Shown here: positions 1 through 64,000 of the stretch, piece by piece
Numbering within the stretch: the stretch's first letter is position 1
Layout of the letters: each line of letters begins with the position of its first letter
NCBI GenBank assembly: GCA_004154925.1
Contig: QJNS01000009.1
Location: 248,001-312,000, forward strand
Length of the DNA: 64,000 bases
Reading direction: 5' to 3'
Source: Monosporascus cannonballus
Taxonomy: Eukaryota; Ascomycota; Sordariomycetes; Xylariales
Position numbers and translations under genes: made by a program
Notes under the pieces: model-generated
Database searches by the model: none
Told to the model about the DNA's origin: nothing
The model's input: only the letters and a program-made list of their open reading frames with translations

Positions 1-507
1 GTCACCGCCAGAAAGTGGGTCGACGCAGAGGCGCATACCGCCCTGGCGAAGATGAAGGATCTGATGAAGAAGAATACGAAGAAGAAGAAGACGAAGAAGA
101 AGAAGATAATGGAGAAGCTGCATCAACAACGAAACAACACCACCATTGCCCCCCCTCCCGCATCCCCATCCACCAAACACGACAACTCCACCGCTGCCTC
201 CACACCCGCAGAAGCAGCAGCTCTCGCGGCAGACCTCTCGCAGCGCGCTGCTGTGTGGCACCACCCCCGGTGCCGTCCCGCGCAGCACCCGGCGGTCGAC
301 GCGGCGCTGAACAACTTCGTCCGACACCTCGGGGAGGCGGAGCGGCGCGGTTGTCCGCGGGCCGCCGAGCATGGTCGCAAGCTCGCAAACGACGCATACG
401 AAGAACTGGAGATGATGTCGGGCCGACGACGCGAGACGGCCTCCGCCGCATTCTTCTTCCGGCTTTTAGAGTTGTACATATACGACGACGAGGAGGAGGA
501 GGGGTGA
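1..507 (+). CDS. 3' part of an unknown gene, acidic C-terminus
   Basis: The frame is open from base 1 to the TGA at 505-507 (168 codons) and is cut by the window edge, so the start is missing. It begins with a Lys-rich stretch (about residues 18-42) made of AAG repeats, then an Ala/Pro-rich middle, then a segment with RKLANDAYEELEMMSGRR, and ends FFFRLLELYIYDDEEEEG. I chose this frame over the two other long ones because the same amino-acid motifs recur in two minus-strand relatives in this window: LADDAYGKLEMMSGRR near 40,330-40,380 and LFRLLGLYINEEE near 41,490-41,530. I do not recognise the family. The +3 frame (15-515) is also open and gives an acidic tract, so frame choice is not certain. 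Confidence 0.5.
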   Translation, partial: VTARKWVDAEAHTALAKMKDLMKKNTKKKKTKKKKIMEKLHQQRNNTTIAPPPASPSTKHDNSTAASTPAEAAALAADLSQRAAVWHHPRCRPAQHPAVDAALNNFVRHLGEAERRGCPRAAEHGRKLANDAYEELEMMSGRRRETASAAFFFRLLELYIYDDEEEEG

Positions 508-635
508 GAGGATAGGGGAGGGGCGAAAAGGGGGGAGAAGGGGTTGTATGGGGGAATAGGGGAAGTGGGGAGATGGGGGCGGATAAGGGGGTGGTAGGGC
601 GAGAACGGGGAAAGGGGCAAGAGGGGGCGGAAACC
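505..635 (+). repeat. G-run tract downstream of the first gene
   Basis: About 130 bases with more than ten runs of four to six G on the plus strand, separated by short A/T spacers. Read on the other strand it gives a Pro-rich open frame (466-825), which is probably compositional. It lies directly after the stop codon of the partial gene and could form G-quadruplexes in DNA or in the 3' UTR transcript. No other function is visible. Confidence 0.6.
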
Positions 636-1074
636 CAATTAGCGTTGTCTTTCTCTTCATTAGTCTTTCGCAACAGCGAGCTCCAACATCTCTTATATAG
701 CGATAATCCCAGCTTTTGTCGTCTTTCCTATTCAAGATCTGAAGACTTGTGAATGTTGATGACGTTGTATTCAGCAACCGAGGCGCGGCCGCGTAACAGC
801 AGTCCAAGCGCCTCTCGTGGCGCATAAGAGCGTGCTAAGGTAATAGCCGGGGGAAAACGATTAAAAAACATAGAATTTTAATGACGAATGTAGTTGAATG
901 CTTATTGGGAAAGTAAATATAATAATACTAGTTATTATCTCCAGTTTGCATTAAATAATCGTGGTAGCAGTAATATATCGAAATATATATTTATAATAAC
1001 GTTTGTACCCAGATTAATAACTAGGAATTAAGAGGTATTTTATTTAATAGCAACGAAAGAAAATTCCAGCTAAA
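636..1074. other. GC-to-AT transition, no gene seen
   Basis: GC-rich sequence falls abruptly to AT-rich sequence around 840-850. Nothing in 636-1074 looks coding; the AT-rich part resembles the RIP-mutated repeats that follow. Confidence 0.5.
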
Positions 1075-1354
1075 TATAATGGCTAAAGGTTTAACTATAA
1101 CGGCTAAAGGTATAACCAACTATTAAACCTAAGTCGTACGGGTTTATATTAACAGAAATATAGTAAAAATCTAAGTAATAGATAACTTAATTACGTTTCG
1201 TAATACCAAAAGTGTTTTAAGTAACGAATTATTATTACAAATTAATATTATTTAAATTATTGATTTAACGAACGTATATATTTTATATATAATTCAAAAG
1301 ATATAAACGGTTTGAACTGTTAAGCCTTTGAAATTTATTAATGTTTTTATATTG
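1075..1354 (-). repeat. Truncated chromovirus LTR fragment
   Basis: From TATAACGGCTAAAGG at 1096 onward this matches the family LTR found at 43,110, 49,672 and 56,682 (shared words include CCAACTATTAAAC, TTACGTTTCGTAATACCAAA and GTAACGAATTATTATTAC). A second partial copy of the terminus lies just before it at 1075-1095. The fragment lacks the far half of the LTR. It is a RIP-decayed relic next to a second fragment. Confidence 0.6.
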
Positions 1355-1692
1355 TATAACCGCTAAGCGTTTTAACCAACTATTAAATCTAAGTCGTACG
1401 GGCTTATATTAGCCGGAATATCGTGGAAATTTACGTAATAAATATAATAACTTATTACGTTTCGTAATATTAAAAATATTTTAAGTAACGACGTTTTATT
1501 ACAAATTAATATTTTTATATTATGTAAATAATAAATATATATATTCTTATTTTGGCTTAAAATGCTTAAACGGCCTAAACCCTTAAGCTCGTTAAGCTCT
1601 TTGAACTTTCCTGCCGGCTTAAGGGGCCTACTATACTTGGCGCCTTAAGACCTTTAAGCTAGTTACGTGACGTCTTGGCTTGGGTCGGAGTC
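1355..1692 (-). repeat. Truncated chromovirus LTR, second fragment
   Basis: Starts TATAACCGCTAAGCG and runs through the family CTTAAG-rich segment to CTTGGCTTGGGTCGG, then stops at the edge of the copia-type LTR at 1693. Order and motifs match the 397 bp LTR at 49,672-50,068, so about 60 bp of the outer end is missing. The two tandem fragments probably come from separate insertions. Confidence 0.6.
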
Positions 1693-1813
1693 TGTCAGAT
1701 ATAGAGGACATCAGTTATGTTATTGTATTCAGTTAAGTTATAGGTACTATCGCACGCGTACAACTCTAAGTAGCTTAGCCACGGAACATATATAAGTCGA
1801 TCAGTATGGGACC
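1693..1813 (-). repeat. Left part of an outer copia-type LTR
   Basis: Begins TGTCAGATATAG, nearly the same as the inner copia LTR that starts at 1814, then diverges. Its other part resumes after the inner element at 14,991 and ends CAGCTAGCTGACA at 15,159. The inner copia inserted into it, duplicating GGACC (1809-1813 and 14,986-14,990). Joined, it would be about 290 bp, longer than the inner 163 bp LTR. I see no target duplication for the outer LTR. Confidence 0.65.
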
Positions 1814-1976
1814 TGTCAGATATAGGGGATCTCAGTTGTTGTTGTATTCAGCTAATTGCGTGCGCTCTCGCAACGCGTACAGCTTTAGTGTAGCTTAGGA
1901 ACGGAGTATATATACTCCGTTCAGAAGGTGACCTTTCCGTATTTGGTGTGCTATAGCACACCCTGGCTAGCTGACA
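1814..1976 (-). repeat. Copia 3' LTR (163 bp)
   Basis: Carries two perfect palindromes: ACGGAGTATATATACTCCGT at 1901-1920 and GGTGTGCTATAGCACACC at 1945-1962. It is almost unmutated although the interior of the element is heavily mutated, as expected if the repeat is too short for RIP. Confidence 0.93.
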
Positions 1977-2015
1977 TACCCCCTTAACGCCTTGAAATAT
2001 TTAGGGCGTTAATTA

Positions 2016-2490
2016 TCATTTTTCATCACTTCCTAAAGCTGCAGCTATCCATTCCACCTCTTTTCTAGCGATTAAGTCCTCCCGATCGGCTAATTCCGCC
2101 TCTAAAATCACCCGTAAAGTATTCCTCCGCTGTTTAAGGGCTTCCGTGATATCCATTAATCCTAGCTGCTTTTTAAAGTGTTTGAAGGCCTTTCTTAATA
2201 GGGCTTTCGTAAATCCATTTGCTAACATATTACCCGTAAATATATAATCTACTTTGATTAAGTCCTTTTTTGTTACTTTTCGTAACTAATAGTTGTATAT
2301 ATTAACATGTTGTAATTTCGTTATAAAGAGGACCATATCCGCGTTAACGAGCCGTATGGTTTGCAAATTATCGTACCATATATTTAGTAATCCCGTCTTT
2401 AGGTCGACTCTTAATTTAGTAATCAGTCGGAAAATAAAAAACGTTTTTTTGGTTGCATGCGCAAAAAATAATAATTTCGTTTTGGTTATG
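2016..2490 (-). pseudogene. Copia pol C-terminus (end of RNase H)
   Basis: The open part (2016-2228) reads MLANGFTKAL...F..F...LGL, the usual end of copia RNase H (normally MLADGFTKAL; here D is N). It continues with a charged tail of about 45 residues to the TGA at 2016-2018, leaving about 40 bp to the 3' LTR. Upstream, toward 2490, the frame has stops and is cut by the gypsy insertion. The rest of pol lies at 9798-13,600. Confidence 0.85.
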
Positions 2491-2921
2491 TGTTACAGGA
2501 ACAGGGGTTCCTGTCTCAAGGAGACCAACCTTTAAGGCCTAGCGCGGACCTGCCACGGCTAAACTCCGGACGGGAGGTCTTGGCTAAAACTTGGAAGGAA
2601 GTGATCTAGGTAATCTAAGTAATCTGGACCAGATTATATAAATTATATAAATCCATGACATACTTACTTTAGGAATTAGGATATATAATAAATCGGCTTT
2701 TTATATAAATAGCACTTACTTAATTTCGCTCCCTAGCTATTAATTTAAGCTCTTAATCCAAAGGTAATTATACCGTTCTTTAATTAAGGGAAAAGTTTTT
2801 AAATTTTTTTAACGAATAAACCCTTAATGAATTATTCCTCGCCCTATTATTACCTGCAAATCAAAACCCCATTTCGGATACTGCTTATACCTCCAGGTGG
2901 ATATATAACAGGTTCGTTACA
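2491..2921 (+). repeat. Chromovirus 1 5' LTR (431 bp)
   Basis: Same length as the 3' copy at 9367-9797. Differences seen are C/T or G/A only (for example CTCAAGGAG against CTTAAGGAG). The first bases contain the small inverted repeat CAGGAACAGGGGTTCCTG. Confidence 0.95.
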
Positions 2922-3127
2922 TTTTAATAACTCCTTGATCAATAGCCGACGAATGATTTAAGGCCCAGTTAGGCATGAGCTTTCCTGAACTTAGTGAAAA
3001 CGATATTACAGAATAACGTTCAGAAAATAGATAGTATACCCGATCCCCGTCGCTAGCCAATAAGGGATCAGTAACTAGACTAGATAATTTACCCCTTATC
3101 GAAGAAATTCTTTAATTAATTAACAAC

Positions 3128-4330
3128 ATGGCCCCCCTTATTATTCGATCTCAGGGAGGATTATTCTCGCAACCCAAATAATAACTTATCCCGACCCCTA
3201 AGGATATTATTAAAGTCCAGGGAAAGGAGTTGGAAGAAGAGGTGGTTAAGGAGGGGGCTGAGGAAAAATATGGAGCCGAAGTCCTAAAGGGAAAAGAAAA
3301 AGAATTTACTACGGAAGAAAGATTGGATTTCTTAGCCCAAAAAGTTCAGAGCTTGGAGCAGGAAAATGCTCGGCTCGCCAAAGGAAAGAAAACGATTTTT
3401 CTTCAGTTTGGCTCCCCTAAAGAACGAAGCCAAGGAAATGGTTTCCGATTACCTTCGTTCGGAGCAGAACAAACTCTGGAGGGAACTTCGACCTTGCTAT
3501 TATTCGGAACAAACCAAATACGCGAAAAAACTATTCCACCTCCCATCTACCATGGAATGCCAAACGTCAAAGGTTATAAGCCAAACCCTCCCAAGCCCTA
3601 TAATGGATTTGAAAACCCGGAAGGATTCCTAATGCAGGCCAGATTTCATCTCAAGTTTTACGAGAATTCTTTAACCGAGAACTATCAAAAAGTAATGGCC
3701 ATCTTACAGTTACTTATCGGGAAAGTTCTCTTGTGGTTCGAACCTATTATGAAGGATTACTTGAAAAATTACCCGGATAATTCCTTAAACATAACCAATT
3801 ACATTTTCAGCAAATATAACCATTTCGAAGAACGGATGCGAGCCCTATTCGGAAATCCCAACAAAAAGCAAAACGCTATCAAGCAGCTACATCTTTTTCA
3901 GCAGACCAAGTCAGCCGCCGAGTACACAACGGAGTTCAATCGCCTTGCCGCCATTTCTAATCTATCGGAGGACGCGTTATTTTACCCTTACTACGACGGC
4001 CTAAAGCCTTTGGTCAAAAACGAAATGTACAAAGTACCCAAGATTGGATCTTTCCCGGAATACATTGATAAGGCTATTATTGCCGACCGACGTATTTTCG
4101 ACCGGTACCTCGAGAAGAAAAGGACCAACAAACGAAATGACGATAAAGGCTCTAACAGCCGAAATAAAAAGGACAAAGGCAAGCCTCAAAAGGAAGCAAA
4201 TACCGCTTCGAAGGAACCCAAGAAAAACAAGTCCAAAGTGAAATGTTTTAACTGTGGCAAGAAAGGACATTTTAAAAGCGAATGTCGTTTTCCCGCCAAG
4301 AGGAACTCCAAGAAAGGAGGGATTCCTTAA
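3128..4330 (+). pseudogene. Chromovirus 1 gag (capsid and nucleocapsid)
   Basis: I place the start at ATG 3128, which is in frame with the long open part (3230-4330); the two consecutive TAA codons at 3179-3184 between them are best read as mutated CAA. The capsid part has the Ty3-type retrotransposon gag pattern (PPKPYNGFENPEGFLMQARF, then a helical segment to about codon 310 of the open part). It is followed by a Lys-rich linker and the zinc knuckle CFNCGKKGHFKSEC, ending with TAA 4328-4330. Gag packages the element RNA. The knuckle is intact here, unlike in the other copies. Confidence 0.92.
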
Positions 4331-5181
4331 CCCCAGAAAAAAGTCAAAATAACTAAACAAGAAACCGACAATAAGGCAGAAAAAAAGAAAAAAAAAGTTA
4401 GCTTAATTTCCTCCCAGCCAGAATTCATTATTGCCATAATTACTTAAATCCGGAACGACATCCCAAAGTACGAGGATTATCCAGTCTGTTAGGACTTTAA
4501 GGTTAAAGCCTGCAAGTATCACCCAGGACAAACGGCCTCCAGGATAGCCATAGTGCTAGGATGTCGCTGCCATCTCGAACCATCTCAGTATAAGATGCAT
4601 AACGAGGACGGTCAATTTCAACCCGACGTCAGCAACCATGGACAGTTATTCCCAAAGCTTTATGAGTTCCCCGAATGCTCGGTGCATACCGAAAATCCCC
4701 ATAACTTGCTGCATTTTACCGCCTGTTACCTCGACGAATATCTCGTTCATCTCAGAGCTAAGGAAGATAATGACTTTTGGCCTGGATGGGACGAGGAAAT
4801 ACTTACTGAGTCGGATGACGAATGCAGATGCATAAAAACTCCCCGATGGCCAGAATATCCTAAGTCTTGTTACCTATATCCAAACTCAGAACGGAATCGA
4901 AAGGCCATATCGCAAGGATGCTTATGCTACGCCCCGGCACTTTGCATTCAACACGAGCTCCTAAATATGGGAATACCTCCTTCGGAGGTACACTTCTCCG
5001 ACCCTATAACGCAAAAGGTGCAAGACTAAAGGTCGAGCCAGAAAAAGACAATTATTTTCGAATGCCAGTTGGGCAAAAAGAAATGGTACAAGTGCATGGA
5101 CGATTATTATATCAAGTACGCGGTTAAAAAGGCGCGAAAATGGAAACGCCTTTTTGCAAGCAGATTACGTTAGTCAAAAAA
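4331..5181 (+). pseudogene. Cys/His-rich domain between gag and protease
   Basis: The gag frame continues after the first stop and is open for 158 codons at 4553-5029, then goes on with RIP-type stops to 5181. It contains many Cys and His (LGCRCHLEP, CSVHTENPH, ECRCIKTP, GCLCYAPALCIQHE) and a basic end near KKARKWKRLF. I know no named domain with this arrangement. It lies upstream of protease and in the gag frame, so it would be the C-terminal part of a long Gag or a Gag-Pol spacer. Function is unknown; metal binding is an inference from the residues. Confidence 0.7.
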
Positions 5182-5182
5182 C
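5176..5182 (+). promoter_or_regulatory. Candidate -1 frameshift heptamer A AAA AAC
   Basis: In the gag frame the codons read TCA AAA AAC at 5174-5182, so the heptamer is correctly phased for simultaneous slippage. The downstream pol frame is exactly the -1 frame (protease, RT, integrase and chromodomain all start at positions that leave remainder 1 on division by 3; gag leaves 2). RIP cannot make an A run except from G on this strand, so the ancestral site may have differed slightly. A downstream stimulatory fold was not checked. Confidence 0.6.
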
Positions 5183-8100
5183 GACAAAGGCCCTCGAAGG
5201 TAAAGCATTAAGGAGCCCTAATATATAAGACCTTATGTAAAGTAACAAAGGGACTACGTAGTCAGATAAAGATTCCTTTTCGATATAAGGGCAAAACGTT
5301 CAAAGCCATGATTAACTTAGGAGTAGAAAGTAATTTCATTTTTCCTATAATGGCAGAAAAGCATCAGATTCCCTGGAAATATAAGTTAAAATCTTACAAA
5401 CTACGTACGGTAAATGGAAGCTTGTTTACATACGAAAACGGACGAATCCTTCGAGAAACTGAAGAACTCCCAATACGGATTTAAGGATATTAAGAACGGG
5501 TCTCGCTAGACATTGCCGACATTTCTAGGCACGACATTATTTTGGGAATGCCATGGCTCAGATCTAACAATTTACATATCAATTAAAAGCATTAAATATT
5601 TTTATGGGAAAAAAAGCCACCTAAAAAAAACAATTAAGAAATCTGCTATATTATCAAGGAAATCCAGATTATAAATTAAGCTTCCACAGTACCACCTGAA
5701 TATCGACGATTCAAGAAATTATTTAAGGATAAAAAAAACCACGAACTACTACCACATAATTAATGGGATCATAAGATATTTATCAAGGAAGGATACCATC
5801 CTAAACTTCACAAAATTTACCATATAAACCCTAATAAGTCGAAGGCCTTGTAAAAAAGCATTTAACTTAACCTAAAAAAAGGATATATCCAACCCATTAA
5901 CTCTCCCGCTAGATACCCCGTCCTTATAATACCAAAAAACAAAAATAAAAAGCAAAAAATTAATAAAGACGGAGATCTGGTTTTCAAAAAAGTAATCGAT
6001 TACAAATAATTAAACGACATTACGATCAAAAACAGATATCCCCTAACCTTTATAAACACGTTAAAGGAAAACGTTAACAAAGCCAAATGGTTTACCGCGT
6101 TTGATTTTTAAAACGGTTATTACCGTATTAAAATGGCCAAAAAAGAAAAATGGAAAACGGCATTCAAAATAATACATGGACTTTACGAATACAAAGTAAT
6201 GCCTATGGGATTTATTAATGCTCCCGCCAGCTTCCAACGCTTAATCATAATTACGCTCCGAAAGTTTCTAAATAAATTTGTATTTATTTATCTCGATAAT
6301 ATCTTCATTTACTCCGAAATTTTCGAGGAATATAAAAAACAAATCGCCTAAGTATTCTAGACGTTAAACGAAGCAAATATCCGAATTAACCCAGCCAAAA
6401 ATATATAGCATACATAGAAACTAAACTTTTTAGGATATATTCTTACCTCCGGCCAAATTCAAATTTAACGCTTTAAGATAAAAGCAATTAAGGACTGGCC
6501 TATCCTTAATAAGGCGACCGTTACGGATATCCGGCAAATCTTAGGATTTACGGGTTACGTACGCGGCCTAATCAAGGGATACGGAAATATAATTAAACCA
6601 TTAACGAAATTTACCACCAAGAAGTACGTGGGAAAAAAGTTTGAACTCCTAGAAGATGCAAAGAAAACATTCCAGACCCTAAAAAATGCGATCACCAGCG
6701 GACCCATAATAAGATTACCTAACGCAGATAAAAGGAAACGCCTAAAAACGGATGCTTCAAAATATACATTAGGTGCCGTCCTAAAACAGCTAAAGGATAA
6801 TAACAAATAATACCCAGTAGCATATTATTCGAAAGCATTTCGAAACGTAAAATTCAGATATCAGATTTACGACAAAAAACTACTGGCAATTATTAATGCT
6901 TTCAAGGAATAGGAACCTTTCCTTAGTGGAACGAAAAAACCCTTCGACATTTACTTTAATTACAAAAATCTTATTCGATTTATAAAAACTTAAGAACTAA
7001 ATAAACGACATGAAAGATAAATAATTTTCCTATCTAGATTTAACTTCAAAATACATTACATCAAAAAAAAAGAAAATATCCAGGCGGACATTTTTAGTTG
7101 CAAAAAAGATTACGATTCCAAAGTTCCCAAAAGAAGCATGCAAATGCTATAATATAACAAGGACGGCACTATATAGTTATATGAAATCGTAAAAAAACTA
7201 ACTACAGAACTCTTGATACGGTTCCGGAATTCTTACGATATAAAAGAACAAAAAAAGGTTCAACAGCTGAAAAAGTAACCAAAGGATTAGCTATTGTACT
7301 ATGGAAAAATTTATGTTCCAAAAGATCAACAAGAACGATTCGTAAAGGAATTTTACGAAAACCTATTGCATGGATATCAAAAAATCTTTAAGATTACCAG
7401 ACGGCTATAAGAAAAATATAACTTTCCAAAATTACGACGTATAGTTAAAAAGGTAATTAAGGATTACAACGTTTGTAATAAGGCTAAGGTAATACGTTAT
7501 AAGCCCTATGGGCTACTGCAACCTACTGACATTCCTGATAAAGTATGGAATACCATAGCTTAGGACTTTATCACCAGCCTTCCTCCATTTAAAAACCCAG
7601 TCACCGGAGTCGAATATAACGGAATATAGGTAATTGTGGACAGATTTACCAAGTATGGGTACTTTTTACCTTTCAAAGGAAACGCAACGGCAAAACAATT
7701 GGCCTACGCCTTTATTAGATATTACCTCGATAAGTATAGCATATCAAAAAAGATTATTTCCGACAGAAATACGTTATTTACTTCAAAATTTGGCACCAGC
7801 TTTTTTAAACAGATTGGTACCAAATTTAAGTTTTTAACAGCATATTATCCCTAAACGGATAGCCAAACCGAAAAACTAAACCAGACCTTAAAACAATATT
7901 TTCGAAGTTACGTTAATTACCAGCAAAATAACTGGGTAAAACTTTTACCATTAGCACAGATCGCCTACAACATATCTGTTAACGAGGACATGGGCGTATT
8001 TCCCCATATAGCGGTATATGGACATAACGCAGAAACAAAACGATTTAAATAACTGTTTAACAAGGCACCCAAAATTATTATAATTACCCCAAAAGCAGAA

Positions 8101-8727
8101 ATACTAATAACAGAAATCAAAACCATCCAAACCCGTTTCCAGAATAAATTGCGATTTTTCTAATAACGGATGACCCAGTATTATAATAAGAAAAAAATTA
8201 AAGGACCAATTTTAGCGAAAGGAGATAAGGTTTATTTGCTACGCCAGAAACAAAACGCGATCTCGAACATCTTACAGATTAAAACAAAAAGACCCAGCGA
8301 CAAGTTCGACTTCAAAAAGCTTGGCCCGTTCAAAGTTAAAAAGGTTATTTCCAAAACCAACTATCGACTGTCGCTATCCAAAAATATAAAAATACATCCC
8401 GTTTTTTATGTTTCGTTGCTTGAACCAGTACCTAAGAACGTCCCGTTGGAAATAGACCTGGAGCTTGAAAAGGATTCCGACGAATACGAAGTTGAACGAA
8501 TACTGGATTCTAAAATGGTTAAAAACAAAATTTAGTACCTAGTTAAATAGGAAGGATACTTACATAAAGAAAACACTTGGGAACCGTTTAACCACTTAAC
8601 GAATGTGATGGACTTGGTTAAGACGTTCCACCGACAGAATCCTGACCGACCAGCGCGGCCAAGGTCGCGGGCGACAACGGTCCCCCGTTCAAATCCAAAC
8701 CCACGGCGTTCCAGTCGAAGGAAATAA
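5182..8727 (+). pseudogene. Chromovirus 1 pol (protease, RT, RNase H, integrase, chromodomain)
   Basis: One frame throughout, with many TAA/TAG stops. Protease: AMINLGVESNFI near 5305-5340 (normally D-S/T-G) and ILGMPWL near 5540-5560. RT: GFINAPASFQR near 6207, then FIYLDN at 6283-6300, where the second catalytic Asp of YLDD is Asn. RNase H: LKTDASKYTLGAVL near 6745-6790. Integrase: VDRFTKYGYF near 7636, ISDRNTLF near 7758, QTEKLNQTL near 7867. Chromodomain at about 8488-8605 (YEVERILDSK, then YLVK.EGY.....NTWEP). The frame ends at TAA 8725-8727. Point mutations, not large deletions, have killed it. Confidence 0.93.
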
Positions 8728-9319
8728 ACGCCTCCGTAATGGCGTTTATCTCGGAAACAAACTGTGCCTACTTTGTTTCCATACGTTGCTGTTCTTTTTC
8801 TAATTTTTCCTGTTCTTTTATGCGATCCAGCTCGTTACCTTTTTTCAAAATGGCTACGACCTTCTTTCTCAATTCGTTCTGCTGAAATCGCAAACGTTTT
8901 AAACGGCTAATAAATTCCCTCGATTTCTTATCCTGCTAATGACGCAGTCTGTTAACGGCCTCTTGATGCGTTATTAGGGCGTCCTCCATTTCCCGCTATT
9001 CCTCCTCCAGGCGATTATGCTTTTTACCTAGTTTGGTTAACGAGTTCATGATCAAAACGTTACAAAAGGAACGCTGGCGGCGAGTGCAACAGCTGCAACT
9101 TGAAATGTCAGGAACAAAGAAGCATTCGGTTTCGCCAAAACGAGAACAGTTCGAGTAAAAAATGGCCTTAACCCCAAACTTTTTAATTAAAGCAGCCCGG
9201 TTGTCGCGGGAGTCGCGTTAATTCAAGCGAGGTTTTTTTTTCTCTTTTTGGATACGGCCTATTATGATGAAATCAACTAAGATGTTTCCGATTCCCTTTA
9301 GCAAATAAAGAAGAACTAC
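8618..9319 (-). pseudogene. Antisense gene of chromovirus 1: Cys-rich, coiled-coil protein
   Basis: On the strand opposite gag-pol, one frame runs from 9319 to TAA 8620-8618 broken by only four stops, all explained by CAA/CAG to TAA/TAG (9220, 8998, 8938 and 8770). Order from the N-terminus: basic start with KKKPRLN and RDSRDNRAALIKK; a Cys cluster (FYSNC......EC, then SSCSCCTRRQRSFC); an ATG at 9049; a long charged, heptad-like coiled coil with RLKRLRFQQNELRKK and LDRIKEQEKLEKEQQ; and a C-terminal AQFVSEINAITEAF, FDWNAVGLDLNGGP. It overlaps the last 110 bp of pol. No clear ATG is seen at the very start (it may have mutated to ATA near 9265). Relatives sit at the same place in the four other chromoviruses here. 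Confidence 0.75.
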
Positions 9320-9351
9320 TTACGGTTCTTATCTTTAGGACAAAAATCCTT

Positions 9352-9366
9352 GGAAAGGGGAAATAA
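9352..9366 (+). other. Polypurine tract of chromovirus 1
   Basis: GGAAAGGGGAAATAA directly abuts the 3' LTR at 9367. In LTR retrotransposons this tract primes plus-strand DNA synthesis. Confidence 0.75.
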
Positions 9367-9797
9367 TGTTACAGGAACAGGGGTTCCTGTCTTAAGGAGA
9401 CCAACCTTTAAGGCCTAACGCAAACCTGCCACGGCTAAACTCCGGACGGGAGATCTTGGTTAGAACTTGGAGGGAAGTGATCTAGGTAATTTAAATAATC
9501 TGGACCAGATTACATAAATCACATAAATCCACGATACATTTACTTTAGGAATTGGGATATATAATAAATCGGCCTTTTATGTAAATAGTACCTATTTAGT
9601 TTCGTTCCCTAGCTATTAATCTAAGCTTTTAATCCAGAGACAACTGCACCGTTCTCTAATTAAGGGAAAAGTCTTTAAATCTCTTTAACGAATAAACCCT
9701 TAGTAAATTATTCCTCGCCCTATTGTTACCTGCAAATCAAGACCCCATTTCGGATACTGCTCACACCTCCAGGTGGATGTGTGACAGGTTCGTTACA
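9367..9797 (+). repeat. Chromovirus 1 3' LTR (431 bp)
   Basis: Ends CGTTACA at 9797 and is followed by the target duplication TTATG. Same length and layout as 2491-2921. Confidence 0.95.
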
Positions 9798-9802
9798 TTA
9801 TG

Positions 9803-12800
9803 GAAGTAATTATTGTATTTTGCTTGTTTGCTTTTTACCCAATTATTCCTCCAAATAGCTTTATAACGTATGCTTAGGAACTTTTTCGGTCGATGGTATT
9901 GTTCGTAAAAAAAGCGTTGCTTTATATATCTATTAAATTCTCGCCGCCGAACTGCAAAGCCTATATTTTGGTTTTGATTAAGTTAAGTATAACTCGGTCT
10001 GCCGCTTTGTAATAGGCGGTATTTGGGTTTAAGTTAAATCGTGCTAATCGGGATACGGCAAAGGATATATCGGGTCGGGTGTTAGCCGTTACGTATAAAA
10101 TCGAACTTATTTTCTTTTAATATTTATTAACTGAATTTGGATGGGCCAAATTAGGGTTGGGTAATAACTTAAAAATAATTATCGGCGTATTTGGAAAATT
10201 ATTTAAACGTTTTTTAAGGATAAGATTAATTAACTTGTTTATGAAGTTAAATTGGGATAATCAGATTTTCCGCTTAACGCAGTTTTTAATTATTTCGATA
10301 CCGAAAAATTATTAAAGGTTCTTATTTCCTGAAAGGGTATATCGTTTCTTAATTTGTTAAATCGCCTAATCGACAAAATGTTAGCTTTTTTTGCGGTACG
10401 TAACGACAATATTATCGACATAAAAAAAAAAGCACCCCCTAACGAAAAAAGTAACAAAGCTTATGAAAAACGGGGTCAAATCCTAAGTCCTTTAATATGT
10501 TGGTAAAGTCTTTTTGTTACAATAACGGTAATTCCTTTAAGCCGTACAAAGCCTTCCTAATCCGTAAAACTTTGCCACGATATAAATGCCTTAAGGGCGT
10601 CTTTATATATACGTCGTAAAGGAGATTCGCGTAAACGAAAGCGTTAATAGCGTTATATTACTTAAGTTCTAAGTCAAATCGGGCTGCGATAATAATTAAC
10701 GTTCGGAAGGACCTTCCGGCAAGTATGGACGTATATATATTGCCATATACGCTTTTTAACTGTTAATTATTATGTATTACAAATCGTACTTTGCATTTTT
10801 GCAATTAACCGTCCTTGTCGAATTTGTAAACGTATACTTATATATATCTTAGGACCTGTTTTCCTTTAGCAAAAGACTAATTAACAATTTCCCAGGATTG
10901 CATATTTTTATAATTTTGTAAGTAAGCTTTTTTGGCTTTTAGAAACCTCTGCCTTAGCGGGTGTATACTTAGCTTTTTATGGCCTCGCGGCGGTGGAGGT
11001 AAGTTACGCCTATGTACCCGGTTTTACGACTTGGGTATCCTTTCGTATATTAATGGATTAAAGCTTTTCCGATTAGGGCGGCGCGTATTTCCGGTAATTA
11101 ATTTCCTTAAACTTCCGCAGTTTACCGGCCGGTTATCGAAAATCCCTATAAAGTGGGTTAGCCGTCCTGCATTAAAGGCGGTTTCCCATACCTTGTAATC
11201 GTTTCGTATAACACCATTTCGGTACGGAACATATAGGGAGCTTACGTTTACAACCCGTAGGATGCCCGCGTTTTTTACCGTTATTCTGGGTTGAATAATA
11301 TGATAGGAACCTAAGGCTACCTTTATTCCTTCCGTCGGCGCAATAATCGTAACAATTATTAGAGCAGACGCTGGAGGAGAAGATAGTTTAGGGGATAGGA
11401 ATGGCTCGAATACAGCGGTTATATAAGGGTAATCAGTCCTTTGCGAACAGGTTTGTTCTTACTTATCCTATGCGTTTTCTGCGCCAATGCCACTTTGTTC
11501 CAAAGCCTTCGGTCCAACCAGTAGCTGAATTATTCCGCTTAGATTTTTATCTTCCTTTTATATGTAAATATTTAGGTGGCGTATAACCTGATTAGGTATA
11601 AATACTTGTCGAAGGATACGTTGCAGCTGGTTTTCGCTAATATGGAGAAAGTTATCCTTAAGGTCTTTAATATCCTTAAAGAAGGTAACCTTTTCGTTAA
11701 ATTATACGTTTCGAATGGCGATAACCTTATTCGTTAAAAGGTTCTAAATTTCGTAAATATTCGTTGATCGGTAACCGACAAGGTAGCCGATTTAAGCCTT
11801 TGGGTTTAGTTTTTAAAATCTTTGTTTTTTTTTCATAACGGTTTTCGTTATAACATAGGCCATATAGCCGTAAGCTCGTAAGTGGGCTTGCTGGGGCTTG
11901 CGATTAAGCATTGCAATACCGTCTTTGTATGCCAGATAAGTGTAATAAATTTCGTATGGGTTTTATCAAAAAAGTCTGTATTTAGGGGTGCGGTTATATA
12001 GGTATATTGCCGCTTTGAAAATGTATACGATCAGGAATAAAGATAACTTAACGCTATTTCGTATTACGGTCGTTTTCTTCTTAATTATACCCTTTAAGCG
12101 CTTTATATTTCCGTTCTGGGCTTAGGTATAAGATGTTAAGGGTTCCAATTTAATATTAAAAAAAGGCGACTGCAATATGTTTCGAAGTAAATAATTCTTT
12201 AAAATTTCGTTATCGCATTCGATTACTTGTAAAAAAATTTTATCCTAATTCTTAAAAACGCTTAGGAGGTGTCGGAATGTATTAATTAAGGTATTTTATT
12301 TTTGGTTCTTAAGGTAAATATGCTAAATATAACCTAAGTACCTATCAGTAGCGAATATTACGTATTTATATTCTTCCGGGTTTTCCTTGAAGTTCGTAAA
12401 GTCGATAATTATTTTTTGGCCTAATCGGAAGGCCCCCTTTTTTGGTATGCGACGTATTTGCTTTTTAGCCTTTGTTTTGCCGTAAACCTGGCATTCGACC
12501 GTCGTAAGGCCTTTTAATTGCACCCCCCTTATATAGGACGGAAGTTAAGCGATCACTTTAGGACCTAAATAACCTAGGCGTAAATACCATATGGTTCCAT
12601 TGCCGGTACGTAATAATCATGTAATCCTTAAATTAATGTTTTGTTTATAGGTCGTAAATGTTATGTTGAAAGTTATTACGTTGATATCCTTAAAAACGAA
12701 TTGATTAAACTTATTTGTTAACGTAATAATAACTTGATTATATTTATTTCGAATATAATTGTTAATTTTTTTATTATTTTATTAGTATTTTTTTCCGGAG

Positions 12801-13600
12801 CTATCGGAATAATACTAAATTATATGCGAAGTTCTTATAATAAGTTACATTATATAGATATAACGTCCTTATACCGTTAGGGTTTCGAAATAATATATTT
12901 ACTTTTCCGTAGCTATTAATCGGAACGAAATTATTGCTTACGTATATTCTGTCGCCTTATACGGTAAGTTTATAGTTAAGGAACTTGTTGATTACGTTAA
13001 AGATATATATCGTCGATCCTAAGTCCAGGATGAAGGAATTTCTTAAGGGGTAAAACGAAACGCTTATTACGCTATGCGCGTAATTAATCAGAAAGTACGC
13101 TAGCACTCGTTTTACTTCCTTTAGGAATTATTCCGTCTTTAGATAATTAATTTTTCCATACCTTTCGATAACCGTTCGATTTTTTTTCAGGAATTAATTA
13201 AAGATAAGTCGTTAGTAAATTAGTTTTATTATTTCGTTATTAAAGCGGAAGCGTATTAGGGCCTTATTAAGGAATGCATAAAAACATTAAGGTAAGATAT
13301 GATAAGGATTTAAACAAACCTTATAACAAGTGCCGTAGGTATCCGATTTGTTGCGTTTTTTTTTTTGCTAGCATTTCGGTCCGAATAAGAACTTTTACAA
13401 TTACCTCGTTTCTGCCCTCGTACCGGAGTTCTTTTTCGCGGCTAGGGATCAATAGGCTTGGTTTTTTCCTAATTAGAATTATCCTAAACAAATAGGTCTA
13501 CCGGAGCCTTATGGAAAGTTAGAAATGTTGCCTTGATAGTTCGCGATATTAACGGGGGATGGGTTATAGCCTAATGGTCCAGAAGGTTAACTGCCACTTT
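9803..13600 (-). pseudogene. Copia pol (integrase and reverse transcriptase)
   Basis: On the minus strand the integrase start is open at 12,323-12,523: a CxxC remnant (CQVYGKTKAKKQIRRIP, second Cys now Tyr), then FRLGQKIIIDF and FATDRYLGYI, the copia integrase pattern with its first two Asp. The RT active site reads YVDNIVV at 10,411-10,422 (normally YVDD). The rest is broken by RIP stops, so boundaries are approximate. It continues at 2490-2016 beyond the gypsy insertion. Confidence 0.85.
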
Positions 13601-14712
13601 TTAAAAGTTAATCGTACCGTTGTCGATCTCGGCCTTTTTTACTATCTGGAAGGTGGTGGTCCATGTTCCAATTATAGGGGCTAATGCTGTACACAGGTCG
13701 TTAACCCATATAATCGTCTCTAGGAATTCGGAGTTGTTCAACTCCGGAAAAGTGGGTCTATCCCTATTCGAAGTGACGAAGATGGCAAAAGAATTCGTAA
13801 GACTTCCAAAAGTCTTCCAAAGTTTTCCAAAAGCTTTCCATTTGATTAATAATGGAAAATACTGATTAATAATGGAATGATAAAGCTTAATAAGCCATTC
13901 TTTACATATATATATAGCCCTGAATTTCCTCAGCTGTTGTTGGGCTTCCATAGCTTGAATACAGACAATTCTATCTTCTGCGACACACCTTGAGTCTCCC
14001 CTGGACGTTTTCCATACAAATCTTTGCAGGGTAGCCTCACCTTCTGTCTAAACTCTTAGATCGTCGTCTTCGTTTTTGGAACACCATGTCGCTATCCCAG
14101 GGCCATAATCTCTTGCCATTTCACGATCTATTCGTTTAACTTCTTGCCAGATTTCGATACTTACTTTAACGTTTCGCGATATTTTCGTTAGGTGTTAATC
14201 AGGAGCTTACTGTCGTATACCTTGCTTAATTCGGCCAGCTTGGCGTACCACTTCCGTACGTTTTTTCCAGGGAGGAGATTTATCTCCCTGATCGCTGGAG
14301 ATATTAACTCCAAGACCCATTTCGTTAGGTCGTTAACGCTTTTGCGGAAGGTATCGTATTTTCGATCTTTGAAGGTATATGCCGTAAAGTCCTGATTGTA
14401 GGCTTATCTGTTTTCGGTCGTTATCTTAAGGGTATTTGTTGGGTGTCCCGTGGGATTAATCTTTTCGGTGGTTCCTCCGGACGATAAGGACGATGATGGG
14501 GTGTTGGATTGCGTCGTATAGCGAATTCGTTTCTTGGGATAGGAGGTTATGTCGGGTTCTATTGGTTTGACAGGCCACGGAAGTAATTGATCAGGGTCGA
14601 TGAAGTCCCAAATGTCAAGCGCGCACGTTTTAGACTGGAATTCGCCCTTAAAGCGGTCCTAGTCCTTGGGTCCCTTGTAGATAACTAAGGACGTTAACGG
14701 TACGGTCGCCAT
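13601..14712 (-). pseudogene. Copia gag
   Basis: Starts at ATG 14,712-14,710 with MATVPLTSLVIYKGPKD, about 110 bp inside the 5' LTR, as expected for copia. It continues through a Ser/Thr-rich part (NTPSSSLSSGGTTEK), a helical part with FRKSVNDLTKWVLELI and GKNVRKWYAKLAELSK, and the open stretch 13,601-13,951 (EAQQQLRKFRAIYICKEW). Stops are TAG for TGG or CAG. Gag of copia elements forms the particle; this copy is non-functional. The gag/pol border is not resolved. Confidence 0.8.
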
Positions 14713-14822
14713 TATTGATATTGGAATGTATTGACAATTGCTACTGATATACAGCTTATATCGTCTTAGCAATAGCTGATCAATGAATATATATGCGAAT
14801 TGAACGAAATGAGACTCTTAAT

Positions 14823-14985
14823 TGTCAGATATAGGGGATCTCAGTTGTTGTTGTATTCAGCTAATTGCGTGCGCTTTCGCAACGCGTACAGCTTTAGTGT
14901 AGCTTAGGAACGGAGTATATATACTCCGTTCAGAAGGTGACCTTTCCGTATTTGGTGTGCTATAGCACACCCTGGCTAGCTGACA
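14823..14985 (-). repeat. Copia 5' LTR (163 bp)
   Basis: Differs from the 1814-1976 copy at one visible site (GCTTTCGC against GCTCTCGC). Carries the same two palindromes (first at 14,910-14,929). Followed by target duplication GGACC at 14,986-14,990. Confidence 0.93.
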
Positions 14986-14990
14986 GGACC

Positions 14991-15159
14991 TTTCCGTATA
15001 TGGGAAGCGCTCCGCTGTGATGATATGCACAGCTAGTCCTTATAAGGTGGATTAAGGTGTCCAAACCCCAATTGGGGGTTTGGAATTGCTGACCTTTTGG
15101 TATTGTGGCTAGCGTCGCACCTTCGTTATCTCACATCCGCACCCTCCAGCTAGCTGACA
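14991..15159 (-). repeat. Right part of the outer copia-type LTR
   Basis: Continues the LTR broken at 1813 (TTTCCGTATATGGG parallels TTTCCGTATTTGG of the inner LTR) and ends CTAGCTGACA. Contains the hairpin CCAAACCCC/GGGGTTTGG at 15,061-15,083. Confidence 0.65.
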
Positions 15160-15765
15160 TTTACAGCTGCATATATACTGGAGCTGCTACGGTGGACTAG
15201 ACCGTAACAATATTACAGTCTAGCGACAAAACGTTATTACTTTATTTAACAGAAACGTATATTAATTAAATGAAATTATTTTAAAAAGTTCATATTAAAA
15301 TTGGAATTAAAATACATTTTCGGTCCGCGGATATTTAATTTATTCTTATTCTTAATATATGTTAATAATAACAGAAATAAAACTAATTATAAAAATGCAG
15401 CGGTTTTATTATAGCTGTAAGTATTAGATAATTAAGTTTAAGAATAAAATAGGCCTTTTAACTATTATTAAACGTTATTTTGGTTTTTATTAACTTTTTA
15501 TATTACGTTTATTATTATTTTCTATTCATAGTTATTAATATTTATTTCACATCAAAATTTATTAGTTACAAAAATCTTACTTTAAACTTTTATTAAAACA
15601 TATCGAAATAGAAAAAAAAGTAAAGTAAAAATAGTAGTAAGTCTTTGCAATCTATTAATAATTTATGAATTAATTTGCGTTTTATTATTCCACTATTTTC
15701 AGTATCGTAATAATGGTTAAATTTAAAATGAAACTTTTAGCATGTTAAATAATTTTCGTTCGTCT
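15160..15765. other. AT-rich stretch, nothing recognised
   Basis: AT-rich, stop-dense in all frames. A short less AT-rich part (15,160-15,235) follows the LTR end. No motif found. Confidence 0.5.
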
Positions 15766-16125
15766 GGACCTGTTTAGAATCACCAGTTTTTTCCAGCTAT
15801 TAATGTTGAAAGAGCTAGTTTGAAATACCTCGAACAGTTTGCTACTTCTGTTTCTAATCACTTATAAATAGGTGGTGCTAAAAATTTACGAACTAGCCAT
15901 AAACGACAACCTCAGAAAACGTAAGGGGCTGCTAAGAAACCTGTAATTAAGGATCGGCGCTACTCTCGAGAATAACGTCGCGGAAATACCTACTATGGTA
16001 TCAGGCAAAATATTTATCACACTGTCAGGTAGCCGTGGGTTGCGCTAGTAGCCACACTACCCAAATTAGATGTAGCTTTTACATGGGTGAACCGCATTTT
16101 GCAACCCCTAATCCAAGGTAGGTTA
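15766..16125 (+). pseudogene. RIP-decayed fragment of an unknown ORF
   Basis: One frame reads like protein for about 118 codons if six TAA/TAG codons are taken as mutated CAA/CAG: FPAINVERASLKYLEQF, then a basic part (SHKRQPQKT, GAAKKPVIKDRRYSRE, RRGNTYYGIRQ) and VATLPKLDVAFTWVNR. The basic, Gln/Arg-rich middle suggests a nucleic-acid-binding protein, perhaps a retroelement ORF, but I recognise no domain. Confidence 0.35.
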
Positions 16126-16600
16126 TTACTAAGTGGGTCTCCTAGCTAGAATACCTAATAGGTAATAAAAATTACCCACAACACCATAGTAAAGAAGGGT
16201 CGCTAGCGTTTCGGATAACCCTTATCTGTATACTGCTACTGTCTTTTAGGCATAGGCTTACTCCTAGTATAATTCTTAGCTAGCTATGGGTGGGGGAAAA
16301 GTCTTCGTAGCGTGCCTGTATATACTAAAAATGCTACTCAATTCGCTATCCACTTCATCTCCAGAACACGAGCAAAACCGGCCTGGTCGGTGCTGGCGAG
16401 TGGAGAGGGATGCCTCCTAAATACGAGCATGCTAAGGGAGCAAAACGGGCTGAGCTCGAAGCAGGGAATCTCGCAGGACGGCATCTATAAAGAAGAGGCC
16501 ATTGTCAAGATGTGTAGGTTTTCCGTCCTTACCACCACTCTCGCTTACCATCTCTTATACGATTGCTTCACCAGTCACTCCCTTATCTTAGCCGTTGGCT
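16126..16600. other. Upstream region of the tyrosinase gene
   Basis: Composition rises from AT-rich to balanced around 16,310. The open frame at 16,312-16,656 has no recognisable protein features and is more likely promoter and 5' UTR of the gene that follows. Confidence 0.4.
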
Positions 16601-16613
16601 TGAGGCGGCCCTC

Positions 16614-16619
16614 TATAAA
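16614..16619 (+). promoter_or_regulatory. TATA box candidate of the tyrosinase gene
   Basis: TATAAA in the context CCCTCTATAAATC, 40 bp before the first ATG (16,659). Position is plausible for a short 5' UTR. Confidence 0.45.
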
Positions 16620-16658
16620 TCAACCCATTCGTCGCATATTCAGAACTTACTTCTAATC

Positions 16659-17799
16659 ATGATGCTTCCCCGCTCGATCCTGCCCATATTCTCTCTCGCG
16701 GTGGCCGTTGCCGCGAGCGCCCACCCCCCGAGCTGATGGCCCCTGCACCAACCCGGCCGTCCGTAAGGAGTGGCGCGAGCTCACCAACGCCGAAAAGGCC
16801 GAGTATCTCCGTGCCGCCATGTGTCTGCGCGAGCTCCCCAAGGCGAAGTACGCCGACATCGACGCTGTCACCACGCGCATGGACGACTTGGTCTATACAC
16901 ACTTTTCCCTCAATTCTGAAATCCACTTCGTGGCTAACTTCCTCCCGTGGCACCGCTGGTATGTGAAACTGCATGAGGACCTACTACGCACAGAATGTGG
17001 CTTCACCGGTACACAGCCGTACTGGGATTGGAGCATTGACGCCGACAACAAGGACGTGCCTAATTCGCCTGTCTTTGACCCCGTCACCGGTTTCGGCGGT
17101 GACGGCAAGCGCACCGGGAGCAACGAGCCGGGTTTCCAGCGTTGCGTGGTCGATGGCCCCTTTGCCAATACGAACCTGACGCTGGCTATGGGGTGGCCTA
17201 ACATGAACGACCCCGGTAACCGCCTGCACTGCCTTACGCGCGAGTTTAACGGTGGTTTGGGCAACGATGAAAACGGCGAGGCCATTATTGGCGACATGCA
17301 GGTAGCGGCGTACAACTCTAATGTTATGAGGATCATCTACGACTTCGACAATTATGCGGATATGCATGAAATGCTCGAGGGATTGCCGCACGCACAAAGT
17401 TTGTCGCTCTCTACCTTTCCCACTTTGCGGGAAATATACTAACATATCTGTAGTTCATAGCGTGATCTTTGGCGATATGGGCCCCGCCACCTCGCCCAAC
17501 GAGCCTCTGTTTTTCCTGCACCACGCTAATGTTGACCGTGCCTGGGCTAAGGTACGCATTCCCTCTTTGGTTTTTGCTACGATAGCGAAGTGTGCAGTTG
17601 CTGACTCCCACCACAGTGGCAGGGCCGCAACGCCACCCGCTTGGCTGATTACACCGGGTTCCAAGACAGCGACAAGATCTTTCCGGCCTCGATTACTGAC
17701 ACCATGCCCATACTGGAGCTTGGTAACACTGAACCCATTGTCAAGGACTACATGGACATCCAGGCCGGCCCTTTATGCTACACCTACTCGTCCATGTAG
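16659..17799 (+). CDS. Secreted fungal tyrosinase, one-base frameshift near start
   Basis: A copper monooxygenase that oxidises phenols to quinones. Three exons: 16,659-17,398, 17,454-17,551 and 17,617-17,799; introns of 55 and 65 bp have GT/AG ends and CTAAC or CTGAC branch sites. The first 20 or so codons (MMLPRSILPIFSLAVAVAAS) form a signal peptide, but this frame hits TGA because of a run of six C at 16,723-16,728. With one C fewer the signal joins the mature frame and the total is 1,020 bp (339 aa). Copper site A: THF, then EIHFVANFLPWHRWY (16,900-16,965). Copper site B: LPHAQ/IHSVIFGDM across intron 1 and FFLHHANVDRAW (17,510-17,547). C-terminus ends SSM. The mature part has no stop and all expected His residues, so this is either a recent frameshift or a homopolymer error. 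AT-rich repeats lie on both sides. Confidence 0.88.
17399..17453 (+). other. Tyrosinase intron 1
   Basis: 55 bp, GTTTGT...CTAACATATCTGTAG. Removing it joins LPHAQ to IHSVIFGDM, placing the two His of copper site B at the usual spacing. Confidence 0.85.
17552..17616 (+). other. Tyrosinase intron 2
   Basis: 65 bp, GTACGC...CTGACTCCCACCACAG. Removing it gives DRAWAKWQGRNATRLADY, with the conserved Trp two residues after Lys. Confidence 0.85.
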
Positions 17800-18461
17800 G
17801 CTGTTGTGCTAGCAGGTTGCTTGAACCCGGCTTTTTCCAGGATCCATCGTAATGCGGCGTACATGATAGCTATATACTTAAACCGAAGAGCAACCATATA
17901 ACTAACCCCCCGTGGCTCTAGATAAACAGGACGTTTTAAATTAAAAGTTAGCATATAACCGCTCTTATTAAAAACTGGAAAGATTTCAACATATAAAAAT
18001 AAAAGGCAAAATGAAAATATATAAAATAGCTTGGTTTTTACTACTAAAGTGAGAAATAAATATAAGCCATTTTAAATTAATAGTTTAATTTTTATCAAGG
18101 AAATAATCGAGGAAAACATAAAGTATTTATAAATAAAATTTCGAGAAAAGAAAGATATTGCTTATAAGTATTACTACGAAACAAATATTAGAAAAAGGTT
18201 AGAATTCATATAAAGAGACTTGCCGATAAAGAGAAGTTTAAGTTTTAGAAAAGTGTAAGGAATTAATTTAAAGATTATTAATTTGTCAAAATTAAAGAAT
18301 TCAGATATAATATATATTGTAATAAAGATTTTATAAATAAATTGAAATTTAAAAAGAACTGGTATTTTAAAAGTTTCATATAAATTATTTTCAATTATTA
18401 TTACTAGTATTTAAAGTATCTTCTTCGATATGTAATATTTTATTAATTTAATTAAATATTT
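17800..18461. other. AT-rich stretch after tyrosinase, nothing recognised
   Basis: Composition drops to AT-rich within about 80 bp of the stop codon. No coding signal or repeat terminus recognised. Confidence 0.5.
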
Positions 18462-18822
18462 TATTATAATCTAACGGTTTTGGATTTACTACAAACGGTC
18501 GGGGCTATTAGAAAAGCTAAACCCTATCCAAGCCAAGATATTACGTAACTGGCTTAGAGGTCTTAAGATGCCAAGCACCTTAAGCCCCATAAGTTAGCCA
18601 GAGGGCTTAAAGGGCTTAAGAGCTTAAGCCGTTTAAGCACCTTAAGCCAAAATAAAAATATATACCTTTATTAATTTCATATTGTAAAAAGTTTCAGGCA
18701 ATAATAATATATTATTATCCAAAATATTTGTGGTATTAAGAAACGTAATACGTTATTATATTTACTGATATAAATCCGTATCACTTAAATTTAATAATTA
18801 ATTAAATTATTTGACCGTTATA
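18462..18822 (+). repeat. Chromovirus 2 5' LTR
   Basis: Contains the family core with repeated TTAAGC/CTTAAG words at 18,560-18,650. About 35 bp shorter than the 3' LTR. Confidence 0.75.
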
Positions 18823-19559
18823 CGTTATAAGTTTTTCTTTAATAATGCCGTTACATTTTGAATAATATTACGAATATTATATTTATTAATAAATAATTCA
18901 AATAACTTATTTGTTAAGTTTTCAATAATTCGGATATTAAAATAAAATCCGAAAAAAGCAATAATTTTGTTTTTTTTTTGCACAAATTTTTAATTTCTAG
19001 ATATTATAAACGAACTTATTTTTCAATTTCAGAAAAATAATATTAATTTTATAACATTTTTCTAAACCGCCTATAAGAAGCTTAAGGAGAAAGAAAAGGC
19101 TTTTAAAACGGAAAAGCCTTTTTGCATAAGCCAGGTTATTAAGCTGAATTTTACTAAAGAGTTAAAAAAATCCTTAAACCCTTTAAGCTGGAACTTTTTA
19201 ATAGAACCTTAATTAAATTATAATTATTTATAATTTAATGCCGAATTTGCTTCAGGTATTTTTCTATTTAACTTATTACGTTTATTGTACGAATCGAATT
19301 TGTAATTAGATAACTTACCGAAAACGCAATTATTTGACTTAAGCCTACTATAAGAAAATATATTATGTTATTAATAAAAATAAAACTTAAAAATAACAGA
19401 AACTTATAACGATTACGATTAATTGGAATAAGTATTAATAAAACTTTTTGAAATAGTAAATGAGAAATAAAAACCAAACTATAAATCCAGGAATTACGAT
19501 AAAAAGAAGTAATATTGGATTGCAGTAATATATGCATTTAGTTGGGTTTAAATTAAATT

Positions 19560-20000
19560 AGATATAAAGAGTATTAAGAATTAACCTTTCCGATAACTTA
19601 AAAAAAAAATATAAGAAAGTTTTTAACATTTAATCAGCCAATTTATTTATCGAATTATGTCGTTATAATAATTAAAATTAACGACCGGTAATATGCCTAA
19701 CGTATTAAAGGTATTAATAAGAAAAATAATAATAAGTCTTGATATCCGGCTAATATTAGTGATTTTCGACGCCATAATAGTTTTACAGTATAAAACTGGG
19801 ACCTATAAAGCTTAAGATAATACAAAAAGAATTAAAACTAGACCAAATGTTTTAATTGTAACAAAATAAGGTATAAAACAACACAGTGTAAGGTACTTAA
19901 AAAACTCTGTTAGGATAATTAAAAACCCGTACCTAAAAGATATTTTAGAAACGTTTAAAAAAAGGCAAATAATATTATTAATATAATTCAGGTTAAATAC
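19560..20000 (+). pseudogene. Chromovirus 2 gag remnant with zinc knuckle
   Basis: KCFNCNKIRYKTTQCK at about 19,845-19,892 fits CX2CX4HX4C if GH became RY (both are single transitions). The rest of gag cannot be followed reliably. Confidence 0.6.
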
Positions 20001-21599
20001 GTATCCGGGCCCTGGTGGCAAAAGGTTTAATGAAAAAATACGAAAAGCTAAAACTCTAGCTTAATAAAGATCGCAATTATAATAAAAGAAATTATACGGA
20101 TAATTACGGAAATATTAGAATTAAATAAAGAATATTGCCTTAAAACTTCTAATGGATATATTAAAAAATACGCCATATACTATTAACGACAGAAATACCT
20201 GAATTATAAAAAATAAAAATAATACATTTACGGAAATGTTATTTATATATATTATAAAATATTCGATTTTCTAAATTATCCCGAAAATAATATAAACGAT
20301 AAATAATGGTACCGATATTTACGATTTATAGCCTTAGAAAATGACATTTATTAATAGGTCGAAATGAAAAACAAATTGGAAAAGAATAATGCTCGCAAAA
20401 AAACCTTTTTTTTGTAAATAATATAATTACCAAACGAAAAAAAAAGTTAATCCAACATACGGTACAAAGTACTACCATAAAGTTATTACGGGTTTCTATT
20501 TTCAATTATTATTTATTATAGATCCCAACGAAAAAAAGCTATTGAGGAGGGGGGTAGGTTAATTTGCCAGCAAATTTTAGACCGATAATTAATATAACGC
20601 ATAATCAGATACGGTCAAAATTATAAGAAAATATTTTACTTAACAAAGAAAAGAATTATAACGAAATTAAAAATAATGAAAATAATGTAAAAGAATATTA
20701 CGCCAGTAATAACGATAAATATAATAACTTAACGCGTAATATATAAAAATATAAAAAAGTTTCAGTGAACTTAAAAAAGAATTAAAAAAGAAAAATTACT
20801 TGTAAAAAAGCTGTAAAATAACGAAACCTTGAAAAGTTAAAAGAAATTACTAAAAAAAAAGCTTTAAACGTAACGATAAAAGCTGTTAATAATCTCATTA
20901 CCTTGAATATATGAATCGAAACTTACTGGTATATCGCAATAATGGATTACGGAGCTTTAAGCAGAAAGTATATTATACTAAATAGAGCTAACGAATTTAA
21001 ACTATCATAGAAATATAAGTTAAAATCTGATACAATTACGAATATCGAAAGTTGAAAATTTGTTTATAATAACGAGAATATTATTCATAAATTAATTACC
21101 GTAAATCTTATATTTAAAAATAATATTAAATAATTAATTTCGACATCGTATTGTTTAAAAATTACGATAAAATTTTAATATTATTATAAATACGTCAATA
21201 TAGGATTTTATTTAACGGAAAATTAATCAAGTAAAATTTATATTATTCCTTATTAAGAAATAAAAAATTAATATACAATCTTAATATTCGATGAAGAATA
21301 ATAACGAATACAGATATAAAACTACGACAGAAATCTTATTACTTAAAAATATAAAATATAAAAAATGAGGATTAAAAAATATGACGTATTATTGTTGTTA
21401 ACAAAACCAAATTAAGGTCATTAAATAACGTTTTAAAATAAGAGGCTTAAAATTTTAAAGTTTAATTAATATATTGATATAATATTATAGATATAAAGAG
21501 GGTTTTAAGACAACTCCTAACGAAAATATCAAAATATAACAAATAAAATTATAAAATAATTCTTAAAACAGACTTATTAACAAAGTTCTACCTTATTTA

Positions 21600-24180
21600 T
21601 AACTTTAACGAAAACGAATAACGTATTTTCAGAAAATACTTGGAAAATCGATTACAAAAAAACGATGTGACCTTTAAAGTTACTAGTAAAATACCTGATA
21701 TTCTTTATATAAAAGAAGAGAAAATTACAATTTATAATTAATTATTAACATTTAAACGACATTATTATTAAAAATCGAATATTATTACTTTTAATTACAA
21801 AAATAAAAAACCGATTTTACGAAACTAAATACTTTATAACGTTATATGTTAAAAATAAATATGACATTATTAAGGTTAAAAGAATACGAAGAAAAAATAA
21901 CCTTTAAAACGAAACACGGATTATTTAAACATTTAAATATACTAATAATATTTACAAACGTACTAATAATCTTTTAACAGATAATTATCTACATATTATC
22001 AAACTAACTCGATATTTTTATTACTTACTTTTTAAACGACATTTTGATTTATGTAAAAAAAATATATATATATATAAAATACGTTTATAAAATTCTTTAA
22101 ACTTTATAAAACGCAAAATTACGTGTTAATGTAAAAATAAGTTAATTTTATATAAAATATAATATATTTAAGGCATAGTATTATCTCAGAATATTTTAAG
22201 ATAAACGTTAATAAAATTTTTATAGTTACAAAATACTATATATTAACAATAATCAAAAAGATATAGCCATTTTTTAAATTCGCTAATTATTATAAAAAGT
22301 TTATTCGCAATATTAACAAAATAAACATACCTTTAATAAATGTTATAAAGAAAATAAAAAATTTAAATAAACGCATAAAACAAAAAAATAATTATTAGCG
22401 AACTAATAATAATTATGTACGATTTAAATTACCCCGTTAAACTAAAAACCGATATTTCGGTTATATAATAAACGTAGTAATCGGATAACAAAATAATTAA
22501 GACAAATTATACTGTATTATATTCTTTTCGTATAAACTAAAAAGAACCGAATTTAGTTACGATATTCTATATAAGAAATTTATAGCTATGATTATGGCCT
22601 TTCGAAAGTTTAAGTATTTCCTAAAGAAAAATTTATACCAGCTCAAAATTTATATAAATTACCAGAATTTTACTCATTTTACCATAACCACGGAACTTAC
22701 AAAACGACAATTAAAATATACAAAAATTAACGAATTTCGATTTTGTTATTATATATAAAAAAGCTTAAAAATGGTAAAGCCGACGCCTTAAGCAAGCAAT
22801 TAAGCTTCGAAAAAGCATTAGTTAAAATTAACTATATAACTTTGAATATTATTACAGCAAGATATTTAGGTTTACAATAAAATAAGATAATTCAGATAAT
22901 ACGTTTCGATATAGATCAGAAATCCAGTAATATAATAACGATTTTTTAAAAAACCAAAAAATAAACAAATTACAGGTTTTAAAACAACACTAAAAAAGTC
23001 TAATACGAAAAATATATAAATATCAATTATATAAATACTTAGAGATTTATAAAACTCTAAAAAGATTATAACGAATTTATTAATTTTTTGGATATAAACT
23101 TAACAATATAAAAAATTATATAATAATACGATATTTAAGTAAGACCAAAAGCTTAACGATATAAGCCTTTTCAAAAACTATATTTATTATTAAATTTCTT
23201 ATATTAGAAACTCCCGCTATAGGAGTGTATTACGATAATGTTTTCGTGATCGTCGATATATTTACAACATTGTCTTATTTTTTTTCTTATATTACAAAAA
23301 TAGGAACGCTGAATAAATTATATATATTTTTAACATATATTTTTAATGTATATGAATTATAAATAAAATTTATTTGAGATAAAAAATTAACAATTGTATT
23401 TAATTTGTACGACAAGTTTATAGCGCAAATAAGCTTACATTATAAGTCATTTAACACCTTTAAATCTTAAGCGAATTAATACATAAAATAAAAAAATTAA
23501 ACTTGAAAAATTTATTTACAATACTATATTAATTAAGAATAAAATAAATAACTTAAAAAATTACCTATTACTTAAACAATCAATAATACCATTTATTACG
23601 AATGTATTAACATAATACTTATAAACGTTAATTTTGATTTTAATCGGAAAATTTAGAAAGAAATATGTAATAATAACCTAAGTAATATTAAAGTAATCCT
23701 TATATTGAAATAACTTAAATAATTCTATTAAAAATAAAAATGGAATTAGAATTTGTTCAAAAATAAATAAATAAGAAATATAATTAAAAATGATTAAAAA
23801 TTAACTTTTAAAAATAGTTTTATTTATTATTAAAAGTATTTAAATAAAATGACCCAGCAAGAAGATCGATTTTAAATATATCGGCCTATATAAAATCTCT
23901 AAAAGAATGTTAAAGAATAATTATTAATTGGAATTTTTATTTTAAGTTAAATTTTATTTATTTTTCTATCTTATTTATTCAAATTAATAGAAAATATATT
24001 TAAAATATAGGCGGTATAAAATAATATGGAAATAAAAACTAAAATAGGTTACGAAATAAAGAAAATATTTGACATAAAAAACCGGATTTACCAAATACTT
24101 ATTCAAATAGAAAAAATACCCGAATTTCGAGAATATCTAGAAATCTATCAAAAAGCTTATTAGCGCTTAACGCTTATTAA
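21600..24180 (+). pseudogene. Chromovirus 2 pol remnant (RT to chromodomain)
   Basis: RT active site FLNDILIYVKK (22,029-22,058, normally YLDDILIYSK). RNase H word KLKTDIS near 22,440, matching the same word (on the other strand) at 30,180 and 46,010. Chromodomain YEIKKIFDIKNRIYQILIQ near 24,034-24,100. Stops are dense. Confidence 0.7.
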
Positions 24181-24189
24181 AAAAATTTA

Positions 24190-24700
24190 GCAATAACGAC
24201 GAGCACACCCTAATTAACGGTCGATTAATTGGTAGTATCGACCTTAAACCAGCCGGCCGAAAACGCGGTTTATATTAACGTAATAATTACCACGGCAACT
24301 TTTAAGTATTTTTATTTTTTTCGAAATACTTAAAGTTTTTTATCGTTTCCGTATTTTTAATATTACAATAAAATATTTCAATATTACGATAACGAAATAA
24401 TCGCCTTTATTTTTGCAAACGATTTTTTTCATCTAAAACTCTTCGGTACTTAATTTCGAAAAAAATCGAAAATATTACAAACACCGCTGTAAAAAATATG
24501 TCGCGTACATTTTAAGATTTCTCGAACGACTTTATATTCCGCATTTTTTATAACGAAATCAAAAAGGCATTTTAAAACCAAAAGAGGTAATATATTCCGA
24601 AAAAATCAAAATAGTAATACGGTTACGAAAACGAAATTTTTAATATAACTCGATAAAATAAATATAAAAAAAGGAAAATTATTTACCGGGATTAATAAAC
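24190..24700 (-). pseudogene. Antisense gene remnant of chromovirus 2
   Basis: Reading the minus strand near 24,394-24,310 gives RYRNIEIFYCNIKNTETI then KNFKYFEK. This aligns residue by residue with RYRGIEIFRRAIKGTEVI of chromovirus 4 and RYRDTEIFCYNIK of chromovirus 5. The frame then passes toward a C-terminal segment similar to AAVIVIMLT of chromovirus 4. Stops are RIP-type; the N-terminal Cys part is too eroded to define. Confidence 0.55.
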
Positions 24701-24744
24701 CGATAATTTAATTTTTACGAATAAAAATTCTAAAAAATAAATCG

Positions 24745-25140
24745 TATTATAATCTAACGGTCTTATCTTTTTTACAAATAATCGGGGCTACAAAAAAAGT
24801 TAAACCCAACTCAAATCAAGATATTACGTAATTAGCTTAAAGGTCTTAAGATATTAAGCACCTTAAACCCCTAAAACCAGCTGGAAAGCTTAAAAAGATG
24901 AAAAGTCTTAAGGGTTTAAACCGTTTAAATACCTTGAGCCAAAATAAAAATATATATGCTTTTTATTTCTATAATTTAAATAACTTTAGCTTATAATAAC
25001 ATATCGTTACTTAAAACGCTTTTGGTATTACCAAACGTAATACGTTACTGTATTTATTTCTTAAATTCTCATAATATTCCTGCTAATATAAACTCATACG
25101 ACTTAGGTTTAATAGTTGGTTAAACCGCCTAGCCGTCATA
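24745..25140 (+). repeat. Chromovirus 2 3' LTR
   Basis: 396 bp, the same length as the 397 bp LTRs at 49,672 and 56,682. Ends GCCGTCATA. Confidence 0.75.
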
Positions 25141-25615
25141 TTAAGTAATAGAGTAATTAATATTATTATTTAATATTTAACGATATTATTAAATAAAAGT
25201 TTATAATGAATAGCAACCAAATAATTTAATTAATTATTAAATATAAATTCTTTCCATCTATATTTATAATAATATTATAAGATTGTAAATAATAAATTTA
25301 TATTATAAACTAACATTGTTTAAATTATAATATCAAAAATCAATAATTCTTATATTTAATTTAAGATATTGAAAAAGCTTAACTTTTTAAATTTTTTGAG
25401 TTTCATAATCCTTTTATATAGCTTAACAGGTTTAAGGTGTTAAAGTTTTTAAAAGCCTTAAGCTTATTACGTAATTTTTTTATATCGGGTTTAGTCTTAT
25501 TTTGGTCCCGGCCGTCTTTTAAGCTCGCTAAGCCTATAGGGTTATAACATTACAAACCTTTATTATTTCTATTTAAATACAACAAATTTATATATTTATC
25601 ACGACTTATTAACTA
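25141..25615 (-). repeat. AT-rich, with a further LTR-like relic
   Basis: 25,141-25,210 resembles the internal start of the chromoviruses (ATATTATTAAATAAAAGTTT). 25,420-25,560 holds LTR-like words on the minus strand (GGTTTAGTCTTATTTTGGTC and CCTATAGGGTTATAACA). No gene. Confidence 0.45.
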
Positions 25616-25657
25616 ATGTGGGTGACCCACCTTTGGAGTGCACCCACCTTTGGAGAA
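25616..25657 (+). repeat. Left terminal inverted repeat
   Basis: GTGGGTGACCCACCTTTGGA followed by a second CCCACCTTTGGA. Matches the reverse complement of 34,241-34,282 with four G/A differences. Confidence 0.9.
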
Positions 25658-25734
25658 CACTCCCTGACCCCCAACAACACCACCCATGCATAAATTTATA
25701 CACAAAACGCCATATAAAACAATGTAATTAAATG

Positions 25735-27310
25735 TTATGAAGGATCGCGCATATGCTCTAATACAGTAAGCGCACTTTTCAATAGATCCTGCTTTTTTAA
25801 CGCCATTTAAGCCTTGTGATTCTTTACCAGTTTCGTCTGCTGTTACTTAGCTTCCCTTTGGGCCCGGTAAATATCTTCAATATTAACGTATGATTCGCCC
25901 GGCGAAAGCTTAACCCTTTTTTTTCGTTACTGGCTTTAATAATTCGTTTTCGTTACGGAAAAACTAATTTTCGAATTACAAAGCGGTAATAATTTTAACG
26001 TTTTAATTTAACGCTTTACTCGCTTTCCTTACGAACGCCCGATAATCGCATTTCGTATCGACGTCTTTAAATACGAAGTATTTAAACTGCTTCTTTAAGT
26101 CCTGGCTTTTTTTGGGTATAAAAAACGTTATTTTTTCGCGTAATTAATAAAAGCTTGTTTTTATCGAAATAACTGGCCTAGGAATATTTAACTCCGGATA
26201 GACCACCTTAAGATTTTTGATAATTTTATTTATATTTAACGGCCAAACCCTTACGTAACGGAAACCGCTATAAATATTTTTTTATATAATAACCTTATCG
26301 CGCGCGTAAGCGTACATATCGATAAAACGCTATTTTATCCGGGGCGCGGAAATATCGTAACTTTGCTACCTTTTCGTTCTTTAATAATATGCTATCTTTA
26401 ACGGGGAAAAAACGCCTATATTTAAAGGTTATAATACGTAAATGGAATACGGCGGCAAATAAATTAATATTACGTTATTAATCTTGCATTCGTATTAAAG
26501 CTGAACGGATTCGTACGTAACGTATTTATTTATTAAAAAGATTTTTCCGTCGGTTGCTTTCGGAAATTTTGTTTCTGGAAGATATACTTCGCGAAACTAT
26601 CGCAAAGCAATTCGGACGTTACTTTATCCCAAAAAAGACGAATTATATTTCCACCGGGGGATTATATCAGGAAATTATTATCTTTAAAGTATAATTCCGT
26701 TAAAAAAAATTATTAAAATTAACGTTTTGCTCGTTAAAATAATTATTTCGAAAATAAAAGCCCAATTTGTTTCTTTAAACGCCTTCAATTCGGCGTAACC
26801 TTTAAAAGCGTTACCCAAAACCTTCCTACTACGGGATTTATCTTTTTAAACGTTATGCTTATTTATATTCGTAATCCTTTTTAATTTAATCTTTTTCTTA
26901 CGGATAATACGTTTTAAGGCCTTATAATACCGCTAAAGGGTATTTTTCTAGGTATTTTTCGCCTTAAAAAAATCGAACTGCCTTTTAAGCTTCGTTATAA
27001 TATCAGGGTTTCGGTATATAAAGCCATTAACCCAATATTTCCCTAGGGGTTTTTCGTTCCTATAATTCTGCAGAACGACTTTAGCAAAACAACGGACCTA
27101 AACCTTGTTAGGAAGTTGTCCTGCATCTTCTTTTTCGCATATCCACTTTATTACGAAATTCTTATTATCCTTTAAAAGGCGTTAATAAGGTTTAAGGCCT
27201 TTTTGCATAATAAGACCGCCGTCCCGGCGTCTTCGGACCGTTATGGCAGAGGTACTCCAAGCCTCAGCTGCATCTTCAACCCTGGCACCCCCCCTTATTT
27301 CCTTAAATGA
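25735..27310 (-). pseudogene. Fot1/pogo-like transposase, main part
   Basis: Minus strand. Near 27,290-27,200: GGARVEDAAEAWSTSA. Next is a CENP-B-type helix-turn-helix near 27,080-26,960 (RCFAKVVLQ, PLGKYWVNGFIYRNPDI, LKRQFDFFKAKNT). The start of the catalytic domain follows near 26,870-26,750 (SRSRKVLGNAFKGYAELK, WAFIFEIIILTSKTL), where the first catalytic Asp region reads NKH instead of DE. The C-terminus ends LLKSALTVLEHMRDPS with TAA at 25,737-25,735. Several TAA/TAG codons replace Gln, and the joined length implies at least one indel. The first 11 or so codons lie across the inserted chromovirus at 34,140. Confidence 0.85.
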
Positions 27311-27315
27311 CTTAA

Positions 27316-27707
27316 TGTGACGAGCTATAAGGTTTAACCAACTATTAAACCTTAAGTTAACGGGTTTATGTTAGCAGGAGAATCGTAAGAATCTGAGCAA
27401 TAAATACAGTAACGTATTACATCTCTTAATACCGGAAATGCCTTATTGTAAACGATTAGTATTGATAAAAAATTTATTATAAGCTAAAGCTATTTAAATT
27501 ATGGAATTAATAAACGTATATATCCTTTTTTTTCTTAGCTTGATTATTCGTAATTACGCTGTTAATGGTAATTATGATTATTTGGGATTACCTTTGATTA
27601 TTAATGATTATTGGCTTGGTAGTGATCACCGTTACGTAACCCGGAAGGTGGCCCGTATGTTCCCTGCCTGACCGTTTCTTGAGGCCGGAGCCTGTCGGGT
27701 CGTAACA
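27316..27707 (-). repeat. Chromovirus 3 3' LTR (392 bp)
   Basis: Starts TGTGACGAGC and ends GTCGTAACA. Less mutated than the other copy, which starts TATAATAAG. Confidence 0.9.
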
Positions 27708-27782
27708 CGATTTCCCTTTTCCCAAAATCTTGCCCTTAAGATTTTCTTTTCTTTTTTTTCTTCGTTTGGTAAATATCCTTCT

Positions 27783-28415
27783 TTGTTTTTAATTATGTCG
27801 TTTTGCATTTTTAGAATTCGTCGCGTTTTCCGTTTTTTTACAGTTCGTCGTATTGATTTCGTAAAAGCCTTTAACGAATTTGATTACGAAATTATATTTT
27901 GCTTTTATTATTTTTCGAAAAACATAAAATATAAAATAATAAAAAACGTTTTAAGGTATAAGGAATATGTTAATCGAAGTCGATTTTATGATAATACCGG
28001 CGTACCCATTTTTCCCTTATAAAATATTTGTCGTAAATATTAATATTTAAAATGCGAAAAAGCGTTTGCCGAAAAATAATTATTAAAGTTTTAACGGCTT
28101 TATTTTGAAGTTTAACGTAAATATCAAAAAGAAATAAACGAAACTGTTTTTCGTTTTATTCGTTTGCGTAAGCAAAAGGCGTTAATTCGTTCGAAAGGCG
28201 TTATTATAATATAACGTAAGCTTTAATCGTTAAACGAATTAAAAAAATAAAAGTATCGGGAATAAAAATAGTTAAAAGTTGCCGTTATAGCTATTACGTT
28301 AACGTATATTGCGGCCGATTAGTTCGATATCCCGATTACCGATTAGTCGGCCGTTAATTAAGACGTACTTATCGTTATTAATAAAAGTTCTTTAATAAAC
28401 GTTAGGCGCTAATAA
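27783..28415 (+). pseudogene. Antisense gene of chromovirus 3
   Basis: Opposite to pol, one uninterrupted phase from 27,783 to TAA at 28,413-28,415 (about 210 codons), broken only by RIP-type stops. The first 79 codons are open and end in a segment with eroded Cys positions (NRSRFYDNTGVPIFP). Next come KCEKAFAEK and a coiled coil (RKYQKEINETVFRFIRLRKQK, SLNELKK.KYRE). The C-terminus has VAVIAITLTYIAAD, then VLIVINKSSLINVRR. Size, place and layout match the antisense gene of chromovirus 1. The end overlaps the region just after the chromodomain. Confidence 0.72.
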
Positions 28416-31400
28416 GATTTTTGACAGGTTTTTAGATATTTTCGGAATTTGGGTGTTTTTTTTATTTGATTAGGTACTGGGTAAGTCCGTTTTGTTTCCG
28501 TATGTCGAGGATTTTCTCCACCTTATATGCTTGTTCGTTTTCCATTTTTATATCATTTTATATCGTATGTACTTTGATTATATTTGCTGTTAACTCGAAT
28601 AAGGAAATATAAAAAATTAGATAGAATTTAACTTTTAGTGGAAATTCTAATTAATAATTATTTTCTGAGATTTTTTTGACGATTTTGTATAAATTAATAT
28701 ATTTAAAATCGAGTTTTTTGCTGGGTTTTTTTGTTTAAATATTTTTGGTAATAAAGAAAACAATTTCCCCCTTTTCGAAAATTAATTTTTTTAACCTTTT
28801 TTAATTATAGTACTTATTTATTTAATTCCGTACGAATTCCAATTTTATCTTTATTTCTTAGTACAGCTATTGTAATTATTTTAAGGTAAGAATTATTTTA
28901 ACATTAATTAAACCGTCGTTGGGTATTTTTTTATAAATTTTTGGCATAAAACCAAAATTTGCATTAGTAAATATTATTTTAATATTTTCATAATTATCAA
29001 TATTATAAGCTAATTATGCGATTAATAATTTCTTAACCTAGTTATTTTATTTGTAATTAATAGAATATCGCAAGTAAAGTTTTAAAGTTTAATTTATTCG
29101 CTTTATTTATTTACCTGTTTATAGTTTAAATATGTTAAATAATTTATAATTTAGGCCGATTTATGCCATAAAGCTTTATTAAAATTTAGATGCAAATATT
29201 GATCCTTTATTTAATATAATTTTTATTAATAATCCGTATATATTAAAAATATATTTAAAAACAATATATGCCAATTTTTCGGCGTTTATGTCCTTATAAT
29301 ATGGTAAAAAATAAAAGAATTTCGTAAATCGGTCGACGATTACGAAAATGCTATCGTAATATATTTCTGTAATTGAATTTTCTGATATAAAAAGTTTAAT
29401 AATAAAATCGAATATAATTAAATATTATGGTTGTTTTGCAATTAGTAATAGTTGTAACTTTCCGTATGGCTTATATTATCGAATTTTTGGTTTGGCGCAA
29501 ATATCGTATTGCCGTATAATTTTTTGTACTATTAATTTTATTTTAGGAAAGGAATATACGCGTTAAAGTTATTTTAAGGTTTTATAAATCCTTGGATATT
29601 TATATAATTGATATTTATGTACCTTTTATACTAAACTTTTTTGATATTTTTCTGGAATTTATATTTTGTCCGTTTTTTGGTTTTTTGGGAGATTATCGTT
29701 ATACTGTTAAATTTTTTAATGTATATTGCTAGGTATTGCCCGAATCGTCGCAATCTGTCGTAAGCGTAAATATTCTTTTATGGTGGTATTAAAGATTATA
29801 TAATTAATTTTAATTAACTTTTCTTTAAAGTTTAATTATTTGCTTAAAGTATTTATTTTACCGTTTTTTAATCCTTTTTTATAGATAATAACGAAGTCGA
29901 AGCTCGCCAATTTTTCTACGTAACGAAATTATCGTTCTGTAAGTTTTTTGGTTATGGTAAATCGGATAAGATTTTGATAATCCGTATAAATTTTGATCTG
30001 GTATAAATTTTCTTTTAGGAAGTGTCTAAATTTTCGAAATGCCATAATAATAGCTATAAATTCTTTATCTGAAATACCGTAATTAAGTTCGGCTCCTTTT
30101 AATTTGTACGAAAAGAATATAAAAAGGTGCAGTTTGTCTTAATTATTTCGTTATCCGATTATTACGTTTAACGCGTAATCCGAAATATCGGTTTTTAATT
30201 TAACGAAGCGGTTTAAATCGTATATAATTAGTATTAATTTGTTCGTAATTGTATTTTTAATATCCTAAAATGCTTTTTCCGTATTTAGCGTTTATTTGAA
30301 TTTTTTTTGTAAGATTTATTAAGGGAATAGTTATTTTGTTAAAGTTTCGAATAAACTTCCTGTAATAAATAGCGAATTTAAGGAATACCTGTATTTTTTT
30401 AAATTATCGTTAGCGTTTGTTATTTTATAATTATAACGATTTTCTTAAGGTTTATCTTAATATATTTTGGGGTAATAATATATCCTAAATATTTTATTTT
30501 TTATATAAGAAATTAACTTTTTTCTGCATTAATAAGTAACCTTGCATTTTATAAAACTTAAAAAACTTTATAAATATGTTTTGCGTATATTTCTTTTATT
30601 TTTTAAAAAATGCAAATATCGTTAAGATAATAAATAACGAAAATATCGAGGTATTTTCGTAATACGTAATTAATTATTCGTTGAAAAGTTATTAATACGT
30701 TCGTAAGTTCTATTGGTATAATTAAATACTTAAATAATCCGTATTTTGTTTTAAAAGTTATTTTCCATTTATATCCTTTTTTAATCTTGATAAAATTTTA
30801 TTTATTTTTAAGATCGAATGTTATAAATTATTTAATTTCGTAAAGTCGGTTTTTTATTTTTATGATTAGGGATAATAATATTCGATTCTAAATAGTAATA
30901 TCGTTTAATTATTAATAATTAATTATGACTCGTAATTTTTTATTTTTTTTTTAATATAAAGAATATCGAGTATTTTGTTAGTACTTTCGAAAATCGAATT
31001 CATTTTTTTTGTAACCGATTTTCCAGGTATTTTTTAAAAATGCGTAATTCGTTTCCGTTAAGATTATAAATGGGATAAAACTTTATCGAAAATCCTTTTT
31101 TGAAAATTATTTCGTAATTTTATTCGCTATATTCTGGTAATTTCGTATTAAGCTTTTTTTTAAAAAAACTATTTGTATTTGTAGTATTATAGTAACATAT
31201 TAATTAAATTTTTTGTTTTTTTAGGCGGTTATATTTATTATTTTAAATCGTTATTTAGTTATTTTAGTTTCGTTTTAATAATAATAACGATATGTCGTAT
31301 TTTTTTATAACCGTTTTTTTATATATTTTAATTTTTTGGGTGATAAGGTATTTATTTTATCTTTATATTTGTATTTGTTATTATTATCGATTAAGTATTA

Positions 31401-33500
31401 AGATTTTAATTTTTCTATTTTTTGTTTGTTAATAAAAAGTAAAACGAATTTTACTTGGCTAGTTTTACCGTTCATCAAAATTCCGTACTGGCGTATCTAT
31501 AGTAATCCTAAGATTATATCGTAATTCCTAAATGGAACGATATCGAAATGGACTATCTGGTATCGTCCTTAAATAAAAATCTCGAAATAATTAATTTCGC
31601 GTATAATTTTTCCGTTATCGTAAGCGAATTCTTAACTTTCGGTATTTGTCGTTATATAAGGTTTTAAGTTATATCTTCATAATAATCTAAATTTATTAAC
31701 TATATCCGGTATAATATAATTTCCGCCCAGAATTTTGCAATCCATTATTACGGTATACTAATACGTTTTAATTCGTATTTTCAAAATAATAAGGTCGTTA
31801 ACGTTTTTTATTATTGCGTTTAAAACCTTTTTTAGGAATTCTTTTTAATTCCTTTAGGTTTCGTTATTTTGTAACTTTTTTATAGGTAATTTTTTTCTTT
31901 TAATTCCTATTTAAATTTATCGAGCCTTACTTTTGCTTTTTCGTTTAACGCGTTAAGTTATTATATTTATTGTTGTTGTCGGCGTATTATTTTTTCGAAC
32001 CGTATTAATTATTCTTAATTTTTTGGCCATTCTTTTTCTTATTAAGTAAATTGTTTTCTTATATTTACGATTACATCTTATTATACGTCGTTTTTATTTT
32101 CGTTCCAGAGATCTTTTATAAATTAACGTATTTTTTTAATAATTTTTTTCCCTCAGGATTTATAATAAATATTAATTGAAAATAAAGATCCGTAATCGTT
32201 TTCTAGTAATACTTTTTAACCGTACGTTAAATTAATTTCTTTTTTATTTGGTAATTATATTATCCATAATAACAAAAGGGGTTTTCCTACGGGCATTATT
32301 TTTTTTAAGCTAACTTTTTGCTTCGGCCAATTATTGGATATTTCCTGGGGTTATGGTTCGAAACTGTCGATACCATTATTCGTTATTTTTATTATGCCCG
32401 GTACGGTTTGGAAAATCAAATCCCTTATAGTACATTCGGGTAATTCGTATATAAATATGTTATTTCCATTTTTCGTAATCGGGATATTCTCGTCGTCGAC
32501 AGTATATAATATGTATTTTACCGTATCGATTAAGTATTCCGGGGCAAAGTTCTTTTGTTTAATCCCGGTAGTCGTATAACTATTTTTATAATATTTCTTA
32601 TTATATTCGTAATACTTATTAAATTAATTTCTTAGCTTTTCGTATTTTTTGTGAAATCTCTTATCGTAATAATCCTTATTAGGCCTTTAGTTATAAATTT
32701 GTTATATATTTGGTTCGGATTTTGTTAATAACTTTGTTATCGTTTTTTTAATTATTCCTAAATTATCCTTTTAATACGGGGGTCCAATTATTTTATTATA
32801 ATTTTTTAGGTTTCTTATATTTATAAGCTTTATATCCCATTTTGCCGTAATTAAAGCACTTAATTTGGCTCCAATCTTATCTGTAGATAACGCCGAATTC
32901 CATAAGTTCTAACGCCGTTCCGTAAAAAATAAGGGGTACGTCTCTTTTTTTCCCCTAATTGGACTTATATCCCGAACGTAAAACATATTATCCTTTTTTT
33001 TCTATTGTTTTTCAAATTGTCGATTATCAATCTTAATTACCTTTATAAGATACCGGTCTAAGATAATTAATCGTTTGATCCGAATAATTTTATTTTTTAT
33101 ATTATCTTTTAATCCTTTATAAAATATATTAATAAAGGTATTAGTTTTATTATTTTCCCATCCGGCTTTAACCGTAAAACTTTTGAAAGTTACGGCATAT
33201 TTAAACGCGGATTCTTTTTGTCGGAATTACAAAAATTATTAAGCTATTAATTGTTTTTTATCCGGATTGCCGAAATTATTACGTATTTTATTTTTAAAAT
33301 TAGTATAAATTAAAAAGATTTTATTAATTAAATTTTTTTATTTACTTTTTTTATTTTTAAAAGATTTTTCATAATAAGCTTAAACCAATTAGCTGCATTT
33401 CTTATCAGATATATTTTTATTATTAAAATTATATCCGTTAAATTATTAAGATTTAAGAAACGAAAATAAATTCGTGCCTAAATTAAAAAGGTTTAAAGGT
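28416..33500 (-). pseudogene. Chromovirus 3 gag-pol remnant
   Basis: Chromodomain YKVEKILDIRKQNGLTQYLIK on the minus strand at about 28,550-28,485. RT YLNDICIFSK near 30,630-30,600 (first Asp of YLDD is Asn). Protease-like NYIIPDIVNKF near 31,710. Knuckle CFNYGKMGYKAYKYK near 32,850, where two Cys and the His are all Tyr, each one transition away. Dense TAA/TAG stops. Confidence 0.8.
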
Positions 33501-33717
33501 TACCTTTTTTATCGTAAGGTTCCGGTTTTTTAGGTTTTATACGGGCGAAAAAGGGTTGGGTAAGTGGCGTAACCCTAAGTTATTAAACTTTTTTTTCTAA
33601 TTCCCGAATTCGAGCCTAAAGCTGTTAAGTAAAGGTTTCCTAAATGCTAGTCAATATTCTAACAATATTAAATATTGCTTAAAGTTTAATGGTATTATTA
33701 AATAAAAGTTTATAACG

Positions 33718-34107
33718 TATAATAAGTTATAAAGTTTAACCAATTATTAAACTTTAAGTTAACGGGTTTATATTAACAAAAGTATTGTAAAAATCTGAGC
33801 AATAAATACAATAACGTATTACATTTTTTTAATACCGGAAATGCTTTATTGCAAACGATTAATATTAATAAATAATTTATTATAAATTAAAAAATTTTAA
33901 ATTATAACATTAATAAATATATATATTCTTTTTTTTGCCTTAATTATTCGTAATTACGCCGTTGGTAGTAATTACGATTACTTAGGATTACCTGTGATCA
34001 TTAATGATCATTGGCTTAGTAATGATCACCGTTACGTAACCCGGGAGGTGGCCCGTATGCTCCCTGCCTGACCGTTTCTTGAGGCCGGAACCTGTCGGGT
34101 CGTAACA
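33718..34107 (-). repeat. Chromovirus 3 5' LTR (390 bp)
   Basis: Ends GTCGTAACA at 34,107, next to the duplicated CTTAA. More mutated than the 3' copy. Confidence 0.88.
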
Positions 34108-34112
34108 CTTAA

Positions 34113-34140
34113 CAATAAGGTATTTATCGTCAGGGCCCAT
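34113..34140 (-). pseudogene. Transposase start codons cut off by chromovirus 3
   Basis: ATG at 34,140-34,138 followed by GPDDKYLIV. The frame continues, across one copy of the duplicated CTTAA, into SFKEIRGGARVED at 27,310. About 100 bp separate this ATG from the right inverted repeat. Confidence 0.7.
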
Positions 34141-34240
34141 TTTCAAGATCTGATACGAATTGCTTCAAAATTGCTTTAATTGTTGTTAAGTTACAGTATA
34201 TTGATAAAGAAGGTTTACATTCGCTAGTGGGGAAAATTCG

Positions 34241-34282
34241 TTTTTCAAAGGTGGGTGCATTCCAAAGGTGGGTCACCCACAC
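34241..34282 (-). repeat. Right terminal inverted repeat
   Basis: Reverse complement of the left repeat with four transitions; followed by TA at 34,283-34,284. Confidence 0.9.
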
Positions 34283-34284
34283 TA

Positions 34285-35030
34285 AATATTAATAAATTGA
34301 AAATAGGCCTTTTTAATTTATAAAAAATAAAATAATAACCCGTTATATAATTTAATTGAGTTAATTTTCTTTGCTATTTTTCATACAACCGTTTTTAAAG
34401 ACCGTAACTTACTAGGTTATAATAAGAATATTATGATTTTAATTAATTAAAATAAATATATTATACTAGTACTAAAAAAATCATTATATATGTTATATTT
34501 TTCTAGCAAACGTATCTTAAGTTATATTCGCGCGTTAATTACAACTATAATAATTAAAAATGTATTTATAATAAAAATATAAATTTTGCAAGATATATCT
34601 ATATATTATAATAAATTTGACCAGGTTTAAATATTAGAAAACAATCGGTTAATTACGATGTAACAAACGAATAAAAACATTATTTATTAAAAAAGTTGTT
34701 TTAGTTAAATATATATATTATTATAAAATAATTAAGCGAATAAAAATACTTATTACAACGTGGTAATAAATATATAAAATATAATTAACTTATAAATATT
34801 CTCTGCATTAGTTTTATTGTTATAAAATTTAAATAGTATATATTATTATAACAGTTTTTAAATTGTAAGTTTATTGTTATTTAAGTCGAAAACATATTAT
34901 ACTTGTCTTAATAACGCGGTTGCCTGACGTATAATCTTTAATTATAACTATTTATAAGCCTTTGGCTTTTAGGTAGGTAATTGTAGGCATTTTTTTTAAA
35001 AAAAAAATCCTCAGATTATTTACAAGTGAA
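34285..35030. other. AT-rich stretch, nothing recognised
   Basis: AT-rich up to a sharp change to balanced composition at about 35,030. No repeat terminus or coding signal found. Confidence 0.5.
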
Positions 35031-35727
35031 CACTTACTGTCGTTGGTAGTCGGTGGGTACCTAATGGGTACCTATTGCCAACCCTAGCTTTGTTCGTAGG
35101 TGGGGACCTTCGGTTTTAATGTTGCGTACCTATTGTGAATGACAGATGTAGACAAGCAACTTCAAGACAGGAAGAGGCCAGCCTTCTCCTGGATGATATG
35201 TCGCCATACCCATCATTTTCATATCCGACCGAAATCCTCCCATGCTACGCTACTGCCGCGACTACCAACATGGAGACCCAGTACTGGAGGAATTCTTACC
35301 GCACGGGGGAGACGGTGAAGAGTAATTGGCAGCTTTATATATTGTCGTCTGCGGGGATACTTTCTCCACTTACTTCCACAGCTCGCACCGTGCCCAGGTT
35401 GCTGGGGGTATGTAGGCTTGGCGACTTGCTGTAGTGAGCTGACGTTCTCCCAGACTTTCCTCTTCGTGTAAGTGGAATCCGGTCGTCCATGCGCTGAAAA
35501 CGTTGAACCATCATGGCATTCACCGCGAAGCCAACCGCCGGCTCCTCGCCTCAAAACATTTACCACCATGCGATAGGCCAAAGCTTCACGCCTTGAAACA
35601 TCGTACCGCATCAATCAAGCGGTTGGAGCTTCTCAACAACCTCCCTTGATGCAAGGTCGGGGTGCCAAGGCTTCGTTTTTAAGATCAAGATTAAATCCAA
35701 GACATACATGAATGAAGTCGTAGGTCA
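35031..35727. other. Balanced-composition stretch without a clear gene
   Basis: Open frames of 60-130 codons occur on both strands (for example 35,135-35,434 plus and 35,219-35,614 minus) and overlap one another. None shows a domain or a splice pattern I can support. Confidence 0.4.
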
Positions 35728-36630
35728 GTGGGATGGGGTCTGAAAAGCAATATTGACTATCTTTATTTTAAGTTCTTCTCACACTCTACCGACAGGCCCT
35801 TCCTGGGTCGAATCAGGGGGAGACTGGCAATATATGAGGAGCTGGCATTTCATACAGACTCATTCTACGCCGAAGGCTGCGCGTATGGACTGTCATGGAA
35901 AAGGGCACCCCTAGCTAGGGTCTTCGGGTGATTGTTGTTCCTTTCCGAAGCCCTATATCAGTGGATCACCCACAACAAGTGGGATCACCACTTGCTAGCT
36001 TTCTACAAGTCAATATACCTTCAAGAGCTGTGTATCTGCTCCTTAGTAAGTGTGACATGGACAGATTCACAAGGCTTATGGTGGGCGCTTGCCAAAGAAA
36101 CCTTACGTCGCTGATTGGAACGGATTCTTGGCGTAGAACGGCAAGGACGGGAAACATATATCCGACCAGGAATCGACCTCTGGGATGGCATCTCATCGAA
36201 TGACGAGTCCAGGGGGGTGACCGAGGGCGGCCCGGCTCGGGCGCTCGTCAAACAATATGTTGAGAGAGACGCCATCTTTGGCGGAGAGACCATGGAGAAA
36301 ATATGAAAGGGGATTCATTTCATGAACGGCAAAGGAAATCTTATTCGGGACGTAACGTTATATAAGTATTAGGGTAGTATCGTGGTCTATTTGGGTTCTG
36401 CCCGGACAAATCCACATTACGTTTTATATAATGCCCCTGAAGATTTGGTGGCGGAGTGGAAAGAGAGAGATAGAGTGATGTTCGACGGTATGGTTAGAGA
36501 AGTAGGTCTCAGACTTGAGGTGAGGGGCAAAGCCCAATGCGAAATATTTAGGACAGCGGAGACCAAGAAGAGCAGGAGAGACACGCACTTTTCTGTCGCT
36601 CTGGTCATGGACATAGGCGTCGTAGCATGA
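35728..36630 (+). pseudogene. Decayed unknown gene, one frame with four stops
   Basis: The same phase reads protein-like for 300 codons, broken by TGA at 35,929-35,931, TGA at 36,112, TGA at 36,304 and TAG at 36,370. Words on both sides of each stop look continuous: RAPLARVFG / LLFLSEALYQWITHNKWDHH; LWWALAKETLRR / LERILGVERQGRETYIRPG; ALVKQYVERDAIFGGETMEKI / KGIHFMNGKGNLIRD; then VVYLGSARTNPHYVLYNAPEDL and MVREVGLRLEVRGKAQCEIF up to TGA 36,628-36,630. All four stops fit single transitions from TGG, CGA or CAG. I do not recognise the family. The start is not defined and introns upstream are possible. Confidence 0.5.
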
Positions 36631-37781
36631 CCGGATGCGGGCAGGGGAGGGCTATCGCTCTCGACGTGGGGTTAATTCCAAGACAGTAATATTGATGACG
36701 GCTGTTTGAATTTATTCTGATGTTATACATGGTGGAGGCAAAAACCCTGCCAAAGACAGGGAAAACATAGGTGCTACGCCATGGTTCCTTGCCCTTTGTA
36801 GTCTATCTCAATCCTAACCTCATTTAGCACCTCCTATCAACCCGAGCAATTTGAATCAAGATTTCTTTGGAATACGGGCACGGACATGCAAGAGTTGTTT
36901 CCCATGCAATGCCAGGTTCTGCGTAGCTTTTTCACCGAATAAGCTGGCCACACAAAGACAACCTTGAAAGGAGAGGGGAACTAGTGGTAAACCCGCCACA
37001 GTCAAAAGGGGTTGGTCCCTGCTAGGAGAGACAACAAAGCTGGGCAGCCCGTCTCGGTCTGCCCAAACCGGCAAGTATCACCACAATTTTCGCCACATGG
37101 CTACCAGCTCTAGCTACGTGATGTATTGTCCAAGGCTCCCTCTTGCGCAACCGACCTCTACGATATTAGTATCATGGGCGCGCCTGGACTTATGCAGAGC
37201 CTCTTTATGCCCATTGGGATATCAGCAAGGTCAATGGGATGGGAAATTAGTATATGCCAAACGTGAGTTCGACAGGATTAACCAATACTTATAGGTTGCG
37301 TAATAGTAGGTCAACGTATGCTAACATAAATAGCAAACATGCTATTTAACAAAGTCTTAGCAAGGTAGGTACGGTCAGACCTATAGGGTGATTGATGGTC
37401 ATTCATTATTTAATCGCACATATATTAGGCTAAGGCATGTCTAATATTTTATATGCTCGTAACGGTGCTTTGTAGCCTAGTTAATATCGTTCGGCAGCTT
37501 GGATAGAATTTCATTGTGCTATACTCCTTGTCTTGCCGGATTATGCCTATAAACAGCTAAGGCGAATATGTGGATATTATGTTCGGGGTATGCCTGTCTC
37601 ATACGTCATAAGGCAGCTCCAAAGTGGTACGATACTCACCACCGTTTGTTATTTATCTCCTTGGACCGGGAAGACTGGACAATATTAAACAACAGGCAAC
37701 AGCGGGTGAGCTGTTTCGTCAAAGTCTCTAACCGATATGTTTACTCTTTGTCACGTGGCACCGTATCAATGATAACGTAAT
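36631..37781. other. Intergenic stretch, no gene supported
   Basis: Short overlapping open frames only (36,856-37,074 minus, 37,097-37,294 plus, 37,568-37,780 plus). There is a small inverted repeat TAAATAGC/GCTATTTA near 37,327-37,348. Nothing else recognised. Confidence 0.4.
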
Positions 37782-38105
37782 TCAGACGCAACGGATGTAG
37801 GTATCCGAACGCTCTGCACCCCCATTGGAATTGATCCAGACGCGGTTGCCTGTCCTGAAACCTGTATGTGCCTTCCCTAAATTTTCGGCGAGTCCAGCTT
37901 GGAATCGCCGGCGGAGCCAACGAACCAACTCTCCGTCCTGTAAAATTCTCACGTCGTTATCAAGACTCAATTCTTCTCTGATTATCTTCGTTAGATCCCT
38001 CCTCTTCTCTGGTGGTGGCCGTCTTTGTCCGGCCGTACTCTTCAGCCAACTGCGCACCTCGAGAGGCTCCTTTCCTGTCCCGAGATGCGGACGACTGGTT
38101 GTGGT
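37782..38105 (-). CDS. Possible exon of a divergently placed unknown gene
   Basis: Open for 108 codons on the minus strand to TGA 37,784-37,782, with no ATG. Its content is protein-like and charged (EKRRDLTKIIREELSL, VRILQDGELVRWLRRRFQ, NRVWINSNGGAERS). It could be a C-terminal exon or a decayed fragment. It lies 120 bp upstream of, and opposite to, the J-domain gene, so it may equally be promoter sequence that happens to be open. Confidence 0.3.
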   Translation of the reverse strand, partial: TTTSRPHLGTGKEPLEVRSWLKSTAGQRRPPPEKRRDLTKIIREELSLDNDVRILQDGELVRWLRRRFQAGLAENLGKAHTGFRTGNRVWINSNGGAERSDTYIRCV

Positions 38106-38224
38106 TTACCCGAAGGAAAGCTGCACTAGCGGGCCTCTCTCAAAGACTTCCACTGGGTCACTCTCTTCCCCAAGCTATCTTACACTCGCGTGTTCGTTTC
38201 CTCGATCTTTCTTGATGGTCCAAA

Positions 38225-39144
38225 ATGCCTCCCGCTCCGTCCTTTGACTACTACGCTGAGCTCCAGGTGGGGAGCACAGCAACCGCTGAGCAGCTTACGG
38301 CATCCTACCGCCGGTTGGCCCGTATCCACCACCCTGATAAGAATCCAGACAAGGCAGAGGAAGCAACCGCAGCCTTCCAGAAGGTACCTGGTCTCTCCAA
38401 CTTCCACCAATACACCATGTCCACTAACCTGTGTTGGTTGCCTCGTAGATCCAGGAGGCATATGAAGTCCTGGCCGACCCGGCCCAGCGTGCCCGCTATG
38501 ACGCGCGTTTCTCTTCCGCCCCACGGGCCTCCGCTCCCTTCGCGTCTGCAGGGTACACCGGTGGTAATGATACGGGCACCTTTTTCCGCTCACGCTATGA
38601 TCCTTTTGGCTTTGGAGACTTTCCCGGTTTCTTTGACTACGAGTTTTGGCGTGATGCCTTCCCGTTTCATACTGAACAAGGGCGCGAGAGACGTCCGGGG
38701 CAAGATCCTCTCGACGCTTTCTACCAGCGGGAGCGAGAGAGACGCCACGAGCGCGAGAAAGCCCGGGCAGAGGCTCTCGAGGCTCTCCTGGCAGCCCGAC
38801 GCGCGCGCAAGGAGGCCGAGGATGCGGCGAAGAGAGCTAAAGCCGACGCCAAGAAATCCGCAGAAGAGGCCAAGAATGAGGCGAGGGCCAGACGACAGAA
38901 GGAGGAGAGATCGGCCCAGGAGGCCATCTGGGAAAAGAAGAACGCTCGTACGAAGGATGAAAAGCTCCGGACCTGTCTGCATTCCGAATTCTGCGCCAAG
39001 GTGCCCCAGAAGCAAAAATTCAAATGCGGCTTCTGTAACACGAAGAGAGGCATAACTGCCTTTAAGTGTCCTCATTGCGATACACTCCTCTGCCAGCTGT
39101 GTCTGGTCTACTTTGCTAGGGAGCGGGACAGGGCGGAGAAATAG
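38225..39144 (+). CDS. J-domain protein with zinc ribbon
   Basis: Two exons, 38,225-38,383 and 38,449-39,144, 284 codons. J domain, residues 8-72: YYAELQVG, RLARIHHPDKNP with the HPD motif that stimulates Hsp70 ATPase, then IQEAYEVLADPAQRARYD after the intron. Next comes a Gly/Phe-rich part (RYDPFGFGDFPGFFDYEFW), a long Ala/Arg/Glu helix (residues about 145-225) and a zinc-ribbon-like Cys set (FKCGFCNTKRG, FKCPHCDTLLCQLC). It ends at TAG 39,142-39,144. The start ATG is the first one and opens directly into the J domain. Likely a cytosolic or nuclear Hsp70 cochaperone; the target is unknown. The same frame continues after the TAG into three zinc knuckles (next entry). Confidence 0.85.
38384..38448 (+). 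other. Intron inside the J domain
   Basis: 65 bp, GTACCTGG...CCTCGTAG, phase 0. Removing it joins AFQK to IQEAYEVL, the normal J-domain helix order. Confidence 0.85.
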
Positions 39145-39408
39145 GAGGACTACAGCCCGTTCCGCAACCCGCCGGGCAGGAGAGCTTGTTTCCACTGTGG
39201 ACAAACGGGTCATAGGACTCTTGACTGTTCTCTTCTTCTCTGGGAAGGCCGAGAACCTTGTGTCAACTGTGGACGAAGGGGTCACGAGAGTTGCGCATGT
39301 CCCTGGAAAGGCCGAGAAACCTGTTTCCATTGTGGACAAACGGACCACGAGAGTAATGAGTGTCTTATTTTCACCTGGAAAGATGGATTCCGCATTCGAG
39401 ACTATTGA
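39145..39408 (+). pseudogene. Three CCHC zinc knuckles in frame after the TAG
   Basis: 87 codons in the same phase as the J-domain exon: CFHCGQTGHRTLDC, CVNCGRRGHESCAC, CFHCGQTDHESNEC, then ending FRIRDY at TGA 39,406-39,408. Each knuckle is encoded in a near-repeat unit of about 63 bp. Such knuckles bind single-stranded nucleic acid. The frame is intact, so either the TAG is a recent CAG-to-TAG mutation that truncates the protein, or it is read through. There is no ATG near the start of this part. Confidence 0.75.
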
Positions 39409-40277
39409 GAGGTTTGGAGGGTGGTGGGCACGGAGGAGGAGGGGAGAAGGGGGGGTTTACGAAAGTGGGTCGGATCTGACAGGTTAATTCAAGAGCAGCA
39501 AAGTCTGCCGAGCTTAAGGGTGGCATGTGTAGGAGGCACTAGTGAGCAAATTGTTGAATAAAAGCAAAAAGGCGTTGGAGGACATAGACTCAAAAGTGGC
39601 CTGGCTTTGGAGCCAGCGATGTTTGATACTCAGGGAATTCTCGAGCATTCTCAATAGATGCGCTGTTCATAATTATTCCCGTTCGGTTCCTCCGTTATGT
39701 TCGAGGTGGTTGACCCCTGGGGTATCCAAGTTCTATGATCGGGTGTTAGTAATTGTGGTGTAAAGGGATGTCGGTTAAGATATGGTCTAATCACAACTCT
39801 AAGCGTCGACCCTTTTTTACATATTCGCTGTATCCATCAGATAACGGCGAAAATAGGTGAACCACTCTTTATCCCACAGCATAATAAAGACCAACTATTA
39901 TTATTATTAATTAATTGCTTAATGGCGAACCGTAAACACTTCCAATAACGCGGTTTCTCGGTATAGATTTAAGAGTTAGGGTAACAAGAAACACAAACGC
40001 GAAAACAGGCGAGGGGTAGTACCAAAGTAGTGAAGTTGGGTGCAGAGCTATGAAGCCATGTTCTAGACGCGTCGATCGTGTGAATCTTGATGCTGTACTT
40101 GCGCTTGGATTGCCGCTACTTATCTAGGCATACTGGTAATAAACTCGGTGCCTGGAAGGAAAGGGGGAAAAAAGAAAAGAAGGCTGTTAAGGGCATCCCC
40201 GGGGACTTCCCTTCCTTTTACCTTCATCCACTCCACCCTACCGGACACATCGCACCACTTGCTCATCATGGTCCTCG
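39409..40277. other. Intergenic stretch, no gene supported
   Basis: Mixed composition with short chance frames; 39,880-39,960 is AT-rich with an ATT repeat. No recognisable feature. Confidence 0.4.
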
Positions 40278-40406
40278 TCATCGGCAGGCCAAAGCCGACA
40301 GGCGGGAATATGAAAGCCGCAGAGGCCGTTCGCCCCGTCGGCCCGACATCATCTCCAGCTTCCCATAAGCGTCGTCCGCGAGCCGGTCGCCGTTTCGGTC
40401 CGAGGC
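40278..40406 (-). pseudogene. Fragment related to the gene at the window start
   Basis: The minus-strand frame reads GDRLADDAYGKLEMMSGRRGE, matching GRKLANDAYEELEMMSGRRRE of the 1-507 gene. It then loses similarity and stops at TGA 40,280-40,278; a TAA precedes it at 40,409-40,407. DNA similarity covers about 80 bp. It is a decayed piece. Confidence 0.55.
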
Positions 40407-41401
40407 TTAAAAAGCAACGCAATCCACGCCGACGGGTTCTGGAAATGGGGTGGTATAGGGCCTACGACGCACTTCGAGTCGGTGGGTTGCCATGGAGGTG
40501 GTTCACCATTGGTATGTACCGCGGTAGCTGTGGTGGACGTCGGATATACCTTGAAACGCCGAAAATTCGCCTGAGAAAATATGAATATCGATAGCAGGTA
40601 CAAGACTCTGTATGGGGGTGCCGTAATACATTACCGGTGCTTACGTGGTGCCCGTCATGATGACTCCGTAGTAGTAGATTGCCACGAGTCGAAAACCTTG
40701 ATAGATGGCGTAGATGTGGACGTGGTTGGCCATTGTTACATAGCGCGTTGGGAGTGCTGGCGTTGCTCTCAACTCTGTGCAGGTGACCGTCGCAGAGAAA
40801 TTCCGCAATGGGCTGTGTGATTCAGTGTTTCTGGAGTGATGCAAAAATGGTGTGCCTGGGAGGCCTGGACAAATGGAAGACACTGATGGAGTTTGTTTCT
40901 TTAATTACCCCCCGTAGGCCACAAGGGCGCGGAGGTCAAGCTATTCCCAGATTTCCTCCTCCACTATCTGTATTCATGTTTCCCCCAAATACCGGTGTAC
41001 GGTCTGAAAATTGCCTTGAAGCGTCGGGGTCCGCTTCCAGCCAATGGGGTTCAACATTTTCTTGACATGAGGGATCGGCGACGCCAACCCTGATCTCGAA
41101 GCCGATGGTGACGTATGATGAGATTCAGATCCGATCTTGCAGGTGTTAAATAGGGCGAGACACACATGAAAGGATGGAAGCAGATATCGTACTACGAGAT
41201 CAGCGTTTCCCGAAAGCCGACTATGCCCCCTTCTCAACGCTCCCCATAGTGTCTGCTGCTTCCACAGGCAATCTCCGTGTTGCCTCACGGACCTTGTCGC
41301 TATCCCGGATGGCCCCAAACCGGGCTCTTCACAGCTCACACCGCTCCGGACGCGGACCTTGGGTTCCGCGGTACTTCCGCCTGAGCCTGAACGCCTCCTT
41401 C
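40407..41401. other. No gene supported
   Basis: Overlapping frames on both strands (for example 40,974-41,429 minus, Arg/Ser-rich). I see no motif that favours any of them. Confidence 0.35.
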
Positions 41402-41700
41402 TTATCCAACTTCCGGAGCGGCTCCCCATTCGTCCTCATCCTCCCATTCGTCCTCATCCTCCCATTCGTCCTCACCCTCCCATTCGTCCTCCTCCTCCGC
41501 CTCCTCCTCGTTTATGTACAACCCTAATAGCCGAAACAAGGAGCAGCACAGGCCGTATCGCCTCGTCGGTCAGACACAGAGGTCGATGATGATTTCGACG
41601 AGTTTCCGATCCGATTTGGAAGACGAAGATGATATACGACAAAACTCGCACCCGATTTCGAAGGCGGGAGTGATAGGATGATCTCCACTGGCGGCCCTTC
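41402..41700 (-). pseudogene. Second fragment related to the window-start gene
   Basis: The minus-strand frame reads SDRKLVEIIIDL, a TGA (41,572-41,570), then LFRLLGLYINEEEAEEEDEW and an acidic repeat ending GAAPEVG at TAA 41,404-41,402. The gene at 1-507 has GRKLAND... and FFRLLELYIYDDEEEEG in the same order. The acidic tail is longer here because of an 18-bp tandem repeat. Confidence 0.5.
41425..41496. repeat. 18-bp minisatellite, four units
   Basis: Four units of CCCATTCGTCCTCATCCT (the last two slightly diverged). Read on the minus strand they encode EDEWED-type acidic repeats. Confidence 0.85.
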
Positions 41701-42200
41701 AATGGGTGGATACTGAAGCGAACTGCTTGCTATATAAAAGGGAAGAATCACCGAGATGTATGATTCAGTGCCGAAAGCGCTCAGAGTAATCAAGTGTCAG
41801 ACAGTGTATGGCCGTGTACTACGAGGCGATGCTCCTTCGAAGGCAGCGATTCAGGGCTGATGACTATGTGTATACGACGAGATTCAGACCCCACTCCGGA
41901 GGCCTCGGTAAGACGATACCTAGAGCGGTTGATTCCGAAGGCAAGGTGAGTCCATAGTGAATGGACAGTGGAGGCACGAATCCGGCACGCCTCCGTTGAT
42001 GAACAGAAGTGCGAATGCAACCAACGGCGGCAGAAAGGTGGTGATGGTATCGTGAAAGACTCATGATGGCTTTGTGAGTCGTTGCAATGCCTACACATGC
42101 GGAAGGCACTAGTGGGGAGAAAACTTGCAACAGAGACAGCGCCGACAGCCTCCTACACGTAGGCATTATATTTATGGACATGGCACGCAAAAAAGGCGTT
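41701..42200. other. Balanced-composition stretch, no gene supported
   Basis: Words similar to GA(T/C)GAGATTCAGA(T/C)CC recur at about 41,119 and 41,879. No clear frame. Confidence 0.35.
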
Positions 42201-43109
42201 TATGTAGGTGTGTAGATAACTCTTTTAATTCGGACAAAAGATTATTAAATTTAAATGACGTACTACATAACGAATGAATTAAACAAACATAGAAGCCGAT
42301 TATTAGCGTTGCGTAATATCTAATTTAAATTAATAAATTGCAACGAGGTGTATTATTCTAATTAGCCGCTCTTTTATTTGCTAAGTGTATATATAACTTT
42401 TTTTAAATACTAGAATTTTATTTAGATTGCTTTTATAAGCATTATAGTTTTATTTCTTTTTATTATTTTTTTGTTTAATTTATTTTGTGGTTATAAACTA
42501 CGATTTTTTCATGTTTCTTTTTTTTTAAAAAAAAAAGTGTTTTCATTTATTAAAACCTTTAAATTAAATTTCTCACAGTTTATTTTAAACATAACCTTTT
42601 TACGCGATCAAATAATTTCGGCTTAAAAAAAGCTTTCTTGAAAATATTCGAAAGTATTTTTTATTTAAAAAAAGATTTATCTTTTTTAAGCAATAAGCTA
42701 TTGAAATTGGTTTTTAAGTTTTTCTATAAATAGCATCTATAATATATTATGTTCTACGTATCTTAACAGCGTTAATAAAGAAGAAAAATAAAACTGGTAA
42801 AAGTAAATAAAAGAAAGATTTAATACATATGTAATTATAGAAAGTTAATTGATAAAAAGATATCAAACATCGAATAAAAAGGTTGAACGTTTACAAAGCT
42901 AGGATTTATAGTATTAAATAATACAAAATTTTGAAAATATAAAAATATTAGCAAAACTCTACTTTTCCTAATATAAATAACAACCGATTAAATAAAAATA
43001 TAAAACAAATAAAATAGTTATAAAGTAACAAAGAAAAAGATATTAAGTTTAATCGAAAAATTTAAATACTAAGTAATGCGAATTTTCTAAATATATTATA
43101 TTCCCACTA
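42201..43109. other. AT-rich stretch, nothing recognised
   Basis: Composition falls sharply at about 42,220. Stop-dense on both strands; no repeat terminus seen. Confidence 0.5.
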
Positions 43110-43452
43110 TATAACGGCTAAGGGGTTTAACCAACTATTAAACCTTAGTCGTATGGGTTTATATTGGCAGGAGTATTATAAGATTTTGAACAATAAATAC
43201 AGTAACGTATTACGTCTCGTAATACCAAAGGCGTTTTGGGTAACGAATTATTATTGTAAGCTAAAGTTATCTAAACTATAGAAATAACGAACATATATAT
43301 TTTCATTTCGGCTTAAAGTACTTAAACGGCTTAAGGTATTTAGTACCTTAAAACCTTTGAGCTGGTTACGTAACATTTTGGCGGCGGTCGGGTTTTGTCT
43401 TTTTCGTAAGTCCGACCGTTCGCAAAAAAATCAAGGCCGTTAGGTTATAATA
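43110..43452 (-). repeat. Chromovirus 4 3' LTR (343 bp, internal deletion)
   Basis: Lacks the segment between CTTAAACGGCTTAA and TAGTACCTTAAAA that is about 54 bp longer in the 49,672 copy. Confidence 0.85.
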
Positions 43453-43488
43453 CGATCTCCCCCTTTCCAGGATTTTTGTCCCTAAAAA

Positions 43489-43631
43489 TGTTACGGCCTG
43501 GTCACCCGTAATGTCTTCCAACATGTACGAGTACATATATAGAGCTGTAAGCACCAGGATGATTGTCATAATTGCGATCATTTCACCGATCTTTTGCCCT
43601 GGTGGCGTGATGGTATGGTGCAGCCATAACA
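43489..43631. mobile_element. Short solo-LTR-like insertion, not RIPped
   Basis: 143 bp starting TGTTACGGCCTGG and ending CAGCCATAACA, with inverted ends TGTTAYGGC and a TATATAGAGC box inside. Near-normal GC within AT-rich sequence. The flanking pentamers AAAAA and AAATA do not match exactly, so the insertion is inferred from ends and composition. Confidence 0.5.
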
Positions 43632-43639
43632 AAATATCA

Positions 43640-44248
43640 AATTATTATTTGCTGGTCCTAATACGTAATCCTTTTTTTTATATTCGTTATATCGGGTTGC
43701 GTAAAAATGTTTTATTTTCGTAAACATAACGTTTTTATTTTTTTAGAACGTATTAAATGTTTTGGTTTCAAAATATTTGTATTATTTTCGTTATAAAAAG
43801 AAAAATGCAAAATATAAGATTATTCGGGGTTCTTTAAAATGTACGCGTTATATCTATTACGGCAGTTCTTATAATACTTTCGGGTTTTCAAAAATTAAAT
43901 ATTAAAAATTTCTAGATAAAGAAAATCATTTGAAACATTAAAAGGAATAAGTTTGCAAAACGTTATGAACGGCTGCTAATACATTAAACTGTTTGCAAAA
44001 ACAAAGGCAGCTGCTCCGTTACCGTGGTATCGAGATATTTCGTCGAGCTATTAAAGGTACGGAGGTTATAGAAAAATTCGAACGCTTAAAAAAAACAACA
44101 ATAATTAAAGGCTGCCGTTATAGTTATTATGTTAACGTAAGCCGCGGCCAACTGGCCTAATATCCCGGTTACTAACTGGTTAACTATTAAGTAGAACGCG
44201 TCCGTTATTATTAATAAAAGTTCTTTAATAGGTGTTAGGCGCCAATAA
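43640..44248 (+). pseudogene. Antisense gene remnant of chromovirus 4
   Basis: Plus strand, opposite to pol. A Cys-containing part near 43,815-43,900 (KIIRGSLKCTRYIYYGSS, FGFSKIKY) is followed by a coiled coil with LNCLQKQRQLLRYRGIEIF at about 43,986-44,040 and RRAIKGTEVIEKFERLKK. After a phase change near 44,090 comes AAVIVIMLT, PNIPVTNW and NKSSLIGVRRQ with TAA at 44,246-44,248. The C-terminal end matches chromovirus 3 (NKSSLINVRR). Its 5' part was disturbed by the 143 bp insertion. Confidence 0.65.
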
Positions 44249-44259
44249 AGTTCTTAGCG

Positions 44260-47200
44260 AATTCCTAGGTATTTGCGAAATCCGAATACTTTTTTCCGCT
44301 TAATCAAATAATGAGTAAATCCGTTTTTTTTCGCATATCGAGGATTTTTTCCACCTTATATACGTATTCGTTTTTTACTTTTATATTGTTTTGTATTGCA
44401 TGTATTTTAATTATATCTGGTATTAAGTCGAATAAAAAAATAACAAAAATTAAATAAAATTTATTTTTTTTGTAAAAACTCCAATTAACAATTATTTCCT
44501 AAGATTCCTTCGGCGATTTAATATAAATCGATATACTTAAAATCAAATTTTTTATTCGATCGTTTTATTTAAATATTTTTGGTAACAAAAGATGTTATTT
44601 TTCTTTTTTCGAAAATTAGGTTTTTTAATTTTCTTGGTTTTAATACTTAGTTATTTAATTACGTACTAATTTTATTTTTATTTTTACTTTTTAATATAAC
44701 TTTCGTAATTATTTCGTTATAAGAATTATTTTAATATTAATTAAATTATAATCGCATATTTTTCTATAACTTTTTAAAATAAAATTAAAATTAACGTTCG
44801 CAGATATTATCTTAATATTTTCGTAATAACAGGTATTATAAGCCAGTTATACGATTAATAATTTTTTACCTTAGTTATTTTATTCGTAATTATTATAATA
44901 TTGTAAGTAAGTTTTTGAAGTTTAATTCGCTTGCTGTATTTATTTATCCGTTTAAAGTTTAAATACGTTAAATAATTTATGATTTGAGCCGATTTATATT
45001 ATAAGGCCTTGTCAAAATTTTGATCCAAATATCCATTTTAAATTTAAAATAATTTCAATTAATAATCCGTATATGCTGAATATATGTTAAAAATATATAT
45101 ATTATTTGTTCGTCGTTTGTATTCTTATAATATGGTAAAATATAAGAAAAATTTGTAAATTGATTAACGCTAACGAAAATACTATCGTAATATACTTTGG
45201 TAATTAAATTTCCTAATATAAGAAGCTTGGTAATAAAATCAAATATAATGAAATATTATAGTTGTTTTATAACTAGTAATAAATGTAATTTTCCGTATAG
45301 CTTATGTCGTCGAACCTTTATTTTAACGCAAATATCACATTATCGTATAATTTTGTATATTACTAAATTTATTTTAAAAAAATATGTACGTTAAAGCCGT
45401 TTTAAAATGTTATAAATCTTTGAATATCCGTATAACTGATATTCGTATATATTTTGTACTAAACCTTTTTAATATCTTTGGAGAATTAATATTTTATCCG
45501 TTCTTTTCTTTTTTAAAAGTCCGTTATTATACTATTATATTTTCTAATGTATATCAAAAGATATTACCCGAATTGTTGTAATTTATTACGGGCGTAAATA
45601 TCCTTTTATAATAATATCGAAAATTATATAACTAATTTTAATTAATCTTTTTTTTTTTCGAAATTTGGTTTCTTACTTAGGACGTTTGCTTTGTTATTTT
45701 TGATTTTTTTCTTATGGATAATCACGAAATCGAAGTTTGTCAATTTTTTCGCGTAACGAAATTATCGTTCGATAAATCTCTTAATCGTAATAAATTAAGT
45801 AAGAATTTAATAATCCGTATAAATATTAACCTAGTATAAATTTCCTTTTAGGAAATATTTAAATCTTCGGAATGCCATAATCATAATTATAAATTCTTTA
45901 TCTGGAATGTTATAATTAAGTATAGCTTTTTTTAATTTATATGAAAAAAATACAATAAGGTATAATGTGCCTTAATTACTTTATTATCCGATTATTACGT
46001 TTAACGCGTAATCCGAAATATCGGTTTTTAATTTAACGGAGCGGTTTAAATCGTACATAATTAATACTAGTTCGTTAATAATCGTATTGTTAATATCTTA
46101 AAATGTTTTTTTTTATATTTGGCGTTTATTTGAATTTTTTTTTCGTTAAGTTCGTTAAGGATATAATTATTTTCCTAAAATTCAGAAAAAACTTTCTATA
46201 ATAATTAACGAACCCAAGAAATGCCTATATTTTTTTAACTGTAATTGGCGTTTGTTATTTTATAATTATAAGGATTTTCTTAAGGCTTACCTTAACATGT
46301 CTTAAAGTAATAATATATTCCAAATATTCTATTTCTTATATATAAAAATAACTTTTTTTGGGTTAATAAATAACTTTATATTTTTTAAAGCTGAAAAAAC
46401 TTTATAAACGTATCTTATATATATTTTTTCCGTTTTGAAAACAATAAAAATATCGTTAAGATAACAAGCGACAAAAATATCGAGATATTTTATAATATAT
46501 AATTTTCCATCCGTTAAAAAGTTATTAATACGTTAATAAATCTTATTGGTATAATTAAATAAATAATCCGTATTTCGTCCTAAAAGCTATTTTTTTATTC
46601 GTATCTTTTTTTAATCTTAACAAGGTTATATTTATTTTTGAGATCGAATACGGTACATTATTTAGTTCCGTAAAATCGGGTTTTTATTCTTGTAATCAGA
46701 AATAATAATATCACTTAATTATTCATAATTAACCATAAGTTATAGTTTTTTGGGATAAAAGAATATAAGGTATCCTGCCGGTAACTTCGAAAGTCGAATT
46801 TATCTCTTTTATAATCCATTTTTCAGGTATTCCTTGAAAATATATAATTCGTTTCTGTTAAAATTGTAAATGAGGTAAAATTTTGTCGAAAATCCTTTTT
46901 AAAGATTATCTTATACTCCTATTCATTATATTCCGATAACTTCGTATTAAGCGTTTTTTAACAAGCTTTTCGTATTTATGGTATTATATTAACATATTAA
47001 TTAAATTGTTTTAACTTTTAGGTCTATTATTTTAGGTAGTTATTTAGTTGCTTTAATATCGGTCTAATAATAATAAGTATCCCTTTTATTTTTCTTTAGT
47101 CCTCATTTCTTTCTTATGTTTTATCCTTTTAGGTAATAAGGTTTTTATCGTATCCTTATGCCTGTATTCCTTGTTATTTTCGATCGAATATTAAGATCTT

Positions 47201-49400
47201 AATTTTCTTTTTTTTGTCTGTTAATAAGGTATAAAGCGAATTTTACCTAGCCAGTTCCTTCATTAATTAAAATTCCGTAGTAACGTATCCATAATAATCC
47301 TAAGATCATATCGTAATTCCTAAATACAACGATATCGAAATTAATTATTTAATATTATCCTTAGATAAAAATTTCCAAATAATTATTTTCGCGAATATTT
47401 TTCCTGTTATCGTAAACAAATTCCTAATTTTCGACATTCGTTATTATATACGGTTTTAACATATATTTTTATGGTAGTTTAAGTTCGTTAATTACATCCC
47501 GAATAATATAATTTCTGGGCAGAATTTCGTAATTTAATATTACGATATATTAATACGTTCCGATTCGTATATAAAAAATAATAAGATTATTAACGGCTTT
47601 TATGATCATTTAAAACCCTTTTTTAAAAATTTCCTTTAATTTCTTTAAGTTTTGTCATTTTATTGCTTTTTTATAAGTAACTTTTTTTCGTTTAACCTTT
47701 ATTTAAATTTATCGAACCTTCTTTATATTTATATATTTAACGTATTAAGCTATTATAGCTTTCGTTATTGTCGGCATATTATTTTTTCGAATTATAATAA
47801 TTATTTCTAGTTTTATTTTACTTTCTTTCATTATTAAACAAAAATTTTTATATTTTCGATTACATCTTATTATACGTCGTATTAATAATCGTTTTAAAGT
47901 TCTTTTATAAATTAATATATTCCTTCCTTAATAACCTCTTTTTCGTAATCATTTATAATAAATACTAATTAAAAATAAAAACTTATAATAATCATTTGGC
48001 AATATCTTGCTATTATATGCTGGATTAATTTCTTTTTTATTTAGTAATTATATTATTAATAATAACAAAAAGTGTTTTTTATAAATATTAGTTTTCTTCG
48101 AGCTAACGTTTTACTTCGGCCAATTATTAAATATCTTTCGGGATTATTTATCGAAAATATCGTTATTATTATTTATAATTCTTATTATTTCCAGTTTAAT
48201 TTAAAAAAAAGTAAAATCCTTGATAACATATATAAGTAATTCGTCCGTAAATATATTATTTTTATTTGTCGTAATCGGGATATACCTGTCGTCGACAATA
48301 TATAGCATATATTTTGCTATATCGATTAAAGGTTCCGGGACAAATTTCTTTTATTTAATCCTAATATTCGCTTAATTACTTTTAATACTTTTTATTATAT
48401 TTACCATATTTATTAAATTAGCCTCCTGTTTTTGGTATTCCTTATTGGACTTTGCGCTATAGGGGGCCTGCTACGTACTTAGGCCGAATCATATTAATGG
48501 GTTTATTTCCGTTTTTTTGATTTTTTGAGTCGTTTTTCGAGTATAGGTTTCCAGTTATCTTAACGAGATTTCCTAAATGCCTTATACCACAATACCTTAT
48601 GTCCTATCTTGTTACAATTAAAGCATTTGATTTAACTCCAGTTCTTCTTATAAATAGCTCCTAATTCCATAGATCTTAATTCCGTGCCGTAAAAAGTAAA
48701 ATTTTATCGAAAAATATTAATCTTAGCCGTATATTAGAATTTGTTATTATTTTTTCTTCTAGTACCTTTAATATGCTAAACGTAATCCCGATTATGGATC
48801 TTAACTATCATTGCAATATAATCCGATAAATAATTAGGTTGATTAAATTTAAAAGATTATTTTTATACTTCCTTATTTAGATTTTTAAAAAATATAATTA
48901 TAAATATTTTTTATTTCTAATTTAATTTAAATATTAACTAAACCAACGTATTACCGTAATTAAATATTAATCGGTTGTATTATAATTACTAGATCTATAT
49001 TTCAGCTTTTACTTTTTATGTATTATTTCGAAAACTTTTATTAATATTTGCTTAAAATATTTACAATTATTATAAATTCGTATTATTTCCGGGTGTCGAT
49101 TTTCGATTAACAAAATAACGTATTTTCTTTATAACGGGTTTGAATTAAATATCCGTATTTCTGGTAAATCGTTTAATTACGAATTTTATTCGTATAATAA
49201 GCGTAATTAATCAAATAAGAAAATACTCGAAATATGTTCGGCATTAAATTAAAAACAATTATAACTTAGTTAAGGTTTTGTCGAAAAATTCTGGCTTAAA
49301 AACTTAGGGACGTTTTCGGGTTATTTAGTAAAATTTAACTAAATAACCTGGCTCGCTTAAAAGGGTTTTTTAATTTCGAAAGTCTTTTTTCTCTTAAGCT
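44260..49400 (-). pseudogene. Chromovirus 4 gag-pol remnant
   Basis: Chromodomain YKVEKILDMRKKTDL on the minus strand at 44,375-44,330. RT CYLNDIFIVFKT near 46,480-46,440. Knuckle CFNCNKIGHKVLWYK near 48,633-48,590, with the last Cys now Tyr. Many TAA/TAG stops. Confidence 0.8.
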
Positions 49401-49671
49401 TTTTATAAGCGGCTTAAAGGGACGTTATAAGGTCATTATTATTTTTCTCAAGCTGAATAATGCGTTCGTTTATAACATCCAGGCGTCAAAGAACTTTTTC
49501 GCGAAAAAAGCAAGGTTTTTTCCTTTGCCTCTTCGGATTTTATTCTAATATCCGGGTTATCAAAAACCTGGTGGATAGGTTATTCGGGCTGTTTGCTAAT
49601 AAATATAATAAATTTAATATTAATAATATTATTCAAAATTTAACGGTATTATTAAATAAAAACATATAACG

Positions 49672-50068
49672 TATAACGGCTAAAAGATTTAACCAATTAT
49701 TAAAACTTAATTATACGAATTTATATTAACAAAAATATCGTAAGATTTTAAATATTAAATTTATATAAGGTATTATATCTTGTAATATTAAAAATGTTTT
49801 AAGTAACGAATTATTATTACAAATTAAAATTATTTAAATTATGGAAATAACGAACGTATATATCCTTATTCTGGTTTAAGGTACTTAAACGGCTTAAACC
49901 CTTAAGCCTATTAAGCCTTTTAAGCTCCTTTGCCGGCTTAAGGGGCTTAAAATGCTTAGCACCTTAAAATCTTTGAGCTAATTACATAATATCTTGGCGG
50001 CGGTCGGGTTTTGTCTTTTTCGTAGGCCCGACCGTCTGCAAAGAAATCAAGCCCGTTAGGTTATAACA
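49672..50068 (-). repeat. Chromovirus 4 5' LTR (397 bp)
   Basis: Contains the full CTTAAG-rich core (49,885-49,960) and ends CGTTAGGTTATAACA. Confidence 0.87.
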
Positions 50069-50630
50069 AAATAACGATTGATAAAAATATAATTAAATCA
50101 AGTAATATAGATTATATTAAGTTTATTAACTAACATATCTGTATTAACAATATTAAATGAAAATATATTTTCAAATTCCGTTTAATCATTATAGTCTAAT
50201 ATGCGAAAAGCTAGAAACAGTATAACAATGAAATATTAAATATTTTCAATTTGAACAGAATGTTAATCAATATAAGTTAGTTAAATATAATCCGTTCGAT
50301 TATATTTCATAAGTAGTCGAATAATAATTATACATTTAGTGATATTAGTTAATATATAAATAAGTTTATTACTTCTGTATAATTAAAATGATATTAGGTT
50401 GTAAAATTAAATTTAAATACGTAATACTTTTATTATTATTAGATATAATTAATTATTTTATTACCCAGCTTTTTATTAAGTATTCGCTTATATAACACTG
50501 GGCGATTAAAATTTAATAATTAATCAAATTTTTTATCGTTATACGTTATAAACTTTTATATAATAGTACCGTAAGAAGTTAAGTAAAACCTCGGATATTA
50601 TATTTATTAATAAATAAACTAAAACCATAT
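50069..50630 (+). repeat. AT-rich, with a plus-strand LTR end relic
   Basis: 50,500-50,625 matches the end of the chromovirus 2 5' LTR and its internal start (CGTTATACGTTATAA, ATTATATTTATTAATAAATAA). So a further plus-strand copy lay here and chromovirus 5 inserted into it at 50,630. Nothing seen in 50,069-50,490. Confidence 0.5.
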
Positions 50631-50756
50631 TTAACGATTAAGCGGTTTAATTAAGTATTGAACCTAAGTCGTACGAGTTTATGTTAGCAGAAATATCGTA
50701 AGATATTGAGCAATAAACATAATAACTTTATTACGTTTTATAATACCAAAGGTATT

Positions 50757-50951
50757 TGTAAGAATACAGCTCCTATGGGGCTGCGGCTGGTGTCCGACCA
50801 GCCACAGACCCACGCGCCAGTACAAATAACCATCTGGCAGCTAGTAAGAAACGCTAGACGGAAATAACCTAATACACTTACTTCTTGGAATACGCTCTGC
50901 GACTGGTCGGAGATCACCTCACCTCAGCTCACAGCTGTTCATCATCTTACA
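50757..50951. mobile_element. 195 bp solo LTR, unmutated, inside chromovirus 5 LTR
   Basis: Starts TGTAAGAATACAG, ends CATCATCTTACA, and is flanked by the perfect duplication GTATT (50,752-50,756 and 50,952-50,956). Removing it and one GTATT restores the family LTR to 398 bp. It is GC-rich in an otherwise AT-rich region and so has escaped RIP. Ends with TG...CA and a 5 bp duplication point to a solo LTR of a short-LTR retrotransposon; no relative is seen in this window. Confidence 0.9.
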
Positions 50952-51239
50952 GTATTTTGGGTAACGAATTATTATTATAAGCTAAGCTTATTTAAGTTTT
51001 GAAAATAATAAATATATATATGTTATTTTTAGCTTAAAGTATTTAAAAGATTTAATTTTTTTAAAAATTCTTTTAAAATTATGTAATATTTTTATATAGC
51101 TTAATAAGCGTAATGTATTAAGGTTTTTAAAAACCTTAAATCTTTTACGTAATTTTCCTTATATTGGGTTTAGTTTTATTTTTATCTCGACCCTTTTTTG
51201 GACCTGTTAAGCTTATCGGGTTATAATACGATTTCTTTC

Positions 51240-51800
51240 TATTTAGAATTTTTATTTCGAATGTTTTGTAAATGTTTTTCTTTTTTTATTTTATTATGTT
51301 TAATCGTATTGAGCAGCTTCGTTTTCATAAATATATCAACGCCTTTCTTAATTCGAAGCAAAGTTCTTTTAGATTTTAATATTTTCTTTTTGGGTTTTTT
51401 CCTAAAAAGAATATGTAAATTATAAAGCTTTTCGGCATATCAAAAAGTATATAAGGTGTGTTCTTTACGGCAATTTTATATTCTTTTCGGACCGTCCGAA
51501 ACTGAATATAAAAAATGTTTCAATAAAAAAGATTGGTTAAAACGTAATAAAATATAAGTTTAAAAAAGTTGTATATTAATACTAATAAATTAAATTAATT
51601 TTACAAGTACTGACGGTTTTTTCGTTATCGCGATACGGAAATATTTTGTTATAATATTAAAAGTCCCGTAGTCATAAAAAAGTTCGAAAGTTTTAAGCGA
51701 AAATAAAAATAGTTAACAGCTGAAATAACCCTTTTGATATCCGTTACGGTTATTATTAACTAGGTTAACGTAAATGCTATCAATTAGTTAATTATTAATA
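51240..51800 (+). pseudogene. Antisense gene remnant of chromovirus 5
   Basis: The plus-strand frame at 51,198-51,425 continues after a stop into SAYQKVYKVCSLRQFYILFG, then SETEYKKCFNKKDWLKRNK (about 51,435-51,550). In another phase at 51,617-51,700 it reads RFFRYRDTEIFCYNIK and VIKKFESFKRK. These align with chromovirus 4 (FGFSKIKY, LLRYRGIEIF, VIEKFERLKK). Opposite strand and same position relative to the 3' LTR as in the other copies. Confidence 0.55.
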
Positions 51801-54800
51801 TAAAGATTATATAAAAAATTTCGACATTATTGATACGAATTCGATAATAAACCTTAAATATTTATAAAGCTTTTTGCGAGTTTTTAAATATTTTGGGATT
51901 TTGGATATTTTTTTCATTGAATTAAGTATTAAGCAAATTTATATCTTTGTATTTCGAAGTTTTAGTTTATTTTATTTATAATCTTTTTTATATTTATAAA
52001 TTTTGCTTTCGTATAAGTTTTAATAAAATTTATTCATAACTTAAATAGAAAAATAAAAGCTTTAAAGGGAATTTAATTTTAGATATAAAATCCCAATTAA
52101 TAATTATTCTTTTAAAAATAGTTTTATTAATTTTATTTAACTTCATAAATTTAATATCCTGTTTTTTATCATTCTCTTTATTTAAATATTTTTTATAAAG
52201 AAATTAAACTTTTTAATTCACATTTATTATAATACTTATTTATTTAATTATGTACAAATTTTAAAGTTTTTCTTACTTTTTGGTATTGTTATTTATTTTA
52301 TTTTAATATAAATATTATTTTTATATTAATAAGTACGCTGTATATGCTTTAGAAGTATTTAACAAAAAATTAAATTTCGTAATTATTAAGATTATTTTAT
52401 TATCTTTATAACACCTAAGATTTTATATTAATTAAATTATACATACTCTCTGAATTCGATCAAAGTACTCTCAATTAATATAATATTGTAAATATGTCTT
52501 TAACTTTTGTCTTAATCTTTTAATTTCTCCGTCGATATCATGTTTAAATAAGCGGAATAATTTATAATATATATTAATTTTCATTGTAAAACTTTGTGAA
52601 AATTGAAAAGTAAAGGTAAGGTTTTTCTTTAAAAGAATTTCGCATAACAATTGACATATATTTAAAATATATTTAAAAATTAATTTGTTATTCCTTATTC
52701 ATAATATGTTAATAAAGTAACAAACAACAGAATTCCGCAAATCTGTTATAAATAACGGAAATACTACCGGAATATATTTTGGTCGTTTGATTTTCAAATT
52801 AAGAAAATTTAATAATAAAATATAAGATAAACAAATGTTATAACTATTTTAAAATTATTAAGAATTATGATATTTCGTAGAATTTACATTATTATCATTG
52901 TTTTTAAATTTCTATTTTTATCTTTAAAAATAATAAATACGTTAAATTCGGGGCAGGGTTATATAGATCTTTAAAAGTCCTTATAATTAATATTTATATA
53001 TATCGCGTATTAAATTTATATAATCTTTTAGACTTCATAATGTATTTTAAAAAGCTTCTATTAAATTATCTTTATATAGTTTCTATTTTTATAAAATATA
53101 TTGTATCATACTGTCTGTATTATTATAACTTAAAATAAAGTTAAAATATTTTAAAAGTATTATTAAAAACTATATAGTTAATTTTAATTAATTTCTTCTC
53201 AAAATATAATTCTTTGTTTAAAGTGTTTATGTTGTTATATTATATTTTGTTTTTAAATAATAACCAAATTTAAATACGTCATATGTTTTATATACTATAA
53301 TTATTCTATTAAATGCTTTTTAATCCTAATAAAACCAGTAAAATATTAATAATTTGTAACTAATTTAATTTAATTAATAATTTAAAACATCAGTTCCTAG
53401 TTTAATCATTTATTTTATATTACAGGTAAATGATATTAACTTATTAATCATTTTATTTTTAATTTTCTAAACCTTGTTTTATGTAATATTTATCTAATGC
53501 TTGTAATAAACTTGATTCAAAATATAAAATCTTTTTAAAATTTCGAATAAATATTATTTAATAATTCACAAATTCGAAAAATAGTTATATGTTTTTAATA
53601 ATTGTTAACGTTTATTTCATTATAATTACAACGCGTTTTTTAAGTTTATTTTTATATATTTAAAAATAATAATATATTTCAAATACTCTATTTCTTATGT
53701 ATAAAATTTATCGCTTTTATCTTAATTAATAAGTTAGTATTTTATAACATTTATAATATTTTTATCAACGTATTTTATATATCTTCCTTCCTTTTTCAAA
53801 AGAATTAAAATATTACTAAAATTAAATATAGTAAACGTGTTAAAGCATTTTCGTAATATATAGTTTAATATTTATTTAAATATTATTTATACATTTGTAA
53901 ATCTTATTAATGAAATAACATATTTTATTAATTTTCATTTCGTTTTAAAACTTGTTTTTAGTTTTAAAATCCAATATTATATATTATATCTATTTATCAA
54001 TGTAACTTTTAATTTTAATAATTTAAAAACAATTATATTTGATATTTACTTATGGGCATTTAATTATAAATTATATTTCACTCTTTCTATTTAAGAACGG
54101 AAAATATAAGATATTTTGAACATAATTTCGAAAATTAAATTAATTTTTATAACCAATTCTTTAGGTATTGTTTTTAAAAATGCGGCAGTTATTTTTGTTA
54201 AAATTATAAGTAAAGTAAAAATTCGGAAAGAAAGGTTCTTTTAAAGTTATTTCATTATTGTATTTATTATATTTTAATAATTTCTGGTTAAGAATTTTGG
54301 AAGACAATTATATTATATATTCTATTGTTTTAAGATATTTATTAAATTTGTTAATACTTAGGATTCATATTTTATATCCTTATATAAAAACCCAAATTCT
54401 ATTTTAATAATAATAACGATACGTTCTAGTTTCTTTGAATATTCGTCATTTTTATATTTTATTGTTCAAATAATACAATTTTAAGTAAATCTTTATATGA
54501 ATATTTATTATTATTTCAAATTAAAAATTAATATTTTATCATTCTGGAATGTTATTTATTAATCATGTATATAACCAATTCGATTTAGTTAATTTCTCCT
54601 TTTGTTAAAACTTTGTATTAACATGTTATTTGTTTTTTCAAAACTGTACCGTAATTTCTAAAGAAATAATATCCAAATTAACAATTTATAATTACTTTTT
54701 GATAAAGATTTTAAATAGTTATTTTCGCGTTAATTCTGACAGGTCTTATAAACGGACATTTATTAATTAATATTCGTAATTATATAATATTTATAAATGT

Positions 54801-56680
54801 ATATTTTTATACTAATATAAATCTATAAATATTATTTAATATAATATAAAATCCGTTTAATATTTGTAATTTATAAATTACAGGATATTAATATACTTTA
54901 ATTCCTATTTCTAAGATAATCATACTATTAACGACTTTAACTATCGCATTTAAAATCTTTTTTAAAAGGTTTTTCATAGTGTTTCTAAATTCTGTAATTT
55001 TGCAGTTTTTCATAAGTAATTTCTTTTAATTCTCTTTCGAATTTATTAAGCTTTCTTGGATTGTTCTTGTAAAATGCGCCGAATTAATATATTTAATGTC
55101 GAGCTACACTAACCATTTTTTTCTTATAATATATAACATTTTAATAAGCGTTTTAGACTTTATTATTTTTTCATAAAACTTTGAAATACGTTTAATATAT
55201 CTTTTTAGAATTTATTGTTAAGATACATTATAAATGCTAAATGATAATAAAAGCAGAACACAATTGTTAATAAAACATTTTAACGATATATTCAATTAAT
55301 TCTTTTAGAAATTAATAAATATATTAAATATAGAAATATACAAGGTTCTCTTATGGATATTATCTTTTTTCGTTAATTTAATAAAACTATTTATTTATTA
55401 ATATCATTTTCTAAAATAATGATTCAAAAATATCGATAGTATGATTTATATATTTTGTTATTTTTAATTAATTAGAAAAACCGAACTTTTATGATAAATT
55501 TGTGCGATATGAGAATAAGTGGAATTTGTTTATTATTATGTATTAAAAACGTTCGTTATTGATTAAATATCATGTACTTTTTTAATATATTTAACAAAAC
55601 ATCCGAAATAAGTATTTCTTATTTATTTTTAATTTTAGTTTATTTTATAAAACGTATTATTGTTTTTTTAATATGTTTTAAGTTAATATATAGATTTGTC
55701 CTATTTTGCGATGGAATTCCTTTAATAATAACCCGTGTTCGTAGTGAATTCGAATTATATTAATAACTTTATTATTATTATTTTGCTTCTTTTTACGTTA
55801 GTTTTAATGTAAATACCTAATTATTTTATTTTGCAGTAATTATAACATTTAACTAAATCTCTACTTTTACGCTTAAATATTTCGAATTTTATAAGTTGTA
55901 ATGCTATATCATTGGATATATATAATATATTACTTTGTTTTGCTTAATTAATGAAATAATATCTCTATTTTAAAATATATTATACTTCTTATGCATTATT
56001 CGTATATTATGTTATTAATTTTAATTATTGTTGCAATATACCGAGTTTAAAGATTAAGAAATAAATCTTGAATAATTGTATTTTTAATGTTATCTTTTAA
56101 GCTTTTATAAATATAGTAATATAGGTCTTTTTATCGTTATTATTGTATTTTATGTTAATTATACTGTCTTTAAATAGTATTACATATTTAATAATTCTTA
56201 TTTTTAGTATAATTAAAGAATTTATTATATTATCTTTTCTTTTTTATTCGCATTTCTTAAATTAATATAATTGCCAAAAAGCTTTCGAATTAATATTTCT
56301 TGGTCGGCTTTTATATATTTTAAACACTGTTTTTTAATACGTTTAAATTAAATAACAACGTTTTCTTTTAAAGAAGTCGCAATGGCAAAAACTTTATTTA
56401 CAGGTTTTTCAAATCCTTAAAACTTAATATATATTTTTACTAAAGTCTTGAAATTTTATATACTATTTTTTTATTATATACTTAATACCATTTAAGTTTA
56501 GGTTTTTGTATAATTGATTATATTAATCTTACCGTGCATTATTATCTTTAAATTTCCAATTTTTAAAAAGCTTTGTCAGAATTAAATTTCTATTAAAAAT
56601 CTGTTTTTATTCTGTAACTAATATAATAATATAAGATACTGTGTACACTTTAATAATTTTACTTAATCGGAGTTTGTAAT
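51800..56680 (-). pseudogene. Chromovirus 5 gag-pol remnant
   Basis: Inferred from position between chromodomain-like words and the 5' LTR. Individual domains cannot be read with confidence because RIP has gone nearly to saturation. Confidence 0.45.
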
Positions 56681-56681
56681 A

Positions 56682-57078
56682 TATAACGGCTAAAGGGTTT
56701 AATTAATTATTAAAATGAAATTATACGGATTTATATTAATGAAAATAATATAAAAGAATTAAAATAATAAATATAAACCTTTTAGGGTATTTCGTAATAT
56801 TAAAAATGTTTTATATAAAAGTCTATTATTATAAATTGATATTATTTAAATTATAGACATAATATGTATATATATTTTATTGTTAGCTTTAGCTGGTCAA
56901 GAAATTTGACGTTTTAAGTTCTTTAAATTTCGTAATTTCTGTTGTATAGCTTAATAGATTTAAGGTGCCAAGGTCTTTAAGAGCTTTAAGCTTATCACGT
57001 GATATTTTCTATGTCGAGTTTAGTTTTATTTTTGTTCCGACCGTCTTTTAGGCCAGCCAAGCCCATCGGGTCATCATA
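56682..57078 (-). repeat. Chromovirus 5 5' LTR (397 bp)
   Basis: Starts TATAACGGCTAAAGGG and ends CGGGTCATCATA. Same length as 49,672-50,068. Confidence 0.82.
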
Positions 57079-57083
57079 CATAT

Positions 57084-60000
57084 TAATTTGTTAGTTTTGT
57101 AAATATAACCTGCAATTAAAAAAAATAACATGTTTTTACGCAAAAAAATATTTTAATACTTGAACTAGTGTGCCAGCTAAAATATCCAACTTGAAGATAT
57201 AAAAAGTGCGTTTACCAAATAATTTAAAAAACTTATAAATCTTTAAATAAACTAAAAGTCAAAATCTGTATTTTAAAAAAGCCAACGTAATTAATATCAT
57301 CGATTTAATTAAGATTCCATAAACAATTAAAACGGATTATAAAATCTTTTAAATCTAAACGTTTTAATAAGTTTTGACAAACTTATAATCACTTTTAACT
57401 TAATATAAAGCATATTTAAAGTAATCCTTGGTCCGAATAACGGTCTATACTTTTCAGTTATAATTAGCACTAAATATATTTATTAAAAAATTAGTTTTTT
57501 TAATTTCAAGCGGTAATAAAAATAGGGTATGTTGTTTTTCGAATAACGAATCAAGAAATTGACAGAAATTTATTATAATTACAAAGAATTCTAGGATATA
57601 TTTAAAAAAATGTTTAGAATGAGAAAAGAAAATATAAAGACCGAAATATAGGTAAAAGAATTACAACAAAAATATTTTATATTGATCTAAGATAATACTA
57701 TATTTTAGTTACTTTCGTAATTAAATGAAATATAAAAAGTAGTAATGGCTAAAGATTGCGGCAACGTTTAAGAAGAAACGTAAAATCATTTTTTAAAACA
57801 AATTAAATTAAGTTTTTATTCAATTACATAACTATTACTATTAAAGTTAAAACTTTATAATACTTTTGAAAGATTCGAACTTTAAGAATTTAAAATGATA
57901 ATAAATTACGAAAATTAGTTAAAGCAGCATCTCACACACCGGAAACACATTTTATAATATAGGATATAAATTAACAAATTTAATATAATTTAACAGGAAT
58001 TAAAAGTAAATGAAATGCATTAAATACAGTAAACCTAGATGTAAAACCATTAAATATCAAATATATAAAACGGGTTTATAGAAAAATAAACATGGGTATT
58101 TAAATTTAATATAAATGACAAATATATTTATTAAATCTTCTAAATAATTTACGTTTCTAAGTAGTGATAACTGTTGCCAAATTTTCCATATAAAATAAAA
58201 ACACCAAGGTCTTAAAAGAAAAAAAAGCGGCCTAATAATAAGCTAATATAGCATTTCGAACTATTAAACGGGAAGACAGAAATTACGACATGTGAAAAGA
58301 TTTTTGTTCAAAAATATGTTTTTATGTATAAGAAAAAGAAAGAAATAATTATATAATGAAGTGGAGCAGAGTATTACACCCATGATCAGGCTCGGCTAAT
58401 CAGAAAGCCCGAGTTTCGCATATATATTAAGAAGTTCTTTTTCGCTCTGAGTTTAACTCCTAGGCATTATCAGACATTATTATTACTTAATATATTTCGG
58501 TTATTTTTTAATTATCGAAGGTTAAAATTTTTAATATAATTGGATTAAGTTTTTCATTTTTGACAATCGTATTCCGTACCGTGACATATAATGGTTATTC
58601 GTATTGATCAAAATTAATTCTTCTTACCTTAATTTATTTGGCTGCCAAAGAGAAGAAACTGGCTTTAGTTAGCTGCCGAGGTAACTTTTAATACTTCCGA
58701 TTAACAATTAGAAAAAAAATAAAGTTTTAATTAAAAATACAGGTAATTATAATTACGGCTGTGGAAATGTAAAAATATATATTGCGCCTTATAAAATAAC
58801 GACGTTACGAATAACCGATAACGACGAAATAACTTCAAAACATTATTAATCAAAAAAGGATATTTTGAAATTAAGCGTTTACAGGACCTTATCCGGAACC
58901 AAATTTTTAACAGACCGATTTCGGAAAATCACTAGCTTAAAGATATATAGATTTAAGGATATAAACTAATTATCTATGTTCTAAACTGACGGCATAATTT
59001 AAGGTATAATGTATTCCTTAGAAATTTTTACTTAATAAAACAGAATTCGGATATTTGGAAATAAGATGATAAATACGGAATTAATTAACATTAAAAATTA
59101 ACGAATTATAATTAATTCAGATTAATTACCAAGAAAGAACTTATTAGGATTTAGAAATGAAAATACGTTGCTGGCGATGTATTTACGTAGATTCTGGATT
59201 AATAAACGCTGGAATAATGTTGTTATAGTTAACAATATGGATTAAACTGCTAACGTAAACAAAAAATGAAATAAGGCTATAAAACTTATAATTTTATTTT
59301 TAAAAAAATTGAAAAAGGATTAATATTCTTTAATACAATTGGAAAAATAAGACCAACTTACTAAATAATACATTTTGGAACATTTTCACTTTAATAAACT
59401 AATATTCCGTATAGGCCTTACTTAAAAACATCCTTTGGGATTCGCTGGTATTAATTAACAAAATTATTCTGGCGGTAAAATTAACAATAAAGGTATTAAT
59501 TATCAAATTGGAGACGATTTAATCCGATATTTACCGTTAGCAATATGCCAATTAGAGAGACTAAGTTTGCCTAGGTAAAAAAAAAAACGATATCTTTATT
59601 GCGATTACGAAAAGTTTAGAAAATACGGACGAAAATACTAAACGTCTTAAATTCCCTTATATTTACGTATGCGAATAGTAATTTTGAACTATCAAATTAT
59701 GTTAATCCCGAGCCATCTTTTTCCGATTAACAGATTTTATTAGTATTTAGCCGATTTACTAAAAGTCCGTTAAAAATATTAAAAATTGCGGCATAATAAG
59801 GGTTATTATCTGCTCCGGAGTTTCTTGTTATCCAAAAAAATCAAAGTTTAACGTCGAATATTATTAATCGTTACCGATTATCTGAATTTAAGTACGAAAA
59901 CGAAGTTAATAACGAATTACCTTTAAGTAATCCCATTAATTCCTTAAAGCCGGCCATAAAAATAACCAGAGAACAGGTACCGGAAATATCGGAAATTATT

Positions 60001-60150
60001 ATTAAAATACCTAAAAAACGAGAAATTTAATTTACTTAGATTTCGTTATAAATTTTTACTAGGTTTGTAATATCCATTTTTAAAAACATACCTTTAGAAT
60101 CCCTTAATTAATATAGATACGGATTTCCGGTAAATATTATGGATAAGCTT
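57084..60150. other. Very AT-rich, probable decayed retroelement sequence
   Basis: The first part may continue the plus-strand relic interrupted at 50,630. A GC-richer patch of about 120 bp at 58,357-58,476 has LTR-like features (TG...CA ends, a TATATATT box and an AGTTTAACTCC segment) but no target duplication. Nothing else can be assigned. Confidence 0.35.
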
Positions 60151-62099
60151 ATTTCTTTTGTAGTATTGCCAGATATATCCGTTTTTTTATATTTTCTTTT
60201 TTTGGTATTGCGGTTACCGATTGGCTTAAAGGAGTTAATAGGCTATATTGGAAATACAAATTTACAAAGGCGGAAATAATTAACAAGTTGCCTTACTACA
60301 TAAATAACGTTTTTATGAAAAAATTAAATTAAAATTATTTTTAAGAGTATCGTTATTTAAGATAAGGCGGTTAGGAATATTTTAAAAATTTTCAAGTTAT
60401 AAAACTCAAAATAAATGCGGATTATTAAAAATTAATTGAAAATTTTAACAATGTAAATTTAACGTAAAATACTTTATTAAGTTTATAAATATTGCTTAAA
60501 ATATATTATTAAAGTTTGCGATATTATTAAAAGAGCTAAATTTAAAGGCAAAATTACGAATAAAGACGAATCTACCGAGAATTTATTCAAAGAATTTTTA
60601 ACTAATTATTTTAAAAAAGTTCTTAATCATTTATTGATGCTATTCGAAAATTTGTATGTAATGCTTTATGATACCGCCGCGATATTAATTAAAAACTGGG
60701 CTTTTAATAAGGCTAAATTAATTAGATATAGAGGGCGAAAGTAATTATTAAATACAGTTCGTTTCGACTTTAACTAGATATAGAAGATATGATAATAAGA
60801 CCTTAAGTTTATTCGATAAAGTAATTTTGGACTGAAACCTTTTTTATCGGCAAAACGTAATTAAGTGTCGGAAATTATTAATAGTTTATAGGAATTAAAA
60901 ATTGCTTAAGTACGATAAATATAAAACTTTAACGTTTTTAAGAAAAAGATAAAGAATCGTAAAGTTACTCGTTTATTGCAATATTACGTACTTTTAGAGC
61001 AGGAACCGCCTTAGGTATAATATAATGGTATTAATTTATCGATTAATACAATAAGCTTTTAGCCGGATAATTTTAACAGAATAAGATCTTATCGTAAATA
61101 AGGTGGTTACCGAGGTGGTTATCAAGGCTACAGAGGACGATTTACCAATTCTGAAAAAAGAACCTGTTGGTTTAGCAGTAAGTAAGGATATGTAATATAT
61201 ACGTACAGGCTGTTTTCGAATATAAAAGAAGCCGGTTTAATTTCGTTCGATGATAACCAATATACGATTTTTTTCGGGTTTAAAACTGATCGATCTAATT
61301 TGGATATAATATAATTCCCGACGATATTCCAGAAATCGGCGATTAATAAAAGGATTTTTATTTGGAAAAAGATTTCAAAATGGATATATAATTCGTTTAG
61401 TTTCCCTAGTTATTTCAAGGATAAGATGAAGTATTATAATTACCGACAGAAAATCTTTAAAAGATTAGGAAGATTTAGACCTAATATTAACCAGGATTTT
61501 ACTTATCTTAATATTCCGGACGTATCTTATTTTCCGATAATCTTAAAACTTAATCGACCGGAACCCGTTATTGATTAAAATTGTGTTATTAAGATTAATA
61601 TATTTTATTTTGTTATAAACGACGGTAGGTTATTTAATAAAGAACTATTTTTGGTTAATTAAGTTTGGAGCGATTTTGTTAAAAGCAAGGATATTTGGTA
61701 CCTTAAGGAAATCCACGCGTTAAAGGTTAATAATAATAAATTTATATAAAACGGACCTTTATTTTTAAATACCGAAATGGGAATTTAAACGGATTATATC
61801 TTTAGTTACAATAAATCGATTAATAAGTAATAAGTAAAATATTAGAAAACTAAAATTTCCGAAAACACCAAAAAAAGTTCGAAATTATATGGTTAAAATT
61901 GATTAAGGTTTATCCGGATTTTAGTAATGTTTTTAAGAATTTTACGGCCGTAAAAACTCTAGAAGTATTAAATCATAGAAATAAGGAAACAATTAAGATA
62001 ATAAAAGTAAAAATCCGCGGCTTTATACTTATTGAACTGTAATAAGCGTTTAAAATCTTAACTATGGATATTGGATATAAGCCGAAAGAATAGAACGAA

Positions 62100-62580
62100 G
62101 CCAATATTTTGTTTATATAGGAATATAATCCGACTGAATATATTATTCCGTTATTCCGATTTGCTGTTAAAGTTGGTTTTGAAAAAAGAAAGGACTTAAT
62201 TAATAGCATTATTAATACCGGAGCCGAATCGAATGTTATAATTTTATCGTATATTAAGAAATATGAGTTAGTAATGCGATAAATACGAGTTTTTTAAGGG
62301 ATTTATTTCCCAAAAAAATGATTAAGTTTGAAAACGTAATTGAGGTTCTGATTTGGTTAGTTGGTCGATTACTTATTATTTCCCTTTTTGTTGTCGACGA
62401 CAGCCGCGTAACATAATGATTAATTTTAGGACTTAATTTTATGGCGAAATCGAAAATAATATTAAATATGGACCCAAAAATAATAGAAGGAAATTTGGAA
62501 TTCGGTCCGATAAAAGCTATTATTCCCTTAATACCGGCAGAGCAAGTTAACCTTAATATCCGTACAGATAATTAATTTGA
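62100..62580 (+). pseudogene. Protease domain of the second gypsy lineage
   Basis: NTGAESNVI at 62,214-62,240 corresponds to D-T-G-A-x-x-N of retropepsins. It is preceded by RFAVKVGFEKRKDLINSII. Asp to Asn is one G-to-A change. Confidence 0.7.
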
Positions 62581-63389
62581 AAAAGGCTAGCCGGTAAACT
62601 TATAAGCCGTTTTATTGGCGCAAATAGGCTTAATAATGAAAAGATAAATAAACCCGTTATAGGTCTTTATATATTCTCGATTAAGGAAATATTCCTTGAT
62701 TAGGACCATAAGATAATCCAAAAAGTTATAGAAAATAAATTAAACTTTGGGGATAAAATTTTGAGACAGTTCGGTAACGAAAAATTGATATATATGCTGT
62801 ATGGAATTTTATGGAAAAAAATGTACGATAATATTAAGGAGAAAAAGAAAAAAATAGTTTAGATTAATATTATATATAAGCTTAAATGGAAAAAAATAAT
62901 TTTTATCGATAATGTACCACCTGATAAATCGATATTACTTAGGAACCCAGATTAAAAAGTTAAAGAGTGCGAGAAAATTATGCAAACGATTAAGAAATAA
63001 AGAGGTATCCCAGATAAACTTGGTATATTATTAACGGCATTATTTCCTAGATTTATTTCGATATTTCGTGGGATTTGATTAACCGAAAAAAAATTAAGGT
63101 TTTATTTGATTAAATCGGCGACAAATTTATCCGTATAAAAAAGCTTTTTTTTAAAAGAAATATTATTCCGGAAAGAAGCTGCCTTGAGATGAAATTGGTA
63201 GGAATATAATCGAATTAAAAAAGATTATTATACTTCCTTACGAAATCAGGATTATTTCTTATAAAGTATAGTAAATTAAGGGTATTATGGTACTAAGTAG
63301 TATAAGGAATAAATTAATCGATATATTACGAATACGTATCGAAAAAAAATGTTCGAATGATCGCATATTATATACCGGAATGCTTAATG

Positions 63390-64000
63390 TTTTATAAAGA
63401 AGAAAGATGGTGGTTTGCGATTAATTAATTTTACGACGAAGTTGAACGTTATTACTTTACGGGATGTATTTATGCCGGAAAATTGTAACGAATTTTTCGC
63501 AGTTTTCGCGATATTTTTTTTGGTTTCTTTTATTGATTCTTTTCTTGGTATAATTAGGTTATTTTAGTTTCTGTTAATAAAGATATAATAATGGTTGTAA
63601 TACCGTTAGGATTGCTTTAATATATTATTATGTTTATAAAGTTTATTAATTTTATGATTTATATTTATGGCTTAATTGGGAAGATGTTTTATAATTTGAT
63701 GCACGAAATTATGCGGTTATTCGTAAATGACGTTAGTATTAAGGAATTAAGGACGCGATACGATAATGTTAAAATTTTTTCCGGAATTGGACGGTTCGTT
63801 TTTAAATATATTATTAATATAAATAAAAATGTTTTTACTTTCGAATTTACCGGAATTACGATTAATAATAGAAATCTTAATAATATTAGGAATTTGCGGT
63901 TATAATCGGATTTTTCTGCTGTGCGAATAATTGTTAACTTGATATAGTTAAAATAGTAAAAACTCTGGAAATTCGTCCTTATAAAAATATATTGGAAATT
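63390..64000 (+). pseudogene. Reverse transcriptase of the second gypsy lineage
   Basis: KKKDGGLRLINFTTKLNVI and TLRDVFMPENCNEFF near 63,397-63,490, then a phase change near 63,565. The other phase gives VIPLGLL near 63,600 and an open stretch 63,630-63,905 with LMHEIMRLFVNDVSIKELRTRYDN. FVND at 63,720-63,731 is the mutated FVDD active site. The gene continues beyond the window. Confidence 0.75.

Follow-up and report, generated by a model that had tools for sequence, protein, structure and literature searches.

The window analyzed here, a stretch of 64,000 nucleotides of the Monosporascus cannonballus genome (contig QJNS01000009.1, positions 248,001 to 312,000), contains five retroelements (E1 to E5) that are AT-rich in base composition and whose base changes resemble RIP. 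Self-comparison of the window identified an LTR pair for E1 at 2491-2923 (5′) and 9367-9799 (3′, + strand), with 89% identity, and one for E3 at 27323-27708 and 33725-34108 (86%), and it aligned E2, E3, E4, and E5 with one another over long stretches. E1 carries gag with a CCHC knuckle (3185..4330, + strand) and a pol whose end contains a chromodomain piece (8551..8727, + strand; Pfam Chromo E-value of 5.8e-4, under the cut-off), which overlaps tail-to-tail with a gene on the antisense strand. Retrotrans_gag, zf-CCHC, RVT_1, RT_RNaseH_2, and SH3_Tf2-1 were above the Pfam cut-off in E1, and broken pieces of rve (20.6 vs. 32.6 bits) and Chromo (20.2 vs. 25.1 bits) were under it. E1 is a chromovirus (Ty3/gypsy): its LTRs enclose gag, RT, RNase H, integrase, and chromodomain, some of these as pieces below the cut-off. 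No match in the window was found in Rfam at the gathering threshold. E1 and its neighbor are flanked by a 163-bp direct repeat (1814-1976 and 14823-14985), the two copies of which share 99% identity at a distance of 13 kb and may represent the end of a younger element. Between the RIPped elements, there are GC-rich islands at 16663-17439 and 38216-39052, in which a tyrosinase domain and a DnaJ domain were identified.

The sequence-only reading had claimed that a gene on the strand opposite pol is conserved in all five chromovirus copies. Copies of this gene were searched for in 88.8 Mb of genome, and two samples were drawn: 30 family 1 copies (E1 plus 29 others, among at least 172 genome matches) and 50 family 2 copies (E4 plus 49 others, among at least 150 genome matches). 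The profiles used for searching the window were made without E1 and E4, i.e., without the window's own copies. All five elements were found to hold relatives of the antisense gene with scores of 32-340 bits, while the top match in 30 dinucleotide-shuffled windows was 0.9 bits for the family 1 profile and 2.1 bits for the family 2 profile, which confirmed the claim of presence.

The E1 gene (family 1) is located at 8618..9265 on the − strand (profile match at 8621-9271, 339.8 bits). The remains in E2 (24272..24653, − strand) were matched at 24453-24653 (44.4 bits) and 24272-24646 (42.0 bits), and those in E3 (27828..28361, + strand) scored 31.9 bits. The E4 remains (family 2; 43696..44190, + strand) scored 205.9 bits, with a change of frame near the 3′ end; both ends gave additional weak matches in different frames. 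The E5 remains (51299..51802, + strand) scored 44.2 bits and were matched again at 51309-51572 in a different frame. E3 belongs to a third family, its N-terminal part being 54% identical over 76 residues to L086, a copy sampled from the genome. The window copies are broken, as seen from the in-frame stops in E1 and from the spread of the matches over three frames in E2 and two in E5; stop-free antisense frames are present among the genome copies, including one of 220 codons in L085 that spans nearly the full profile.

The start-codon site of E1 (9265-9263) reads ATA, and the corresponding column in 28 family 1 copies contains ATG in 9, ATA in 18, and TTA in one. The E1 stop codon (8620-8618) is TAA, as in all 28 copies. 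As this position is occupied by Gln in L085 and in the Monosporascus proteins P0001, P0002, P0005, and P0006, the older end of the gene was perhaps 10 codons further on, near 8588. The motifs reported earlier were present in the translations, and RYRxxEIFxxxIK, which lies outside pol, stands as good evidence for the antisense protein. NKSSLIxVRR was rejected as independent evidence, as it sits in the tail overlapping the chromodomain end, where pol alone could conserve it. The single phase reported for E3 was recovered as one frame at 27828-28361 (178 codons, stops included), but its length of 210 codons was not borne out.

The placement opposite pol had to be corrected, as it holds only for the last 100-150 nt of the gene. 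Most of the gene occupies the interval separating the chromodomain end of pol from the 3′ LTR, and solely its 3′ tail overlaps pol, tail-to-tail, by 146 nt in L085 and, taking 8618 as the end of the gene, by 110 nt in E1. In E1, approximately 100 nt separate the 3′ LTR from the antisense start site. The family 1 copy L006 has an ATG in the context CACCATG at approximately 100 nt from the 3′ LTR, the end of which was judged by eye from the TG...CA ends. For a wider test of this geometry, 129 family 1 matches were compared with the 150 RT matches listed, and 41 had an RT within range. In 40 of these 41 copies, the antisense gene was downstream of the RT and on the opposite strand, at distances of 2,147-4,115 nt (median of 2,180 nt; 39 of the 40 within 2,147-2,337 nt). 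The exception (G000:C57:400089-400682) shares the strand of the nearest RT match and lies at the usual distance from it. Family 2 gave one RT pair among the first 72 RT matches listed, with the same geometry and a distance of 2,221 nt. Six strong RT loci lacking a listed partner, from an initial selection of 20, were also sampled; the profiles detected the antisense gene in five (L083, L085, L086, L087, and L088), and no profile match was found at the expected distance in L084. The gene is present in several subfamilies at a fixed place.

RIP produces transitions only; therefore, purine/pyrimidine differences (transversions) were used as a RIP-proof test of selection. The mean pairwise difference was calculated for 28 family 1 copies, leaving out two frame-shifted copies. 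Transversion differences at antisense codon positions 1, 2, and 3 were 0.064, 0.036, and 0.137, respectively (Mann-Whitney p = 1.2e-10). Outside the gene, the wobble switched to the third position of pol (0.024, 0.048, and 0.017; p = 4.6e-10), and the LTR side was flat across positions (0.034, 0.033, and 0.033). The short N-terminal stretch taken alone showed the same trend at a level above 0.05 (p = 0.058). Family 2 (49 loci) showed the same pattern more weakly (0.029, 0.023, and 0.064; p = 0.0086). Dividing the differences at positions 1 and 2 by those at position 3 gave approximately 0.37 for the antisense gene and 0.43 for pol, indicating similar constraint in both. Stops in family 1 pointed in the same direction, with 169 of 183 falling in 29 of 213 columns, those in which another copy has Gln or Trp. 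The third-position transversion excess, the stop positions, and the cysteine columns described below all agree, demonstrating that the antisense gene is protein-coding and that purifying selection preserved the protein during the active life of the elements; the earlier suggestion of selection across subfamilies was thus supported. Transversions by codon position can serve as a RIP-proof test for other doubtful genes in RIPped elements. In family 1, the third-position variation of the antisense gene was approximately three times that of pol (0.137 vs. 0.048), as if pol had been homogenized or the antisense gene had been swapped between lineages.

Similarity in the antisense frame might instead be a by-product, arising from the DNA similarity of the copies, from pol on the opposite strand, or from a sense-strand gene, and the overlap of the NKSSLIxVRR tail with pol would be in line with this. 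Codon phase alone also cannot separate the strands, as the antisense wobble position coincides with that of one sense frame. That sense frame, however, contained 51 TGA codons in the 28 family 1 copies as against two in the antisense frame, and a sense-strand gene was rejected on this basis. The antisense-phase excess of third-position transversions was seen outside pol, with the phase switching at the boundary, and independent gene models exist in Monosporascus. For the family 1 region outside pol, the by-product explanation is already refuted, and overall we consider it hardly credible. Similarity among the copies was concentrated in the protein, and the sequence-only reading was not refuted by the condition it had set (antisense similarity no higher than expected from the DNA similarity of the elements); chance or carry-over of DNA was rejected from the shuffled windows, the transversion phases, and the Gln/Trp stop columns. 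It is also improbable that the antisense transcript matters rather than the protein, for example, with antisense RNA controlling the sense RNA. The geometry would permit an antisense RNA across the end of pol, but the codon-position bias, the Gln/Trp stop columns, and the cysteine columns show selection on the protein.

The comparisons supported a protein of approximately 190-220 residues that begins with a basic N-terminus, continues with a Zn2Cys6-like module and a long coiled coil, and ends in a conserved C-terminal tail. The coiled coil would serve for dimerization, and the order of the parts is that of Gal4-type regulators. The spacing of the six-cysteine module across families is CX2CX6-7CX8CX2CX6-7C. 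In E1, the module is located at 9062..9157 (− strand) with Tyr at the first Cys position. The modules of E3 (27900..27989, + strand) and E4 (43783..43872, + strand) both have the spacing CX2CX6CX8CX2CX6C with Tyr at five positions. The consensus for Zn(2)-Cys(6) proteins is CX2CX6CX5-12CX2CX6-8C; P0009 of Monosporascus and L083 matched it exactly, and E3, E4, L086, and L088 matched it in spacing, some of the Cys being replaced by Tyr. In L085, two positions of the module read Tyr. The match of family 1 (E1) was inexact, as the first loop has seven residues rather than six; in this family, two loops are one residue longer, and a seventh Cys is present.

No Pfam family was above the cut-off in the whole antisense proteins scanned (the E1 copy, L005, L006, P0003, P0005, P0006, P0009, L083, L085, L086, and L088). 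Zn_clus (PF00172) reached 19.6 bits in whole P0009, which is under the gathering score of 21, and it was not listed for E1, L005, L006, L083, L085, L086, and L088. P0009 cut to 53 residues scored 24.4 bits, and the match consisted of two half stretches in both the whole and cut proteins. As no whole protein tried passed the Zn_clus cut-off, the module is referred to as Zn2Cys6-like and not as a filed member of the family. In the sequence search of PDB, GAL4 was third (E-value of 1.1) after two unrelated chains, and a mixed-profile search gave chance-like matches only. Fold matches of the predicted P0009 model (pTM of 0.35), the most confident part of which was the long helix, were weak and mostly to Zn2Cys6 regulators. 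The cysteine region was unfolded in the first AlphaFold model, for which the alignment included RIPped rows with Cys-to-Tyr changes.

Nine relatives (P0001-P0009) were found as hypothetical proteins DL763-DL771 of Monosporascus (E-values of 3e-26 to 2e-65). They belong to the same protein family as the antisense gene and are known here as proteins alone, named hypothetical only; the antisense gene accounts for this set. Eight of the nine gene models begin downstream of the cysteine module. No relatives outside Monosporascus were among the candidates listed in the protein search, which picked candidates by shared words (at most 7,996 of them in one search) and can therefore miss distant relatives. 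Similar hypothetical proteins are presumably encoded in other ascomycetes.

Antisense accessory genes have already been described for retroviruses and plant Retand-type elements. HBZ, a bZIP protein, is a case in which an antisense gene of a retroelement codes for a nuclear regulator. It differs from the gene reported here, as no bZIP family was listed in the Pfam scans of the antisense proteins and no homology was seen. Retroviral antisense genes, HBZ of HTLV-1 among them, are mentioned in the portion consulted of a paper on plant elements (PMC11963269). According to the same portion, the Ty3-gypsy elements Retand, Grande, and RIRE2 carry antisense ORFs with a TRP28 domain between pol and the 3′ LTR, which are present in most copies and across species, are predicted to bind DNA, and have been proposed by the author to play a regulatory role; the elements are plant non-chromoviruses with a POL-3′LTR region of 2.9-6.6 kb (PMC11963269). 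On this partial account, the Retand-type genes are the closest known kind, sharing the antisense position between pol and the 3′ LTR, whereas the gene described here belongs to fungal chromoviruses, has a length of approximately 650 nt, and encodes a Zn2Cys6-like module with a coiled coil. An antisense accessory gene at this place is thus already described in plants, from which the present one differs in host group, element lineage, and domain. TRP28 (PF04195) was not listed in the Pfam scans of the 11 proteins named above. We recognized no fungal case of such an antisense gene among the papers listed from open-access PMC text, and the word antisense is absent from the main text of a fungal LTR survey (PMC3248453). 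Among DNA-binding proteins, the likeness is to Gal4, Hap1, Pho7, and Put3 (PF00172), with which the antisense protein shares the cysteine spacing, the order of module, linker, and coiled coil, and weak sequence (GAL4 E-value of 1.1) and fold matches. It differs from fungal Zn(2)-Cys(6) regulators in being under the Pfam cut-off, retrotransposon-encoded, and short, with longer loops and a seventh Cys in family 1.

On balance, we favor the explanation that this is a selected antisense accessory gene of chromoviruses, probably encoding a Zn2Cys6-like regulator of its own element. The antisense transcript would start from a promoter in or adjoining the 3′ LTR, and the protein would dimerize via the coil, bind DNA with the cysteine module, and regulate transcription of the element, probably via the U3 of its LTR. 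Regulation of its own LTR is the most likely role of the protein. Among the roles suggested in the sequence-only reading, a regulator of expression would fit best with the Zn2Cys6-like module and coiled coil, and packaging and anti-silencing functions were unsupported. A selected protein could alternatively act outside transcription, for example, by chaperoning nucleic acids, by partnering with Gag or integrase inside the particle, or by contributing to integration or targeting. The failure of Pfam to accept any whole protein tried as Zn_clus and the confidence of the model in the long helix are consistent with such a role; the cysteine spacing and predicted fold, however, point to Zn2Cys6 DNA binders, and gag has a zinc knuckle of its own. 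We regard this alternative as unlikely, although it deserves consideration. If the regulator explanation is true, the same solution arose in fungal chromoviruses with a different DNA-binding module, and an element-encoded transcription regulator is predicted.

A candidate binding site for this putative regulator was found in the U3 of the L006 LTR (positions 1195-1246 of the oriented copy), where three GATCTG motifs are followed by three inverted CAGATC motifs in 9-bp steps. The count of the 6-mer was reached in four of 500 shuffles, a test of the count alone in which spacing played no part. Decayed versions of the array are present in other family 1 copies, including the window at 9477-9530, and the 6-mer count in L004 (family 1) was not above that of shuffles. 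The L006 array may be taken as a lead for binding to the element's own U3. A more specific proposal, which we put forward tentatively, is that the element encodes a Gal4-type regulator, expressed antisense from the 3′ LTR, that recognizes the array of direct and inverted motifs phased at 9 bp within its own U3. Each family would then possess a private regulator-operator pair, with sense and antisense transcription both under feedback control. In the family 2 LTRs L062 and L067, where the count alone was not above shuffles, a different motif (GCTTAA/TTAAGC) recurs, partly in 9-bp steps.
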